This document shows, in pieces, positions 1 to 64,000 of a DNA stretch of 64,000 bases. This stretch comes from Celeribacter indicus. GTDB taxonomy: Bacteria > Pseudomonadota > Alphaproteobacteria > Rhodobacterales > Rhodobacteraceae. Location: NCBI RefSeq assembly GCF_000819565.1, contig NZ_CP004393.1:2294001-2358000 (forward strand), written 5' to 3'. The first letter of the stretch is position 1. Every line of letters starts with the position of its first letter. The position numbers were made by a program, and so were the translations under genes. A model generated the notes under the pieces. The model was not told where the DNA came from, ran no database searches, and worked only from the letters and a program-made list of their open reading frames with translations.

Positions 1-8
1 GCGCGCGG

Positions 9-956
9 ATGTTGCGCACCGCGCTCGGCCCGGCCATTGCCCGGTTTCTGGAAGACCCGGCCGTGGTCGAGGTCATGCTGAACCCGGATGGCCGCATCTG
101 GATCGACCGTCTTTCCGAAGGGCTGGCGGATACGGGCGAAACGATGTCGCCGGCCGATGGCGAGCGCATCGTGCGCCTGGTCGCACACCATGTCGGCGTC
201 GAGGTTCATGCCCGCAGTCCCCGCGTCTCGGCCGAACTTCCCGAGAGCGGCGAACGCTTTGAAGGCTTGCTTCCCCCGGTGGTTTCCTCGCCGGCCTTCG
301 CCATCCGCAAGCCGGCTGTCGCGGTGTTCAGCCTCGATGACTATGTGGCGGCCGGCATCATGTCTGCCGACCAAGCCGCGACGTTACGCGCGGCCGTTTC
401 TTCCCGCGCCAACATCCTCGTGGCGGGTGGCACCAGCACCGGCAAGACCACACTGACCAACGCGCTTCTGGCCGAAGTCGCCAAGGGCGCGGATCGTGTC
501 GTCATCATCGAGGACACGCGCGAGCTGCAATGCGCCGCGCCCAACCTTGTCGCTATGCGGACGAAAGACGGCGTGGCGACGCTTTCCGATCTGGTCCGTT
601 CCTCGCTGCGCCTGCGCCCCGACCGCATCCCCATCGGCGAGGTGCGCGGATCGGAAGCCCTCGACCTGCTCAAAGCCTGGGGAACGGGACACCCCGGCGG
701 CATCGGCACCATCCATGCAGGCACCGGCATCGGTGCGCTCCGCCGTCTTGAACAGCTCATTCAGGAGGCCGTCGTCACCGTCCCGCGCGCGCTGATCGCC
801 GAGACCATCGACCTTGTTGCCGTCCTTTCCGGGCGCGGTTCCGCGCGCCGGCTGGCCGAACTCGCCCGCGTCGAAGGGCTGGGGCCGGACGGCGACTACC
901 GCATCACGCATCTCAGCCCCTTGGCAACCCCCACCAGAACTGGAGACCCCGAATGA
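9..956 (+). CDS. trbB: P-type conjugative transfer ATPase TrbB
   Basis: Cytoplasmic secretion ATPase of the VirB11/GspE type that powers pilus assembly or substrate transfer in the trb type IV secretion system. A Walker A motif GGTSTGKT lies at residues 140-147 with Lys146, followed by an acidic [10 protein letters not shown] segment and a downstream [20 protein letters not shown] motif typical of this ATPase family. The length, 315 residues, is close to the usual TrbB. The frame is open to the window edge, so a slightly earlier start outside the window is possible. It is the first visible gene of the trb operon and overlaps trbC by four bases (ATGA). Confidence 0.93.
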
Positions 957-1285
957 TCCGTCATGCCATGCGCATCCGTCGCCACGTCGCCACGGCCGCG
1001 GCCGTCACCTATGTCAGCCTCTTCATGGCCCCGGCCGCCCACGCCTCGGGGTCGTCGATGCCCTGGGAAGCGCCGCTGCAATCCATCCTCGAATCCATCG
1101 AGGGGCCGGTCGCGAAGATCATCGCCGTCATCATCATCATCGTGACCGGCCTGACGCTGGCCTTCGGCGATACCAGCGGCGGCTTCCGCCGCCTGATCCA
1201 GATCGTGTTCGGCCTGTCCATCGCCTTCGCCGCATCGAGCTTTTTCCTGTCGTTCTTCTCGTTCGGCGGCGGAGCGCTCGTTTGA
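953..1285 (+). CDS. trbC: TrbC/VirB2 family conjugal pilin
   Basis: Small pilin precursor of 110 residues. It has a signal-peptide-like N-terminus ending near AHASG (residues about 29-33) and two hydrophobic segments, about 58-72 and 84-103, as in VirB2-type pilins that are cleaved and stored in the inner membrane before polymerisation. Its start overlaps the trbB stop and its stop overlaps the trbD start, so translation is probably coupled. The family is assigned from size, topology and operon position. Confidence 0.88.
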   Translation: MIRHAMRIRRHVATAAAVTYVSLFMAPAAHASGSSMPWEAPLQSILESIEGPVAKIIAVIIIIVTGLTLAFGDTSGGFRRLIQIVFGLSIAFAASSFFLSFFSFGGGALV

Positions 1286-1566
1286 TGGCGGGCGGCCTCG
1301 AACAGCTCGACGCGGTGCCGGGTTTCTCGGTCCCGGTCCATCGGGCGTTGACCGAGCATATCCTGCTCGGCGGCGCACCGCGCGCCATCGCCATCATGAA
1401 CGGGACGCTTGCCGGGGCCGTGGGCCTCGGCCTGCGCCTTTGGCTGGTCGGCCTCGCCATATGGGCCATCGGCCATTTCGCAGCCGTATGGGCGGCGAAG
1501 CGCGACCCCCAGTTCGTCGAGGTCGGACGCAGGCATCTGCGCGTCCCCGGCCATCTGGCGGTGTGA
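1285..1566 (+). CDS. trbD: Conjugal transfer protein TrbD (VirB3-like)
   Basis: A 93-residue inner-membrane protein of the VirB3/TrbD type, starting at the ATG that overlaps the trbC stop by one base. A hydrophobic stretch at about residues 39-70 (AGAVGLGLRLWLVGLAIWAIG) would form one or two membrane helices, followed by a basic cytoplasmic tail. VirB3-type proteins sit next to the VirB4/TrbE ATPase and are thought to anchor it. A longer open frame extends upstream through trbC but has no support as coding; the spacing and the family length favour this start. Confidence 0.85.
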   Translation: MAGGLEQLDAVPGFSVPVHRALTEHILLGGAPRAIAIMNGTLAGAVGLGLRLWLVGLAIWAIGHFAAVWAAKRDPQFVEVGRRHLRVPGHLAV

Positions 1567-1576
1567 GGGCGCGGCC

Positions 1577-4111
1577 ATGATGAACCTTGCCGAATACCGC
1601 CGCACCGCCACCCAGCTCGCCGATTATCTGCCATGGGCCGCGCTGGTCGGCCAAGGCGTCGTGCTCAACAAGGACGGCAGTTTCCAGAGGACGGCGAAGT
1701 TTCGTGGTCCCGATCTGGATTCCGCCGTCGCGGCCGAGCTGGTCGCCGTTGCCGGCCGCATCAACAACGCAGTGCGCCGTCTCGGCTCCGGCTGGAGCAT
1801 CTTCGTCGAGGCGCAGCGCAATCCGTCCTCGACCTATCCGGACAGCACATTTCCCGATCCCGCATCGGCGCTGGTCGATGCGGAGCGGAAAGCCGATTTC
1901 GAGGGTGAGGCCGACGAGGGATCGTCCCGGTGGGACGATCACCGGCCGAACGGCACGCATTTCGTGTCGGGCTACTTCCTGACCTTCCTCTGGCTGCCCC
2001 CGGCCGAGGAAGCCGCCCGCGCAGAAACATGGCTCTATGAGGGCCGCGAGAAAACGGGCGTGGACCCGTGGGAGCTGCTGCGCGGCTTCATCGACCGCAC
2101 CGACCGCGTTCTCGCGCTGCTCGACGGCTTCATGCCCGAGTGCCGCTGGCTCGATGACGGCGCGACGCTGACCTATCTCCATTCCACCATCTCGATCAAC
2201 CGCCATCGCGTGCGCGTGCCCGAGGTGCCCATGCACCTCGACGCGCTGCTCGCCGACCAGCCGTTGACTGGCGGGCTGGAACCGCGCCTTGGCGACGCGC
2301 ATCTGCGCGTGCTGACCATCGTGGGATTCCCGACCGCGACGACGCCGGGCCTGCTCGACGATTTGAACCGGCTGGCGTTTCCGTATCGATGGAGCACCCG
2401 CGCGATCCTGCTCGACAAGACCGATGCGACGCGACTGCTCACCAGGATCAGGCGGCAATGGTTCGCCAAGCGCAAGAGCGTCGCGGCAATTCTGAAAGAG
2501 GTGATGACGAACGAGGCGTCCGCGCTCGTGGATACCGACGCGGCGAACAAGGCGCTCGACGCCGACATGGCCTTGCAGGAGCTTGGGGCAGACGTGGCGG
2601 GCATGGCCTATGTCACGGCGACCGTCACCGTTTGGGATACCGACCCGCGCATTGCCGACGAGAAGCTGCGCCTGGTCGAGAAGATCGTTCAGGGCCGCGA
2701 CTTCACCGCCATGCCCGAGAGCGTCAACGCGGTTGACGCATGGCTCGGCAGCCTGCCCGGACACGCCTACGCCAATGTCCGCCAGCCACCCATCAGCACT
2801 TTGAATCTCGCCCACATGATCCCGCTTTCGGCGGTGTGGGCGGGGCCGGAACGGGACGAGCATTTCGGTGCGCCCCCTTTGCTCTTTGGAAAGACCGAAG
2901 GCTCAACCCCGTTCCGGCTAAGTCTGCATGTCGGCGACGTAGGGCACACCCTTGTCGTCGGCCCGACCGGCGCGGGCAAATCCGTGCTGCTCGCCCTCAT
3001 GGCCTTGCAGTTCCGGCGCTATGCGGGATCGCAGGTTTTCGCCTTCGACTTCGGCGGTAGCATCCGCGCCGCCGCGCTCGCCATGGGCGGGGATTGGCAC
3101 GATTTGGGCGGCGGCCTCACGGAAGGGGACGAGGCCTCCGTCTCGCTCCAGCCGCTTGGCCGCATCCACGATACCTATGAACGCGCATGGGCGGCGGACT
3201 GGATTGCGGCCATCCTCATGCGCGAGGGGCTGGCGATCACGCCGGAGGTGAAAGAGCACATCTGGACGGCGCTGACTTCGCTTGCGTCCGCGCCGGTCGG
3301 CGAGCGCACCATCACCGGCCTCGCGGTCCTGCTGCAAAGCAACGACCTCAAACAAGCCCTTCGGCCTTATTGCGTCGGCGGCGCCTATGGCCGGTTGCTC
3401 GACGCCGAGACGGAACATCTTGGCGCGGCGGACGTGCAGGCGTTCGAGATCGAGGGGCTTGTCGGGACCGGCGCGGCCCCGGCCGTGCTCGCCTATCTGT
3501 TCCATCGCATCGGCGATCGGCTCGATGGGCGGCCGACGCTGCTCATCATCGACGAGGGTTGGCTTGCGCTGGACGACGAGGGGTTCGCCGGCCAGCTCCG
3601 CGAATGGCTAAAAACGCTGCGCAAGAAGAACGCCAGCGTCATCTTCGCCACGCAAAGCCTGTCCGACATTGACGGCAGCAACATCGCGCCCGCGATTATC
3701 GAAAGCTGCCCGACCCGGCTCTTGCTGCCGAACGAGCGCGCCATCGAGCCGCAGATCACGGCCATCTATCGCCGCTTCGGCCTCAATGACAGGCAGATCG
3801 AAATCCTAGCACGGGCCACGCCCAAGCGGGATTATTACTGCCAAAGCCGCAGGGGCAATCGCCTGTTCGAGCTGGGCCTGTCCGAAGTCGGCCTCGCGCT
3901 CTGCGCCGCATCCGCCAAATCCGACCAGACCCTCATTGCGCAGATCGTTGCGGAGCACGGCCGCGATGGTTTCCTCGCCGCATGGCTGCGCGAGCGCGGC
4001 GTCGATTGGGCGGCCGAGCTGATCCCCAACCTCACCAATCTTGCCGACCGGCCGGAATTCGCCGCGCCGGCCCGGCTCGATACCCACCCCACACAGGAGA
4101 TTCTTCCATGA
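1577..4111 (+). CDS. trbE: Conjugal transfer ATPase TrbE (VirB4 family)
   Basis: Large ATPase of the mating-pair apparatus, 844 residues from the ATG at 1577. The N-terminal half is the CagE/TrbE/VirB domain. The C-terminal half is a RecA-like AAA domain with Walker A GPTGAGKS at 462-469 (Lys468) and Walker B LLIIDEGW near residue 655. VirB4 proteins associate with the inner-membrane complex and drive pilin extraction and assembly. The reading frame stays open upstream to 1409 inside trbD, but MMNLAEYRR is the expected N-terminus. Its stop overlaps the trbJ start (ATGA). Confidence 0.94.
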   Translation: MMNLAEYRRTATQLADYLPWAALVGQGVVLNKDGSFQRTAKFRGPDLDSAVAAELVAVAGRINNAVRRLGSGWSIFVEAQRNPSSTYPDSTFPDPASALVDAERKADFEGEADEGSSRWDDHRPNGTHFVSGYFLTFLWLPPAEEAARAETWLYEGREKTGVDPWELLRGFIDRTDRVLALLDGFMPECRWLDDGATLTYLHSTISINRHRVRVPEVPMHLDALLADQPLTGGLEPRLGDAHLRVLTIVGFPTATTPGLLDDLNRLAFPYRWSTRAILLDKTDATRLLTRIRRQWFAKRKSVAAILKEVMTNEASALVDTDAANKALDADMALQELGADVAGMAYVTATVTVWDTDPRIADEKLRLVEKIVQGRDFTAMPESVNAVDAWLGSLPGHAYANVRQPPISTLNLAHMIPLSAVWAGPERDEHFGAPPLLFGKTEGSTPFRLSLHVGDVGHTLVVGPTGAGKSVLLALMALQFRRYAGSQVFAFDFGGSIRAAALAMGGDWHDLGGGLTEGDEASVSLQPLGRIHDTYERAWAADWIAAILMREGLAITPEVKEHIWTALTSLASAPVGERTITGLAVLLQSNDLKQALRPYCVGGAYGRLLDAETEHLGAADVQAFEIEGLVGTGAAPAVLAYLFHRIGDRLDGRPTLLIIDEGWLALDDEGFAGQLREWLKTLRKKNASVIFATQSLSDIDGSNIAPAIIESCPTRLLLPNERAIEPQITAIYRRFGLNDRQIEILARATPKRDYYCQSRRGNRLFELGLSEVGLALCAASAKSDQTLIAQIVAEHGRDGFLAAWLRERGVDWAAELIPNLTNLADRPEFAAPARLDTHPTQEILP

Positions 4112-4881
4112 CCCATCCCAAGATCGTCGGGGCTTCGGCCCTCGCGCTGGCGCTCGCCGTGCCCGTCGCGCTGTCGCCTATGCTGGCAAGCCCGGCCCAT
4201 GCGCAATTCGGCTTCGGCCGCATCGTCTATGATCCGAGCAACTACGCGCAGAACGTCCTCACGGCGGCCCGGACGCTGGAGCAGATCAACAACCAGATCA
4301 CCAGCCTCCAAAACGAAGCGCAGATGCTTATCAACCAGGCGAGGAATCTGGCGAGCCTGCCATACAGCGCGCTCCAGCAGCTCCAGCAGAACGTCAGCCG
4401 CACCCAGCAGCTTCTCAGCGACGCGCAGAACATCGCGTTCGATGTGCAAAACATCGACCAGGCGTTTCAGCAGCAATACGGCAACGTCTCGCAGTCGGCG
4501 ACCGACGCCCAGCTTGTCGCCGATGCGCGCGACCGTTGGCAAAACACGGTCGGCGGCTTGCAAGACGCCATGAAGGTGCAAGCCGGTGTCGTCGGCAATA
4601 TCGACAGCAACCGCGCCGAGATGGCCGCGCTCGTCGGCCGGAGCCAGGGCGCGACCGGCGCATTACAGGCCACGCAGGCCGGCAATCAGATCCTCGCCCT
4701 CCAGTCGCAGCAGCTTTCCGACCTGATCGCCATGCTTGCCGCCAACGGCCGGTCGGAAGCGCTGATCGAGGCCGAGCGCGCCACGGCCGCCGAACAGGGC
4801 CGCGTCCAGCGCGAGCGCTTCCTGACCCCCGGCAGCGGCTACCAGCCGGGCAATGCGCAGATGTTCAACGGCAACAACTGA
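4108..4881 (+). CDS. trbJ: P-type conjugative transfer protein TrbJ (VirB5-like)
   Basis: Secreted 257-residue protein. A signal peptide (hydrophobic residues about 7-28, cleavage near AHA-QFG) is followed by long Gln/Asn-rich helices with coiled-coil character (LEQINNQITSLQNEAQML). TrbJ/VirB5 proteins are minor pilus components at the pilus tip. It follows trbE with a four-base overlap and precedes the trbK-like gene, the standard trb order. Confidence 0.9.
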   Translation: MTHPKIVGASALALALAVPVALSPMLASPAHAQFGFGRIVYDPSNYAQNVLTAARTLEQINNQITSLQNEAQMLINQARNLASLPYSALQQLQQNVSRTQQLLSDAQNIAFDVQNIDQAFQQQYGNVSQSATDAQLVADARDRWQNTVGGLQDAMKVQAGVVGNIDSNRAEMAALVGRSQGATGALQATQAGNQILALQSQQLSDLIAMLAANGRSEALIEAERATAAEQGRVQRERFLTPGSGYQPGNAQMFNGNN

Positions 4882-4895
4882 CCGGGAGGCTCGCC

Positions 4896-5183
4896 ATGGA
4901 CGGCAAGATGCTGGCCCGGCTCGGGGCTGTCGTATTCGTCGCCATCGCCATCACCGCCACAGTGATCGAGATGGCCCGCAAGGACGATCCCGCGCCGGCC
5001 AGCACCGCACCGGCGCTGCAACCACCGACCGATCCGCTCCGCGCGACGCTCCGCCGGTGCCAGCAGCTTGGGGAAACGGCGACGAGCGATCCGGCTTGTC
5101 TCGCCGCATGGGCCGAGAGCCGCGACCGCTTTCTTGGCCGGACGCCCGCGCAGACCGCTCCGCGACAGAACGAGGAACAGTGA
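4896..5183 (+). CDS. trbK: TrbK-type entry exclusion protein
   Basis: A 95-residue protein with one N-terminal membrane helix (about residues 6-23, LARLGAVVFVAIAITATVIE) and a short polar periplasmic part with two cysteines (RRCQQL and DPACLAAW). Position between trbJ and trbL, size and topology match the alternative TrbK family (TIGR04360, from memory), which blocks redundant conjugation into a cell that already carries the element. A GGGAGG ribosome-binding site precedes the ATG at 4896; an in-frame extension to 4536 is antisense-like noise over trbJ. Confidence 0.75.
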   Translation: MDGKMLARLGAVVFVAIAITATVIEMARKDDPAPASTAPALQPPTDPLRATLRRCQQLGETATSDPACLAAWAESRDRFLGRTPAQTAPRQNEEQ

Positions 5184-5186
5184 TCC

Positions 5187-6560
5187 ATGGGCGGAACCGG
5201 CGTCATCGACTCGTTTCTTGGGGTCTTCACCAGCTACATAGATTCCGGCTTCGGCCTGCTCGGTGGGGAAGTGGCGTTTATCGCCACCACCCTGATCGTC
5301 ATCGACGTGACGCTTGCCGCGCTCTTCTGGGCCTGGGGCGCGGATGACGACATTATCGCAAGGCTGGTCAAGAAGACCCTGTTCGTCGGTGTCTTCGCCT
5401 ACATCATCGGCAACTGGAACAACCTCGCCCGCATCGTCTTCGACTCATTCGCCGGTCTCGGTCTCATGGCGTCGGGCACGGGCTTTTCCGCTGCCGACCT
5501 CATGCGGCCAGGCCGGGTGGCACAGACCGGCCTCGATGCCGGCCGACCATTGCTCGATTCCATTTCCGACCTCATGGGCTACTGGTCGTTCTTCGAGAAC
5601 TTCATCCAGATCGCCTGCCTGCTGTTCGCCTGGGCGCTGGTGATCCTCGCCTTCTTCATCCTCGCCGTGCAGCTCTTCGTCACGCTGATCGAGTTCAAGC
5701 TGACCACGCTGGCCGGCTTCGTGCTGATCCCCTTCGGCCTGTTCGGCAAGACCGCCTTCATGGCCGAGCGTGTGCTTGGCAACGTAATCTCTTCCGGCAT
5801 CAAGGTTCTGGTGTTGGCCGTCATCATCGGCATCGGCTCGACGCTGTTCTCGCAATTCACGGCCGGTTTCGGCGGCGCGACCCCGACCATCGACGACGCC
5901 ATGGCGATCGTGCTGGCAGCCCTGTCGCTGCTCGGCCTCGGCATCTTCGGACCCGGCATCGCCACCGGCCTTGTCTCGGGCGGCCCCCAGCTCGGCGCGG
6001 GCGCGGCCGTGGGCACCGGCCTCGCCGCCGGCGGCATGGCGCTGGCGGGCGGCGCGGCGGCGGGTGGCGCGGCGATGCTCGGCGCAAAAGGCGGCGCAGC
6101 CGCTTTGTCCGGCGCGGCCGCGGCCGTTCGCGGCGGCGCGACGGCCGCAGGAGCCGCTTCCGCAGCCTACAGCCTCGGCTCGCTCGGCCAGACCGGCGCG
6201 ACCGGCGTCGCCTCCGGCCTTGGCGGTGTCGCCCGCGCGGCAGGATCGGCCGCTATCTCGCCGCTCAAGCGCGCCGCCGCGCGCGCCAGCGAATCTGTCA
6301 CATCCAGCTTCACCGAAGGCGCACGGGCCGGCTTTGGCGCGACGGGCGGCACGTCCTCCATGGGCACGGTCGGCGGCGCGAGCGCCGATCCCGCCGCTGC
6401 GCCTTCCGGCCCGGCCGGCAGTCCGCCCGCATGGGCGCAACGGATGCGGCGCTCGCAGGCCATGAACCACGGCACGACCATGGCCGCGCACGCCGTCCGC
6501 TCCGGCGACAGCCACGGCCCCGGCTCTTCCGTCAACCTTTCCGAAAGTGACCGCTCATGA
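5187..6560 (+). CDS. trbL: P-type conjugative transfer protein TrbL (VirB6-like)
   Basis: Polytopic inner-membrane protein of 457 residues, part of the channel that passes DNA or protein substrate. About six hydrophobic segments lie in the first 260 residues, followed by a long Gly/Ala-rich low-complexity region (about 265-400) and a hydrophilic tail. Known TrbL/VirB6 proteins show the same division. It overlaps trbF by four bases. Confidence 0.92.
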   Translation: MGGTGVIDSFLGVFTSYIDSGFGLLGGEVAFIATTLIVIDVTLAALFWAWGADDDIIARLVKKTLFVGVFAYIIGNWNNLARIVFDSFAGLGLMASGTGFSAADLMRPGRVAQTGLDAGRPLLDSISDLMGYWSFFENFIQIACLLFAWALVILAFFILAVQLFVTLIEFKLTTLAGFVLIPFGLFGKTAFMAERVLGNVISSGIKVLVLAVIIGIGSTLFSQFTAGFGGATPTIDDAMAIVLAALSLLGLGIFGPGIATGLVSGGPQLGAGAAVGTGLAAGGMALAGGAAAGGAAMLGAKGGAAALSGAAAAVRGGATAAGAASAAYSLGSLGQTGATGVASGLGGVARAAGSAAISPLKRAAARASESVTSSFTEGARAGFGATGGTSSMGTVGGASADPAAAPSGPAGSPPAWAQRMRRSQAMNHGTTMAAHAVRSGDSHGPGSSVNLSESDRS

Positions 6561-7246
6561 GCATCTTCAAACGACCCGCAGCCCATTACGGCAAGACGCC
6601 GGAACCCGAGACCCCGTATCAGAAGGCCGCGCAGGTCTGGGACGAGCGTATCGGCTCGGCCCGCGTGCAGGCCCGCAACTGGCGCTATATGGCCTTCGGT
6701 TCGCTGATCCTTTCAATGGGTTTCGCTGCTGCCCTCGTATGGCAATCGGCGCGCGGGACCGTTGTGCCCTGGGTCGTGCAGGTCGATGCGCTCGGCGAGG
6801 CCCAGACCGTCGCACCGGCGAACGCCGACTATCGCCCGACCGATCCGCAGATCGCGTTCCATCTCGGCCGTTTCATCGAGCAGGTCCGCGCGATCCCGGC
6901 CGATGCGATCATCGTCCGGCAGAACTGGCTTCGCGCCTACGAGTTCACCACCGACCGGGGCGCTGCGGCCCTGAACGACTATGCCCGCGCCAACGATCCG
7001 TTCACGCGCGTCGGCCGCCAACAGATCGCCGTCGATGTGTCCAGCGTCATCCGGGCATCGCCGGATTCCTTCCGTATTGCCTGGACCGAACGCCATTACG
7101 AAAACGGCCAGCTTTCCGGCACCGAGCGATGGACCGCGATCCTGACCATCGTGATCCAGCCGCCGCGCGACGCCGAGAGGCTGCGCGCCAATCCGCTCGG
7201 CATCTACGTCAATGCAATCTCATGGTCGCGGGAGATGAGCCAATGA
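6557..7246 (+). CDS. trbF: Conjugal transfer protein TrbF (VirB8-like)
   Basis: Bitopic inner-membrane protein, 229 residues. It has a cytoplasmic N-terminus, one membrane helix near residues 38-58 (YMAFGSLILSMGFAAALVW) and a periplasmic VirB8/TrbF domain with the family-typical pattern of an Arg/Tyr-rich ERHYENGQLSG strand and a terminal NPLGIYVNAISWSREM motif. It serves as an assembly factor linking inner-membrane and outer-membrane parts of the secretion channel. It overlaps both neighbours by four bases. Confidence 0.92.
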   Translation: MSIFKRPAAHYGKTPEPETPYQKAAQVWDERIGSARVQARNWRYMAFGSLILSMGFAAALVWQSARGTVVPWVVQVDALGEAQTVAPANADYRPTDPQIAFHLGRFIEQVRAIPADAIIVRQNWLRAYEFTTDRGAAALNDYARANDPFTRVGRQQIAVDVSSVIRASPDSFRIAWTERHYENGQLSGTERWTAILTIVIQPPRDAERLRANPLGIYVNAISWSREMSQ

Positions 7247-8262
7247 CCAGCACGACGTTCCGTAAAGCCGGCTTTCCGGTTTTCCGTAAACCCGCACTGG
7301 CGGCATTGCTGCTTTCCGCGACCGTGCTGGCCGGCTGCGCCACCAACCGGACGCCGCAATTCTCCTATGACGACGCCGTGCCGCCGCTGTCGACGCCGCC
7401 TGCGACTTCGACTGAGGACCGGCCCCGACCGCTGCACGTCCCACCGGCATGGACCGTCGCGCGAGGCGGCGAGAGGGCGGGCACACCGACCGGCCGCGTC
7501 GAGAACGCCAACGCCGCCGCCCGCGTCGAGCCGCGCCGCGAAGGCTATTACAACGCCATCCAGATATACCCGTGGTCGGAAGGCGCGCTCTATCAGGTCT
7601 ATGCCGCCCCTGGTCAGATCACCAATATCGCATTGGAGCCGGGCGAAAGCCTGACCGGCGCGGGACCGATCGCCGCCGGCGACACCGCCCGCTGGATCAT
7701 CGGCGACACCGAGAGCGGCAGCGGTGCCAACCGGCGCGTCCATATCCTCGTGAAACCGACCCGCGACGACATCTCGACCAACCTTGTCGTGACCACCGAC
7801 CGGCGAACCTACATGATCGAGCTGCGCGCGCGGGACGCGCTCTACATGCCCGCCGTGGCCTGGGCCTATCCAGCGCCACCGGCAGGCCAGCACCGGGCCG
7901 TCCCGGCCGCGCCGGTCATCCCGGCCGAGGCGGCGCGGAACTATCGCTACGGATTGCAGGTGCAGGGCGACAGCCCGCCATGGCGGCCGGTTTCCGTTTT
8001 CGACGATGGCCGGCGCGTCTATGTCGTCTTCCCGCGCGGGATCGTGCAGGGCGAAATGCCGCCCATCTTCGTGCTCGGGTCGGACGGCGAGCCGCAGATC
8101 GTCAATTCCCGCATCTACCGGAACGTCCTGATCGTGGACCGTCTGTTTGGCGCGGCCGAACTGCGCCTCGGCGGCAACCGCCAGCAGGTCGTCAGGATCG
8201 TCCGTATAGAGCAACGACAGGCCGCCGCTCAGCCCGCAGCCACCGGAGACTCGCCGTCATGA
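7243..8262 (+). CDS. trbG: P-type conjugative transfer lipoprotein TrbG (VirB9-like)
   Basis: Outer-membrane core-complex protein of 339 residues from the ATG at 7243. A lipoprotein signal with lipobox LAGC (Cys32) is visible; that cysteine would be lipidated. The C-terminal VirB9/TrbG domain contains the typical NYRYGLQVQGD and PPIFVLGSDGEPQIVNSR stretches. It forms the outer ring together with TrbI. The frame is open further upstream to 6547 over trbF, which is a shadow. Confidence 0.92.
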   Translation: MTSTTFRKAGFPVFRKPALAALLLSATVLAGCATNRTPQFSYDDAVPPLSTPPATSTEDRPRPLHVPPAWTVARGGERAGTPTGRVENANAAARVEPRREGYYNAIQIYPWSEGALYQVYAAPGQITNIALEPGESLTGAGPIAAGDTARWIIGDTESGSGANRRVHILVKPTRDDISTNLVVTTDRRTYMIELRARDALYMPAVAWAYPAPPAGQHRAVPAAPVIPAEAARNYRYGLQVQGDSPPWRPVSVFDDGRRVYVVFPRGIVQGEMPPIFVLGSDGEPQIVNSRIYRNVLIVDRLFGAAELRLGGNRQQVVRIVRIEQRQAAAQPAATGDSPS

Positions 8263-9398
8263 CAGACAACCCGATCACCGACACCACAGCGCCCATGCGG
8301 CTGCGCGCAGAACCGCCCCGTGTCACGCGCCTGTCGCGCAAGATGCTGGCAGGCGTTGGCGCTGTCGCCTTGCTCGGCATCGGCGGCGCGCTGATCTACG
8401 CGCTCCAGACCCGCGATGCAGGACCGGGCGGCGAAGAACTCTATTCGACAGAAAACCGGCCCACGGCGGACGGACTCACGGGCTTGCCCTCCGACTACAC
8501 CGGCCCGGTGCTCGGCCCCGCGCTGCCCGGCGACCTTGGCCGTCCGATCCTCGACGCGCAGAACCGGGGCCAGCCGGTCGCAACGCCTGCGATCACAACG
8601 CCCGCGGTCGATCCAGAGGAAGAACGCCGCCGCGCCGAGGAAGAGGCCGCGCGCCTGAGCAACGTGTTCTTCCAGACCGGCCCGCGTCCCGGATCGACAG
8701 CCGGAACGGCCATGCCCGGCCTGGCCGGTCTCGGCGGTCAACCGGACGGAACCGCAGGCCAAAATCGTCATGCCGCCTTCCTAGGCGGCCCGGTTGACCG
8801 GCAGACCGTCGCGCCGGATCGTGTCACGCCGCCCGCATCGCCCTGGATACTTCAGGCTGGGGCCGTGATCCCGGCCGCGCTCATCACCGGCATCCGTTCC
8901 GACCTTCCGGGCCAGACAACAGCGCAAGTCACCGAGAACGTCTATGACAGCCCGACCGGCAGCCTGCTCCTGATCCCGCAAGGAACCCGCATCATCGGCC
9001 AGTATGACGACGGCGTGACCTTCGGCCAGCGCCGCGTCCTGCTTGTCTGGAATCGCCTGATCCTGCCGGGCGGCCGTTCCATCGTCCTTGAGCGCCTGCC
9101 GGGCACGGACGCCAGCGGCTACGCCGGCCTTGAGGATGGCGTCGATTATCACTGGTGGGATCTGATGAAAGCGGCTGGCCTCTCCACGCTGCTCGCGGTC
9201 GGCACGGAGCTTGCGACAAGTGACGAGGACCGGCTGATCCGCGCCATCCGCGACGGCGCGCAGGATACCGTCAATCAGGCCGGCCAGCAGATCGTCCAGC
9301 GCCAGTTGCAGGTCGCGCCTACGCTCACCATCCGACCGGGCTTCCCGCTCAGGATAATTGTTACCCGCGATTTAGTATTCGAGCAGACAGGAGGTTGA
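8259..9398 (+). CDS. trbI: Conjugal transfer protein TrbI (VirB10-like)
   Basis: A 379-residue VirB10/TrbI protein spanning both membranes. A single N-terminal membrane helix at about residues 30-50 (MLAGVGAVALLGIGGALIYA) is followed by a Pro/Gly/Thr-rich linker and, from about residue 200, the conserved barrel domain with GAVIPAALITGIRSDLPGQ, YDSPTGSLLLIPQGTRIIG and a terminal FPLRIIVTRDL motif. It completes the trb core complex with TrbG. It starts by four-base overlap with trbG. Confidence 0.93.
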   Translation: MTDNPITDTTAPMRLRAEPPRVTRLSRKMLAGVGAVALLGIGGALIYALQTRDAGPGGEELYSTENRPTADGLTGLPSDYTGPVLGPALPGDLGRPILDAQNRGQPVATPAITTPAVDPEEERRRAEEEAARLSNVFFQTGPRPGSTAGTAMPGLAGLGGQPDGTAGQNRHAAFLGGPVDRQTVAPDRVTPPASPWILQAGAVIPAALITGIRSDLPGQTTAQVTENVYDSPTGSLLLIPQGTRIIGQYDDGVTFGQRRVLLVWNRLILPGGRSIVLERLPGTDASGYAGLEDGVDYHWWDLMKAAGLSTLLAVGTELATSDEDRLIRAIRDGAQDTVNQAGQQIVQRQLQVAPTLTIRPGFPLRIIVTRDLVFEQTGG

Positions 9399-9400
9399 CC

Positions 9401-9634
9401 ATGACCAAGCTGAAACTCGGCGCAATCCCCGACGACAAGCCCGTGAAAGTCACGGTAGAGCTGCCCGCGCCGCTCCACCGCGATCTTGCCGCCTATGCCG
9501 AAGTCCTGGCCCGCGAGAGCGGCCAAGCCGCCGCTGATCCCGTCAGGCTGATCGTGCCCATGCTGGAGCGGTTCATCGCCACGGATCGCGGTTTCGCCAA
9601 GGCGAGGCGGGAAGGAGGTGGCGCGGCGGGATGA
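9401..9634 (+). CDS. DUF2274 domain protein of the trb operon
   Basis: Small 77-residue protein that usually follows trbI in alphaproteobacterial conjugative elements. The sequence KPVKVTVELPAPLHRDLAAYAEVL resembles a ribbon-helix-helix fold, so a DNA-binding role is possible, but no function is established. A strong AGGAGG at 9389-9394 places the start at the ATG at 9401 rather than the TTG at 9395, which lies within three bases of the ribosome-binding site. It is the last gene of the trb operon; the next gene is convergent. Confidence 0.8.
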   Translation: MTKLKLGAIPDDKPVKVTVELPAPLHRDLAAYAEVLARESGQAAADPVRLIVPMLERFIATDRGFAKARREGGGAAG

Positions 9635-9721
9635 ATGGCGGCTGTCAGGGACAAAGCGAACTTTCGCGGCGTCGGGAACGAAAGCCCAGACCCCACCGTC
9701 CCGATGAACCTCTCCAACGGT

Positions 9722-10309
9722 TTATGTCCGGGGATACTTTCCGGGGTGGAGGAGATTGAGCAACAGCTCCATGCTGGTCTCGACATTCGAGAGGCCCTTG
9801 TCCGGGTGCATCTGTCCATTGCCTTCCATCGCCAGAAGACCTTGGGCGCTGGCAAAGATGAGGCTGGCCAGGGCCTGACTGGGGGTGTCGGGCAGAACGC
9901 CCGCTTCCTGACATTCCTGCACGATCGAACGGAATTGCTCGAAGGTTGCCAGGGCCTTGGCATTCAGCTCACCGCCGCCGGCGGCGGTGTCGGGATTGTT
10001 GAACAACAATCTGTATCGGGCGGGCCGCTGGCGGCTGTAGTCGATGATGAGCCTGATGGCTTGTGACATCTTCTCGGCAGGCGGCCGGGATGATGTGCGA
10101 ATAGCATCTGCCGCTTCTGCGAGGTCTTCGAAGGAAGCAGCAGCCACTGCTGCAAGGAGGGCATTGCGACTGGCAAAATGCTTGTAGGGTGCGTTATGGG
10201 ACAAGCCGGCGGCCAAGCCCACCGCGCGCAAGGTTACGGCCTTCTCACCTCCGGAATCGAGCAGGTTTGCCGCAACCTCGATCAGCTTTTCGCCTGTCGT
10301 CTTGTTGAT
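9722..10309 (-). CDS. TetR/AcrR family transcriptional regulator
   Basis: One-component repressor. The HTH is visible as LRAVGLAAGLSHNAPYKHFA, followed by a TetR C-terminal ligand-binding domain typical of the TetR_C_33/WHG type (SRQRPARYRLLFNN). In frame, codons preceding the TTG at 10231 encode the normal first HTH helix (EKLIEVAANLLDSGGEKAVT), so the protein should start near 10309. No ATG, GTG or TTG exists there; the only start-like codon correctly spaced (8 bases) after an AAGGAG site is ATC at 10309-10307. Either a rare start is used, the protein starts at TTG 10231 with a cut HTH, or there is a one-base indel. It overlaps the SDR gene upstream and probably controls it. Confidence 0.8.
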   Translation of the reverse strand: MNKTTGEKLIEVAANLLDSGGEKAVTLRAVGLAAGLSHNAPYKHFASRNALLAAVAAASFEDLAEAADAIRTSSRPPAEKMSQAIRLIIDYSRQRPARYRLLFNNPDTAAGGGELNAKALATFEQFRSIVQECQEAGVLPDTPSQALASLIFASAQGLLAMEGNGQMHPDKGLSNVETSMELLLNLLHPGKYPRT

Positions 10310-11265
10310 ATCTCATTCTCCTTCCGATGCAGCCCTGCAAGCTCGTCCATCTGGTTCCAGAGCCTTGCGGCGCGGGTTTCGTCATACGACAATGTCGAAG
10401 AGCGTGTCTCCAGGAGTTTTCCGTCCTTGGACTGAAAATACTTCCCGGAGGCGTCGGCAAATTCGGGATCGGCCGCGAGCCGGGCCAGTGATGCACCCGA
10501 AAAATCCAACGACCCCATCGTGATGCCGCGACGCCTGAAAACCCAGTTCAGGAAGGCCGTTCTCGACAGCCATTGCACCGCCATGGGCATGCCGCGCAGA
10601 AATCCGGTTCCGGAGACAAGCCCCGGATCGAACGCGATGGATGAGACCGGGCGCCCCGACGCGCGGAGGCGGCGGTGCAGTTCATAGGCGTTCAGGACAT
10701 TGCAGAGTTTCGACGTGGTATAACGTTTGCCTGCCGATATCGGCGCATTGCCGTCCTTGCCGATGCCGGCGAGCACCGTCGCATCCGGTTCGACCGCCGC
10801 ACCGACCATCCTGCCGTCCGCGGTATCGGGATCGTGGGTGCCGCTGGCCGTGAACAAGACGCGGCCATTGTCCGCGATGCAGTCCTTGAGAAGATCGACA
10901 AGCAGGAAGTGGCCCAGGCAGTTGGTGGCGAACGTCACCTCGTACCCGTCCTCCGAAAAGGCGACCGGGCCATCAAAGCGCCCGCCCGCATTGCAGAGGA
11001 GGGCGTCCAGGCGCCCGATCTCTCCGTTATCCATGAGGCCGGTCACATGTGCGGCGGCCTTTCGCACGGACGCAAGCGAGGAGGTATCCAGGTCGACGCA
11101 GGTCACCTCGATCCCGAAATCGCGGCGCAATTCGGCGGCGGCTTCCTTCATCCGCGCCGGACTGCGCCCCGCCAGCAAGAGGTCCCATTTGAAGTGCGAG
11201 GCGAGGTGGCGCGCGCAGGAATATCCGATTCCTGTGTGACCGCCGGTGATGAGAGCAATAGGCAT
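10282..11265 (-). CDS. Short-chain dehydrogenase/reductase
   Basis: NAD(P)-dependent oxidoreductase of 327 residues with the Rossmann glycine motif GGHTGIG (8-14), the NAG motif (92-94), a catalytic Ser near 141 and YTTSK (Tyr182, Lys186). Length and long C-terminal part resemble the retinol dehydrogenase/protochlorophyllide reductase-like group; the substrate is unknown. The start is the ATG at 11265, preceded by GAGGGAA; a TTG 33 bases upstream lies within an operator and is not needed. Its 3' end overlaps the TetR gene by 28 bases, forming a regulator-enzyme cassette inside the conjugative element. Confidence 0.85.
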   Translation of the reverse strand: MPIALITGGHTGIGYSCARHLASHFKWDLLLAGRSPARMKEAAAELRRDFGIEVTCVDLDTSSLASVRKAAAHVTGLMDNGEIGRLDALLCNAGGRFDGPVAFSEDGYEVTFATNCLGHFLLVDLLKDCIADNGRVLFTASGTHDPDTADGRMVGAAVEPDATVLAGIGKDGNAPISAGKRYTTSKLCNVLNAYELHRRLRASGRPVSSIAFDPGLVSGTGFLRGMPMAVQWLSRTAFLNWVFRRRGITMGSLDFSGASLARLAADPEFADASGKYFQSKDGKLLETRSSTLSYDETRAARLWNQMDELAGLHRKENEISTRRQAKS

Positions 11266-11642
11266 GCTAAGTTCCCTCAGGTTGACACTGTCAACCAATA
11301 TGGGAGTAAGGTTGACGTTGTCAACCTGTGTGTCGTTCGCTTCAGCGGAATACCACAGATTGAGATACTGCCGATTCGTGAGAGTGCCCGGCCAATGGGA
11401 GTTGGACGCCCCTTATGAAATCCCTGGTTGGCCGCTTCGGAAAGCCGATCCATCCCCACGAACGAACGCGCATGAGTTTGTATCGAATGTCGCGGAAAGG
11501 CTCCGAGGCGACATTCGCAGTAGGGGTGCCGCCAGCGCACTCCCGCAAATGCGGCACGCTACAGGCCGCCGATCCCCCTCCATGCTTCGCCTGATCCGGG
11601 CCTTCCAGCCCCCCCGGAAATCCCGCGAACGAGGAGGATTCC
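11266..11642. other. Intergenic region between SDR and a small acidic protein
   Basis: A 377-base stretch. The first 60 bases hold the double operator described separately. The remaining bases (about 11330-11630) show only short antisense-like open frames without recognisable protein character. They presumably carry the promoter of the + strand gene at 11643, but no clear -35/-10 pair was found. Confidence 0.5.
11280..11326. promoter_or_regulatory. Two tandem 17-bp palindromic operators upstream of the SDR-TetR pair
   Basis: Positions 11280-11296 read GGTTGACACTGTCAACC and 11310-11326 read GGTTGACGTTGTCAACC. Each is an inverted repeat (arms GGTTGACA/TGTCAACC and GGTTGAC/GTCAACC), with centres exactly 30 bp apart. 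On the minus strand the distal copy supplies a TTGACA -35-like hexamer with CATATT or TATTGG as a possible -10, and the proximal copy would cover the transcription start. This is a classic autoregulated TetR-type operator layout. Confidence 0.75.
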
Positions 11643-11954
11643 ATGTCCACGAAACGCCATTGCAGCAGGGGCCGCCCACGCCAGCCAGTCCCCAAAACGC
11701 TCCCCGACGATCTCTACGACTACGACGACGATCCGACGCCGCGCGTCAGTCCGCCTCGTGGACGCCGGCCCCATCTCTTCGATGTCGAGCGGCTGCCGGT
11801 CATCGACGACTGGCCCGATGAAGTGCCGATCACCGAAGCCGAGATTCAGGTGTTCGAGCGCTGGTTCGCCGACGTTTTCGATGAGATGTTCGGCTCGCTC
11901 GATTTGCCAGATGACTTAAAATCGTTATCGTATTATGATAATGAAAAGCCTTGA
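11643..11954 (+). CDS. Hypothetical acidic protein (103 aa)
   Basis: Not recognised. It starts at an ATG preceded by GAGGAGG. The N-terminus is basic (STKRHCSRGRPRQ), then an Asp/Tyr-rich stretch (DDLYDYDDDPTP), a second basic patch, and an acidic, aromatic C-terminal helix region (EIQVFERWFADVFDEMF). No membrane helix or signal peptide. It overlaps or abuts the regulator gene that follows (about 20 bases apart from the preferred start), so the two may be cotranscribed. Its position ahead of an HVO_A0114-type regulator invites a toxin-antitoxin reading, but the sequence does not resemble a toxin I know. Confidence 0.6.
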   Translation: MSTKRHCSRGRPRQPVPKTLPDDLYDYDDDPTPRVSPPRGRRPHLFDVERLPVIDDWPDEVPITEAEIQVFERWFADVFDEMFGSLDLPDDLKSLSYYDNEKP

Positions 11955-11973
11955 ACGAAGATCGAGTCTTGCC

Positions 11974-12360
11974 ATGTCCACATTGAAAGTCGGGATCGCC
12001 GATCCCGAGGAAATGAAGGCCCGCACCATGCGTATCGCGCGTGGCGAGGAAAAGCCGAGGCCCGGCGAGCCGACCGTCTGGTTCGTTTCCACGACATCCT
12101 TCGCCAAATTCATGTCAGCGAGCAATTGCGAGATGCTGCGCATCATCCACGAACAACAGCCGTCCTCATTGGAAGACCTGGCGCAGATGACCGGCCGCGC
12201 CAAGTCCAACCTGTCCAGAACCCTCAAGGCCATGGTCGGATACGGCCTTGTGCGCATGGAAAAAGGCCGGGGTCTGAGACTGGTCCCAAAGCTCGTTCAT
12301 GACCGGGTGGAACTGGTCTTGCCCCTGATCGAGCCTCGCAGGAAAGGAACCCGCAAATGA
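11974..12360 (+). CDS. HVO_A0114-type winged-helix DNA-binding protein
   Basis: A 128-residue MarR/ArsR-like transcription regulator. The N-terminus STLKVGIADPEEMKARTMRIARGE and the HTH segment LEDLAQMTGRAKSNLSRTLKAMVGYGLVRMEKG fit the HVO_A0114 family, whose members act as antitoxin-like partners in some TumE/TumA pairs. The ATG at 11974 matches the family N-terminus; the same frame also offers ATGs at 11935 and 11941. Its stop overlaps the recombinase start (ATGA at 12357-12360), suggesting translational coupling and possible control of recombinase expression. Confidence 0.78.
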   Translation: MSTLKVGIADPEEMKARTMRIARGEEKPRPGEPTVWFVSTTSFAKFMSASNCEMLRIIHEQQPSSLEDLAQMTGRAKSNLSRTLKAMVGYGLVRMEKGRGLRLVPKLVHDRVELVLPLIEPRRKGTRK

Positions 12361-14015
12361 ACCTCCACAATCCCAATGTCGCCCTGCGGGCCGCACTCTA
12401 CCTGCGCGTCTCGACCAGCCGACAGGCCGAACATGACGTGTCGATCCCCGACCAGCGCAAGCAGGGCGAAGCCTATTGCGAGTCTCGCGGCTATCAGCTC
12501 GTGGAAACCTTCGTCGAGCCGGGCGCATCGGCGACCAACGACCGCCGCCCCGAGTTCCAACGGATGATCGAGGCGGGAACGTCCAAGCCCGCGCCTTTCG
12601 ATATTGTCGTGGTCCACAGCTTCTCGCGGTTCTTCCGCGATCACTTCGAGCTTGAGTTCTACGTCAGGAAGCTGGCGAAGAACGGCATTCGCCTCGTCTC
12701 CATCACGCAGGAGATGGGCGACGATCCCATGCACGTCATGATGCGGCAGATCATGGCGCTGTTCGACGAATACCAGTCGAAGGAGAACGCCAAGCACGTC
12801 CTGCGCGCCTTGAAGGAAAACGCGCGGCAAGGCTTCTGGAACGGCTCGCTGCCGCCGGTCGGTTATCGCGTCGTCGCGGCCGAGCAGCGCGGCGCGAAGG
12901 TCAAGAAGAAGCTGGAAATCGACCCGCTGCACGCCGACACCATCCGCCTGATCTATCGTCTGGCGCTGGAAGGCGACGGCGATTCCGGCCAGATGGGCGT
13001 CAAGGCCATCGTCAAGCATCTGAACGGCAAGGGCATCTTCACCCGCGACGGCGGCCGTTGGGGCGTCGGCCAGGTTCACCGCATCCTGACCCGGCGCACC
13101 TATATGGGCGAGCATCAATGGGGCAAGAACCGGAAGAACAAGGCGGACAAGGAAGCCGATGAAATCGTCATCGTGCCGGTGCCGCCGATCATCGACCGCG
13201 ATACCTTCGAGGCGGTGCAGAAGCTCCTACAGGCCCGCAACCCCAAGACCGAATTGCCCGCGCGCGTCGTGATCGGTCCGACGCTGCTGACCGGCATCTG
13301 CTATTGCGGCAATTGCGGGGGCGCGATGACCATCCGCACCGGCAAGAGCGGCCGCTATCGCTACTATGCCTGTTCGATCCGGGCGCGTCAGGGCGAAACC
13401 GGCTGCAAGGGGCGCGCCATCCCCATGGACAAGCTCGACACCATGGTTGCCGGTCATATCGAGGAACGCCTGCTCGATCCCGACCGGCTGGAGAAGCTGC
13501 TTGGCAGCGTCCTCGGCCGCCGAGAAGATCAGGCCGAGCGCCGCCGCCAGCATATCGCCGAATTGCAGCGGCGAGCCACCGAATCGGAATTGCGCCTCAA
13601 GCGTCTCTACGACGCCATCGAGGCGGGGGTCGCCGATCTGGACGATCCGGCGCTGACCGAACGCATCGCCGGCCTCAAGGTCATCCGCGATCAGGCGCGG
13701 GCCGACGCCGACCGGGCACAGGCGCTGCTCGACAGTCCCGGTCACAGCGTCGTCAGCCCGGCGATGATCCGGCAATTCTCGCAGATCGCCCGCGACCGTA
13801 TCCGGGATCGTGAGGGCGGCTATCGGCGGGATCATTTGCGCGCCCTGGCGCAGCGAGTCGAGGTCGCAGACGATGCGATCCGCATCATGGGATCGAAAAC
13901 GGAACTGCTGAGGACGCTCGCGGGCGGCAAAGTGCGGCAATCGGCGGCGATTGGCGTGCCCAGAGGCGGACTGAAGTGGCGGAGAGACAGGGATTCGAAC
14001 CCTGGGTCCCCGTGA
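12357..14015 (+). CDS. Large serine recombinase (integrase of the conjugative element)
   Basis: Site-specific recombinase of 552 residues. The N-terminal resolvase domain has LRVSTSRQ with catalytic Ser19 and continues to about residue 150. The recombinase domain spans about 170-290 (GYRVV to RRTYMGEHQWGK), and a zinc ribbon about 315-375 (CYCGNCGGAM, YYACSIR). A coiled-coil C-terminal region follows. Large serine recombinases catalyse unidirectional integration between attP and attB, with a directionality factor for excision. The last 12 codons and the stop are the 3' end of tRNA-Ser read in the opposite sense, so this C-terminus depends on the insertion site. Confidence 0.92.
   Translation: MNLHNPNVALRAALYLRVSTSRQAEHDVSIPDQRKQGEAYCESRGYQLVETFVEPGASATNDRRPEFQRMIEAGTSKPAPFDIVVVHSFSRFFRDHFELEFYVRKLAKNGIRLVSITQEMGDDPMHVMMRQIMALFDEYQSKENAKHVLRALKENARQGFWNGSLPPVGYRVVAAEQRGAKVKKKLEIDPLHADTIRLIYRLALEGDGDSGQMGVKAIVKHLNGKGIFTRDGGRWGVGQVHRILTRRTYMGEHQWGKNRKNKADKEADEIVIVPVPPIIDRDTFEAVQKLLQARNPKTELPARVVIGPTLLTGICYCGNCGGAMTIRTGKSGRYRYYACSIRARQGETGCKGRAIPMDKLDTMVAGHIEERLLDPDRLEKLLGSVLGRREDQAERRRQHIAELQRRATESELRLKRLYDAIEAGVADLDDPALTERIAGLKVIRDQARADADRAQALLDSPGHSVVSPAMIRQFSQIARDRIRDREGGYRRDHLRALAQRVEVADDAIRIMGSKTELLRTLAGGKVRQSAAIGVPRGGLKWRRDRDSNPGSP
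13977..14015. other. Putative attR junction of the conjugative element
   Basis: From 13977 the recombinase frame continues straight into the tRNA-Ser 3' end: 13977 is both a codon boundary of the recombinase and the last base of the encoded CCA end of the tRNA. The recombinase ends after the tail residues WRRDRDSNPGSP at 14015. This is the expected position for the crossover or identity block of an element that integrates at a tRNA 3' end. A matching copy should exist at the left end outside the window. Confidence 0.6.
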
Positions 14016-14066
14016 AGGGACAACGGTTTTCGAGACCGCCCCGTTCGACCGCTCCGGCACCTCTCC
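13977..14066 (-). tRNA. tRNA-Ser (anticodon CGA)
   Basis: Read on the minus strand, the 5' GGAGAGG pairs with the 3' UCUCUCC as a 7-bp acceptor stem (last pair G-U), followed by discriminator G and an encoded CCA at 13979-13977. The anticodon arm is GCGGU-CUCGAAA-ACCGU, giving anticodon CGA for UCG codons. A long variable arm (GUUGUCCCUUCACGGGGACC region) is typical of class II serine tRNAs, and the T-arm contains GGUUCGAAUCC. The gene is intact although the recombinase frame overlaps its 3' third. Confidence 0.95.
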
Positions 14067-14085
14067 GCGAAGGGTCTGGAGCGGT

Positions 14086-14114
14086 GATTTAGCCGCGCTT
14101 TCGGGGCGGTGCAA
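14086..14114 (-). promoter_or_regulatory. Promoter of tRNA-Ser
   Basis: On the minus strand TTGCAC (14114-14109) is separated by 17 bases from TAAATC (14091-14086). The -10 box ends 20 bases before the mature tRNA 5' end, so a short leader is expected. The spacing and match are good for a housekeeping sigma factor. Confidence 0.6.
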
Positions 14115-14250
14115 CCCCCTTTCGTGACTTTCTTTTGGGCGAAACCGTGCCGATCGCCGCCGGCATGCGGCCCCCGGCCAAGATCGCATGGCTTTTGCGT
14201 GGGGCTTCGGTTACCTCTTGGTAACGGATTGGGTGCAGAATGGGGATCAC

Positions 14251-15135
14251 ATGACCGACACCGCACGCATATCGCCTGCCTCCGGGCTGAGGGCTCTCGC
14301 CGTCTTCCTGTTCGTGGCGCTGCTCGCCGTCGCGACCGGCCGGGCCGCGATGGCCGAACCCGCGAAACAGGGGGCGGATCTCGACGCGCTGATGGAGGCG
14401 CTGCTCTTCCGGGAGGTTTCGGAGGTGCTGGCGGCGGAGGGGCGCGACATGGCGGACGATTTCGCCGAGGCCGGCTATGGCGTGCCGGAGGTCGCGTGGC
14501 GGGAGATGCTGACCCGGCTCTACGATCCGGCGGTGATGGCGCGCGCCTTCCGCAGGGAGATGGGCGCGGCGCTCGAGGGCGCGGATCTCGCGCCGATGGT
14601 GGAGTTCTACCGCTCCGATCTCGGCCAGCGGATCGCGCGGCTCGAACTGGAGACGCGCAAGGCGCTGGCGACCGAGGAGGCGCAGGCGGCGGCGGGGGAG
14701 GCCTGGGCGGAGCTCGATCCCGACACCGAACGCGCGCGGCTCATCGAATCCTATGTGCAGGTCAACGACCTGGTGGAGCTCAACGTGGTCGGCGCGATGA
14801 ACAGCGACATCGCCTATTACCGCGGCCTCTGGATGGACGGCATGCCGCAGGAGGAGGGGATGACGGACGGCGAGATCCTGAGCGAGATCTGGGCTTCCGA
14901 ACCCGAGGTGCGGGCCGATGTCTCCGAATGGGTCTACGGGTTCTCGACCCTGGCCTACGACACGTTGAGCGATGCGGAATTCGCCGATTACATCGCCTTC
15001 GCGCGGACGGAGCCGGGCCAGCGGCTCAACGCGGCGCTCTTCGCGGCCTTCGACGGTGTCTATGAGGATCTGTCCCGCGGCCTCGGGGCGGGGACGGCAC
15101 GGCTGATGCGGGATTACGAGGGCGAACAGCTCTGA
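14251..15135 (+). CDS. DUF2059 domain-containing exported protein
   Basis: A 294-residue protein. The signal peptide is at about residues 11-34 (LRALAVFLFVALLAVATGRAA), giving a periplasmic or secreted product. DUF2059-type motifs occur twice: LAPMVEFYRSDLGQRIARLE in the first half and EFADYIAFARTEPGQRLNAAL near the C-terminus, so the domain may be duplicated. No enzymatic residues are evident; function unknown. The ATG at 14251 places the signal peptide normally; the frame opens earlier at 14188, but that extension would precede the signal with a non-matching segment. Confidence 0.75.
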   Translation: MTDTARISPASGLRALAVFLFVALLAVATGRAAMAEPAKQGADLDALMEALLFREVSEVLAAEGRDMADDFAEAGYGVPEVAWREMLTRLYDPAVMARAFRREMGAALEGADLAPMVEFYRSDLGQRIARLELETRKALATEEAQAAAGEAWAELDPDTERARLIESYVQVNDLVELNVVGAMNSDIAYYRGLWMDGMPQEEGMTDGEILSEIWASEPEVRADVSEWVYGFSTLAYDTLSDAEFADYIAFARTEPGQRLNAALFAAFDGVYEDLSRGLGAGTARLMRDYEGEQL

Positions 15136-15179
15136 GGCCGGGGCTTCGGCCGCGGCGGCGGCGGTCGGCCCGATCGGGC

Positions 15180-15208
15180 TTGACTTTCCGGCCGCGATTC
15201 AGGATATA
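15180..15208 (+). promoter_or_regulatory. Candidate promoter of rplU-rpmA
   Basis: TTGACT at 15180-15185 is followed after 17 bases by GATATA (15203-15208), or after 19 bases by TATACG. The -35 match is strong and the -10 weak. It leaves a leader of about 190 bases before rplU, in which a ribosomal-protein-type regulatory structure could lie. Confidence 0.4.
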
Positions 15209-15405
15209 CGCGCCACCCGGCGGACCGAGATGGTGCGACCGGGTGATGTGTTTTTCGGGGGACGGATGTGTCGCCATCGGCGCGCGAGGCCCCGCGGAAG
15301 GCAGAAAATGACAATCTCGTCCCCCCGAGGGGCGCGCTGTTCGAGGCAGTCAACACCGGGACGGACCGGGGCCACAGGACGCGGGTAAATCGAAAGGAAG
15401 ACTGC

Positions 15406-15990
15406 ATGTTTGCGGTTCTGAAAACCGGCGGCAAGCAATACAAGGTGCAGGCGGGCGACGTCCTGCGCGTGGAAAAGCTCGCGGCCGATGCTGGTGAGAA
15501 AATCCAGTTCAACGAGATTTTGATGGTCGGCGGCACCATCGGCGCCCCCCTCGTCGAAGGGGCGGGTGTGCAGGCCGAGGTGATCGACCAGATCAAGGGC
15601 GAGAAGCTGATCCACTACGTGAAGCGTCGCCGCAAGCACTCCTCGCAGCGCAAGAAGGGCCACCGCCAGCAGCTCACGCTGCTCCGCATCACCGACATCC
15701 TCGAAGCCGGTGCGGAGAAATCCGGCGTGAAGGCCGCGGTGGGTGCGGGCTCTGCCGCTCCGACGGCGACTGCGGCGCCGAAAAAGGCCGCCGCGAAGGC
15801 CGAAGCTCCGGCGGCCGCCGGGGGCGACGACCTCACCGCGATCACCGGCGTCGGTCCGGCCGCTGCGAAAAAGCTCAACGAGGCCGGCATCACCACCTAT
15901 GCGCAGCTCGCGCAGCTCGACGCCGACACGGTCGAAGCGACCAAAGTGAAGCCCGAATGGGTTGAACAGGCCAAAGAGCTGGCCAAGTAA
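15406..15990 (+). CDS. rplU: 50S ribosomal protein L21 with C-terminal helix-hairpin-helix extension
   Basis: Residues 1-102 are canonical L21 (MFAVLKTGGKQYKVQAGD start, KRRRKHSSQRKKGHRQ rRNA-binding stretch), a component of the large ribosomal subunit. It then carries an Ala/Lys-rich linker (about 112-138) and a helix-hairpin-helix-like domain (DDLTAITGVGPAAAKKLNEAG at about 140-160, then TYAQLAQLDADTV). Total 194 residues against about 103 for a plain L21. The ATG at 15406 follows GAAAGGAAG. It is paired with rpmA 22 bases downstream, as in nearly all bacteria. Confidence 0.95.
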   Translation: MFAVLKTGGKQYKVQAGDVLRVEKLAADAGEKIQFNEILMVGGTIGAPLVEGAGVQAEVIDQIKGEKLIHYVKRRRKHSSQRKKGHRQQLTLLRITDILEAGAEKSGVKAAVGAGSAAPTATAAPKKAAAKAEAPAAAGGDDLTAITGVGPAAAKKLNEAGITTYAQLAQLDADTVEATKVKPEWVEQAKELAK

Positions 15991-16012
15991 GTTACCGTAA
16001 GGAGAGAACACC

Positions 16013-16282
16013 ATGGCACATAAGAAAGCAGGCGGTTCGTCCCGGAACGGTCGCGACTCCGCCGGTCGCCGTCTTGGCGTGAAACTGTTCGGCGGCCAGG
16101 CCGCCATCGCCGGCAACATCATCGTGCGCCAGCGCGGCACGAAGTTCTGGCCGGGCGAGGGCGTCGGCCTTGGCCGCGACCACACGATCTTTGCGACCAC
16201 CGACGGCACGGTGACCTTCCGCAAGGGTCTGAAAAACCGCACCTTCGTGGACGTGCTTCCGGTGGCGGAGGCCGCCGAGTAA
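16013..16282 (+). CDS. rpmA: 50S ribosomal protein L27
   Basis: An 89-residue basic protein with the L27 start [19 protein letters not shown] and [20 protein letters not shown]27 reaches the peptidyl-transferase centre with its N-terminus. AAGGAGAG precedes the ATG. It lies 22 bases after rplU and is followed by a strong terminator. Confidence 0.97.
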
Positions 16283-16311
16283 GCCGACCCCGAGACAGGG
16301 ACGACGACATC

Positions 16312-16338
16312 GGGGGACCGGCGCAGGCCGGTCCCTTT
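16312..16338 (+). terminator. Rho-independent terminator after rplU-rpmA
   Basis: A perfect 9-bp stem GGGACCGGC/GCCGGTCCC (16314-16322 and 16327-16335) with a GCAG loop, followed directly by TTT. It begins about 30 bases after the rpmA stop. Confidence 0.85.
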
Positions 16339-16502
16339 CGCATATGAGGCGCCCGGTGCGCAGGGTCGCGATGCGGTCTTCGCGCCATCTTCGGGCGATC
16401 AACATCGCGTTAACCGGGCTGTCATACATTCGGGGGATGCTTACATGTGGCTTTCGCGGCGCGGCCAACGCGGCGCGGAATGAGGTTTTCGGGAGGAAGG
16501 AA

Positions 16503-17057
16503 ATGGATATGCAGGTTCTGACGGAGGCGCCGGAGCGTCCCGCCCAACAGGTGATCGAGACAGAGCGCTTCGTGCTGCGCCCGCCACGGACGTCGGATGC
16601 GGGGCTTCTGTCGATGTATGCGGGCGATCTGCGGGTGGCGCGCAACTCGCGCTCCCTGCCGCACCCGATGCCGCCGGGCGCGACGGAGGCCTTCGTCGCC
16701 CGTGCGCTGAAGCCCGAGACGGAGGAAAAGGTCTGGATCCTCGACGGCTCCGATCACGGCCTGTCGGAAGTGCTCGGCGTGATTTCCCTCAAGCCGCTCG
16801 ACCGCGACCAGTGCGAGGTTGCCTTCTGGGTCGGGCCCTCCTTCTGGGGCACGGGGCTCGCCCGCACCGCGCTGCGCGCGATCGTGGAGGCGAACCCGCT
16901 CGCCTGCAAGACGATGTTCGCGGCGATCTTCCAGGACAATCAGGCCTCCGCGCGCGTCGTCACCGCCTGCGGCTTCGCCTATATCGGCGATGCGGAGGCC
17001 TATTCCGTGTCCCGCGGCGCGCATGTGCCGACCTGGACCTACCTGCGCAAGCTCTGA
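16503..17057 (+). CDS. GNAT family N-acetyltransferase (RimJ/RimL type)
   Basis: A 184-residue acetyltransferase. The N-terminal ETERFVLRPPRTSDAG is characteristic of the RimJ/RimL branch, the acetyl-CoA loop is FWGTGLARTALRAIVE at about 117-132, and the late DNQASARVVTACGFAYIGDAE motif is typical. It would transfer an acetyl group to a protein N-terminus or small amine; the substrate is unknown. GGGAGGAAGGAA precedes the ATG at 16503. It stands between the rplU-rpmA terminator and obgE, a location often seen for a GNAT gene in this bacterial family. Confidence 0.88.
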   Translation: MDMQVLTEAPERPAQQVIETERFVLRPPRTSDAGLLSMYAGDLRVARNSRSLPHPMPPGATEAFVARALKPETEEKVWILDGSDHGLSEVLGVISLKPLDRDQCEVAFWVGPSFWGTGLARTALRAIVEANPLACKTMFAAIFQDNQASARVVTACGFAYIGDAEAYSVSRGAHVPTWTYLRKL

Positions 17058-19745
<2,688 letters not shown>

Positions 19746-19749
<4 letters not shown>

Positions 19750-21014
19750 CGGGTGATATCGACGTGAAGGAACTCATGGCCGGGCTCGGACAAAAGGCGA
19801 AGGCGGCGAGCGCGGAGCTTGCCAGCGCGCCTGCCGAACAGAAGGATGCCGCGCTTCTGGCGGCGGCGGATGCGCTCTGGTCGCGGCGGGAGGAGATCAT
19901 CGCGGCCAATGAGAAGGATCTCGCCTTCGGGCGCGAAAAGGGCCTGACGGAGGCGATGATGGACAGGCTCACGCTCGACGAGTCGCGCATCCGCGGCATC
20001 ATGGACGGGCTGCGCGCCATCGCGGCGCAGAAGGATCCGGTGGGCGAGGTGATCGCGGAATGGGACCGTCCGAACGGGCTGCATATCCGGCGCGTGCGCA
20101 CGCCGCTGGGTGTGATCGGCGTGATCTATGAAAGCCGTCCGAATGTGACGGCGGATGCCGGCGCGCTGTGCCTGAAGGCCGGGAATGCGGTGATCCTGCG
20201 CGGCGGGTCGGAGAGTTTCCACAGTTCCGGCGCGATCCACGCCTGTCTCCTGGAAGGACTGCGCAAGGCCGGGCTGCCGGAGGACGCGATCCAGCGCGTG
20301 CCGACGCGCGACCGTGCGGCGGTTCAGGAGATGCTGCGCGCGGTCGAGTATATCGACGTGATCGTGCCGCGTGGCGGCAAGGGGCTCGTGGGGCTGGTGC
20401 AGCGCGAGGCGCGGGTGCCGGTATTTGCCCATCTCGAGGGGATCGTTCATATCTTCGTCGATGCCTCCGCCGATCCGGAAAAGGCGATGCGCGTGGTGGT
20501 GAACGCGAAGACGCGGCGCACCGGGATCTGCGGCGCGGCGGAATGCCTGCTGATCCATCGTGACATCGCCGACACGCTGGGGCGCGACCTGATCGCGGCG
20601 CTGGTGGACAAGGGCATCGAGGTGCGCGGCGATGCGGCGGTGCAGGCGCTGGACGGGGCGGTGACGCCCGCGACCGAGGAGGACTGGGGGCGCGAATATC
20701 TCGACGCGGTCATCGCCGCGAAGGTGGTCGATGACGTGGACGCGGCGATCGCCCATATCCGGCGCTATTCCTCGAGCCACACGGATTGCATCATTTCGGA
20801 AACCCCCGAGAACGTCGACAGGTTCTTTTCCCGCCTCGACAGCGCGATCCTGATGCACAATTCCTCCACCCAGTTCGCCGATGGCGGCGAATTCGGCATG
20901 GGGGCGGAGATCGGCATCGCCACGGGCAAGATGCACGCCCGCGGACCGGTGGGGGCCGAACAGCTCACGAGCTTCAAGTATCTCGTGACCTCCGAGGGCG
21001 CGACGCGATCCTGA
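19746..21014 (+). CDS. proA: Glutamate-5-semialdehyde dehydrogenase (gamma-glutamyl phosphate reductase)
   Basis: Second proline enzyme, reducing gamma-glutamyl phosphate with NADPH to glutamate-5-semialdehyde. It is an aldehyde dehydrogenase-fold protein of 422 residues with [26 protein letters not shown] and the catalytic cysteine in [10 protein letters not shown] (Cys262). The C-terminal [20 protein letters not shown] motif is family-typical. The ATG at 19746 overlaps the proB stop. Confidence 0.97.
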
Positions 21015-21041
21015 GGCGGAGCGGCGCGCGGGCGGGACGGC

Positions 21042-21641
21042 TCAGGCCGTCAGCGTGAGCTGTCCTTCGCCCGTCGCATGGCCGATGCGCCGCCCGAGGG
21101 CGGCCGCCTGCATCGGGGCGAGCAGGAACTGGACCTCGGACGGGCGCAGGCCCTCCGCCGGGGACAGGGCGTCGAGCCGGGCCCAGAGATCGGGCGCGGG
21201 GGCAAGCCGCTCGGCCTGGGCGCACACGCTCCATTGCCCTCCGGTCCGTCCGATCCGGATTTCGCCGCCGCGGGGCAGGGCGGTCTCCACGCACATCGTC
21301 ATCAGGCAGGCGAGCTTCACTTCTTCGCGCGGCATGTCCTCCGGCACCTCCCAGCGATATGTGAGGCGCGGGGTGGCGATCCCCTTGAAAACGCCGGCCA
21401 TCTCCCTGCGCGAGGTCATCTGTCCGGGAGAGGCCATGCCGAAGGCGATGCGAAAGAATCGCACGCGGGCATTTGCATTCTCCACGCTTTCGGAGATAAG
21501 GCTGATTTCGGGACCGGCGGCGGCGCCGGACATCGCGAGCAGTTCCACCCCGTTCGAGATCGCGCCCACCGGGCTGATCAGGTCGTGGCAGATGCGGGAG
21601 CCGATCATGGCGGCGATGTCGCGGGCAAGTGTGTCAGTCAT
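21042..21641 (-). CDS. chpT: Histidine phosphotransferase ChpT
   Basis: A 199-residue protein with the DHp-like motif ICHDLISPVGAISNG (phospho-acceptor His19) and a degenerate, non-ATP-binding second domain. In alphaproteobacteria ChpT passes phosphate from the CckA kinase to CtrA and CpdR, controlling motility, cell cycle or gene-transfer-agent expression. It is convergent with proA (27 bases apart) and divergent from the DUF3553 gene. Confidence 0.88.
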   Translation of the reverse strand: MTDTLARDIAAMIGSRICHDLISPVGAISNGVELLAMSGAAAGPEISLISESVENANARVRFFRIAFGMASPGQMTSRREMAGVFKGIATPRLTYRWEVPEDMPREEVKLACLMTMCVETALPRGGEIRIGRTGGQWSVCAQAERLAPAPDLWARLDALSPAEGLRPSEVQFLLAPMQAAALGRRIGHATGEGQLTLTA

Positions 21642-21679
21642 TTTGTCTCCTCGTTCGGGGATGACCTGGGAAAGGCGGG

Positions 21680-21865
21680 ATGGCCATGGACGATCTCAAC
21701 GCGATGCTGGAGCCGGGGCAGATGGTCCGCCATCCGACCCAAAGCGACTGGGGCCTCGGGCAGGTGCAGTCCAATATCGGCGGCAAGATCACCGTGATGT
21801 TCCAGCATGCCGGCAAGGTCGTGCTCGACAGCCGTCGGGTGGCGCTCCTTCCTGTGTTCGGGTGA
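21680..21865 (+). CDS. DUF3553 domain-containing small protein
   Basis: A 61-residue protein. The core LEPGQMVRHPTQSDWGLGQVQSNIGGKITVMFQHAGKVVLD looks like a small beta-barrel similar to the CarD/UvrD C-terminal Tudor-like modules of this family. Cytoplasmic; function unknown. It lies 38 bases from the divergent chpT start. The second ATG at 21686 is an alternative start. Confidence 0.82.
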   Translation: MAMDDLNAMLEPGQMVRHPTQSDWGLGQVQSNIGGKITVMFQHAGKVVLDSRRVALLPVFG

Positions 21866-21949
21866 GGCACGAAACCCCTTTTCGCCTCATGGTCGCTGAG
21901 CCGTGATGTCAGATCAACCTTGACGCGAGGCGGCGCTGCGCTTTTCCCA

Positions 21950-21974
21950 TTTTGTTGCATCAAGATCAACAAAA
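21950..21974. promoter_or_regulatory. AT-rich inverted repeat upstream of olsBA
   Basis: TTTTGTTG (21950-21957), 9-base spacer CATCAAGAT, CAACAAAA (21967-21974): perfect 8-bp arms, strikingly AT-rich for this genome. It lies 41 bases before the olsB ATG, where an operator would act. The stem is too AT-rich for a good terminator. Confidence 0.45.
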
Positions 21975-22015
21975 CCTTAAAACCCGTCCACCGATGAGAA
22001 AGGACCGGCGCGAGA

Positions 22016-22795
22016 ATGAGTTTGGAGCAGCCGCGATTTCGATTGAAATTCGCCGAGACCGAGGCGGAGCTGCGGGCGGCGCAACGTCTGCGCTACCGCG
22101 TCTTCGTCGAGGAGCTGGGCTCGGACGGGGAGATGGTCGATCACGCGGCACAGCTCGAGGCGGACCGGTTCGACCCGGCCTACCGGCATCTGATGCTCGT
22201 CGATCCGGCGCGTTCGGCGGATCCGCTCGACACCTGCGTCGCCGTCTACCGGCTCCTGTCGCAGGACAAGGCGGAGGCGCTCGGCGGGTTCTACAGCGAA
22301 GGCGAATACGATCTCACGCCGCTCAAGCGGTCGGGCAAGCGGCTGCTCGAGCTCGGGCGCTCCTGCGTGGCGAAGGACTATCGCGGCGGACCGGCGCTGT
22401 TCCAGATGTGGGCGGGGCTTGCGCGCTATGTCATCGAGGAACGCTATGACGTGCTCTTCGGCACGGCTTCCTTCTTCGGCGCGGATGTGGCGCGGCACGC
22501 GGAGGCGCTGTCGCTGCTGCATCACCGCCATCTCGCGCCCGAGGCGCTGCGCGCCCGCGCCCTGCCGCAGCATTTCCAGAGGATGGACCTCGTGCCCGAG
22601 GCGGAGATCGACCGCAGGCGCGCCATGCTCGCGATCCCGCCGCTGATCAAGGCCTATCTGCGCCTCGGCGGGACGGTGGGCGAGGGCGCCTATGTCGACC
22701 GGGCCTTCAACACGGTCGACGTGCTCCTGATCCTCGACACGGCGCAGATCTCCCCGCGCCAGCGCGCGCTCTACACGCAGGAGGCGCTCGCATGA
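22016..22795 (+). CDS. olsB: L-ornithine N-alpha-acyltransferase OlsB
   Basis: Transfers a 3-hydroxyacyl group from acyl-carrier protein to ornithine, giving lyso-ornithine lipid, the first step of phosphorus-free ornithine lipid synthesis. It is a GNAT-fold protein of 259 residues with the OlsB-typical LRYRVFVEELGS, LELGRSCVAKDYRGG and FGTASFFGAD stretches. It overlaps olsA by four bases. Ornithine lipid genes often respond to phosphate limitation; whether the AT-rich repeat just upstream is involved is unknown. Confidence 0.9.
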   Translation: MSLEQPRFRLKFAETEAELRAAQRLRYRVFVEELGSDGEMVDHAAQLEADRFDPAYRHLMLVDPARSADPLDTCVAVYRLLSQDKAEALGGFYSEGEYDLTPLKRSGKRLLELGRSCVAKDYRGGPALFQMWAGLARYVIEERYDVLFGTASFFGADVARHAEALSLLHHRHLAPEALRARALPQHFQRMDLVPEAEIDRRRAMLAIPPLIKAYLRLGGTVGEGAYVDRAFNTVDVLLILDTAQISPRQRALYTQEALA

Positions 22796-23637
22796 GCGCA
22801 CCCTCCTGGGAGAGCCCGATCCCGCCCGCGCCGCCGCGCGCGGTGCGGTTCGGCACCTGGCGGGCGGTGCGCCGGGGCCTGCCGGTGGTTCTGATGATCC
22901 TCCTCTGCCTCCTCGCGATGCTCGCGACCCGCGCGGTCGAGGCGCTGCTGGTGGGCCGGCGGCGACCCTGGTCCCCGGTGTTTCCGCGCGTCGTCTCGCG
23001 CAATGCCCTGCGCCTCATGGGGATCGGGCTCACCGTGACGGGCCGCCCGATGCGCCAACATGGCGCGGTCGTCGCCAACCATTCCACATGGCTCGATATC
23101 TTCGTGCTGAACGCGGTGGAGCGGGTGTTCTTCGTCTCCAAGGCGGAGGTCGCGGGCTGGCCCGGTATCGGCCCCCTCGCGAGGGCGACGGGCACGGTGT
23201 TCATCACCCGCGATCCGCGCGAGGCGGGCAAACAGAAGGCGCTGTTCGAGGAGCGTCTGCACCTCGGCCACAAGCTGCTGTTCTTCCCGGAGGGCACGTC
23301 TTCGGACAGCCTGCGCGTCCTGCCGTTCAAGCCGACGCTGTTCGCCGCCTTCTTCGCCCCGGAGCTGCGCGAGGAGGTCTGGGTGCAGCCGGTGACGGTG
23401 CGCTATGTCGCGCCCGCGGGGGAGGATCCCCGCTTCTACGGCTGGTGGGGAGACATGGCCTTCGGCCCGTCGCTCATGCAGGTGCTGCGCGCGGCGCCGC
23501 AGGGGCGGGTGGAGGTGATCTTCCACGATCCGATCGCGGTGAAGGACGTGGCGGGGCGAAAGGAGATGGCGGCGCGCTGCGAGGCGGCGGTGCGCGCGGG
23601 GTTGCCCGAGGTTCCCGCGCCCTATCGCGACGCCTGA
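22792..23637 (+). CDS. olsA: Lyso-ornithine lipid O-acyltransferase OlsA (PlsC family)
   Basis: Second step of ornithine lipid synthesis: acylates the hydroxyl of lyso-ornithine lipid. It is a PlsC-type acyltransferase of 281 residues with an N-terminal membrane helix (about 30-47), the catalytic HX4D motif NHSTWLD (His97, Asp102), and the FPEGTSSD substrate motif. Direct coupling to olsB supports this over a role in phosphatidic acid synthesis, though some OlsA enzymes can also acylate lysophosphatidic acid. Confidence 0.88.
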   Translation: MSAPSWESPIPPAPPRAVRFGTWRAVRRGLPVVLMILLCLLAMLATRAVEALLVGRRRPWSPVFPRVVSRNALRLMGIGLTVTGRPMRQHGAVVANHSTWLDIFVLNAVERVFFVSKAEVAGWPGIGPLARATGTVFITRDPREAGKQKALFEERLHLGHKLLFFPEGTSSDSLRVLPFKPTLFAAFFAPELREEVWVQPVTVRYVAPAGEDPRFYGWWGDMAFGPSLMQVLRAAPQGRVEVIFHDPIAVKDVAGRKEMAARCEAAVRAGLPEVPAPYRDA

Positions 23638-23644
23638 GGGCCGT

Positions 23645-24271
23645 TCATCCCATCGCGGCGATCAGCGCGCCCAAGGCCCCGACCGGATCGTCCTGAGACC
23701 AGATTTCGTCCCCGATGGCGAAGAAATCGGTCACCGGGGCGAGATCGCGCACCAGATCGGCCGACAGCGCGCCCTCGGCCACTACCGGCACCTCGATCAT
23801 CGCCGACCACCATTCGAACAGCTCGCGATCCGCCCGCGTGCCGTCTCCGAGACCGGTCTCGCCCACCGGCCCGAAGGCGACGTAATCCGCGCCGATCTCG
23901 CCCGCGGTCATGCCGTCGTGCCGCGATGCGCCGCAGAAGGCGCCGACGATGGCATCCTCGCCCAGGACCTTCCGCACCTTGCGGATCGACCGGGGGCCGT
24001 CGGTGAGGTGCACGCCGTCGAGCCCGTGGCGTTCGGCGAGGCCGACGTGGCTTTCGATCACGATGGCCACGTCGCGGGCGTGACAGACCTCGCGGCAGGC
24101 GTCGGCGGCGCGGCCGAGCTCGTATTCGTCCTTCGAGGCGAGCGCGAGGCGCACGCAGGCGACGGGATGGGCCTCGAGCACGGCGGCGAGCCGGGGGGCG
24201 AAGCTCTCGGGGTCGAAGGCGGTGGGGGTCAGCAGGTAGATCTGCGGCAGGTCTTTTCCCGGCTCGGGCAT
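23645..24271 (-). CDS. ThiE/TenI-like TIM-barrel protein
   Basis: A 208-residue protein related to thiamine phosphate synthase, visible in IYLLTPTAFDPE, DGVHLTDGPRSIRKVRKVLG and ADYVAFGPVGETG. Genuine ThiE carries a T-x-T-K-type pyrophosphate motif after GPVF; here the loop reads GPVGETGLGDGTRAD, so the enzyme may not make thiamine phosphate. No other thiamine gene is nearby. Convergent with olsA and divergent from the TrmJ-like gene. Confidence 0.72.
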   Translation of the reverse strand: MPEPGKDLPQIYLLTPTAFDPESFAPRLAAVLEAHPVACVRLALASKDEYELGRAADACREVCHARDVAIVIESHVGLAERHGLDGVHLTDGPRSIRKVRKVLGEDAIVGAFCGASRHDGMTAGEIGADYVAFGPVGETGLGDGTRADRELFEWWSAMIEVPVVAEGALSADLVRDLAPVTDFFAIGDEIWSQDDPVGALGALIAAMG

Positions 24272-24394
24272 TTCTCGTCGGTCCTCGAAGGGTTTCGCCC
24301 CCTATAGCGCAGCCGGGCGGCGGGCGGAAGCCTTGCCGCCCTGCCCATTTGCGCCTATCACGCGGGCCGAATGCCGTCTGTCCGGGAGATCCTC

Positions 24395-25144
24395 ATGTCC
24401 GAACCGCTCGCGGGGCCTGCGCCCGCCTTCATCCTCGTGCGTCCGCAGATGGGCGAGAATATCGGCGGGGCCGCGCGGGCGATGTGGAATTTCGGTCTCG
24501 ACCGGATGCGCGTCGTGGCGCCGCGCGACGGCTGGCCCAACCCGAAGGCGGTGGCGATGGCCTCGGGCGCCGGGCGGCTTCTGGACGAGGCGGGGCATTT
24601 CGGGTCCGTGCGCGAGGCGGTGGCGGATTGCGACTATGTCTTTGCCACCACGGCGCGGATGCGGGGGATTACCAAACCCGTGATGACGCCCGAACGCGCG
24701 ATGGAACATGCCCGCGCGCTCGCCGCGCAGGGGCGCAGGGTCGGCGTGATGTTCGGCCCGGAACGCGCGGGCCTCGAGAACGAGGATGTGGTGGAGGCGA
24801 ATGCGATCGTCACCGTGCCGGTCAACCCGCTCTTTCCCTCGCTCAACCTCGCGCAGGCGGTGCTGCTGATGGCCTATGAATGGGGGCGGCAGACGAGCGA
24901 GGCCGCGCCCGAGGTGACGGAAATGGCCAAGACCGACTGGGCCGGTCATCTCGAGGTCGAAAAGCTCGGGGATCACTACGAGGAGGCGCTGGAGCAGGCG
25001 GGATTCTTCTTTCCGCCGGAAAAGGCCGAGGGCATGAAGCTCGTGCTGCGCAACCTCTGGAGCCGGATGCCGCTCACGAAATCGGACGTGCAGGTGTTCC
25101 ACGGCATGATGCGCCAGATGAGGCGGTGGAAGGAGCGGGGATGA
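24395..25144 (+). CDS. trmJ: TrmJ-like tRNA/rRNA 2'-O-methyltransferase (SpoU/TrmH family)
   Basis: SAM-dependent RNA methyltransferase of the trefoil-knot SPOUT class, 249 residues. The N-terminal motif FILVRPQMGENIGGAARAMWNFG, the GVMFGPERAGLENED motif and the knot motif TVPVNPLFPSLNLAQAV are diagnostic. TrmJ modifies position 32 of several tRNAs. The start at 24395 is preceded by GGGAG; an ATG at 24371 is also in frame. Assigned to TrmJ by subfamily resemblance; the exact RNA target is not proven. Confidence 0.85.
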   Translation: MSEPLAGPAPAFILVRPQMGENIGGAARAMWNFGLDRMRVVAPRDGWPNPKAVAMASGAGRLLDEAGHFGSVREAVADCDYVFATTARMRGITKPVMTPERAMEHARALAAQGRRVGVMFGPERAGLENEDVVEANAIVTVPVNPLFPSLNLAQAVLLMAYEWGRQTSEAAPEVTEMAKTDWAGHLEVEKLGDHYEEALEQAGFFFPPEKAEGMKLVLRNLWSRMPLTKSDVQVFHGMMRQMRRWKERG

Positions 25145-25175
25145 CACCTGCTCCCGGCCAGGGCAATGGCCCGCG

Positions 25176-25598
25176 TCAGTTGTTCTGGATCACCAGCGGA
25201 TAGGGCCCGTCATAGGGCCGCCCCTGGTCGAGCGGCCGCGGGGTCACCACCCGCGGGGCCGTCACCGGCGAGAGGTAGGAGGCCGAGACCCAGAGCGGGT
25301 TCGCGTTCGGCGTCGGCACCACCTGCACCCAGTTGCCCTGGCGGTCGAGCTCGTAGAGCACCGTGCCCGGCGCGAAGGTGCGCACCGCAGAATATCCGGT
25401 GCCGGGGCCGGACCGGGCGTTGAGCGTCACGCCGCGCACGACATAGTCGCCCTGCGGATTGGCCGCGTCCTGATAGGCCTGCGGCGCGTTCGAGCCGATG
25501 TAGTTCTGGTTCACGCTCTGCGCCCCGGCGGCGAAGGGGGCGGCGAGAAGCGCCCCGCCGAGGGCACAGGCGGTCAGCTTGCGGGTCAGTCGGGTCAT
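25176..25598 (-). CDS. Exported SH3-domain protein
   Basis: A 140-residue protein with a signal peptide (about residues 1-26, LTACALGGALLAAPFAAGA) and a bacterial SH3 domain (about 53-112: VVRGVTLNARSGPGTGYSAVRTFAPGT to WVSASYL). SH3b domains often bind peptidoglycan or protein partners in the envelope. The ATG at 25598 follows AAAAGGAGG at good spacing; an upstream in-frame extension to 25721 is not supported. Divergent from heme A synthase. Confidence 0.82.
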   Translation of the reverse strand: MTRLTRKLTACALGGALLAAPFAAGAQSVNQNYIGSNAPQAYQDAANPQGDYVVRGVTLNARSGPGTGYSAVRTFAPGTVLYELDRQGNWVQVVPTPNANPLWVSASYLSPVTAPRVVTPRPLDQGRPYDGPYPLVIQNN

Positions 25599-25753
25599 GT
25601 CGACCTCCTTTTCGCATGGGGCTCGTGCGGAGCCGGTCTGACGGAAGAACGCCGCGACCCCGCCCGCGCGTTCCCCGGCCGCCTCCCACGATTTCGTGAC
25701 GCCGCGCGGCGCCTCCCGCACGCCGTCGCAGGCCGGTGCGCCACCATGAGTGC

Positions 25754-25782
25754 TTGCCCTCCGCGCGCCGCCTGCCTAGGGT
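25754..25782 (+). promoter_or_regulatory. Candidate promoter of heme A synthase gene
   Basis: TTGCCC (25754-25759), 17-base spacer, TAGGGT (25777-25782), 38 bases before the ATG. The -35 element is good; the -10 is GC-shifted, as often in Rhodobacteraceae. Confidence 0.4.
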
Positions 25783-25820
25783 CTGCCGCAGCAACGCGGG
25801 GTTCGCAGAAGGGATCGCAC

Positions 25821-26966
25821 ATGGCGCAGAAACGCAGCATTTTCGAGGAGGTGACGACGGATGAGAAACCCGCCGCCGCGCCGCGGGGCGGACTCATCGA
25901 AAAGGGCCGCGGCGGCGCGCGCCGGGGCATCCGCCTCTGGCTTCTGGTGATCTTCGCGCTCGTCATGGCGATGATCGCGGTGGGCGGGCTGACGCGGCTC
26001 ACCGATTCCGGCCTCTCGATCACCGAATGGAAGCCCGTGACCGGGGCGATCCCGCCGATGGACGAGGCCGCCTGGCAGTCGGAATTCGAGAAATACCAGC
26101 AAATCCCCGAATACCAGATCCAGAACGCGGGCATGACGCTGTCGGAGTTCAAGTCGATCTACTGGTGGGAATGGGGCCATCGCCAGCTCGGCCGGGTGAT
26201 CGGCCTCGTGTGGGCCGTCGGATATGCCGGCTTCGCCCTGGCGCGCCGGGTGCCGGCGGGCTGGCACAGGCGCCTGATCCTGATCGGCGCGCTCGGCGGG
26301 CTTCAGGGCGCGATCGGCTGGTGGATGGTGTCCTCGGGGCTCGAGGGCGAAAGGCTCGACGTCGCCTCCTACCGGCTGGCGACCCATCTCGGCCTCGCCT
26401 TCGTCATCCTCGGGTTCATCGCCTGGTATGTCTTCCTTCTGGGGCGCAGCGAGCCGGAGCTGATGCAGGCCCGGCGCGCGCGCGACGGCAAGCTCTTCGG
26501 CATGTCCACGGGCATGCTGCACCTCGCCTTCCTCCAGATCCTCCTCGGCGCCCTCGTCGCCGGCATCGACGCGGGCCGCGGCTATACGGACTGGCCGCTG
26601 ATGGGCGGGCAGGTGCTGCCGCCCGATCCGTTCGACCTCGCGCCGGTCTGGCGCAATTTCTTCGAGAATCCCGCGCTGGTGCAGTTCATCCACCGCTGCG
26701 TCGGCTATCTTCTGTTCGCCTATGGGATCGTCGTCATGCTCAAGGGCCGCAAATCGGCCTATCGCGTGACGGCGGGGGCGTTCACGCTCATGGGAGCGGT
26801 GCTGTTCCTTCAGGTCGTGCTCGGGATCATGACCGTGCTGCACGGCGCGCCGCTGGCGCTCGGGCTCGCGCATCAGGTGGGGGCGGTGGCGCTGTTCGTC
26901 GCGATCCTGCACGCACGCTTCCTCAGCCAGTATCCGAAATCCCAATCCGTCCGGGAGGCCCGCTGA
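25821..26966 (+). CDS. ctaA: Heme A synthase (CtaA/COX15)
   Basis: Inner-membrane enzyme that oxidises the C8 methyl of heme O to the formyl group of heme A, needed for aa3-type cytochrome oxidase. It has 381 residues with about eight membrane helices. Family motifs include the first helix MAMIAVGGLTRLTDSGLSITEW, the FKSIYWWEWGHRQLGR heme-binding histidine, and HRCVGY and LAHQVGA histidines of the second half. The length and the GAIPP loop match the type found in alphaproteobacteria and mitochondria. Confidence 0.95.
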   Translation: MAQKRSIFEEVTTDEKPAAAPRGGLIEKGRGGARRGIRLWLLVIFALVMAMIAVGGLTRLTDSGLSITEWKPVTGAIPPMDEAAWQSEFEKYQQIPEYQIQNAGMTLSEFKSIYWWEWGHRQLGRVIGLVWAVGYAGFALARRVPAGWHRRLILIGALGGLQGAIGWWMVSSGLEGERLDVASYRLATHLGLAFVILGFIAWYVFLLGRSEPELMQARRARDGKLFGMSTGMLHLAFLQILLGALVAGIDAGRGYTDWPLMGGQVLPPDPFDLAPVWRNFFENPALVQFIHRCVGYLLFAYGIVVMLKGRKSAYRVTAGAFTLMGAVLFLQVVLGIMTVLHGAPLALGLAHQVGAVALFVAILHARFLSQYPKSQSVREAR

Positions 26967-26967
26967 C

Positions 26968-28452
26968 ATGGCACATTTCGACGATCTGATGGCCTATGAC
27001 CGGGAGACGCAGGCGCTCGCGGCGATCATGGGGCGGCTGTCCTGGGACCAGGAGACGGTGATGCCGCGCGGTGCGGCCGAGCAGCGCGGCGAGGAGATGG
27101 CCGCGCTCGAGGCGGTGCTCCACGCCCGCCGGGTCGATCCGCGGCTGGGCGACTGGATCGCGGCGATCGACGAGGCGTCGCTCGACGATTTCGGGCGCGC
27201 CTACATGCGCCACATCCGCCGCGACTACGCGCGCAACACGAAGGTGCCCGCCCGGCTCGCCGCGGAGATCGCGCGCGTCACCTCGGTCGCGCAGGGGATC
27301 TGGGCGGAGGCCCGCGCCCGCGATGATTTCGCCCATTTCGCCCCCACCTTCGAGGAGGTCGTGCGCCTGCGCCGGGAGGAGGCGGCGGCGCTCAGGGAGG
27401 GGACGGATCATGCCGATCTCTGGGACGCGCTGCATCAGGATTACGAGCCGGGCTCCTCCGGCGCGGCGCTCGAGGCGATGTTCGGCGCGCTGCGCCCGCG
27501 TCTCGTGGCGCTCCGCGACCGCATCCTCGGCGCGGAGGCACCGAAGGCGCTGTCCGGCAGCTTCGACGAGGACCGGCAGATGGCGCTGACCGAAGGGCTC
27601 GCGGGCGTCTTCGGCTACGATTTCTCCCGCGGGCGGATCGACAAGGCGGTGCATCCCTTCTCCTCCGGCTCGGGCCTCGATGTGCGCATCACGACGCGGA
27701 CCAATCCCGAAGACCCGCTCAACTCGATCTATTCCACGATCCACGAGACCGGGCATGCCTGTTACGAACAGAACATCTCGCCCGACTACCTGCTTTCGCC
27801 GCTGGGCGCGGGCGTCTCCATGGGGGTGCATGAAAGCCAGTCGCGGATCTACGAGAACCAGCTCGGCCGGTCGCGCGCCTTCACCGAATATCTCTACGGC
27901 CAGATGCGCGAGACCTTCGGCGACTTCGGCATCGACAGCGCGGAGGCGTTCTTTGCCGCCGTCAACCGCGTCACCCCCGGTTTCATCCGCACCGAGGCCG
28001 ACGAGGTGCAGTATAACCTGCATGTCCTCATGCGCTTCGATCTGGAACGCGAGATCGTCAACGGAACGCTCGAGATCCGCGACCTGCCGGAGGCGTGGGA
28101 CGCGCGGTTCGCGGCGGATTTCGGCGTGACGGTGGACCGGATCTCCAACGGGTGCCTTCAGGACGTGCACTGGCCGGTGGGGCTCTTCGGCTATTTCCCG
28201 ACCTACAGCCTCGGCAATGTCTATGCCGGATGCCTTCACAAGGCGCTGCGGGCGGATGTGCCCGATCTCGACGCGCAGCTGTCGCGCGGCGACACGACGG
28301 GCGCGACCGGCTGGCTCAGGGACAACCTCCAGCAGTACGGCGGGCTGCGCGCGCCGCGCGAGACCGTCGTGCACGCCTGCGGCTTCGAACCCTCGGAACT
28401 CCCGCTCCTCGACTATCTCGAGGAGAAATTCGGCGCGATCTACGGGGTCTGA
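26968..28452 (+). CDS. M32 family metallocarboxypeptidase (carboxypeptidase Taq type)
   Basis: Cytoplasmic zinc carboxypeptidase of 494 residues that removes C-terminal amino acids. The active site HETGH is at 259-263, with the family-specific HESQSR at 288-293 providing the third ligand region. The C-terminal GLFGYFPTYSLGNVYA and conserved YLEEKFG end are typical. The start is one base after the ctaA stop, and its stop overlaps the thioesterase gene, so the three are probably cotranscribed. Confidence 0.93.
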   Translation: MAHFDDLMAYDRETQALAAIMGRLSWDQETVMPRGAAEQRGEEMAALEAVLHARRVDPRLGDWIAAIDEASLDDFGRAYMRHIRRDYARNTKVPARLAAEIARVTSVAQGIWAEARARDDFAHFAPTFEEVVRLRREEAAALREGTDHADLWDALHQDYEPGSSGAALEAMFGALRPRLVALRDRILGAEAPKALSGSFDEDRQMALTEGLAGVFGYDFSRGRIDKAVHPFSSGSGLDVRITTRTNPEDPLNSIYSTIHETGHACYEQNISPDYLLSPLGAGVSMGVHESQSRIYENQLGRSRAFTEYLYGQMRETFGDFGIDSAEAFFAAVNRVTPGFIRTEADEVQYNLHVLMRFDLEREIVNGTLEIRDLPEAWDARFAADFGVTVDRISNGCLQDVHWPVGLFGYFPTYSLGNVYAGCLHKALRADVPDLDAQLSRGDTTGATGWLRDNLQQYGGLRAPRETVVHACGFEPSELPLLDYLEEKFGAIYGV

Positions 28453-28874
28453 TGAAGAACGTGACGGACAGGGCGGCGCTTGGCGCCTTCCTCGCCGCGG
28501 AGTTCGGCGAGGTCGCCGACATTCTCGGCGTCGAGTCGGTGAGCGAGGAGGCGGTGACGCTGCGGCTCACGCCGGATGCGCGGCATCTGAGGCCCGGCGG
28601 CACCGTGTCGGGGCCGTCGATGTTCCTGCTCGCGGATGTGGCGATCTACCTCGCGATCCTCGCGAAACTCGGCCCGGTCGCGCTCGCGGTCACGACCAAC
28701 GCGCATATCGACTTCATGCGCAAGCCCGCCGCGGGGGTGCCGCTACTGGGCGAGGCGCGGCTCATGAAGCTCGGGCGGAGCCTCGCGGTGGGGCAGGCGA
28801 CGATCCGCAATCCGGACGAGGCGGCGATCCTCGCCCATGCCTCGATGACCTATTCGATCCCGCCGGTGCGTTAG
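28452..28874 (+). CDS. PaaI-type hotdog-fold thioesterase
   Basis: A 140-residue acyl-CoA thioesterase-like protein. The hotdog-fold helix region GGTVSGPSMFLLADVAIYLAIL and the strand TTNAHIDFMRKPAAG fit the PaaI/YigI group. The Asp in the central helix (LADVA) would be the catalytic acid. Substrate unknown. It starts within the stop codon of the carboxypeptidase gene. Confidence 0.85.
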   Translation: MKNVTDRAALGAFLAAEFGEVADILGVESVSEEAVTLRLTPDARHLRPGGTVSGPSMFLLADVAIYLAILAKLGPVALAVTTNAHIDFMRKPAAGVPLLGEARLMKLGRSLAVGQATIRNPDEAAILAHASMTYSIPPVR

Positions 28875-29018
28875 GCGTTCGGTCCCGGCATCTTCGGAAC
28901 GTGGATGTGGCGGACCTGCCGCGGTACGCCAGGACATCGCCACCATTGTCATTTGTGCGGAGGAATGAAGCCATTGCCCGTCGGAGATTTCCGATACGGA
29001 AGTTCCCGCACATCCGGA

Positions 29019-30017
29019 TCATTCCGCAAGCGGCTGATCGAAGCTGGCCGCATATGACAGGGGTTTGCGCTGCGAGACCGGCACGCGCAGTGTATCGGGC
29101 AGGTTGCCGAAACCGATCAGCGTGACGATCAGTTCGCTCTCTGGCAGACCGATCAGGCGGCGGAGCTCGCGGTCGCGTCCCTTGCACTCCGACCAGTTGA
29201 GCATGACCGCACCAAGTCCTTCGGCATGAAGCCCGTAGACGAAGCTCATGGCGAACAGACCGCCATCGATCCAGCCCTGGTAGCGCTCCGTCGCCTGCTC
29301 CCAGTGCGCCAGGTCGGAGGTGATGACCGCCACGCCGCCAAGCTGGTCTCCGAAGCCGCGATTGCCGGACTGCAATGCGAGGATGCGGGCACAGGCGTCC
29401 GGCCGGGTCCAGATGCGGGCGCGGCAGGTTTGGCGATTGCAGGAGGACGGCGATTGCTGGGCTACCTGCACCGCGCGTTCTATGGAATCGGCGGGGACGG
29501 GGCCGGGCGCATAGTTGCGGATGGAGTGGCGGGCCTCGGCAAAGCTCAGGAAGTCCATCCTGCCGCGGGCCCGGATGTCTTCGGCGCTCACCTCTTCGCT
29601 GCCGCCGCGCAGCCCGTTGCGTTCGAGCGCTGCATATCCCTCCACCACCTCCGTCAGGCGGCTCAGGTCCAGTTCGGCGCCCGCGTTGTGTCGCAGGTAG
29701 CTTTCCAGCGTGCGCAGCGCGATTTCAGTCGTGGCGTCGGGTCCGAAGCTCGCCAGATAGGTGTCGACATCCTCGGCGAGTTGCTGTGCCCGGTCCAGCC
29801 CCCGGCCCTGCACCGTATCACGAAGCGACATGCCGTATTCCAGGAAATGCAGACCGATGGCAATGCGCGCCCGCAGGTTTTCCCGCGTCTTGGCCGCATC
29901 GGTAAAGGACGCGCGCCAGAACCGGCCTGCGTCGTACAGGTTGTTGCCAATCAGTTCCGTAAGAAGGCGTAAGCGCTCGCGAAAGGGCGGTCGGCGTTCG
30001 GGAAAGGTCCGGGGCAT
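29019..30017 (-). CDS. Nitroreductase family protein with N-terminal helical extension
   Basis: A 332-residue protein. The C-terminal half from about residue 160 is nitroreductase-like: FAEARHSIRNYAPGPVP, VAQQSPSSCNRQTCRARIW, and ELIVTLIGFGNLPD, with FMN-binding arginine and serine positions visible. The first 150 residues are mostly helical and not typical of nitroreductases. Flavin-dependent reduction or dehydrogenation is expected; a role in thioamide, ring or cofactor chemistry of the adjacent catabolic island is only a guess. The ATG at 30017 follows ACGGAGT; an earlier ATG at 30140 would lie in the promoter region. Divergent from the racemase. Confidence 0.82.
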   Translation of the reverse strand: MPRTFPERRPPFRERLRLLTELIGNNLYDAGRFWRASFTDAAKTRENLRARIAIGLHFLEYGMSLRDTVQGRGLDRAQQLAEDVDTYLASFGPDATTEIALRTLESYLRHNAGAELDLSRLTEVVEGYAALERNGLRGGSEEVSAEDIRARGRMDFLSFAEARHSIRNYAPGPVPADSIERAVQVAQQSPSSCNRQTCRARIWTRPDACARILALQSGNRGFGDQLGGVAVITSDLAHWEQATERYQGWIDGGLFAMSFVYGLHAEGLGAVMLNWSECKGRDRELRRLIGLPESELIVTLIGFGNLPDTLRVPVSQRKPLSYAASFDQPLAE

Positions 30018-30321
30018 GGTTGAGACTCCGTTCTGATATGAGGCGGAGTCTGTGAATTGTTCAGCGTACTCGCAAGAGAGCGGCAAAGGCCGGATAGGTG
30101 GCAGCCTTGTGCAGTCGTATTTTATGGCTGAATTCATCATTTTGAAAATAAAAGTTAAAATTGCGTACCCCTATCCGAAAGGATTGGTCTTCGGATCAAT
30201 TCCGTTCCTGGAATGCTCCGTAACAGTCGCGAACCTATTCGCGAAGTGCCTTTCTAACAGGCGCGTCGGGATGACAGCCTTTGATCATCTACCAACCCAA
30301 TGTTTCGAGAGGGGGTCGGGA
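30018..30321. other. Divergent regulatory region at the left edge of the catabolic island
   Basis: A 304-base interval between divergent genes, with an AT-rich core at about 30115-30165 that contrasts with the surrounding DNA. It holds a minus-strand promoter candidate and two inverted repeats: ATCCGAA/TTCGGAT (30173-30179 and 30190-30196, 10-base spacer) and ATTCC/GGAAT (30199-30203 and 30210-30214). These could be regulator sites for the racemase operon. No + strand promoter with good spacing was identified. Confidence 0.45.
30119..30146 (-). promoter_or_regulatory. Candidate promoter of the nitroreductase-like gene
   Basis: On the minus strand TTCAAA (30146-30141), 16-base spacer, TAAAAT (30124-30119). 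The -10 is a near-consensus match; the start codon lies about 100 bases downstream. Confidence 0.35.
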
Positions 30322-31086
30322 ATGGAACGTCAGGTTCATGTTCGTGTCGTGTCGCCAATTACCACGCTTGGTTTTCGCCGAAAGGACACACTCAAGAGCC
30401 TCGAGGCGCCGGGGCTGACGGTTTCGGCCACGCAGATTTCCAGGGGACCGGGGTCGATCGAAAGCGAATACGAAACCGCGATGGCGGTTCCGGACACTGT
30501 GGTCCGGATCGTCGAGGCCGAGCGCGAAGGGGTGGACGCCTGTATCATCGACTGCATGGGCGATCCCGGTCTGCGCGCCGCACGGGAGGCGGTGACCATT
30601 CCGGTACTGGGCCCCTGTCAGACCGGCCTGCATGTGGCGGCGATGCTGGGACAGAAGTTTTCGGTCCTCACTGTGCTGCCGCGCCTGATCCCGCAGTTCG
30701 AAAACGCTGCGGCCTTGGCGGGTCTCCCGTCGCGCCTGGCCTCGGTGCGATCTCTCGACATTCCCGTGCTGTCGCTGGAAGACGATCTCGCCGCCACGCA
30801 ATCGGCGCTGGTGGATGAGGCGCAGCGGGCGGTGGAGCAGGACGGGGCACATGCGGTGGTCTTCGGCTGCACCGGCCTTATGGGCTGTGCGGCCGGGTTG
30901 CGGGCCGGACTGCTCGCGCGGGGGATAGACATTCCGGTGATCGACCCGATCCCGACGGCAGTGAACATCGCCGTGGCGCTGGTGCGCAGCGATCTCAGTC
31001 ATTCGACCCTGACATTCCCGCTGCCGCCGGTCAAGCCGATGCCGGGCTACGACATGCCCGATCTGCATACGAAAGCGGCGGAGTGA
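30322..31086 (+). CDS. Asp/Glu/hydantoin racemase family protein
   Basis: A 254-residue two-domain racemase-fold enzyme. The two catalytic-type cysteines are in IIDCMGDPGLRAAR (Cys78) and VFGCTGLMGCA (Cys183), the arrangement of cofactor-independent hydantoin and aspartate racemases. It would invert the alpha carbon of a hydantoin or amino-acid-like intermediate. The ATG at 30322 follows GAGAGGGGGTCGGGA; the frame is open from 30052, but that extension is AT-rich and lacks family similarity. It is the first gene of a + strand operon with an ABC importer, a hydantoinase-like protein and two DUF917 proteins. Confidence 0.88.
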   Translation: MERQVHVRVVSPITTLGFRRKDTLKSLEAPGLTVSATQISRGPGSIESEYETAMAVPDTVVRIVEAEREGVDACIIDCMGDPGLRAAREAVTIPVLGPCQTGLHVAAMLGQKFSVLTVLPRLIPQFENAAALAGLPSRLASVRSLDIPVLSLEDDLAATQSALVDEAQRAVEQDGAHAVVFGCTGLMGCAAGLRAGLLARGIDIPVIDPIPTAVNIAVALVRSDLSHSTLTFPLPPVKPMPGYDMPDLHTKAAE

Positions 31087-31090
31087 TGCG

Positions 31091-31993
31091 ATGGCGGAAT
31101 TGACGGCGGATCGGGTGTGGATGCGTCAGCGGCCGGCGTGGTTGCTGCCGAACATGTGGTGGCTGGTGGTGCCCGCGATCCTTTTCATCGTACTGTTCTT
31201 CCTGATACCGGTCCTGTCGCTCTTCGCATCGAGCTTTGACGAGGCCTCGCCCGGCGTCCTCACCTTTCAGGGACGGCTGAGTTGGGATAATTACGAGCGG
31301 ATCTTCACCCGCCCGCTCTATTACACCGCGATCTTTCGGTCGGTCTGGATCGGGATGGCGGTGTCCCTGATCTGTCTGGTGGTCGGTTACCCGCTCGCCT
31401 TCGTCATCGCCCGAAGCATGCGGCCCGGCGTCGTGACGCTGCTGACCATCCTGGTGCTTGCCTCGATGCAACTCGATATGGTGATCCGGCTCTATGGCAT
31501 GATGGTGTTGATGGGCGACCGGGGGCTGATCAACTCGGGCCTTTTGGCGCTGGGGCTGATATCGGAGCCATTGCCGCTGATGTACAATGCCTTCGGGGTG
31601 ATCCTGGGGCTGGTACAGGTGACCTTGCCTTATATGATCTTGTCTCTGATCGGCACGATCAGGTCGATCGACCCGGCGCTCGAGGAGGCTGCACGCAGCC
31701 TCGGCTCTTCCCGCTGGCATGTGATGCGCACGATCACCTGGCCGCTGTCGCTGCCCGGCGTCTATGCGGGAACGCTGCTGGTCTTCGCGCTGGCGATCTC
31801 GTCCTACGTGGTGCCCGCGCTGATGGGGGGCTGGAAGGTCATCACCCTGCCGATCCACATCTATCAGCAGATCGCGGAGGTCGGGCGCTGGCAGTTCGGC
31901 GCGGCGGTGGCGGTTGTCCTGTTCCTGACATCGCTGTTCGCCATGGCGCTTTACATCCTCGCGCTGCGCCGCAATGCCGGAGGTCGCGTGTGA
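31091..31993 (+). CDS. ABC transporter permease (PotB-like)
   Basis: Inner-membrane permease of 300 residues with six hydrophobic segments (the first at about 25-50, LVVPAILFIVLFFLIPVLSLF) and the EAA loop IDPALEEAARSLGSSRWHVM near residue 200, which contacts the ATPase. It is most like the polyamine/putrescine type (PotB) permeases. It begins five bases after the racemase and overlaps the second permease (TGATG). Confidence 0.9.
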   Translation: MAELTADRVWMRQRPAWLLPNMWWLVVPAILFIVLFFLIPVLSLFASSFDEASPGVLTFQGRLSWDNYERIFTRPLYYTAIFRSVWIGMAVSLICLVVGYPLAFVIARSMRPGVVTLLTILVLASMQLDMVIRLYGMMVLMGDRGLINSGLLALGLISEPLPLMYNAFGVILGLVQVTLPYMILSLIGTIRSIDPALEEAARSLGSSRWHVMRTITWPLSLPGVYAGTLLVFALAISSYVVPALMGGWKVITLPIHIYQQIAEVGRWQFGAAVAVVLFLTSLFAMALYILALRRNAGGRV

Positions 31994-32799
31994 TGAACGA
32001 GATCAATCCCGTTCCGTTTGCTTTTCGGCTGCTCGCCGGGCTCGCGCTTCTGGTCCTGCTCGTGCCGGTGGCCATCGTAGTGATGGCAGGGCTGAACTCC
32101 GGAGAATATCTGACTTTCCCGCCCGAGGGGATCTCGTTGCGCTGGGTGAAAGGATTCTTTGTCTCGCCCACATTCCTTCCGGCGTTCAAGCTGTCCTTCG
32201 GGCTGGCGCTGGTCACGACGCTGGTATCCACTGTGCTGGGCACCTTGGCGGCGGTGTTCCTGACCCGCACGAGGAGCAGGGCGCGGGAACTCCTCCGGGG
32301 TCTGTTCATCCTGCCCGTCATCCTGCCTGGAGTGGTTTTGGGGCTGGCACTCTATGTGTTCTACATCTGGACGGATATCGGCCTTGCCCGTAGCCTGACT
32401 GGCCTGCTGATCGGTCACGTCCTGGTCACGATGCCTTTCGTGATTGCCACGGTCACCGCATCGCTGGTGGATTTCGATCTTTCCATCGAAGAGGCGGCGC
32501 GCGCCTTGGGTGCCACTGCGGCGCAGGCATTCGTCAAGGTCACCCTGCCTAACATCGCGTCCGGCATCACCGCCGGCACGATCTTCGCCTTCATCGTCAG
32601 CTTCGGCCAGTTCGAACTGACGCTGTTCCTGTCCACTCCCGATCTGCAAACCCTGCCGATCGCCATGTACACCTCGCTGCGCTACGCCTTCGAACCTACG
32701 GCCGCGGCGGCGGGGATCTTTGCAATCTTTCTCGTCACCGTTTCGACATTGCTCACGTCCCGCCTCGTCAACCTCAAGAAAATGTTGCGCCGGCGTTGA
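31993..32799 (+). CDS. ABC transporter permease (PotC-like)
   Basis: A 268-residue second permease of the same importer. It has six membrane segments (LLAGLALLVLLVPVAIVVMAG first) and the EAA motif DLSIEEAARALGATAAQAFVKV. It also carries the PotC-type FVISFGQFELTLFL-like segment (FIVSFGQFELTLFLS). The ATG at 31993 overlaps the preceding stop; a GTG one codon earlier is also in frame. Confidence 0.9.
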   Translation: MNEINPVPFAFRLLAGLALLVLLVPVAIVVMAGLNSGEYLTFPPEGISLRWVKGFFVSPTFLPAFKLSFGLALVTTLVSTVLGTLAAVFLTRTRSRARELLRGLFILPVILPGVVLGLALYVFYIWTDIGLARSLTGLLIGHVLVTMPFVIATVTASLVDFDLSIEEAARALGATAAQAFVKVTLPNIASGITAGTIFAFIVSFGQFELTLFLSTPDLQTLPIAMYTSLRYAFEPTAAAAGIFAIFLVTVSTLLTSRLVNLKKMLRRR

Positions 32800-32829
32800 A
32801 CCGGCCTTTTCCAGCAAGGAGAGTGAACC

Positions 32830-33930
32830 ATGACGATGTCCAACAAGGGCCTCAGCCGACGTAGCCTGCTCAGGACCGGCGCCGCCGCCGCCGGGGTCAG
32901 TCTGTTCAATATCAATCACGCCTGGTCGCAGGATGTGACCTATGACGGCGACGTCTTTGACGCGGGCGGCGCCGTGCTGAACCTGGCCGAATGGGGCGGC
33001 TATTGGCAGGAGACGCAGAACGCGCTGCTGCTCGATCGATTCCAGAAGGACTTCAACTGCCAGATCCGCTATGACAGCACCTTTCCCTGGTTTCCGAAAT
33101 TCGTCGCTGGCGGGGCGGAGCATCCGCCCGTCGATCTGGCCAACTGGAACATGCCTGAAATGTTCAAGACCTCCGCGGCGGGCGACTATTTCATGGATGT
33201 GGAAGAGATCAAGGCAAACGTGCCGAATACCGCCAAGCTGTGGGACTTCGCCTCGCAGACGGGGGTCGGCGTGACGTGGGCTTTCTCGCGCTATTGCTAC
33301 GTCTATCGGACGGACACGGGCGTGACGCCGGCGGGTTTCAAGGATTTTTGGCTGCAGGACTACGCCGGAAAGCGCGGCACCTACATCACCTCCAACACGT
33401 TGCAGATGATGTTCTTCATGGCGGCCGCGGCAGCCTTCGGTGAGGGCGAGACGGATTTCGCGGCCGGATATCAGGCGATGCGCGATGCCATGCCGATGAA
33501 GATTTCCGATTTCACGGGCAACATGGCGACGCTGGTGGAGCGCGGCGAGGTCGAGATCGCGGTGCAGTCCGATGCCGAGGCTCTGTTGCAGAAGGAAAAG
33601 GGCGTTCCGGTCGATCTCTATTATTGGGATGAGTACAAGGGCATCCTGACGCAGACCAAGACGATCAGCAAATATGCCGATCCGATGAGCAAGAAGCTCA
33701 GCTTTGCGCTGCTCGATCGCTACCTCGACGCCGACTACCAGACCGCCTTTGCCGACACGTTCTGGATGCGTCCCTCGAACCGGGAGGCCGTGATCCCCGA
33801 GAAGATGGCCGCGCTTGGCGTGGTCAACAGTGCGGATGCGACCGACGGTCTGCATATCCCCGACTGGCAGGCGTACCTGGACGAAGAAATCGACATCGTC
33901 GAAACCGTGAACGAGATCTTCGGATCGTGA
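32830..33930 (+). CDS. ABC transporter substrate-binding protein (polyamine/PotD type)
   Basis: Periplasmic binding protein of 366 residues. The N-terminus has a twin-arginine-like motif SRRSLLRTG (residues 9-17) followed by a hydrophobic stretch and cleavage near HAWSQD, so Tat export is likely. The mature part resembles extracellular solute-binding family 8 (PotD-like): LNLAEWGGYWQETQNALLL, and WMRPSNREAVIPEKMA near the C-terminus. The ligand cannot be read from sequence; the operon suggests a hydantoin-like or small nitrogenous compound. AAGGAGAG precedes the ATG. Confidence 0.88.
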   Translation: MTMSNKGLSRRSLLRTGAAAAGVSLFNINHAWSQDVTYDGDVFDAGGAVLNLAEWGGYWQETQNALLLDRFQKDFNCQIRYDSTFPWFPKFVAGGAEHPPVDLANWNMPEMFKTSAAGDYFMDVEEIKANVPNTAKLWDFASQTGVGVTWAFSRYCYVYRTDTGVTPAGFKDFWLQDYAGKRGTYITSNTLQMMFFMAAAAAFGEGETDFAAGYQAMRDAMPMKISDFTGNMATLVERGEVEIAVQSDAEALLQKEKGVPVDLYYWDEYKGILTQTKTISKYADPMSKKLSFALLDRYLDADYQTAFADTFWMRPSNREAVIPEKMAALGVVNSADATDGLHIPDWQAYLDEEIDIVETVNEIFGS

Positions 33931-33933
33931 TTC

Positions 33934-33970
33934 CCCGGGCGGCGTGACCCGGCCCGGGTAGCCGCTTTTC
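33934..33970 (+). terminator. Hairpin between binding-protein and ATPase genes
   Basis: CCCGGGC (33934-33940) pairs with GCCCGGG (33952-33958) around an 11-base loop, with a TTTT run at 33966-33969. Such hairpins after binding-protein genes commonly act as partial terminators or mRNA stabilisers, raising binding protein above the membrane subunits. Confidence 0.5.
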
Positions 33971-34003
33971 CTCTATAACCGAAAAGAACGAGGTGGCTGC
34001 GCC

Positions 34004-35077
34004 GTGTCCGACATCCGGCTCGAACAACTGACCAAGACCTATGCGGAGGCCGTTGCGGTCGAAGCCGTAACGCTGCATATCGAGGAGGGCGAGTTCTATG
34101 CGCTGCTCGGTCCCTCGGGCTGCGGCAAATCGACGACCCTGCGGATGGTGGCAGGCTTTGTCAAACCCTCCGCCGGGCGGATCGTCATTGGCGGCGAGGA
34201 TGTGACGGCGCTGCCTCCCGAAAAGCGCGATGTCGGTATTGTGTTCCAGAATTATGCGATTTTCCCGCATATGACCGTGGCCGAGAACATCGCCTTCGGT
34301 CTGAAGCTGCGCAAGCGGTCGCGGATGGAGATCGACACGGCGGTGAAGGCCGCGGTGGCGCAGGTGGGCCTCACGGGGTTCGAGGATCGTTACCAGCGGA
34401 ACTTGTCGGGTGGGCAGCAGCAGCGCGTGGCGCTGGCGCGAGTCCTGGTGACGAGGCCGCGCATCCTGCTTCTGGACGAGCCGCTCTCGGCACTCGACAA
34501 GGCGCTGCGGGAAGAAATGAAGTTCTGGATAAAGAGCCTTCAGCAAGAACTTGGTATCACGACGATTTATGTCACTCACGATCAGGACGAGGCACTTACG
34601 ATGTCGGATCGGATCGGGGTGATGCGTGGGGGCCGTGTCGAGCAAAGCGGTACGCCGACACAAATATACGAGGATCCGTCCACCCTGTTCGTCACCACCT
34701 TTATCGGACAGTCCAATGTTCTGAATGGCACCTGCCTCGAAGCCGCCGATGGCCGGGCGTCCCTGCAACTCGCGGATCAGGTTCTGATGGCGGGTGTCAG
34801 GCATCACATTCCGAAGGGAACCGCGGTCCGGCTGGTGATCCGTCCGGAGAATGTATTGATGGGGGCCGAGGCCGAGGAGGCGGGTGTGCCGGTGATGCAG
34901 GCGCGCGTCCTGGGGGAGACCTATCAGGGGGCGACGGTGCGCTACCGCCTCGATCTGGCGGGGCAGGAGGTGGTGGCCGAGCGCCAGAACCAGGTGCACC
35001 TGGTCCGGTGGCAGCCCGGCGAGTTTGTGAATATCGGCTGGTCGCCCGTCCGCGCGCGTCTTCTGCCGGCCGGTTGA
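34004..35077 (+). CDS. ABC transporter ATP-binding protein (PotA-like)
   Basis: ATPase subunit of the importer, 357 residues. It has Walker A GPSGCGKST (36-44), signature LSGGQQQRVALAR, Walker B LLLDEPLSALD, and a C-terminal TOBE domain (about 270-350) as in PotA/UgpC-type proteins. The start is GTG at 34004, which fits the family N-terminus SDIRLEQLTKTY. It follows the hairpin and precedes the hydantoinase-like gene by 42 bases. Confidence 0.93.
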   Translation: MSDIRLEQLTKTYAEAVAVEAVTLHIEEGEFYALLGPSGCGKSTTLRMVAGFVKPSAGRIVIGGEDVTALPPEKRDVGIVFQNYAIFPHMTVAENIAFGLKLRKRSRMEIDTAVKAAVAQVGLTGFEDRYQRNLSGGQQQRVALARVLVTRPRILLLDEPLSALDKALREEMKFWIKSLQQELGITTIYVTHDQDEALTMSDRIGVMRGGRVEQSGTPTQIYEDPSTLFVTTFIGQSNVLNGTCLEAADGRASLQLADQVLMAGVRHHIPKGTAVRLVIRPENVLMGAEAEEAGVPVMQARVLGETYQGATVRYRLDLAGQEVVAERQNQVHLVRWQPGEFVNIGWSPVRARLLPAG

Positions 35078-35119
35078 GACCGGCGACTCATGAAGTTTTG
35101 AAAGTGAGAGGACCTGCCA

Positions 35120-36673
35120 ATGCGTATCGGCATTGATGTGGGCGGCACCAATACGGATGCCGTCATTCTTGAGGGAGACCGGGTGATTGCGGCCTGCAAA
35201 TCTCCGACCACCGAGGACGTCAGCTCGGGCATTTCCGCCGCGCTTGCCACCGTCCTGGACGAAAGCGGGGTCCCCGCGGCGGCAGTCGACGCCGTGATGA
35301 TCGGTACAACGCATTTCACCAATGCGGTGGTCGAGCGGCGGCGCCTGTTGCAGGTTGCGGCTGTCCGTATCGGTCTTCCTGCAACGCGCGGGGTGCCGCC
35401 GATGACCGACTGGCCCGCCGATCTGGCCGGTGCGCTGGGGCGTCATACCTACATGTTACGCGGCGGGCATGAGTTCGACGGCCGCGAAATCGCTCCGCTC
35501 GACGAAATGGGCGTGTTGGAGGTGGCGAAGGAGATCAGGGCCAAGGGGCTGCGCAGCGCTGCGATCACCTCGGTCTTTTCGCCCGTGACAGCGGTGATGG
35601 AATTGCGCGCGGCCGAAATCCTCCGTGAGGAATGTCCCGGCATCGCAGTGTCGCTCAGCCATGAGATCGGACGCGTCGGATTTCTCGAGCGTGAGAATGC
35701 CGCCATCATGAATGCCTGTCTGGCCGAGCTTTCGGTCAAGGTTGTCGCGAGTTTCCGCACCGCGCTACGTGGCAAGGGGATCACCGCGCCTTTCTTCATC
35801 AGCCAGAACGACGGCACTCTCATGACGCCAGATCATGTGGAACGTTATCCGGTTCTGACCTTTGCCTCCGGGCCCACCAATTCGATGCGCGGCGCGGCAC
35901 GTCTGGCGGGCATCGGCGATGCGATGGTCGTCGATGTCGGAGGCACGACCTCCGATGTAGGCATGCTGATGCAAGGCTTCCCGCGCGAAAGCGCCGTGGC
36001 CGTGGATATCGGCGGGGTGCGGACCAATTTCCGCATGCCCGACGTTTTGGCCATCGGCCTTGGCGGAGGCTCCCGTGTGCGCGAGCAGGGGATGCGGATC
36101 GGGCCCGATTCCGTGGGATACGAGATCACGAAAGACGCGCGGGTCTTCGGCGGGGACACCCTGACGACGACAGATATCGTGGTGGCCGCGGGGTTGGCCA
36201 TTATCGGGGATGCCTCCCGCGTTGCAGATATCCCCGCCGCGACCATCGACTCCGCGCTCGCTACCATGCATCGCATGGTGGACGAAGCGGTGGATCGCAT
36301 GAAGACGTCCGCCGACAGGCTTCCGGTCATTCTTGTGGGGGGCGGTGCAGTGCTGATCTCGCGCGATCTGCCCTCGGCGAGCGAGGTGATCCGTCCGGAA
36401 AATTCCGGTGTCGCCAATGCCATCGGCGCGGCGATCGCACAAGTTGGCGGCGAGGTGGACCGCATCTACGCCATGGAGGGCCGCTCCCGCGAGGAGGTGC
36501 TCGACGAGGCGAGGGCCGAAGCTTCGGCCAACGCGGTGGCGGCAGGCGCGGCCGAGGGCAGCGTCAAGATCATGGATATCGAAGAGGTGCCGCTGGCTTA
36601 TCTGCCGGGCTCGGCCACCCGTATCCGGGTCAAGGCGGTGGGCGACCTGACGATGAAGGAGGCCGCGGAATGA
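35120..36673 (+). CDS. Hydantoinase/oxoprolinase (HyuA-like) protein, module 1
   Basis: A 517-residue ASKHA-fold protein with a phosphate-binding start GIDVGGTNTDAV (4-15), GTTHFTNAVVERR, ASGPTNSMRGAARL and VVDVGGTTSDVG. HyuA/OplA enzymes use ATP to activate and open cyclic amides such as N-methylhydantoin or 5-oxoproline. It is shorter than classical HyuA (about 690) and has no adjacent HyuB. Instead its stop overlaps the first DUF917 gene (ATGA at 36670-36673), suggesting the two products act as one complex. A paralogue is at 44124-45680. Confidence 0.88.
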   Translation: MRIGIDVGGTNTDAVILEGDRVIAACKSPTTEDVSSGISAALATVLDESGVPAAAVDAVMIGTTHFTNAVVERRRLLQVAAVRIGLPATRGVPPMTDWPADLAGALGRHTYMLRGGHEFDGREIAPLDEMGVLEVAKEIRAKGLRSAAITSVFSPVTAVMELRAAEILREECPGIAVSLSHEIGRVGFLERENAAIMNACLAELSVKVVASFRTALRGKGITAPFFISQNDGTLMTPDHVERYPVLTFASGPTNSMRGAARLAGIGDAMVVDVGGTTSDVGMLMQGFPRESAVAVDIGGVRTNFRMPDVLAIGLGGGSRVREQGMRIGPDSVGYEITKDARVFGGDTLTTTDIVVAAGLAIIGDASRVADIPAATIDSALATMHRMVDEAVDRMKTSADRLPVILVGGGAVLISRDLPSASEVIRPENSGVANAIGAAIAQVGGEVDRIYAMEGRSREEVLDEARAEASANAVAAGAAEGSVKIMDIEEVPLAYLPGSATRIRVKAVGDLTMKEAAE

Positions 36674-37761
36674 AGCTTGATTCACAAGATCTGGCCGATC
36701 TCGCCGTCGGTGCGGCCTTCCTTGGAACGGGAGGCGGAGGAGATCCCTATATCGGACGCCAGATGGTCCAGCGATGTCTCGACGAGGGGCTGAGCGTCGA
36801 CCTGGTCGATCCTGACGAGATCGGTGACGAGGCGCTGGTCATTCCCACCGCGATGATGGGCGCACCGACGGTTCTGGTGGAGAAGATTCCTTCAGGCGAC
36901 GAGGCGATAGCCTCATTGCGGCAGTTGGAGCAACGGCTGGGACGCAAGGCCACTCATACGATGCCGATCGAGATCGGCGGCATCAACTCGACCATTCCGT
37001 TGCTCGTCGGTGCGCGCCTCGGCCTTCCTGTAGTCGACGCGGACGGGATGGGCCGGGCCTTTCCCGAGCTTCAGATGGAAACCTTCGGCGTCTACGGCGT
37101 TCCGGGCTGCCCGATGGCGGTGTCGAATGAATGGGGCGACTGCGCGCTAATCGAGGCGACGGACAACAGGATGATGGAATGGCTGTCGCGCGGCGTGGCG
37201 ATCCGCATGGGCGGCGCGGCCTATATCGCCGAATATGCCATGTCGGGGGCGGAGGTGAAACGCACGGCTGTCCCCCGGACGTTGAGCCTGGCCATTCAGG
37301 TGGGCCGGGTGCTGCGCGAGGCCAGGAGCGACCACCGGAACCCCTTCGAGGCGCTGCTCTCCTTCATGCCGCAAACGCTCTACAGCTATGCGACCATCAT
37401 CTATTCCGGCAAGGTTGCCGACATGCAGCGTGAGACGAAGAACGGCTTTTCCATGGGCCGGGCGAAGATCGAGGGGTTCGGCAGCTATCACGGTCTGATG
37501 GAGATCGAGATCCAGAACGAAAACCTGATCGCCCGTTTGGATGGCGAGGTGAAAGCCATCGTGCCCGATCTCATCTGTATCATGGACAGCGAGACCGCCG
37601 AACCTATCACCACCGAGGCGTTGCGCTATGGCCAGCGGGTCACCGTGATTTCCGTCTCCGTGCCGGAGATCATGCGCACGCCGGAAGCGCTGGATGTGTT
37701 CGGTCCGGCCTGTTTCGGACTGCCGGAACCCTACACCAAAATCGAGGACCTTTCCGCATGA
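36670..37761 (+). CDS. DUF917 family protein, copy 1
   Basis: A 363-residue protein of DUF917 (Pfam PF06032; as I recall the family has been renamed after an S-methyl-thiohydantoin desulfurase). Conserved features are GTGGGGDPY (19-27), [19 protein letters not shown] (about 121-139), the IQNENLIARLDG strand, and the C-terminal VPDLICIMDSETAEPI with TEALRYGQRV. It is translationally coupled to HyuA upstream and to the second DUF917 gene downstream. It probably works with the HyuA-like protein on a hydantoin-type ring; the exact reaction is not established here. Confidence 0.87.
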   Translation: MKLDSQDLADLAVGAAFLGTGGGGDPYIGRQMVQRCLDEGLSVDLVDPDEIGDEALVIPTAMMGAPTVLVEKIPSGDEAIASLRQLEQRLGRKATHTMPIEIGGINSTIPLLVGARLGLPVVDADGMGRAFPELQMETFGVYGVPGCPMAVSNEWGDCALIEATDNRMMEWLSRGVAIRMGGAAYIAEYAMSGAEVKRTAVPRTLSLAIQVGRVLREARSDHRNPFEALLSFMPQTLYSYATIIYSGKVADMQRETKNGFSMGRAKIEGFGSYHGLMEIEIQNENLIARLDGEVKAIVPDLICIMDSETAEPITTEALRYGQRVTVISVSVPEIMRTPEALDVFGPACFGLPEPYTKIEDLSA

Positions 37762-38843
37762 GGCTGCTGCAACCGGAGGATCTGGAGGATATCGCTGTCG
37801 GCGCCGCCGTGCTGGGCACGGGCGGCGGGGGCGATCCGTATATCGGCAAGCTGCTGGCGCGCGGCGCCATCCAAAGTCACGGGCCGGTGCGGCTTGTTTC
37901 ACTGGAAGAACTGCAAGACGACGCGCGTGTCATCACCTGCGGCGCCATGGGGGCTCCGACGATCGTGCTCGAAAAGGTGCCCTCCGGGGACGAGATGCTG
38001 ATGGCGCTGCGCCATTACGAAGAGGTGACCGGCGACCGGGTGACGGCGATCATGCCGTTCGAGGCGGGCGGGCTGAACTCCTGCCTGCCCATCGTTCTTG
38101 CCGCGCAGACCGGTCTGCCGCTGGTGGATGCCGACGGCATGGGCCGGGCCTTTCCGCAGCTCGAGATGGAGACCTTCAACGTTTATGGTATCGCCGCCGC
38201 GCCGATGGCGATGGCCGACGAGAAAGGCAATCTCGCCATGGTCAGAACCCGAAGCGCGAGCAGGGCAGAGTTCATCGCCCGCGGCCTGTGCATCCGCATG
38301 GGCGGGCAGGCCAGCCTCGTGAACTATCCGATGGACGGGGCCACGGCGAAGCGCGTGTCGGTGCCGGCAACCATGTCCTTGGCACAGGATATCGGAAAAG
38401 TGCTGCGTCGCGCCCGCAAGGAAAAGACCGACCCGCTGTCGGATCTCATCGTATTCCTGCGCACCACACATTACGGCCATGCCGAGCGTTTGGGATCGGG
38501 TAAGGTGACGGATATCGAACGCAGGGTTGAGAACGGCTGGTCCGTGGGGATCGTCACCATCTCGCCGTTCGGGGAGGGAATGCCCTACCGCATTCGCATC
38601 CAGAACGAAAATCTGGTGGTCGAGCGGGGCAGCGACATTCTGGCCGTGGTGCCTGACCTGATCTGCGTGCTGGACGTGGACACTGCCGAGGCCATTCCGA
38701 CAGAACGGCTGCGCTATGGTCAGAGGGTCGAGATTCTTGGGGTTCGCGTCCCGCCGATCATGCGCAGTCCCGCGGCGCTCAAGGTGTTCGGCCCCGCCGC
38801 CTTCGGCTTGTCCGCCAAGTATCAACCACTGGGAGGGGGCTGA
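37758..38843 (+). CDS. DUF917 family protein, copy 2
   Basis: A 361-residue paralogue of the preceding gene with the same landmarks: [12 protein letters not shown] (20-31), [34 protein letters not shown] and [27 protein letters not shown]. Clear divergence between the tandem copies, yet conservation of all glycine and Asp motifs in both, suggests two active and possibly heteromeric subunits. Its start overlaps copy 1 (ATGA), and its last 22 bases overlap the end of the convergent LuxR-type gene. Confidence 0.87.
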
Positions 38844-41422
38844 TCCAGCAGGCCATTTGCCTGCGCCACCGAGACCGCAAGGGTGCGCCGGGCGACTCCA
38901 AGCTTGGAATAGAGATTCTTGAGATGGAATTTCACCGTGGGTTCGCTTATGTCCAGCCTGCGTGCGATTGCCTTGTTTGAGAGCCCTTCGGCCAGCAGAC
39001 CGAGCACTTCTTCCTCGCGCCTGCTCAACAGGCTGTGGTTGCGGGCGCGCCGCCCATGAACGGCCGCCGCCGCCGACAGGTATTGCGCGGCGGTCGGGCT
39101 CAGGCGGCTCAGCCCGCTGCGCCGGATGAGCTTGCGGATAACCTCTGCGAAGTCTGAGCCCTCGTCACGATATTGCTGCACCTGCTGACCGGGTCGTGAA
39201 AGTTCGGCCGCGGTCTCCAGCGCATCGAGCGCCAGGTCGATGTCTCCCTGTCGCGCGCGCGTTTCGGCCAAAAGAAGCGAAACGCGGATGAGAAGTGCCC
39301 AGCATCGCGCCTCGCGGGCGTCCAGCGCCAGCACTTCCAGATAATCGCGGGCGGCCTGGACATGACCTTCACGCAGGCGCACCCGGCCGATGGCCAACAG
39401 CGCCTCGCGCCGTTCGCGCGGTGTGGGCCATGCTGCGGGCTGCGTCACCTGGGGCCATTGCCGGATGGTCGTCTCTGCCGCGTCCAGCTGTCCGTCGCGT
39501 GTCAGAAGCTCTGCTCTGAGGATGCTCAGCGAAAGCCGGAGCCGCGGCAGCCCGCGCGCATCAGCCTGCGTCAACCCGTCCTGCAGGCATTCCTGGGCGC
39601 AGGCCCAGCCGTCCTCGATGAAACGAGCCCTGGCAAGGGCGGCGTAGCCCTGCACATAGAAATCCACCCAGCCTTCGCCGCGCGCCATAACCGGCATGTC
39701 GCGCTCGAGCATCCGGCGCGCTTCCGGGATCTGCCCCTGCAGAAAGCGGATGGCCGCAAGCGGCACATTGGCGATGGCAAGCAGATTGGCGTCGCTCCAA
39801 TGTCTTGCATTGATGGCTTTGCGCGCCTGCGACAGGTGGTCGAGTGCCGCTTCCGGGCGATTGGCGCTATAGTTGATGAAGCCCAGGTGGATCAACATGA
39901 AGGCCTGCGGATAGGTTGACCTTTCTTCCTGATACAGCGACAGGGCTCGGGCGGCACAGGACTGCGCCGCCTCCAGATCGCCTGTACGCGTATAGCAGAT
40001 GGCAAGATGGTTGTAGATCCAGGCAAGCTGCCAGGTATTTTCCTGCCGCTGGCTGTCAGCCCGCTCCCTTAGCCGTTCGATCCCGGCCGCGTCCATCGCC
40101 TTGTCTTCGTAGATCTCGTTCAGGCTGCTGATGTGCTGAAGCGTGGCCACCCAGGCTTCGTTGGTCGGAAACTTGCCGGCCTGGGTGTCGGCGATCAGAA
40201 GGTCGAGCACGGTGCGTGCCTGCTGTATCTGCCCGGCCTTCGCCAGCATGACTGCCCTGCAAATCCTGAGCGATGGAACGGCCAGAACTGCCTCATGCGG
40301 GACAGCGCGGATGATCCCGCGCAGCACCGTATATCCAGCGCGCAGAAACAGGTTGACGCCACCCGCTTTCTCGATTGTGTTCACCGCCAGGTGCACATCT
40401 CCGGCGAGGGAGGCATGCAGCACCGATTTTTCGACGATCCCGCTCTCCGCGAAAAGTTCGGCGGCACGGATATGCCGGGCGCGATGCGTCTCGGGCGGTT
40501 CGGATCCGGCGATGAATTCCAGCGCCCGCGCCACCACCGGGCAAAGGCGAAACCAGCCTGCGTTCTGTTCCTCCGGTTGCACCAGAGGATACATGAGCTC
40601 GATCCGGCGCAACGCGTGGTGGTCGTAAGAGAGCCCGGCAAGCTCGGCGGCGATGCGCGGGGTGAAACTCTCAAGCCCACTGACCGCGCGTAACACGTTC
40701 CATTCCATGGGTGCGAGGCTCGAGAAGACCTCTTCATCCAGAAACTCGCGATAGATGCCGGCCTGTCCCTCGGCCAGCGCATCCAGTTCAAGCTCCGGCG
40801 CGCCGCGCTCGCATTCCATCAGCGCCAGCCGGACGAGTGCGGGCCAGCCGGCAAGCGTGTCGATGATCCTGTCCATCTGTTCCGGCGTCATCCAGTGGCG
40901 CAAAAGCTGATGCATTTCCCCATGGCTGAAGGCCAGTTCGTTGGCGCCGATGACAGTCAGAAGCCCGCGCATCCGCAGCCGCGACAGCCTCAGTTCGGGT
41001 AGGTCGCGACTGGCCATCACCAGTCGGAGTTGGTCGGGCGGATAGTCCAGCAGCCCGGTGATCAGCCCGCTGTCGGACATCCGATGCGCATCGTCGAGAT
41101 AGAGTTCAACAGGGGCGGGGCGTTGCTGGATCGCGGCGAGGATCTGGGGAAGCGCCTGTGTTTCCAGCCCCAGCACCGACGCCACCCGCGCATGCAGCGT
41201 ATCGGGGCGCAGATCCGGAGTTACCGTCAACCAAAGTGCGTCACGTCCGCGCCGTTCCGCGCTGCGGTAGAGGCTGACCATGGCTTCCGTCTTGCCATAG
41301 CCGGCAGGTGCCTGAAGCAGCACAATCTGCCCGTCAAGCCCCGTGAGAAGCCGCTGTTCCAGTTCCGACCGGTGCAGAAGCGACAGCGCGTTGCGCGGCG
41401 GCTGAGAAGTGACTCCGTCCAT
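38822..41422 (-). CDS. MalT-like LuxR family transcriptional regulator
   Basis: An 866-residue signal-transduction ATPase with numerous domains. It has Walker A APAGYGKT (38-45), a Walker B-like [11 protein letters not shown] at about 105-115, a long helical TPR-like middle part (about 330-780) and a C-terminal LuxR HTH (about 795-860: [30 protein letters not shown]). Such proteins bind an inducer in the helical region and activate transcription when ATP-bound. Placement beside the two hydantoinase/DUF917 modules suggests it controls them. It is the last gene of the minus-strand group. Confidence 0.9.
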
Positions 41423-41527
41423 TTTTCCAACCGACCCGCCTGACCGTCACCGCAGTCAGGCTTTATCTTGTTGCGGATGCCTTCGGGGGGATACCCGCAG
41501 GAATTCTCCCGCCACCGCTCGCCGGGG

Positions 41528-42889
41528 TCAAGTGAGCGAAGCGTCTTGTTTCGCGGCGCGCCGGACGCCGCCAAGCTCCGGCCAGGGCAGGCCCAGGTTT
41601 TCGCGCAGCGTGGTGCCCTCGTACTCGTCGCGGAACAGCCCGCGTTTCCGAAGCTCGGGGATCACCAGATCGACGAAGTCGCTGAGCGAGCCGGGCAGGG
41701 CCTGAGGCATGATGTTGAAGCCGTCAGCGGCTTCCGAGGCGAACCATTCTTCCATCTGATCGGCGATTTCCGTCGGGGTGCCGATCACGAGGTTGTGGCC
41801 TCGGGTTCCCGCGATGTGGTTGGCGAGTTCGCGGATCGTCATGTTTTCGCGTCGCGCGGTATCCGTCAGTACCTTCAGGCGTCCCTTGCCGGAGTCGCTG
41901 TCTGAAAGATCGGGGAAGGGCCCGTCGAGCGGATAGCCGGACAGATCGTGCCCCGCCATCGACGACAGCATGCCCAGAGCCACATCCGGGTCGATCAGGT
42001 CCTGCAATTCCCGAAACTTGGCCTGTGCTTCTTCGCGGGTTGCGCCAACCACGGGCGAGAGGCCGGGCATGATCTTCAGCTCGCACGGCGTGCGGCCGTA
42101 TCTCGCCAGCCGGCCCTTGAGATCGGCATAGAAGGCGATGCCGTCCTCAAGTTTGGGTTGCGCGGTGAACACCACCTCAGCGGTGCGTGCCGCGAGTTCC
42201 TTGCCAGGTTCCGATGAACCGGCCTGCACCATGACAGGCCGGCCTTGCGGGGTGCGTGGTACGTTCAGAGGCCCACGCACCTTGAAGTATTTCCCCGCAT
42301 GGTTCAGAAGTTTCAGCTTATCGGGATCGAAGAACCGCCCGCCTTCCTTGTCGAACAGAAGGGCGTCGTCCTCCCAGGTTTCCCATAGACCCGTTACCAC
42401 ATCTGCGAATTCCTCGGCGCGATTGTAGCGTTCGGCATGGAGCAGGTGCACATCAAGCCCGTAATTATATGCCTCTGCCGCATTGGCCGACGTAACCAGA
42501 TTCCAGCCCGCCCTGCCGCCCGACAGGTGGTCGAGCGAGGCGTATTTGCGTGCGATGGTATAGGGTTCGTTGAAACTGGTGGTGGCGGTGGCCACGAGGC
42601 CGATCTTTTCGGTCACGGCCGACAGCGCCGACAAAAGGGTGATCGGCTCGAAATATCCCGCGCGGGAACTGCGCCCGTCCGACTCGAGTTCGCGGTCCCA
42701 GATCCCGGCATTGTCAGCGAGAAACATCATGTCGAATTTGCCCGCCTCGGCGATCTTCACAATGCGGATGTATTCCTGGAGATTGATGCCGCCGTCCGCC
42801 TGCACGTCCGGATGTCGCCAGGCCGCAATGTGTTGGCCTGTCGCTGTCAGAAAGGCGCCGAGCCTCATCTTGTCGCCGGGTTGTCTCAT
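41528..42889 (-). CDS. LLM-class flavin-dependent monooxygenase (NtaA/SnaA/DszA type)
   Basis: A 453-residue FMNH2-dependent monooxygenase. The subfamily is visible in MRLGAFLTATGQHIAAWRHPD, FFDPDKLKLLNHAGKYFKVR and VMVQAGSSEPGKELAARTAEV, all typical of the nitrilotriacetate, dibenzothiophene-sulfone and pristinamycin group. These enzymes cleave C-N or C-S bonds or oxidise ring nitrogens and need a separate flavin reductase, which is not nearby. The ATG at 42889 follows GGAGGAAGG; the frame is open to 43006 but without a better start. It probably prepares or degrades the substrate of the island. Confidence 0.9.
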   Translation of the reverse strand: MRQPGDKMRLGAFLTATGQHIAAWRHPDVQADGGINLQEYIRIVKIAEAGKFDMMFLADNAGIWDRELESDGRSSRAGYFEPITLLSALSAVTEKIGLVATATTSFNEPYTIARKYASLDHLSGGRAGWNLVTSANAAEAYNYGLDVHLLHAERYNRAEEFADVVTGLWETWEDDALLFDKEGGRFFDPDKLKLLNHAGKYFKVRGPLNVPRTPQGRPVMVQAGSSEPGKELAARTAEVVFTAQPKLEDGIAFYADLKGRLARYGRTPCELKIMPGLSPVVGATREEAQAKFRELQDLIDPDVALGMLSSMAGHDLSGYPLDGPFPDLSDSDSGKGRLKVLTDTARRENMTIRELANHIAGTRGHNLVIGTPTEIADQMEEWFASEAADGFNIMPQALPGSLSDFVDLVIPELRKRGLFRDEYEGTTLRENLGLPWPELGGVRRAAKQDASLT

Positions 42890-43100
42890 CTGCCTTCCTC
42901 CGTTGGATAGCGCGCCCGTCGTAAACCTACGGGCTTGCAGAGGCGGTGAATATGCGGGCTGCCACGTAGACGGTATGCGCAAGGCGGCTCTCGTAGTCCC
43001 ATGCATGGACGTGTGACAGGGGTGGTCGCAGAACGTCCGTCTGCATCAAAATCTTTGCGTCGCCCCCGAAAATCCATGTTCCGGATGTTTCGGAAAGGGC

Positions 43101-44039
43101 TTAGGGCTGCCTCTCGATCATGGTGCGACGGACAAGCTGCATCGGAGAGGTCGCATTGTATTTGGTCATGGCGCGGGCGCGGTGAACTTCCACCGTGCGA
43201 TGACTGATGCCCAATTCGCGCGCGATCACCTTGTTGGCCAGTCCGTCCAGCGCGAGCGCCAGCACCTCGCGCTCTCGCGGAGTCAGCGGTGTCTCCGGGT
43301 CGGGCAGAAGGTCGATCATCAGCGCGTCTTCCTGTGCTCCGACCGTCCGGCCGTTCGGAGCGGCGCCGGCACCTGCCAGACGCAGATGCAACGCTCCGGC
43401 GATCACCCGGCGCGCGGTCACGACGGGTTTTCCGCATTGCTCGGCAAATGTCTGCGCCATGCTTTCCGAGTAGCCGACGGAATGCATCAGAACGAGATCG
43501 ACTTGACGCAATGGCCCGGCCACCTCGCGCAGGCGCGAAGCCTCTCCCGAATAGTCGATCGCGCGCGAATTCTGGATGATGACGCCGTAGTTCTGCAGCG
43601 AGACCGGATTTGAGGCCTGCCTGCGCAACGGGAACACCACACCAAGTTGCGCAGGTCCGATGACGAAAGAGGCGATCCAGTCGTCCACCGCCATTTGCCC
43701 GTTCAGGAACGGCGTCTGTGTGTGAAAGTTGCGAAACACGCCACTGGCCATGAGGACGATCAGATCATAGCCCTTCCTGTCCGCTTCGCCGATGACCCGG
43801 TCGAGGCATTCATTCTGGAACCTGGTCGAAACAACGACCGGGCTGCCGTCGTTCAGTTTGCTGACCAGCGGCAGGTCGCCGTTCGGTCGTCCGGCGCGGG
43901 AGATTTCCGCGCGGCTCAGCCCGTCGAGCGCGCCGATCTCGTCATAGACGATATCCTGGCCTAACCGGGCCGTCACTTCCGAGATGAGGCCCGGGCGTGG
44001 CGATTGTCCGAGGGTGACAATGCAAATTCTGCTTGGCAT
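43101..44039 (-). CDS. AroM-like domain fused to a LuxR-type HTH
   Basis: A 312-residue protein. Residues about 1-225 match the AroM family pattern: ICIVTLGQSPRPGLISEVTA, DEIGALDGLSRAEI, GYDLIVLMASGVF and the racemase-fold core up to GKPVVTARRVIAGAL. Residues about 250-305 are a LuxR/GerE HTH (PLTPREREVLALALDGLANK, then ARELGISHRTVEVHRA). AroM itself is a stand-alone protein of unknown function, so this fusion suggests the AroM domain senses a metabolite and the HTH acts on DNA. It lies 84 bases downstream of the second hydantoinase gene on the same strand. Confidence 0.85.
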   Translation of the reverse strand: MPSRICIVTLGQSPRPGLISEVTARLGQDIVYDEIGALDGLSRAEISRAGRPNGDLPLVSKLNDGSPVVVSTRFQNECLDRVIGEADRKGYDLIVLMASGVFRNFHTQTPFLNGQMAVDDWIASFVIGPAQLGVVFPLRRQASNPVSLQNYGVIIQNSRAIDYSGEASRLREVAGPLRQVDLVLMHSVGYSESMAQTFAEQCGKPVVTARRVIAGALHLRLAGAGAAPNGRTVGAQEDALMIDLLPDPETPLTPREREVLALALDGLANKVIARELGISHRTVEVHRARAMTKYNATSPMQLVRRTMIERQP

Positions 44040-44123
44040 ATTGCTGTGCGCGCGACCGGCGCCCTGTTCTTTTGATTTGGTACAGGACAGCCGAAACCGC
44101 AGGAGCTTGCAAGAGATGTGGGG

Positions 44124-45680
44124 TCATACGACGGGGTCTGAATCGGCCCTTTGCACGGAAATTGAGCCGATTGCACGCACGCGGACACGCCGCGCATCGC
44201 CGGGCAGATAACTGACCGGGATATCTTCGCGCTCGACCACCCTGAGCGTCGCCGGATCGGCGCCGCTTTCCACCGCGCGACGGCGCGCCAGTGCCTCGCA
44301 ATGCTCCAGCGCCTCCTGCCGCGTCATGCCGGTGACGATCTGGTCTACCTCGCCAGAAACCATGGCAGAGGCGGCACCGACTGCGTTCGCCACATCCCCG
44401 TTTTCCACGTGAACGACCATGGAGACGCCGCTCATGGATTCAGGCACCAGAAAGGCGCCGCCGCCGACGGCGATCACGGTGACCGGATCGGGAGAGGTCT
44501 TCATCCGGTCCACCGTTTCCTCGATCCGACGACCGACCTCGCGACGCACGCTGTCCACCAGTTCGGTGCCCAGCGCCGTGGTGCGCGACACGTCGCCCAA
44601 TGCGATCGTGCCGGCGCGTGCGGCGATATCGGTCAGTGTCAGGGTTTCTCCCCCGAAGACGAGCGCCTCTTCAGGTAAGCGGTAACCCACCGATTTCGGA
44701 CCGATCCTGCTGCCGTCCGGTGCCACGACAGTGCCTCCGCCGATGCCGATGGAGATGAGATCGGGCATCTGAAACAGAGTGCGAACACCGCCGATTTCGA
44801 CCACGTTGTTCGCCTCGCGTGGAAAGCCATTCAGCAGATGACCGACATCGCTGGTGGTGCCTCCCACATCGACCACGATCGCGTTGTCGATGCCCGACAG
44901 GCTCGCGGCACCCCGCATGGAATTCGTGGGCCCCGAGGCGAAGCAGAAAACAGGATAGCGCGCGGCGCGTCCGGCTTTCATCACCGTGCCATCGTTCTGG
45001 GTCAGATAGAGCGGCGCATCGAGCCCGCTGCGGGCCAGCGCCTCCTCGAAGGCCTCCACTGTGTCCTTTCCGTGCCGGGAGAGGGCCGCGTTTAGCAAGG
45101 CCACGTTTTCGCGTTCGAGCAGGCCGATACGCCCCAGTTCGAACGAGCAGGTGACAGCGATCTCGGGGGCAACGCGGCCGAGAATATCCCGTGCCTGTCG
45201 CTCGAAAGCGTTGTTCAACGGGGAAAAGACAGATGTGATTCCCGCGGCGGTGATGCCGGCGGTCCGCATCTCGCGCGCGGCGACCTCGATGGCGGCCACA
45301 TCGAGGTCCACGATGGGACGCCCGTCATACTCGTGCCCGCCTTCGATCAGAAAGCACATAGGGTCGATTGCCTCCCGCAAATCGTCGGGCCAATCCTCAC
45401 CGGGAGTGAGACTCGCGCAGGACGGCAGGCAGATGCGCAACGCGCCCACGCGGCTCAACCCGCGGCGCTCTATCACCGCATTGGTAAAATGCGTTGTCCC
45501 GAGCATCAACGCGTCTATTCCGTCGAGCGGTGCCTTCTTCCGCAGCGCGACGATTGCGTTTAGAACGCCGCTCGTCACGTCCGTCGTGGTCGGCGTCTTG
45601 ACCGCGGCGATCACGCGGTTTTCCTCGATCAGCACGGCATCCGTGTTGGTGCCGCCGACGTCCAGTCCGATTTTCTTCAT
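44124..45680 (-). CDS. Hydantoinase/oxoprolinase (HyuA-like) protein, module 2
   Basis: A 518-residue paralogue of the module 1 HyuA-like protein. It has IGLDVGGTNTDAVLI (4-18), GTTHFTNAVIERR, FASGPTNSMRGAASLSG and VVDVGGTTSDVG. The near-identical motif set but different overall sequence points to an older duplication and a related ring-opening substrate. No HyuB is present. Its start overlaps the stop of the DUF917 gene upstream (45677-45680), so DUF917 and HyuA are again coupled, in reversed order compared with module 1. Confidence 0.88.
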   Translation of the reverse strand: MKKIGLDVGGTNTDAVLIEENRVIAAVKTPTTTDVTSGVLNAIVALRKKAPLDGIDALMLGTTHFTNAVIERRGLSRVGALRICLPSCASLTPGEDWPDDLREAIDPMCFLIEGGHEYDGRPIVDLDVAAIEVAAREMRTAGITAAGITSVFSPLNNAFERQARDILGRVAPEIAVTCSFELGRIGLLERENVALLNAALSRHGKDTVEAFEEALARSGLDAPLYLTQNDGTVMKAGRAARYPVFCFASGPTNSMRGAASLSGIDNAIVVDVGGTTSDVGHLLNGFPREANNVVEIGGVRTLFQMPDLISIGIGGGTVVAPDGSRIGPKSVGYRLPEEALVFGGETLTLTDIAARAGTIALGDVSRTTALGTELVDSVRREVGRRIEETVDRMKTSPDPVTVIAVGGGAFLVPESMSGVSMVVHVENGDVANAVGAASAMVSGEVDQIVTGMTRQEALEHCEALARRRAVESGADPATLRVVEREDIPVSYLPGDARRVRVRAIGSISVQRADSDPVV

Positions 45681-46750
45681 GCGAACACCGATATGAAATC
45701 CATGTCATGCCCGAAACAACGAGGCCCGACGCAGGCGAGCCCGTCGGGCGAGGTGAAAACTGGTGGGGCCGGCAGCGCGATGAGGGAAACGCGCTGGCCG
45801 TAGCGCAGCATTTCGGTCCCGATCGCTTCGCCGCTGACGCTGTCCAGAAGGCAGATGAGATCCGGCACGGAGACAAGCGGTGTGCCGTCGCAGGTCGCCA
45901 GCGTATATTCGTTCTGGAAATCGACTGAGAGCCTTCTGCCCTTGTCGCCCTGCAGCCCCTCGAGCTCGACACGCCCCCGCAGGAATCCCTCGGTGGTGTT
46001 ACGTTCGACGTCCCACACGCGCCCGGTGAACATCAGCAGGCCGTTCTCCTGTTCCACAACCGCGGCGACAGGATCCTCATGTGCCGCGCGTGCGGCCGCG
46101 ATGGCGCGGCCGATGCGCACGGCCTTCGCGACCGTGCCGCGGATGCCCCAGGTCTTGACCTCGGCGCCCGACCGGGGCGCCTTGCAGGTGGCGGCGATGG
46201 AACCGACCTCGACACAGGCTTTGCGCGACAGCCGCTCCATCCATTTCCAGGAGGCGGCGCGTTCTACGATGACGGCGTTGTCACGGATATCCTGAAGCGT
46301 CAATGGGAACATCTGAAGTTTCCCGACCGAAAAACTGGTCATTTGCGCTTCGGGAAAAGCGCGGCCCATGCTGTCGGCATCGATCACCGGCAAATCCATC
46401 AGTGCGGCGGCGGTAAACGGCTGAAGAGCGTTGCCGCCGCCGATCTCGAGCGCCATGATCGCGTCGAAGCGGCGTCCCAGAAAACGCTCCATCATGCGGA
46501 TCGCACCGACCTGTGTGGCGGGATCGGCAATCCGTTCCAGCCCGACGACCGGCGCACCCATGTTGGACACGACGGCCACCATTGCGTCGTCGTCAAGCTC
46601 TTCCGCGCCAATGACGTTCACCCTGTGGCCCTGCCTGTAGAGCTTTCTCAGGTTCAGAAAGCCGTGATAGGGGCTGCCGCCGCCGCCCGTGCCCAACACC
46701 CAGGCGCCGGTGGCGAGCGGCGCGATGTCATCCTCTGGAAATTCCCGCAT
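45677..46750 (-). CDS. DUF917 family protein, copy 3
   Basis: A 357-residue third DUF917 protein. It shows GTGGGGSPYHG (20-30, Ser replacing the Asp of copies 1 and 2), VIDADSMGRAFPEAQMTSF, VDFQNEYTLATCDG and VPDLICLLDSVSGEAIGTEML. First gene of the minus-strand group, preceded by AAAGGACATTGC before the ATG at 46750. A frame extension to 46936 has Arg-rich shadow composition. It diverges from the peptide-type importer at 47005, so the 254-base gap is a shared control region. Confidence 0.86.
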   Translation of the reverse strand: MREFPEDDIAPLATGAWVLGTGGGGSPYHGFLNLRKLYRQGHRVNVIGAEELDDDAMVAVVSNMGAPVVGLERIADPATQVGAIRMMERFLGRRFDAIMALEIGGGNALQPFTAAALMDLPVIDADSMGRAFPEAQMTSFSVGKLQMFPLTLQDIRDNAVIVERAASWKWMERLSRKACVEVGSIAATCKAPRSGAEVKTWGIRGTVAKAVRIGRAIAAARAAHEDPVAAVVEQENGLLMFTGRVWDVERNTTEGFLRGRVELEGLQGDKGRRLSVDFQNEYTLATCDGTPLVSVPDLICLLDSVSGEAIGTEMLRYGQRVSLIALPAPPVFTSPDGLACVGPRCFGHDMDFISVFA

Positions 46751-47004
46751 GCAATGTCCTTTGATGCGCTGTCGCGGTTGTCGGACGAAAGCTATCCTGC
46801 GCCGCCGGCTGCGGACTAGTAAGGGCTCGCACGTATTTTGCAGGTGCAGCGAGCTGATAATATGAAGTGCAATATCTGCTCCTTGCCGGCGATGCCGTAA
46901 CAGGGGCAATCGGCCAATAACGGTGCCGGCGAGCAAAGATCGCGAAACCGTCTAAACAATGCGGCGGCCCCGCAGGTTGCACGCGCTTCTGACAGGGAAT
47001 TCAA
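46751..47004. promoter_or_regulatory. Shared divergent control region of module 2
   Basis: A 254-base gap between the DUF917 copy 3 (-) and the importer binding protein (+). A weak + strand promoter candidate is TTGCAG (46838-46843), 17 bases, TATGAA (46861-46866). The AT-rich patch at about 46830-46875 marks the likely regulatory core. No minus-strand promoter with proper spacing stood out, and no long palindrome was found. Confidence 0.35.
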
Positions 47005-48618
47005 ATGTCCAGACTTTCGCGCCGACAGCTTCTCATGACCAGTGCCGGACTCGGCCTTCTGTCGGGATTCGGCGGGATGCCTATGGGAGCCTTTGCGCAG
47101 GAGCCGCGAACCCTGCGGCTTGCGGACGGCAATATCGGTCAGGCAGATCCTCACAAGCCGGTCGATTTTCCCGGCTCTATCCTCATGTTCAACCTTTACG
47201 ACTTCCTCGTGCGTCCGATGCCCGGTGGCGAGCTTGAGCCTTCGGTTGCCGAGGCCTGGGAGATTTCGGAGGATGGCACGGTCTACATCTTCCACATCCG
47301 GGATGGCATTACCTTCCATGACGGAAGCCCGCTGACGGCGGAGGATGTGGTGTTTTCCGCCAACCGCCTGCTGACGATGAAGCGCGGCTATTCCTACCTT
47401 TTCTCATCGGTAGACAAGGTCGAAGAGGTGGATGGCGCTGCCGTCTTTACGCTGAACGAACCGTTTGCACCTTTCCTTGCCGCGCTGGTGCGTTTGGCCA
47501 TCGTCAACAAGAGACTGGTCATGGCCAACCTGGCCGAGGGCGGCTTCGGCGACCTGGGCGACTATGGCGAGGCCTTCCTCAGCACCAGCGATGCCGGTTC
47601 CGGACCTTATATGATCGACGAGCACGATCCCCAGACCGGCACGGTGATGGCGATCAACACCGATTATTTCGGCGGCTTCGCCGAAAATCCGCCCGAGGTG
47701 ATCCGCTCGCGCTTCGGTGTCGAGGCGGTGACGGTGCGTCAGCTCATGCCGCGCAGAGAGATCGACCTGACACGCCTGCCGCTGCCACCCGAAATCGTCA
47801 CCGCGCTCGCGAGAGAAGAGGGTGTTTCTATCGGGCAGGACCGCAAGCCCGGCATGTTTCACTTCAAAATGAACACACAGAAGGCGCCCCTCGACGACGT
47901 CAACGTTCGCAAGGCAATCGCACATATCTTCGACTATGATCAGATTTACGGTCTGCTCAATGTTGCGGGCAATCAGCAGGGTATTCCGGTGCGCGGCCCC
48001 ATTCCCACGGGCGTGCCCGGTTTTGATCCCGATGTGTCGCTGCTCAAGAAGGATGCGGAGGCTGCCAAGGCCGCGATGGCCGCATCGAAATATGCCGGGC
48101 AGAACCTGGAACTCGATCTGGTCTGGTTCAAGGGGATGGCGCTGCAGGAGAAATACGCGCTGCTGCTTCAGGCGAACCTGGCCGAGTTGGGGATCAGCCT
48201 CAACATCAGCTCCGCGCCTTGGCCGCAGATCGTCGAGATGGCGACCAGTCCCGAGGCCTCTCCGCATCTGGCCTGCGTGTCGACCTCGATGTCGACAACG
48301 GATGTGGATTCGATGATCTGGGGCGAATACCACAGCTCAGCTGCAGGAACATACCTGTCGATGCATTGGCTTCAGATGCCCGAAATCGACGCCATGCTGG
48401 AGGAAGGGCGGCAATTGACTGACCCGGCTGCGCGTGAGACCGTATACAGGGAATTGGCTGCCAAAATTCGCGAACAATATCCGTCGGTTTTCCTTTATCA
48501 GCCGACGGATCTCGTGGCCTATCAGGAATACCTGAAGGTGCCCGGCTTCGGGGATCCGGCCCAATCGGTGCCGATCATGGCGGGCAACTATCAGTACCAC
48601 CGCATGAGCATGGCGTAG
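47005..48618 (+). CDS. ABC transporter substrate-binding protein (family 5, oligopeptide/dipeptide type)
   Basis: A 537-residue periplasmic binding protein. The N-terminus has a twin-arginine-like motif SRRQLLM (5-11) and cleavage near AFAQEP. SBP family 5 landmarks follow: PSVAEAWEISEDGTVYIFHIRDG-type stretch (about 78-100), ITFHDGSPLTAEDVVFSANRL and VRKAIAHIFDYDQI. Family 5 proteins bind peptides, opines, nickel chelates, glycosides or other amide compounds. Given the neighbours, a hydantoin-like or amide ligand is plausible. AGGGAATT precedes the ATG. A 140-base gap separates it from the permease genes. Confidence 0.9.
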   Translation: MSRLSRRQLLMTSAGLGLLSGFGGMPMGAFAQEPRTLRLADGNIGQADPHKPVDFPGSILMFNLYDFLVRPMPGGELEPSVAEAWEISEDGTVYIFHIRDGITFHDGSPLTAEDVVFSANRLLTMKRGYSYLFSSVDKVEEVDGAAVFTLNEPFAPFLAALVRLAIVNKRLVMANLAEGGFGDLGDYGEAFLSTSDAGSGPYMIDEHDPQTGTVMAINTDYFGGFAENPPEVIRSRFGVEAVTVRQLMPRREIDLTRLPLPPEIVTALAREEGVSIGQDRKPGMFHFKMNTQKAPLDDVNVRKAIAHIFDYDQIYGLLNVAGNQQGIPVRGPIPTGVPGFDPDVSLLKKDAEAAKAAMAASKYAGQNLELDLVWFKGMALQEKYALLLQANLAELGISLNISSAPWPQIVEMATSPEASPHLACVSTSMSTTDVDSMIWGEYHSSAAGTYLSMHWLQMPEIDAMLEEGRQLTDPAARETVYRELAAKIREQYPSVFLYQPTDLVAYQEYLKVPGFGDPAQSVPIMAGNYQYHRMSMA

Positions 48619-48757
48619 ATGGGCCTTCATGTGATGGCAGCGATCTGCCGGCGCGCACCGTAGGGTCCTCCCGGCGGGGCGGAGAGCCGAAGCGTCCAGT
48701 CCGGATGCGTGGACAGATGCGTCGGATTCTGGTCAAAGCTAAAGGAAAAAAGGCGAC

Positions 48758-49771
48758 ATGGCGCGATTTTTGGGCGTGCGGCTCCTCAGCGGACTGGTCG
48801 TGATCGTCGGGGTCTCGATCTTCATCTTCGTGATTGCCCGGATCGTTCCGGGCGATCCGGCGCGGCTGGCGCTGGGGCCGGAGGCCTCAGCCGAGCAGGT
48901 GGAGGCGATGCGCATCCAGATGGGATTCGACCGTCCCTTGGCGGAACAATACCTGAATTTCGTTGTCGGGGCGCTGCGGTTCGATTTCGGCCGGTCGCTC
49001 TATACCGACAATCCGGTGGCCATGGACGTGGCGAAGACTTTTCCGGCGACCCTGGAACTGGTGCTCTACGCAGGTATCGGCATGACGCTTATCGGCGGTG
49101 CAATGGGTATCGCCAGCGCGCATTTCAAGGATCGCTGGCCAGACAACGCGGCACGGGTCTTCTCGCTCTTGGCCGTAGCGATGCCGAATTTCGTCTGGGC
49201 GATCTTCATGATGCTGCTTCTGGCCTTCTGGGCGCAGATATTGCCGCTGACGGGGCGATTGTCGGAAAGCCTCGCGCCGCCCGCCGCCATCACTGGCCTT
49301 TATACGATCGACGCGGTGCTGCAGGGACAATGGCGGGTATTTGCGGACGCGCTGGCGCATCTGATCCTGCCGGCAACCGCTTTGGCGCTTCCTGGCCTCG
49401 CGCAGATATCGCGGTTGACCCGCACCAATATGGTGGACAGCTATGACCGGCCTTTCGTTGAGTTCAGCCGGGCCTATGGTCTGTCCGAACGGTCGGTCGC
49501 CCTGAAATGGGCACTCCGGCCGGCGATCATTCCCACTCTCATGATCATGGGAATGCAGATCGTGGCACTCCTGGGTAATGCTTTCATCGTCGAGACGATT
49601 TTCATCTGGCCGGGCATGGCGAAATATGGCGTCAACGCAATCCTGCGCAAGGATCTGAACGCCATGGTGGCGGTCGTGATGCTGATCTCCGTGTTCTTCG
49701 TCCTCGTGAACATGCTGATCGATACGGTGGTGTCCTTTATCGACCCCAAAATAAGGCTCAAGACGAAATGA
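48758..49771 (+). CDS. ABC transporter permease (DppB/OppB type)
   Basis: A 337-residue permease with the DppB-type start (RLLSGLVVIVGVSIFIFVIARIVPGDPARLALGPEA region), six membrane segments and the C-terminal loop EFSRAYGLSERSVALKWALR. AAAGGAAAAAAGG precedes the ATG. It overlaps the next permease by four bases. Confidence 0.93.
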   Translation: MARFLGVRLLSGLVVIVGVSIFIFVIARIVPGDPARLALGPEASAEQVEAMRIQMGFDRPLAEQYLNFVVGALRFDFGRSLYTDNPVAMDVAKTFPATLELVLYAGIGMTLIGGAMGIASAHFKDRWPDNAARVFSLLAVAMPNFVWAIFMMLLLAFWAQILPLTGRLSESLAPPAAITGLYTIDAVLQGQWRVFADALAHLILPATALALPGLAQISRLTRTNMVDSYDRPFVEFSRAYGLSERSVALKWALRPAIIPTLMIMGMQIVALLGNAFIVETIFIWPGMAKYGVNAILRKDLNAMVAVVMLISVFFVLVNMLIDTVVSFIDPKIRLKTK

Positions 49772-50622
49772 TGGTCAGAAACGGCGACCGGCTGCGCGCG
49801 TGGCGACGCTTTGCACGCAACAAGCTCTCTGTGCTTGGCATGGTGCTGATCTTTCTCGTGGTGATCTCTGCAGTCTTCGCGCCCGTGCTGGCACCCTATC
49901 CCGAACATGCGGGCGTCGCGGTGAATTTCATCGACGCGAACCGGTCGCCGGACGCGACCTATTGGCTGGGAACTGACAGTGTCGGGCGGGATGTGCTGAG
50001 CCGGATCATGTTTGCCTTTCGCAACTCGCTGATGCTGGGGGCGGTCGTGGTGACGCTGGCGATCACCGTCGGCACGGCGGTGGGCATGTGCGCGGCCTAT
50101 TTCGGCGGCAGGATCGAGGTGGTGCTGATGCGGATCACCGACATTTTCCTAGCGATCCCTTCGCTGGTTCTCGCAATGGCAATCCTCGGCCTCGCCCAGC
50201 CCTCCCAGTTCATGGCGATGGTAGCGATGGCCATCGCATGGTGGCCGTGGCATGCACGGCTCGTCTATGGGGTCGTCCGGTCGCTCCGCGCCGAAGGCTT
50301 CGTGGTCGCAGCAGAGGTTCTCGGTGCGTCTCCCCTGCGCATCATGCTGAGCGAGCTTTTGCCGAACTGCGCACCCAACCTCTTTACCAAGGCCAGCCTC
50401 GACATGGGATTCGTCATCCTGCTTGGTGCCGCGCTCAGCTTTCTCGGCATGGGGGCGCCGCCGCCGACACCCGATCTGGGCACCATGGTATCGGAAGGGG
50501 CTCAGTACCTGCCTGATATCTGGTGGCTCTCGGTCACGGCGGGACTGGCGATCTTCGTCCTGGTGCTCGGTTTCAACCTTGTGGCCGATGGTTTGCGCGA
50601 CCTTTTCGACATCGTGGGATAG
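49768..50622 (+). CDS. ABC transporter permease (DppC/OppC type)
   Basis: A 284-residue second permease. The N-terminal ARNKLSVLGMVLIFLVVISAVFAPVLAPY is the OppC_N domain. WLGTDSVGRDVLSRIMF and EVLGASPLRIMLSELLPNC (EAA loop) complete the signature. Stop and next start are three bases apart. Confidence 0.93.
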   Translation: MMVRNGDRLRAWRRFARNKLSVLGMVLIFLVVISAVFAPVLAPYPEHAGVAVNFIDANRSPDATYWLGTDSVGRDVLSRIMFAFRNSLMLGAVVVTLAITVGTAVGMCAAYFGGRIEVVLMRITDIFLAIPSLVLAMAILGLAQPSQFMAMVAMAIAWWPWHARLVYGVVRSLRAEGFVVAAEVLGASPLRIMLSELLPNCAPNLFTKASLDMGFVILLGAALSFLGMGAPPPTPDLGTMVSEGAQYLPDIWWLSVTAGLAIFVLVLGFNLVADGLRDLFDIVG

Positions 50623-50625
50623 GAC

Positions 50626-51600
50626 ATGACCGACACCGATCTCCTTGCCCTTTCCGATCTGGATCTGACCTTCAAGACGCTCGACGGCCCGGTGGATGTG
50701 CTGCGCGGCGTATCGCTGCGCATACGCGAGCACGAGCGCGTGGCGCTGGTGGGCGAATCCGGCTCGGGCAAATCGGTCACGGCGCGCGCCATCATGGGGT
50801 TGTTCCCGCGCAAGCGCATCCGGGTCGCAGGTGACATCACATTCGCCGGAAAATCGCTGCTGGGCGAAAGCGAGGCGGCGCTGCGCCGACGTCGCGGACG
50901 TGAGATCACCATGATCTTCCAGGATCCGATGGCAGCGCTCAATCCGGTTTTCACGATCCGCACGCAGTTTCGCGCCATTGTTGATCGGCTGGAGCAACGG
51001 ATGAGCGACGGCGAGGCGGAAACACGGATGCAGAATGCTTTGGCCGATGTGTCCATCGCCGATCCCGAGCGTGTGCTGTCGAGCTATTCCTTCCAGCTCA
51101 GCGGCGGGCTGAATCAGCGGGTGATGATTGCCATGGCCCTGGTCAGCCGGCCCAAACTCCTGATCGCGGACGAGCCCGGCACCGCGCTCGACGTGACGGT
51201 GCAGCAGCAGACCCTGCATATCATGGGGCGGCTCAGCGAAAGTTTCGGGACGGCGATCCTGTTCATTTCCCACAATCTCGGCGTGGTGCGCAATTTTGCC
51301 GACAGGGTCTGTGTGATGTATGCCGGACGCATCGTCGAGGAGGCGCCGACCGCGGAGCTTTTCGCGGATCCGCGCCATCCGTATACGCGTGCGTTGCTGG
51401 CTTCGGTTCCGCGTTTGTCGTCCCCAGATCTGCCGATCCCGATCGAAGGCAGCGTGCCGGGGATGATGGACATGCCGTTGGGCTGCGCCTTCGCGCCGCG
51501 ATGCCCCCATGCCACCGACGCCTGCGCCGCGCCGGTGCCGTTTGCCAAGGCCGGACCTGACCGCAGGGTCGCCTGTATCCATCCGGAGAAGGTGACATGA
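50626..51600 (+). CDS. ABC transporter ATP-binding protein (DppD type)
   Basis: A 324-residue ATPase with Walker A GESGSGKS (about 43-50), Q-loop MIFQDPMAALNPVF, signature LSGGLNQRVMIAMAL and Walker B LLIADEPGTALDVTV. A C-terminal oligopeptide-transporter domain has a Cys cluster (CAFAPRCPHATDAC) that in relatives may hold an Fe-S cluster. Its stop overlaps the second ATPase gene. Confidence 0.94.
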   Translation: MTDTDLLALSDLDLTFKTLDGPVDVLRGVSLRIREHERVALVGESGSGKSVTARAIMGLFPRKRIRVAGDITFAGKSLLGESEAALRRRRGREITMIFQDPMAALNPVFTIRTQFRAIVDRLEQRMSDGEAETRMQNALADVSIADPERVLSSYSFQLSGGLNQRVMIAMALVSRPKLLIADEPGTALDVTVQQQTLHIMGRLSESFGTAILFISHNLGVVRNFADRVCVMYAGRIVEEAPTAELFADPRHPYTRALLASVPRLSSPDLPIPIEGSVPGMMDMPLGCAFAPRCPHATDACAAPVPFAKAGPDRRVACIHPEKVT

Positions 51601-52565
51601 GTCGTCCGTTTCTGGAAATCGCGGGGGCGCGTAAGCAATTCTTCGTCGGAGATACGGTGGTGAACGCTCTAAACGGTGTCGACCTCCGGGTCGAGCGCGG
51701 CGAGACGCTGGCCATCGTCGGCGAAAGCGGATCTGGCAAGACGACGCTGGCCAATCTTATCCTGGGGGTGGAAAAGCCCACGGACGGCGCGCTCTTCCTG
51801 AGCGGAGCGCGCCTGGAGGAGGCGCGCGACACCACCCAGCGGCGCCGTATCGGCCTGGTACAGCAGAATCCCTATTCCACGCTGAACCCGCGCAAGTCCA
51901 TCGGACAGGCGATAGGGCTTCCGCTGGCGGTGCATGGAATAGGCCGCCGGGCGGAACGGCGCCGTATCATCTCTGAAAAGCTCGAGCGCGTGGGTCTGAA
52001 CAGCGATTTGCAGGACCGCCGTCCGCTTGCCCTGTCCGGCGGCCAGCGCCAGCGTGTCGCCATCGCCCGAGCGCTGACGACCGAGCCTGATCTGCTGGTG
52101 CTTGACGAACCGACGTCGGCGCTGGACGTGTCGGTGCAGGCGCATATCCTGAGGCTTCTGAGCGATCTGCAAAAGGATCTTGGGCTCACCTATGTGTTCA
52201 TCACCCACGATCTGAGCGTGGTCCGGGTGCTGGCAAGTCGCGTGGCGGTGATGTACCGCGGCCGGATCGTCGAGGAAGGGGCGGTCGAGAAGGTTTTCTT
52301 TTCGCCGCGACACCGGTATACTCAGCAGCTTCTGGCCTCGATCCCGACGGTTTCGGAGGAGGAGGACGCGGTGCGGCCCGGCTGGCCGTGGCACAGTGAT
52401 GTCGACAGCACCGCGATCGTTACCGATGGCTGTCCCTTCCATCCGCGCTGTCCCTTTGCACAGCCTGGCTGTTTCTCCGGTGTGCCGGACCTGAAAGGTG
52501 CGCGCGATCACCGACACGCGTGCCTTAACCCGCTTGTCGCGCCCGAGACGTTCGGTGCCGCCTGA
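51597..52565 (+). CDS. ABC transporter ATP-binding protein (DppF type)
   Basis: A 322-residue ATPase with Walker A GESGSGKTT (about 42-50), VQQNPYSTLNPRKSI, signature LSGGQRQRVAIARAL and Walker B LLVLDEPTSALDVSV. The C-terminal CPFHPRCPFAQPGC cysteine cluster matches the DppD partner. Last gene of the peptide-type importer and of the island; the next gene is convergent. Confidence 0.94.
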   Translation: MSRPFLEIAGARKQFFVGDTVVNALNGVDLRVERGETLAIVGESGSGKTTLANLILGVEKPTDGALFLSGARLEEARDTTQRRRIGLVQQNPYSTLNPRKSIGQAIGLPLAVHGIGRRAERRRIISEKLERVGLNSDLQDRRPLALSGGQRQRVAIARALTTEPDLLVLDEPTSALDVSVQAHILRLLSDLQKDLGLTYVFITHDLSVVRVLASRVAVMYRGRIVEEGAVEKVFFSPRHRYTQQLLASIPTVSEEEDAVRPGWPWHSDVDSTAIVTDGCPFHPRCPFAQPGCFSGVPDLKGARDHRHACLNPLVAPETFGAA

Positions 52566-52725
52566 TCGCGAGCCGGCTGTTGCCGGATCACACGCGTAAC
52601 GAACGTCTGTGCGCAAACACAGCGTCCGCTATCGCATTCGAAACTGAGACGATTGACCCGGAACCTGAAACCATGGGAGATCGCTGTGCTGCGCCCTATG
52701 CCCTGCAATGGCGCTGTGCCTCTGG

Positions 52726-53904
52726 CTAAAGCGCCCCGCGTGCGACGAACCAGGGTGTGACCTTGGCGCGGACATAGGGCCAGAGGTCGGGGCAGCCGCG
52801 GGTGATCTTCGTGCCGATCCGGGTTTCGAGCTGTGAGAGCTTCACGTCATAGGTGCGCCAGGAGCCGCCGTCGTCGGAGAGGTTGTGGAGCAGGGGCTGC
52901 ACCCGGTCGATGCTCTTGGCGAAGACCGCGGTCGGGGTTTCGGCGGCTTCGAACTCGTCCCAGATGGTGCGGAACTCCCGCGCCTGATGTCCCGGCAGCA
53001 TGCCGAAGAGCCGGTCGGCGGCGGCGCACTCGGCCGCCTCCTGTGCCGCCAGCGCCTCGGGCGTCACTGCGCCGTGGATCGGTGTGTCGCCCGCGTCCAC
53101 CTCGACGATGTCGTGCAGCAGGAGCATCCGGAGCACGCGGGCGATGTCCACCCCGGCGCCTGCGTGATCGGCCAGCACCCGCGCGTAGAGCATGATGTGC
53201 CAGCTGTGCTCGCCGCTGTTCTCACGGCGCGATCCGTCCGCGATCGGCGTGGCGCGGATGACGGACTTGAGCCGGTCGGCCTCGCACCAGAAGGCGAAGC
53301 GCGCGGCCATGTCGGGATCGGTCGCGCGACCCTCGAAGGCGGCGGCGGTGAACTCGTGGAGCGCGGGCAGCATCTCGCGGGTCTTGCGCGCGCGTCCGCG
53401 GGAGAGATTGCCGGCGACGATCTCGTCCTCCTCCGCGGGCCGGGGGCCGGCGCCGATGCATTGCAATGCGGGCGCGAGGAAATCGACGGATTTCGCGAAG
53501 CGTGCGGTCGGCGTCTCCATCGCCTCGAATTCATCGTAGGTCGCGCGCAGTTCGCGGCCGAGCGCCTCGGGCAGCAGGCCATAGATGCGGTCGGCGGCGG
53601 CACGTTCGCGCGCCGAGATCTCTTCGGGGTTGAAGAGGATGTGGATCGGGTGATCGCCGGCATCCACCTCGACGATGTCGTGGAGCATCAGCATCTCCAG
53701 CGCGCGGTCGAGGTCGGCCTCCGGCCCGGCGAGCGGCGCGCAGAGCAGGGCGAGCAGGCAGGCATGCCAGCTGTGTTCGGCGGAATTCTCGAACCGGCTG
53801 CGGTTCATGAGCCGGTTGGCGCGCTCCACCGTCTTCAGCCGGTCGGCCTCCATGAGAAAGGCATATTGCGCGTCGAGGCGGGTGTGGGGGGCATCCCTGG
53901 GCAT
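52726..53904 (-). CDS. Tandem HD-domain protein (YfbR/HDDC2-like, duplicated)
   Basis: A 392-residue protein made of two similar HD phosphohydrolase domains. The first has FENSAEHSWHACLLAL (His44, His47) and LMLHDIVEVDAGD (His75-Asp76). The second repeats these as RRENSGEHSWHIMLYARVL and LLLHDIVEVDAGD. Both halves also share YDEFEAMETPTARFAKSVD / WDEFEAAETPTAVFAKSID. Single-domain relatives are metal-dependent 5'-deoxynucleotidases. The ATG at 53904 matches the domain start; a 39-residue Pro/Arg extension to 54021 does not. Eight bases from the small gene upstream, so probably one operon. Confidence 0.85.
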   Translation of the reverse strand: MPRDAPHTRLDAQYAFLMEADRLKTVERANRLMNRSRFENSAEHSWHACLLALLCAPLAGPEADLDRALEMLMLHDIVEVDAGDHPIHILFNPEEISARERAAADRIYGLLPEALGRELRATYDEFEAMETPTARFAKSVDFLAPALQCIGAGPRPAEEDEIVAGNLSRGRARKTREMLPALHEFTAAAFEGRATDPDMAARFAFWCEADRLKSVIRATPIADGSRRENSGEHSWHIMLYARVLADHAGAGVDIARVLRMLLLHDIVEVDAGDTPIHGAVTPEALAAQEAAECAAADRLFGMLPGHQAREFRTIWDEFEAAETPTAVFAKSIDRVQPLLHNLSDDGGSWRTYDVKLSQLETRIGTKITRGCPDLWPYVRAKVTPWFVARGAL

Positions 53905-53911
53905 GGCGGCC

Positions 53912-54181
53912 TCAATAGTCGATATCGTCCTCGGCCCCCGGCGGCGGGGCGGAGGCGGCAAGCCCCTCCCGCGCCTCGTGGAGGCGTCTGGCAAGGTAGT
54001 CGCGGGCGCGCTTTTCGGCAAGCCGCACCCGCGCGGCGGTCATGAAGGCCTCCTGCGTCGTCACCGAGGAGGCGCCGAGCACGCGGGCGACATCCTGGAT
54101 GAGCTGATCGTCGCCCACCAGGTCGAGGGCGGCGATCGTGTCCTTCGCCAGCGCGTCGGCAAGCTCTTCCATGACGCCCAT
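53912..54181 (-). CDS. Hypothetical small helical protein (89 aa)
   Basis: Not recognised. It is a predicted all-helical, soluble protein (MEELADALAKDTIAALDLVG, then VTTQEAFMTAARVRLAEKRA) with an acidic C-terminus ending DDIDY. Seven bases separate it from the upstream hydrolase and about eight from the downstream HD protein, so it is part of a three-gene minus-strand operon. Confidence 0.7.
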   Translation of the reverse strand: MGVMEELADALAKDTIAALDLVGDDQLIQDVARVLGASSVTTQEAFMTAARVRLAEKRARDYLARRLHEAREGLAASAPPPGAEDDIDY

Positions 54182-54187
54182 GGCCGC

Positions 54188-54841
54188 TTACCTCGTCGTC
54201 TCGGTCAGGCGGCGGCGGACATAGCGGTCCACGGTGCCGATCATCTCTTCCATATGCGGATCCTCGAAGAAATGGCCCGCGCCCTCGATCTCCTCATGGG
54301 TGATGGTGATGCCCTTCTGCTCGTGCAGCTTGTCGACGAGCGCATGCGTGTCCTTCGGCGGGGCGACGCGGTCGGCGGTGCCGTTGATGATGAGGCCCGA
54401 GGAGGGGCAGGGCGCGAGGAAGGAGAAGTCGTACATGTTCGCGGGCGGCGCGACGGAGACGAAGCCGGTGATCTCCGGCCGGCGCATCAGGAGCTGCATT
54501 CCGATCCACGCGCCGAAGGAGAAGCCCGCGACCCAGCAATGTTTCGCATTGGGGTTCAGCGACTGGAGATAGTCGAGCGCGGAGGCCGCGTCCGACAGCT
54601 CGCCCACGCCCTGGTCGTATTCGCCCTGGCTCCTGCCCACGCCGCGGAAGTTGAAGCGCAGCACGGTGAAGCCCATGTTGTGAAATGCGTAATGCAGGTT
54701 GTAGACGACCCTGTTGTTCATCGTCCCGCCGAATTGCGGGTGCGGATGCAGGATGATGGCAATGGGGGCGTCTTTGTCGCGTTGCGGATGGTAGCGGCCT
54801 TCAAGCCGGCCCTCGGGGCCGGGAAAAATCACTTCGGGCAT
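54188..54841 (-). CDS. Alpha/beta hydrolase (dienelactone hydrolase-like)
   Basis: A 217-residue hydrolase. HPHPQFGGTMNNRVV (32-46) gives the oxyanion region, and the nucleophile elbow is GFSFG with Ser108. The acid is in GTADRVAPP and the histidine in GAGHFFED. This type of short hydrolase (CocE/YPPG-like group) acts on small esters; substrate unknown. First gene of the minus-strand operon, divergent from the suf operon. Confidence 0.85.
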   Translation of the reverse strand: MPEVIFPGPEGRLEGRYHPQRDKDAPIAIILHPHPQFGGTMNNRVVYNLHYAFHNMGFTVLRFNFRGVGRSQGEYDQGVGELSDAASALDYLQSLNPNAKHCWVAGFSFGAWIGMQLLMRRPEITGFVSVAPPANMYDFSFLAPCPSSGLIINGTADRVAPPKDTHALVDKLHEQKGITITHEEIEGAGHFFEDPHMEEMIGTVDRYVRRRLTETTR

Positions 54842-55276
54842 CAGGTCCCAGTCTCCTCATATCGCACCGCCGGCGGAATGCGGCCTCCGCCGAGGGTGGT
54901 GGCGCGCCCGGATGCGGACGGCCGCTCTAAACTCTTCTCGCCCGCGCGGCGCCTTTATAGTTGACGCATTTGATCGGGCAATTTAGAAACGTTCTAAATT
55001 ATCGCGAAACAGCGCGCGAGGGTGGTATGGACCTAAGACCCGCTGCCCCGCACGTCAATGTTTTTGCGCCGGTTTTTGCGGCAGATCCGGCAGGAATCGC
55101 ATGTGCGGGGCGGGTGCCTGTCCGAAAGATGCAGATTTCCGCCGCGGCGGCGATGCGGGAGGCGGACGTTGTGTCGCTTTCCCTGCGGCGGCGGGAGCGT
55201 GTATCGGTCCTGTCAGGCGCGACGGGTGCGGACGGATGCGGATGGCGTGAGCCGGTGGCGAAGAAAGGAAACGGGC
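54842..55276. other. Divergent region between hydrolase operon and suf operon
   Basis: A 435-base interval. It carries the suf promoter and palindrome at 54961-54999 and then a long leader of about 280 bases to the iscR-like ATG. An open frame exists there but has shadow composition. No terminator or RNA gene is evident. Confidence 0.5.
54961..54999 (+). promoter_or_regulatory. suf operon promoter overlapped by an iron-box-like palindrome
   Basis: TTGACG (54961-54966), 17-base spacer, TAGAAA (54984-54989) form a promoter. The -10 lies inside ATTTAGAAACGTTCTAAAT (54981-54999), a perfect 8-bp inverted repeat ATTTAGAA/TTCTAAAT with a 3-base centre. The arms resemble the ICE/Irr-box core TTTAGAA-N3-TTCTAAA known from alphaproteobacteria (from memory). 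A repressor bound here would block RNA polymerase. Confidence 0.65.
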
Positions 55277-55738
55277 ATGAAACTCTCGACCAAGGGGCGT
55301 TATGCGATGGTGGCGCTGGCGGATCTGGCGCTTCAGCCGGAAGGCGGGCTGCTGTCGCTGGCCGATATTTCCAAGCGGCAGGACATCTCTCTGCCCTATC
55401 TCGAACAGCTTTTCGTGAAACTGCGCCGCGCCGATCTGGTGACCTCGGTGCGCGGACCGGGCGGCGGCTACAAGCTCGCCAAGCCCGCAAGCGAGATCCG
55501 GGTGTCCGACATCCTCGGTGCGGTGGATGAAACCGTCTCCGCCATGCACACGGGCGCAGGGGCGTCGGGGGGGATCTCCGGCTCGCGCGCGCAGTCGATG
55601 ACCAACCGCCTCTGGGAAGGGCTGTCGGCGCATGTCTATGTCTTCCTGCACCAGACGCGGCTGTCGGACGTGGTGCGCAACGAGCTGCGCCCATGCCCGG
55701 CCGTGCCGAACCTCTTTGCCGTGGTCGACGAGGACTGA
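55277..55738 (+). CDS. iscR: Rrf2 family regulator, IscR-like
   Basis: A 153-residue winged-helix protein with the IscR start MKLSTKGRYAMVALADLA, the recognition region LSLADISKRQDISLPYLEQL and SVRGPGGGYKLAKP. It presumably represses the downstream suf genes when Fe-S supply is adequate. Classical IscR has three clustered cysteines near residues 92-106; here that segment (VSAMHTGAGASGGISGSRAQ) contains none. The only cysteine is Cys140. This matches the atypical IscR type reported for Rhodobacter. GAAAGGAAACGGGC precedes the ATG. Confidence 0.88.
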   Translation: MKLSTKGRYAMVALADLALQPEGGLLSLADISKRQDISLPYLEQLFVKLRRADLVTSVRGPGGGYKLAKPASEIRVSDILGAVDETVSAMHTGAGASGGISGSRAQSMTNRLWEGLSAHVYVFLHQTRLSDVVRNELRPCPAVPNLFAVVDED

Positions 55739-55742
55739 GGCG

Positions 55743-56324
55743 ATGACCCGGCGGATCCTGATCCTCGATGCGCATCCCGGCACGGGGCGGTTCTCGACCG
55801 CGCTCGCCGCGCGCTATGCGCAGGGGGTGCGTGCGGCGGGGGGAGAGCTGCGGGAGATCGCGCTGCGCGATCTCGCCTTCGACCCGATCCTGCACGAGGG
55901 GTATGCCGTCGTCCAGCCGCTCGAACCCGATCTCGAACGCGCCTTCGACGAACTGCTCCGGGCGGATCACGTCGCCTTTTTCTATCCGACCTGGTGGGGC
56001 GGGCATCCCGCGCTGTTGCAGGGGTTCTTCGAGCGGGTCTTCCTGCCGGGCAAGGCATTCCGCTACCACGAAAAGGACCCGTTCTGGGACAAGCTTCTGA
56101 AGGGGCGCAGCGCGGAAATCGTCACGACGATGGATACGCCGGGGTTCTATTACCGGCTCGTCTACCGCAATTCCGGCCTGACCCGCATCCGCAAGACCAT
56201 TCTCGAATTCACCGGGATGAGGACGCGGGTGCACGCGATCGGCAACCTGCGCGGCAAGTCCGCGGCACAGCGCGAGCGCCTGCTGGCGCGGGCCGAGGCG
56301 CTCGGACGGAGGGCGGCGGCATGA
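55743..56324 (+). CDS. Flavodoxin-fold NAD(P)H oxidoreductase
   Basis: A 193-residue protein of the NQO1/MdaB/KefF type. RRILILDAHPGTGRFSTALA is the phosphate-binding start; ADHVAFFYPTWWGGHPALLQGFFERVFLPGKAF is the flavin/quinone loop region (about 75-107). It would reduce quinones or other acceptors with NAD(P)H. It lies four bases after the iscR stop and overlaps the cysteine desulfurase start, so it belongs to the suf operon. Confidence 0.87.
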   Translation: MTRRILILDAHPGTGRFSTALAARYAQGVRAAGGELREIALRDLAFDPILHEGYAVVQPLEPDLERAFDELLRADHVAFFYPTWWGGHPALLQGFFERVFLPGKAFRYHEKDPFWDKLLKGRSAEIVTTMDTPGFYYRLVYRNSGLTRIRKTILEFTGMRTRVHAIGNLRGKSAAQRERLLARAEALGRRAAA

Positions 56325-57379
56325 GGGTCTATCTCGACTGGAACGCCACCGCGCCTCTGGCGGACGCCGCCCGCGCGGCGACGATCGCGGCGATGGATGT
56401 CACGGGCAACCCGTCCTCCGTCCATGCCGAGGGGCGCGCGGCCAAGGGGATTCTGGAGCGGGCGCGGGCGCAGGTGGCGGAGGCCTTCGGCGCGCAGGGG
56501 GCGGATATCGTCTTCACCTCCGGCGCGACGGAAGCGGCGGCGCTGGCGCTGGCGGGGCGGGGGCTGTCCTGCGCCGGGATCGAGCATGACGCGGTCGCGA
56601 GCTGGTGCGAGGCGAGCCTGCCGGTGGCGCGGGACGGGCGGGTGACGGTCGCGGACCCGGCGCGCAGCGCGCTCCAGGTCGCGAATTCGGAAACCGGCGT
56701 GATCCAGAGCCTGCCCGAGGGGCTTGCGGTCTGCGACGCGACGCAGGGCTTCGGGAAAATTCCGCTCGCCTTCAACTGGATGGGCTGCGACATGGCGCTC
56801 GTCTCCGCGCACAAGCTGGGCGGACCGAAGGGTGTGGGCGCGCTGGTCCTGAAACAGGGACTGGACGTGACCGCGCGCATTCGCGGCGGCGGTCAGGAGA
56901 TGGGCCGGCGTTCGGGCACCGAGAACCTCGCGGGCATCGCGGGATTCGGCGCGGCGGCGGAGCGGGCGGCGAAGATGCTGGCCGAGGGTGTCTGGGACGA
57001 GGTCGCGGAAAAGCGAGATTATCTCGAGACCCTGTTGGCCGAAGCGGTCGGAGACCCCATCTTTATAGGGAAGGGCGGGCAGCGCCTGCCCAATACCGTG
57101 AGCCTGATCACCCCCGGCTGGAAGGGGGAGACGCAGGTGATGCAGATGGATCTCGCGGGGTTTGCCGTGAGCGCCGGCTCGGCCTGTTCGTCCGGCAAGG
57201 TAAGGGCATCGAAGGTATTGACCTCCATGGGCTTTTCAGAGACGGAGGCGGCGAGCGCGCTGCGCGTCTCGATCGGGCCGGAGACGAGGAAGGAAGATCT
57301 AGAGCGGTTTGCCAGAACCTGGTCGGCCGCCTTCGGACGCTGGAAGGAGCGTTCGGCGAGTGTAGCGGTCGCGCGGTGA
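56321..57379 (+). CDS. Cysteine desulfurase (NifS/IscS-like)
   Basis: PLP enzyme that releases sulfur from cysteine as an enzyme persulfide for Fe-S assembly. It has 352 residues with YLDWNATAPL at the start, FTSGATEAAALAL, the PLP lysine in SAHKLGGPKG (Lys165), RSGTENLAGIAGFG and the catalytic loop SAGSACSSGK (Cys289). The short loop around Cys289 is class I (IscS/NifS), not SufS-like. It precedes sufB in the operon. Confidence 0.93.
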   Translation: MRVYLDWNATAPLADAARAATIAAMDVTGNPSSVHAEGRAAKGILERARAQVAEAFGAQGADIVFTSGATEAAALALAGRGLSCAGIEHDAVASWCEASLPVARDGRVTVADPARSALQVANSETGVIQSLPEGLAVCDATQGFGKIPLAFNWMGCDMALVSAHKLGGPKGVGALVLKQGLDVTARIRGGGQEMGRRSGTENLAGIAGFGAAAERAAKMLAEGVWDEVAEKRDYLETLLAEAVGDPIFIGKGGQRLPNTVSLITPGWKGETQVMQMDLAGFAVSAGSACSSGKVRASKVLTSMGFSETEAASALRVSIGPETRKEDLERFARTWSAAFGRWKERSASVAVAR

Positions 57380-57445
57380 GCGGCGATCGGAAAAGAGACA
57401 AGAGGCCCGACAGAGGCCGCAAGACACGCACGAAGGAGTGATCCG

Positions 57446-58996
57446 ATGATGGATGACGTTCAGGTCAAGGAAGGCGTCGAGGAAGAGACGGTTGCGGCCG
57501 TCAAATCGCTGGCCGGAAAGTACAAATACGGCTGGGAGACGGAAATCGAGATGGAATATGCCCCCAAGGGGCTGTCCGAGGAGATCGTCCGGCTCATCTC
57601 GCAGAAGAACGAGGAGCCGGAGTGGATGACCGAGTGGCGGATCCAGGCCTACCGGCGCTGGCTGACGCTCGAGGAACCGGACTGGGCGATGATCGACTAT
57701 CCGGAGATCGACTTCCAGGACCAGTATTACTATGCCCGGCCGAAGAGCATGGGAACCCGGCCGAAGTCGCTCGACGAGGTCGATCCGAAGCTGCTCGAGA
57801 CCTACAACAAGCTCGGGATCCCGCTGAAGGAACAGATGATCCTTGCGGGCGTCGAGGGGGCCGGGGAGGCGGCGAAGGATCTCGTCTCCGGGCTGACCGA
57901 CGCCGCCGCGCCGGAGCGCAAGGTCGCGGTGGACGCGGTGTTCGACAGCGTCTCGGTCGGGACGACCTTCCAGAAGGAGCTCCAGAAGGCGGGCGTCATC
58001 TTCTGCTCGATCTCGGAGGCGATCCGTGAACATCCCGAGCTCGTGAAGAAATATCTCGGCTCGGTCGTGCCGGTGTCCGACAACTATTATTCCACGCTGA
58101 ACTCGGCGGTCTTCTCCGACGGGTCCTTCGTCTACGTGCCGCCGGGCGTGCGCTGCCCGATGGAGCTGTCGACCTATTTCCGCATCAACGCGGAAAACAC
58201 CGGCCAGTTCGAGCGCACGCTGATCATCGCGGACAAGGGCTCCTACGTGTCCTATCTCGAGGGCTGCACCGCGCCGCAGCGCGACACGGCGCAGCTTCAC
58301 GCCGCGGTGGTGGAGATCGTCGTGGAGGAGGACGCCGAGGTGAAATACTCGACGGTCCAGAACTGGTTCCCCGGCGACGAGACCGGCAAGGGCGGGATCT
58401 ACAACTTCGTCACCAAGCGTGCGGATTGCCGCGGCGACCGGGCGAAGGTGATGTGGACGCAGGTCGAGACCGGCTCGGCGGTGACGTGGAAATACCCGTC
58501 CTGCCTGTTGCGCGGCGACGAGTCCCAGGGCGAATTCTATTCCATCGCCATCACCAACAACTACCAGCAGGCCGACACCGGCACGAAGATGATCCACCTG
58601 GGCAAGAACACGCGGTCCCGGATCGTGTCCAAGGGCATCTCCGCCGGCCGGGCGCAGAACACCTATCGCGGCCAGGTCGCGATGCACCCGAAGGCGACGA
58701 ATTCGCGCAACTACACGCAATGCGACAGCCTGCTGATCGGCTCGGACTGCGGCGCGCATACGGTTCCCTATATCGAGGTGAAGAACAATTCCTCGCGCGT
58801 CGAGCACGAGGCCACGACCTCGAAGGTGGACGACGACCAGATGTTCTACTGCCGCTCGCGCGGTCTCGACGAGGAGGAGGCGGTGGCGCTGATCGTCAAC
58901 GGCTTCTGCAAGGACGTGCTCCAGGCGCTGCCGATGGAATTCGCGATGGAGGCCCAGCAGCTCGTGGCGATCTCGCTCGAAGGGTCGGTGGGATGA
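57446..58996 (+). CDS. sufB: Fe-S cluster assembly protein SufB
   Basis: Scaffold component of SufBC2D, 516 residues. Landmarks: [19 protein letters not shown] (about 27-45), [41 protein letters not shown] region (about 210-250), [15 protein letters not shown] and the terminal [20 protein letters not shown] with the conserved cysteine. An ATG one codon later (57449) is the alternative start. It overlaps the following small gene by four bases, an unusual arrangement since sufC is normally next. Confidence 0.97.
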
Positions 58997-59283
58997 CCGA
59001 TACGTCGAAGCTTCGTCGCCCGGTCCGGTTGCGGATCGGGCACGGCAACCGTCTCGAGCCCGAAACGCGGCAGGTCACTCTGCTTCTGTTGCTGTTGATC
59101 GGCATCTTCGGGGCGACGGTGGCGCATGACGAGTTCGTCGCGGAGGCGGTGCAGCGCGGCTGGCTCGCCGCGGCGCGGGCGGAGACGGCGGAGGTGCTTT
59201 TCTGCGCCGTGCTGTTCGCCTGTTTCGCCGTGGTCCAAACCCGTCTGATGGCCTGTCTCAAATCCGCCCGCGACGCGGGCTGA
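58993..59283 (+). CDS. Small membrane protein of the suf operon (96 aa)
   Basis: Not recognised. It has two membrane helices: about residues 28-44 ([17 protein letters not shown]) and 67-85 ([19 protein letters not shown]), with a short polar loop. Translation is coupled to sufB by a four-base overlap. Its role in Fe-S assembly, if any, is unknown. Confidence 0.65.
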
Positions 59284-59306
59284 GCCTGCGGGAAACGGAG
59301 GACGGA

Positions 59307-59450
59307 ATGATCGTCACCACCACGAAGTCCATCGAGGAGCGCGGGATCGCGGCCTGCCATGGCATCATGGGCGCGAGTGTCGTGCGTGATCTCTTCGCAC
59401 AGGTGACGGAGATCGCCGGCCGGCGCTCCTGCGCGTCAGGGGGGCGGTAA
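59307..59450 (+). pseudogene. Truncated duplicate of ybjQ
   Basis: A 47-codon frame, [20 protein letters not shown] followed by [20 protein letters not shown], nearly identical to the first part of the intact ybjQ at 60342. It lacks six in-frame codons (VTGEAI in the intact copy) and the whole second half, ending at a TAA after SCASGGR. It is preceded by GGAGGACGGA, so it may still be translated. The duplication brackets the gene at 59455. Confidence 0.85.
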
Positions 59451-59454
59451 GAGC

Positions 59455-60345
59455 GTGAGAGACTGTATCGCGATCAGGACCTATACCTGGGGAGCGGACG
59501 AGGATCGTCTGGTCGGAGAGCTGTCGCCCGTCTTCGGCGACGATCTGTTCGTGGCCTTTCACAACCGGCCCGAGGGGGTGACCCCGCCCGTGCCCGTCGC
59601 CGATTTCGACGACGACTGGGTGAGGTCCAACGGCCTGCGTCTGCTCGACGATTACGGCTGGCGCTGTGGCGATTATGCGCTTTACGCACTGCGGCGGAAG
59701 TTCCCCGATTATGACCGATACTGGTTGATCGAACCGGATGTGTCGATCCATGGCGACATTGCCGGATTCTTCGCCGGGGCCGCGCGGCTCGATCCGGACG
59801 CCCTCGGGGTGGATTTCCACAGGCAGGAGCAGGTGAACCGTTTCGTCAAGGGCCTGCCGGACAACCTGGTGCCGTACCGCGCCACCTTCGCGCTGACGCG
59901 GTTCTCCGGCCGGGCGCTGGATTACCTGTTCGCCGCGCGGCAGGATTACAGCGGGAAGGGCACCGGGTCGCACCGCTTCACCAATGACGAAACCTTCTGT
60001 TTCTCGCATCTCGTGGCGCATCCCGGTTTCACGGCGGGAGGACTGCGCGAGGCGCTGCCGGAGTGGTTCGGGCTGGGGCTCTTCGACACCGATCCCGATC
60101 TGCTGAAATGCGCCGTCGCGGCCCGGACCGGCGGCCGCAACCAGGTGTGCCACCCGGTGCGGGAATTCGACAGTTTCTCCGGCGCCGTCAGCAAGCGGAT
60201 CGCCGCGAATGCGCACGGGTTCCTGAAAAACATGGGCCTGTCCTTCGCGCATATGTCCGATGCGGAGATCGAGGCCCTGGCGCAGGGGGTTGCCCGACGC
60301 CTTCGCGAAATCGGGCATCAGATCAGACGGGAGCACGGCGCATGA
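59455..60345 (+). CDS. Hypothetical protein, possibly glycosyltransferase-like (296 aa)
   Basis: Not confidently recognised. It starts at GTG 59455, four bases after the truncated ybjQ stop. [29 protein letters not shown] (about 73-101) resembles the nucleotide-sugar-binding DxD-like strand of GT-A glycosyltransferases (WLIEPDVSI), and the polar, aromatic-rich sequence with conserved Trp would fit. No membrane helix. It overlaps the intact ybjQ by four bases and is an accessory gene inserted in the suf operon. Confidence 0.55.
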
Positions 60346-60653
60346 TCGTCACCACCACGAATTCCATCGAGGGGCGCGGGATCGTGGCCTATCACGGCAT
60401 CGTCACCGGCGAGGCGATCATGGGCGCGAACGTCGTGCGCGATCTCTTCGCGCAGGTGACGGACATCATCGGCGGGCGCTCGGGCGCCTATGAGGCGAAG
60501 CTCGGGCAGGGGCGGGAGACCGCGCTCCGCGAGATGCAGGAGCGCGCCGCCGCCATGGGGGCGGATGCGGTGGTCGGTGTCGATCTCGACTACGAGGTGA
60601 TCGGGCAGATGCTCATGGTCTCCGCCTCCGGCACGGCCGTGTCGCTCGGATAA
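60342..60653 (+). CDS. YbjQ/DUF74 family protein
   Basis: A 103-residue member of the YbjQ (heavy-metal-binding, DUF74) family. It forms pentameric rings in structures; function unknown. Visible landmarks: [42 protein letters not shown] and [10 protein letters not shown]. An incomplete copy occurs at 59307. It is followed by another small gene after 10 bases. Confidence 0.87.
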
Positions 60654-60663
60654 GGACAGCAGG

Positions 60664-60876
60664 ATGCATCCCGAACTTCTCCCCTTCTTCGCGATGAAAA
60701 GCCTCGGCGTGGCCGTGGGCGTGTTCATTGGAGCGGTCATCGGCCTGTCGGTCCGCAAGAAGACCGCCGGCACGCGCGGGCTCTATCGTGACAGCGTCTT
60801 CGCGACCTCCTTCCTCGCCTCGATGCTCGCCTTTGCGGTGATGATCCTCATTCGCATGGCCACCTATCAGGGCTGA
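60664..60876 (+). CDS. Small membrane protein (70 aa)
   Basis: Not recognised. Two hydrophobic helices, about residues 13-30 (SLGVAVGVFIGAVIGLSV) and 46-64 (ATSFLASMLAFAVMILIRM), separated by a basic linker RKKTAGTRGLYRDS. An AGGACAGCAGG-like ribosome site precedes the ATG. Located between ybjQ and a methyltransferase-like gene in the suf operon. Confidence 0.65.
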   Translation: MHPELLPFFAMKSLGVAVGVFIGAVIGLSVRKKTAGTRGLYRDSVFATSFLASMLAFAVMILIRMATYQG

Positions 60877-60884
60877 GACAGCAG

Positions 60885-61505
60885 ATGACCGCCGCGCCGC
60901 ATATCACGCCATTCGGACCGGAGGGGCCCGAGCTGACCTTTCCGCAGAAGGTCGGCGATGTCGTGTGCGCGGCCTATGAGCGGGCGTCCGTCATTGTCGA
61001 ATACGGCTCCGGCGGGTCGACGGCCTTTGGCGCGTCGCGTGCCGGAAAGACGCTCTATTCCGTGGAAGGATCGCGCGACTGGCATGGCGCGATGGAGGCG
61101 CATTTCGCCGCCCGTCCGCCGCAGGCCGACCTGCACCTGATTTACGAGGATGTCGGCCCCACCGCCGACTGGGCCTGGCCCAAGGGCAACGGCAAATGGT
61201 TTCGCTACCCGGATTACTGTTTCGGCGTCTGGCAGCGCCCGGACCTGAAGGCGCCCGATCTCGTGCTGATCGACGGGCGGTTCCGCATGGGCTGTTTCTT
61301 CGCGACATGGGTTTCGATCCCCCGACCCGTCACGGTGCTGTTCGACGACTACAAGGGCCGCCGCGACCGCTACGGGCTGATCGAGGAGTTCGTGCCGGTC
61401 ACGGCGATGCACGGCCGCATGGCCGAATTCGCCCTCGCGCCCGTCGATCACCTTCCGGCTTCCGCGCTCTATCCGCTGCTCAAGGCGTTTCAGGAGAAGG
61501 CATGA
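60885..61505 (+). CDS. Methyltransferase-like protein of unknown function (206 aa)
   Basis: A 206-residue protein. VIVEYGSGGSTAFGA (about 37-51) resembles the SAM-binding glycine loop of class I methyltransferases, and APDLVLIDGRFRMGC (about 125-140) resembles motif IV. No specific subfamily recognised. It follows the 70-residue protein by eight bases. Confidence 0.6.
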   Translation: MTAAPHITPFGPEGPELTFPQKVGDVVCAAYERASVIVEYGSGGSTAFGASRAGKTLYSVEGSRDWHGAMEAHFAARPPQADLHLIYEDVGPTADWAWPKGNGKWFRYPDYCFGVWQRPDLKAPDLVLIDGRFRMGCFFATWVSIPRPVTVLFDDYKGRRDRYGLIEEFVPVTAMHGRMAEFALAPVDHLPASALYPLLKAFQEKA

Positions 61506-61607
61506 CCCGGACCGCCCCCGCATATCCCGCCGCCGCGCCGCGTGCGCTGCCCGATTCCCGCCATCTTCACATGGTAGGATCGGCGCCGGTGCGGGGGGAC
61601 GAAGGGC

Positions 61608-62168
61608 ATGGGCATGGATCGTCAGAGACAGGAGTTCCTCGACCGCATCGGACGGCTTTCGCAGGGGCCGCAGACGGCTGTGCCCCCGGCCGGCCCGGCG
61701 CCGACGCAGCGCATGCTGCGCAACCGGCACCTGTCGCAGATGCTCGCACGGCACAGGGCGGAGACGGGAGCCCCCTCCGCGCCGGTCCCGCGGCGGACGC
61801 TGACGCAGGTGCTGTCCTGTCTCGTCGCCTTCGGCATCGGGGTGCTCGCGGCCTTTCTCGCGCGGGCGCTGCGCTACCAGCTTTCCGGCGTGCCGGTGCA
61901 GTTCGGCGCGGCTCCCGATCTCGCGCTCGATACGATATTCGCGATCGCCGTGGCCTTCCTCCTGCGCGAGGCGGTGTCGCTTTCGGCGGTGAAGCGCATG
62001 GGAGCGCAGCTCGCCGGAATCCTCTTTGCCATGATGACCCTGCACAACGCGGTGCATGCGATGCCGGACCTGTTTTCGCGGCTGCTCTCCCTCGGCTGGG
62101 TCGCGCATGTCGTCGCGACGACCGCGCCGCATACGCTGCTCATCCTCGGCCAGAGCTATCGTCTCTGA
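61608..62168 (+). CDS. Hypothetical membrane protein (186 aa)
   Basis: Not recognised. A cytoplasmic N-terminus of about 65 residues (RQEFLDRIGRLSQGPQT start) is followed by four hydrophobic segments (QVLSCLVAFGIGVLAAFLA first). The N-terminal motif resembles that of the 78-residue protein at 62289. Function unknown. Confidence 0.6.
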   Translation: MGMDRQRQEFLDRIGRLSQGPQTAVPPAGPAPTQRMLRNRHLSQMLARHRAETGAPSAPVPRRTLTQVLSCLVAFGIGVLAAFLARALRYQLSGVPVQFGAAPDLALDTIFAIAVAFLLREAVSLSAVKRMGAQLAGILFAMMTLHNAVHAMPDLFSRLLSLGWVAHVVATTAPHTLLILGQSYRL

Positions 62169-62288
62169 GCGCGGCGCGGGCGCGGGCAACCGCAACAAGG
62201 CCGCCGTCTCGCCACGATCCTTTCGCAATTGCCCGGCATCCTGATCCCGAGACCAGGGGCGTGCACCGGCAGAAAGGGCAGGAACGGC

Positions 62289-62525
62289 ATGAAAGAGGGG
62301 CAACAGGCGCAATTCGCCGCGCGGCTTGCACGGATCGAGGCGGGCGGAGCGAACACCTTTGTCATGCCCCATGCCGGACTTCGGAAGGCCGCCCGACCGG
62401 GGATGGCCGGTGCCCGTCGCCCGACGCTTGCCGCCGGCATGATGGCCGGGCTCGCCTCCGGCCTCCTGCGGACCGCCGCAGCCGGTCTGTGCCTCATCGT
62501 CTATCTGCGCTACGCCGGCCTCTGA
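62289..62525 (+). CDS. Hypothetical membrane protein (78 aa)
   Basis: Not recognised. The N-terminus MKEGQQAQFAARLARIEAGG parallels that of the gene at 61608 (QxxFxxRxxRxxxG). One C-terminal membrane segment at about 52-75. The ATG at 62289 follows GGCAGGAACGG; a TTG 60 bases upstream is in frame but less likely. Confidence 0.55.
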   Translation: MKEGQQAQFAARLARIEAGGANTFVMPHAGLRKAARPGMAGARRPTLAAGMMAGLASGLLRTAAAGLCLIVYLRYAGL

Positions 62526-62653
62526 CCGGCGGTCCGGCGCGATCTCCCGCGGGGTGGTATCGCGCCGCCCGCATCCCATATAACACACAAAACGCACTCA
62601 AGCCTGCCGCGATCCGCTCGCGCGCGGGCCATTCCTCGTGAAAGGACAAGAAC

Positions 62654-63415
62654 ATGTTGGAAATCAGCAACCTCCACGTCAAACTTGAAGAAGAGGACAA
62701 ACAGATCCTCAAGGGTGTCGACCTCAAGGTCGGCGCGGGCGAGGTTCACGCGATCATGGGCCCGAACGGATCGGGCAAATCCACGACCTCCTATGTGCTC
62801 TCGGGCCGCGACGGCTATGTGGTGACCGAAGGCTCGGCAAAGCTCGACGGCGAGGAGCTCCTGGACATGGATCCCGAGGAGCGCGCCGCCGCCGGCGTCT
62901 TCCTCGCCTTCCAGTATCCGGTGGAAATCCCCGGCGTCGGCAACATGACCTTCCTGCGCACCGCGGTGAACGCGCAGCGCAAGGCGCGCGGCGAGGAGGA
63001 GCTTTCGGCGACCGATTTCCTCAAGCTGGTGCGCGAGAAGGCCAAGAGCCTCAAGATCGACGCCGAGATGCTGAAACGCCCGGTGAATGTCGGCTTCTCC
63101 GGCGGCGAGAAGAAACGCAACGAGATCCTCCAGATGGCGATGCTCGAGCCGAAGCTCTGCATCCTCGACGAAACCGATTCCGGGCTCGACGTGGACGCGA
63201 TGAAGCTCGTCTCCGACGGGGTGAACGCGCTGCGCGACGGCAAGCGGTCCTTTGTCGTGATCACCCACTACCAGCGGCTTCTCGACCACATCAAGCCGGA
63301 CGTGGTGCATATCATGTATGACGGCCGGATCGTGAAGTCGGGCGGGCCGGAGCTTGCGCTCGAGGTCGAGCACAACGGCTATGCCGACATCCTCGCCGAG
63401 GTGGAGAAGGCCTGA
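62654..63415 (+). CDS. sufC: Fe-S cluster assembly ATPase SufC
   Basis: ABC-type ATPase of SufBC2D, 253 residues, with Walker A GPNGSGKST (36-44, Lys42), the SufC-specific FLAFQYPVEIPGVGN, signature VGFSGGEKKRNEILQMA and Walker B LCILDETDSGLDVDAM. It drives conformational changes during Fe-S assembly. GAAAGGACAAGAAC precedes the ATG. Its stop overlaps sufD. Confidence 0.97.
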   Translation: MLEISNLHVKLEEEDKQILKGVDLKVGAGEVHAIMGPNGSGKSTTSYVLSGRDGYVVTEGSAKLDGEELLDMDPEERAAAGVFLAFQYPVEIPGVGNMTFLRTAVNAQRKARGEEELSATDFLKLVREKAKSLKIDAEMLKRPVNVGFSGGEKKRNEILQMAMLEPKLCILDETDSGLDVDAMKLVSDGVNALRDGKRSFVVITHYQRLLDHIKPDVVHIMYDGRIVKSGGPELALEVEHNGYADILAEVEKA

Positions 63416-64000
63416 TGAAACGCGCGGATCTGAAACAACGCAAACTCGACACCACGGCGGCGCGCGTCGAGGGCATGGCGCTGCCGCAGGGCGGCGCGCC
63501 CTGGGCCACGGCACTCCGGCAGGACGCGCTGGAGCGGCTTCTGGCCATGGGCCTGCCGCAGGGGCGCGACGAATACTGGCGCTGGACCCGGCCCGACAGC
63601 CTGATCGCGGCGGAAGCGCCGCAGGCCGCGCTGTTCCAGGCGACGGAGCCGCCATTCTTCTCCGCGCTGGAGCGGATCCGGATCGTCTTTGTCGATGGGG
63701 TCTTCGATGCCGGGGCCTCCGACGATCTCACGGGCGAGAATCTCGAGATCATGCGCCTGACGGACGCGCTCGCCACCGATATCCACTGGGTGAAGGACGC
63801 CTATGGCGCGCAGGAAAAGAAGGCGCAGGTGCCGGTCGAACGGCCCTTCGCGACGCTCAACACCGCCTTTGCCACCGATGGCGTGGTGATCCGCGCCACC
63901 GGCAAGGTCGACCGACCCGTGTCGCTCGTCTACCTGCATCGCGATGAGGGATCGGACGCGATCCTGCACCACGTCATCCGGGTGGAAGCGGGGGCCGATC
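63415..64000 (+). CDS. sufD: Fe-S cluster assembly protein SufD (5' part)
   Basis: Starts in the TGATG overlap with sufC and runs off the window; 195 codons are visible. The N-terminal helical part (ARVEGMALPQGGAPWATALRQ) and GRDEYWRWTRPDSL are typical, followed by the start of the beta-helix domain (VVIRATGKVDRPVSLVYLH). SufD pairs with SufB in the scaffold. Partial only because of the window edge. Confidence 0.93.
   Translation, partial: MKRADLKQRKLDTTAARVEGMALPQGGAPWATALRQDALERLLAMGLPQGRDEYWRWTRPDSLIAAEAPQAALFQATEPPFFSALERIRIVFVDGVFDAGASDDLTGENLEIMRLTDALATDIHWVKDAYGAQEKKAQVPVERPFATLNTAFATDGVVIRATGKVDRPVSLVYLHRDEGSDAILHHVIRVEAGAD

Follow-up and report, generated by a model that had tools for sequence, protein, structure and literature searches.

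The locus raises two questions: what does a shortened HyuA protein do in an island that carries three DUF917 proteins and no HyuB, and how is such a pathway controlled? We analysed a window of 64 kb (the whole stretch of DNA under study), and found that the genes concerned lie in an insertion of 24.3 kb (about 28453..52725) between the genes for an M32 carboxypeptidase and an HD-domain protein. In 18 of the 18 same-genus genomes that have both flank genes, only 39-1847 bp, computed from match ends, separate the two; one further same-genus genome (85% complete) has neither. Besides this empty site, the insertion is indicated by its lower GC content: 0.60-0.65 within the island (30-52 kb), versus 0.66-0.70 on one side (14-30 kb) and 0.66-0.68 on the other (52-58 kb). 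The window holds a second low-GC stretch (0.61-0.64) at 10-14 kb. Judged from its genes, the island is an imported block that probably serves the ATP-driven opening of small nitrogen-containing rings.

Gene content of the two modules

Pfam recovered every element in the gene inventory of the original prediction, and also bore out its claim that the island lacks HyuB: there is no Hydantoinase_B in the window, and the four HyuB (PF02538) matches of the genome all lie outside. A nitroreductase-family gene (29019..30140, minus strand; partial match to PF00881), overlooked in that inventory, also lies within the insertion and is divergent from module 1. R. leguminosarum (locus L013) has a 48% identical protein in the same place, likewise divergent; at E <= 1e-30, the protein was matched in 1 of 19 other same-genus genomes, with 45% identity and on a contig different from that of the M32 gene.

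Module 1 includes, on the plus strand, a hydantoin/allantoin-racemase-like enzyme (Asp/Glu/hydantoin racemase; 30322..31086), whose true start, by family length, is most likely 30322. This protein keeps the two conserved cysteines at racemase positions, in the motifs DCMGDPG and GCTG. The following plus-strand genes encode a PotABCD-like importer (the Pot names are our own labels): two PotB/PotC-like ABC permeases (31091..32799) and an ABC ATPase with a TOBE_2 domain (34004..35077), all identified by Pfam, and a putative substrate-binding protein (32830..33930) that has no Pfam match and whose relatives, L012 11540-12667 among them, bear the annotation ABC transporter substrate-binding protein. 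Downstream, still on the plus strand, lie HyuA1 (35120..36673), a short form of 517 aa that keeps the ATPase part, and two S-Me-THD proteins, DUF917a (36670..37761) and DUF917b (37758..38843). The module is followed on the minus strand by a MalT-like LuxR regulator of 866 aa with a LuxR-type HTH (38822..41422). The HyuA/DUF917 arrangement also occurs outside this genome: plasmids of Rhizobium, Aureimonas and Aminobacter repeat the gene order of module 1. In all three, the module is followed by a relative of the MalT-like regulator (34-41% identical) that lies on the strand of module 1, inverted with respect to the gene in the island.

Module 2 contains, on the minus strand, an FMN-dependent, luciferase-like monooxygenase of the NtaA/DmoA subfamily (41528..43006), which scores 591.3 bits against TIGR03860, above the cut-off of 279.7, and whose relatives adjoin AroM-LuxR genes in loci L127, L128 and L130. 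The same strand carries the AroM-LuxR regulator discussed below, HyuA2 (44124..45680; short form, 518 aa) and a third S-Me-THD protein, DUF917c (45677..46750), the start of which was corrected to 46750 by inference from relatives. Divergent from these, on the plus strand, Pfam identified a Dpp/Opp-type importer consisting of a solute-binding protein of family 5 (SBP5; 47005..48618) and two permeases with two ATPases (48758..52565).

Pairing of short HyuA with DUF917

Both HyuA proteins match PF05378 (Hydant_A_N) and PF01968 (Hydantoinase_A), the latter over 173-176 of its 291 positions, and contain the motifs DVGGTNTD, DVGGTTSD and GGG, which we take to be phosphate-binding. Neither of these short proteins matches PF19278 (Hydant_A_C) at E <= 0.001; the domain is present in the HyuA-HyuB loci L130 and L149. 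The original prediction treated HyuA and DUF917 as a unit that works without HyuB, and proposed comparing their neighbourhoods across genomes. We made this comparison in 385 Alphaproteobacteria genomes, and found a short HyuA in the same stretch for 32 of 36 strong DUF917 matches. Each of this genome's four other HyuA genes adjoins a HyuB gene, and in three related operons a HyuA-HyuB pair stands at the place held elsewhere by HyuA-DUF917. Pairs of short HyuA and DUF917 also occur on Rhizobium plasmids and in Bacillota, Actinomycetota and one haloarchaeon. Together, the frequency of pairing, the association of the other HyuA proteins with HyuB and the exchange in three operons give the HyuA-DUF917 partnership good support, and this part of the prediction stands.

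The two proteins might instead be independent, successive enzymes acting on different intermediates, a possibility that we consider unlikely. In its favour, DUF917 occurs without HyuA in 12 of 13 weak matches (the remaining one is accompanied by a HyuA of 23% identity) and at the strong matches L099, L103 and L111, which belong to one family and lack a HyuA in their stretch; DUF917 may therefore be able to work alone. Against independence stand the exchange with HyuA-HyuB and the tight gene spacing: all three junctions within the HyuA/DUF917 gene sets of the island are 4-base gene overlaps (DUF917a with HyuA1, DUF917b with DUF917a, and HyuA2 with DUF917c), and 54 of 65 HyuA ORFs of less than 600 aa show an overlap or a gap of <=10 bp. 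The pair might also catalyse a different ATP-dependent reaction belonging to the superfamily, for instance a carboxylation like that of acetone or acetophenone carboxylase, since HyuA1 matches the acetophenone carboxylase gamma subunit at 78 bits, close to the 85.3 bits of N-methylhydantoinase. This we hold to be very improbable: the best matches by score are N-methylhydantoinase and caprolactamase, and in relatives the adjacent genes encode racemases, AroM, peptide or NCS1-type transporters and M20 enzymes.

The Pfam name S-Me-THD points to a further alternative, thiohydantoin desulfuration, in which DUF917 would take off sulfur or methanethiol as in the breakdown of ergothioneine or S-methyl-ergothioneine, and the monooxygenase would handle another C-S bond. 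The best solved (PDB) relative of the monooxygenase by score, YtnJ/MoxC, is linked to sulfur-compound salvage. However, the island DUF917 proteins reach only 82.1-115.6 bits against NF058529 and NF058532, the cut-offs of which are 440 and 450, and another protein of the same genome, serving as a control, scores 589.1 bits as a thiohydantoin desulfurase (cut-off 440). In the DUF917 tree, the desulfurase-type rows (n=5, of which L124 was the one checked against NCBIfam) stand apart on a branch of their own, with a length of 3.5. A HyuA match was found in 0 of 6 desulfurase-type loci, one of which, L121, gave no tblastn match of any kind. Thiourocanate hydratase, present in L124, is not among the 19 proteins scanned in the island and so does not lie beside its DUF917 genes. 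About 0.93 Mb from the island, the genome has an ergothioneine-type locus that holds the control desulfurase together with thiourocanate hydratase (1016; cut-off 930) and an ErtE-type amidohydrolase (577.5; cut-off 520). The low DUF917 scores and the genuine desulfurase locus elsewhere in the genome weaken the desulfurising reading, which we judge quite improbable. Thus, of the hybrid ring-opening or desulfurising machine originally predicted, the pairing is supported and the desulfurising part is not; the statement that this is no plain ergothioneine pathway was right for the island.

The AroM-LuxR regulator and its predicted operator

The regulator at 43101..44039 (minus strand), the fused nature of which the original prediction overlooked, joins an AroM domain (PF07302; residues 5-215, 138.2 bits) to a GerE HTH (PF00196; residues 251-304, 67.7 bits). 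The AroM domain retains the racemase fold; alanine (A98) and serine (S187) are found where stand-alone AroM has its two cysteines. These cysteines, which we presume from the racemase family to be catalytic in AroM as well, are both absent in 36 of 36 complete fusions, which form one clade, and both kept in 26 of 26 complete stand-alone AroM proteins. A profile comparison covered the first cysteine only (probability 63.5%). This genome has no stand-alone AroM, and therefore the putative sensor has no sister enzyme here. Our best reading is that AroM-LuxR is a catalytically dead racemase turned sensor of an ATP-driven cyclic-amide pathway. It could instead bind DNA constitutively, or be a trigger enzyme with another activity, as AroM-LuxR has no known ligand and two parts of the structure model, the link (227-237) and residues 152-168, are of low confidence. 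We find this rather unlikely in view of the retained fold, the uniform loss of the cysteines and the motifs G-x-x-P-R and GALD, which are invariant in 13 fusions.

The sensor would likely act at an 18-bp dyad (46819..46836) in the gap from which the DUF917c and SBP5 genes diverge. A matrix trained without this locus ranked the dyad above all other sites of the window, and L128 has a correspondingly placed site that shares 17 of the 18 bases; 2 of 60 random 64-kb sequences matched the score of the dyad. Such sites are not confined to AroM-LuxR loci: 13 of 54 LuxR-only loci also reached >=15 bits. The matrix found no site above 9.1 bits in L087 or in L130 and L149, both of the HyuA-HyuB type.

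Proposed pathway and related systems

We moderately favour the explanation that the island was acquired horizontally and serves catabolism, encoding two ATP-dependent ring-opening modules, for cyclic amides or imides, and a pseudoenzyme-sensor switch. In each module, the shortened HyuA kinase would activate a ring carbonyl with ATP, and the co-translated DUF917, replacing HyuB, would hydrolyse the activated ring. Module 1 would import its substrate via the PotABCD-like importer and racemise it with the hydantoin-type racemase; module 2 would employ the Dpp-type importer and the FMN monooxygenase. The switch of module 2 would be a one-component regulator, the dead AroM domain with its LuxR HTH, that binds a pathway substrate or intermediate and acts at the dyad. 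Counting against this explanation, Pfam revealed no carbamoylase among the island's proteins.

A broader, joint reading is more tentative, at a little under an even chance: that DUF917 is an unrelated replacement of HyuB, so that bacteria and archaea have ATP-dependent cyclic-amide hydrolases of a second type, and that in Alphaproteobacteria the pathway isomerase AroM once underwent duplication, fusion with a LuxR HTH and loss of both cysteines, yielding a dedicated pseudoenzyme sensor that reads a pathway ligand at the 18-bp operator. If DUF917 does replace HyuB, short HyuA genes annotated 'hydantoinase/oxoprolinase' need new chemistry. A dead-enzyme regulator tied to the pathway would also offer a practical handle: its ligand should indicate the pathway substrate, which brings the pathway within reach of a test that needs a single purified protein and a short piece of DNA.

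Among known systems, clusters of cyclodipeptide oxidase genes are enriched in PF01177, PF06032 and PF07302, according to the part of PMC11055893 that treats them. The island has the same trio of racemase, DUF917 and AroM, together with peptide transporters and a nitroreductase-family protein; short HyuA and an AroM-LuxR fusion go unmentioned in the relevant section of that paper, which describes DUF917 and AroM proteins as not experimentally characterised as of 2024. PF19585 (CDOB) had no match among the 19 island proteins scanned, all of them from the longer ORFs. With the HyuA-HyuB family of hydantoinases, 5-oxoprolinases and caprolactamases, the island HyuA proteins share the N-terminal and ATPase part, but HyuB and a Hydant_A_C match are missing and DUF917 proteins are found instead. 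The island DUF917 proteins belong to the same Pfam families, PF06032/PF20906, as the S-methyl-thiohydantoin and thiohydantoin desulfurases, but differ in score, branch and neighbours. From the AroM family, the regulator is set apart by the loss of both conserved cysteines and the added HTH; with LuxR/NarL-type regulators it has the GerE HTH in common, and it differs from them in carrying a racemase-fold domain as its putative sensor.

Architecture of the island and its insertion

The contig that carries the window is 4.5 Mb long and belongs to a 4.97-Mb genome in six contigs, probably alphaproteobacterial judging by what its nearest matches are called. Here, 24.3 kb separates an M32 carboxypeptidase gene from an HD-domain gene, and we found the same two flank genes 39 to 1847 bp apart in all 18 same-genus genomes that hold both (one 85%-complete genome had neither). 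DUF917 gave no match in 17 of 19 same-genus relatives and distant matches (57.2 and 62.5 bits) in the remaining two. The island is real, and the flank spacing, together with the scarcity of DUF917 in the genus, indicates that it is an accessory insertion about 24.3 kb long, nitroreductase gene included. This nitroreductase-family gene (29019-30140) has a Pfam match confined to its C-terminal part and a partial match in Aminobacter (locus L014).

Pfam and NCBIfam confirmed the gene list of the original prediction. Module 1 (plus strand) consists of a racemase, two permeases, a putative binding protein, an ATPase, HyuA1, DUF917a and DUF917b; a MalT-like LuxR regulator gene, convergent with the module, is placed after DUF917b. 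Module 2 (minus strand) consists of DUF917c, HyuA2, the AroM-LuxR fusion (43101-44039) and an FMN monooxygenase, with a Dpp-type importer divergent from it. By gene coordinates, 4-base overlaps join HyuA1 to DUF917a, DUF917a to DUF917b, and DUF917c to HyuA2.

The module 1 order, from racemase through the two DUF917 genes to LuxR, was found again in the annotation of plasmids from Aureimonas sp. AU20, R. leguminosarum and Aminobacter niigataensis, with DUF917a 75-77% identical to its counterparts; module 1 is a conserved unit. The LuxR genes of these plasmids share 34-41% identity with the island's MalT-like LuxR and run in the same direction as the module genes, whereas the island's gene is convergent. 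R. leguminosarum also carries a divergent nitroreductase, 48% identical to the 29019-30140 gene. NCS1 (cytosine-permease type) genes adjoin the HyuA-DUF917 pair in Nonomuraea (by tblastn alone), Parageobacillus, Planococcus and a Streptomycetaceae plasmid, and in Haloferax an ABC set whose binding protein belongs to family 5 does so; the importer beside the pair is exchangeable. Because NCS1 and hydantoin-racemase genes adjoin the pair, we infer that its substrates are small heterocycles.

Probable partnership of HyuA and DUF917

DUF917 was present in 35 of 385 Alphaproteobacteria genomes. Comparing neighbourhoods across these genomes, we found a short HyuA in the fetched stretch for 32 of 36 strong DUF917 matches (170 bits or more, three being the island's own). 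The other four comprise L092, near a contig end, and one family (L099, L103, L111); in L099, an amidohydrolase lies close to the strong-scoring DUF917 gene. Weak DUF917 matches were accompanied by HyuA in 1 of 13 cases, at 23% identity. These survey loci were picked by DUF917 presence and are biased toward it, and we therefore added two less biased views.

Within the genome itself, each of the four long HyuA matches has one of the four HyuB matches at a distance of 0.6-0.8 kb; both short HyuA genes are in the island. The second view was a sample of 26 loci with the fusion, picked by that protein alone through a single pattern, in the HTH, among the matches listed. DUF917 without HyuB occurred in 22 of these, and 20 of the 22 had a short HyuA; L144 holds only a HyuA fragment at the contig edge, and at L131 the contig ends. 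Three loci (L130, L149, L151) instead carry HyuA-HyuB without DUF917, and L148, a 3-kb contig, has neither. In L130 and L149, a single protein of 1267 or 1269 residues contains the Pfam domains Hydant_A_N, Hydantoinase_A, Hydant_A_C and Hydantoinase_B; for L151, the Pfam check covered HyuB only. Furthermore, a branch with 100/100 support parted short HyuA (64 rows) from long HyuA (7 rows). The strongest evidence that DUF917 stands in for HyuB, as it probably does, is that some operons carry HyuA-HyuB in exchange for the short HyuA and DUF917 of operons otherwise like them. We consider the partnership of HyuA and DUF917, which the original prediction had proposed, very likely.

The AroM-LuxR fusion and its predicted operator

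The FMN monooxygenase of module 2 passes TIGR03860, and its top PDB scores are to YtnJ/MoxC. Its relatives adjoin the fusion in L127, L128 and L130; in L128, an FMN reductase follows. Among the matches listed, the fusion's nearest relatives are those of L127 and L128 (58-59% identity), and in both loci the monooxygenase is followed downstream by a HyuA-DUF917 set. L086 contains two fusions (5387-6298 and 12813-13727), which are separated and flanked by genes for a stand-alone AroM, DUF1177 and a Dpp-type importer. In L151 and L152, the fusion gene's tblastn match is split, frameshift-like, in otherwise ordinary operons; assembly error could account for this.

We found an 18-bp dyad in intergenic regions between DUF917 and fusion genes. 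When scored with a matrix of nine sites, all from loci outside the window (where a half-site had nonetheless been spotted by eye beforehand), the 64-kb window had its best site at 46819-46836, with 15.5 bits against 10.4 for the runner-up; it lies in the gap that separates the divergent genes for DUF917c and the family-5 solute-binding protein. The Xaviernesmea oryzae locus (L128) has 17 of the 18 bases in common with it, in the same place. The window's score was reached by 2 of 60 random 64-kb sequences and, in the intergenic region, by 0 of 200 column-permuted matrices. A degenerate pattern, composed once the window site had been seen, had 46819-46836 as its sole exact match across the 4.97-Mb genome; no site differed from it by one mismatch, and 17 differed by two. 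A control pattern gave 50 matches.

At 15 bits or more, the dyad occurred in 30 of 37 AroM-LuxR loci, including 21 of 28 non-training loci, many of which nearly duplicate loci in the training set, and in 0 of 37 loci that have DUF917 but lack the fusion. L130, L149 and L087 had no site over 9.1 bits. Loci of other LuxR proteins reached 15 bits too, in 13 of 54 cases, so that the dyad seems typical of this class of HTH, and its role may extend to a wider one; strong matches lie at L174, L194, L192, L198, L158 and others of these loci (L153-L206).

Predicted chemistry and relation to known systems

The original prediction had also proposed thio-chemistry for the island, which we consider unlikely. 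Elsewhere in the genome, at about 1.393-1.398 Mb of C1 (L124 6834-12030), is an ergothioneine-type breakdown locus with an ErtE-type amidohydrolase, a thiohydantoin desulfurase, a thiourocanate hydratase and a TRAP binding protein. Ring opening, as a predicted activity, is the best reading of the island. The new element is the fused pseudo-racemase regulator with its predicted operator. PMC11055893 describes DUF917, AroM and hydantoin racemase genes as enriched around cyclodipeptide oxidases, and HyuA-DUF917 pairing is already visible in public annotation.
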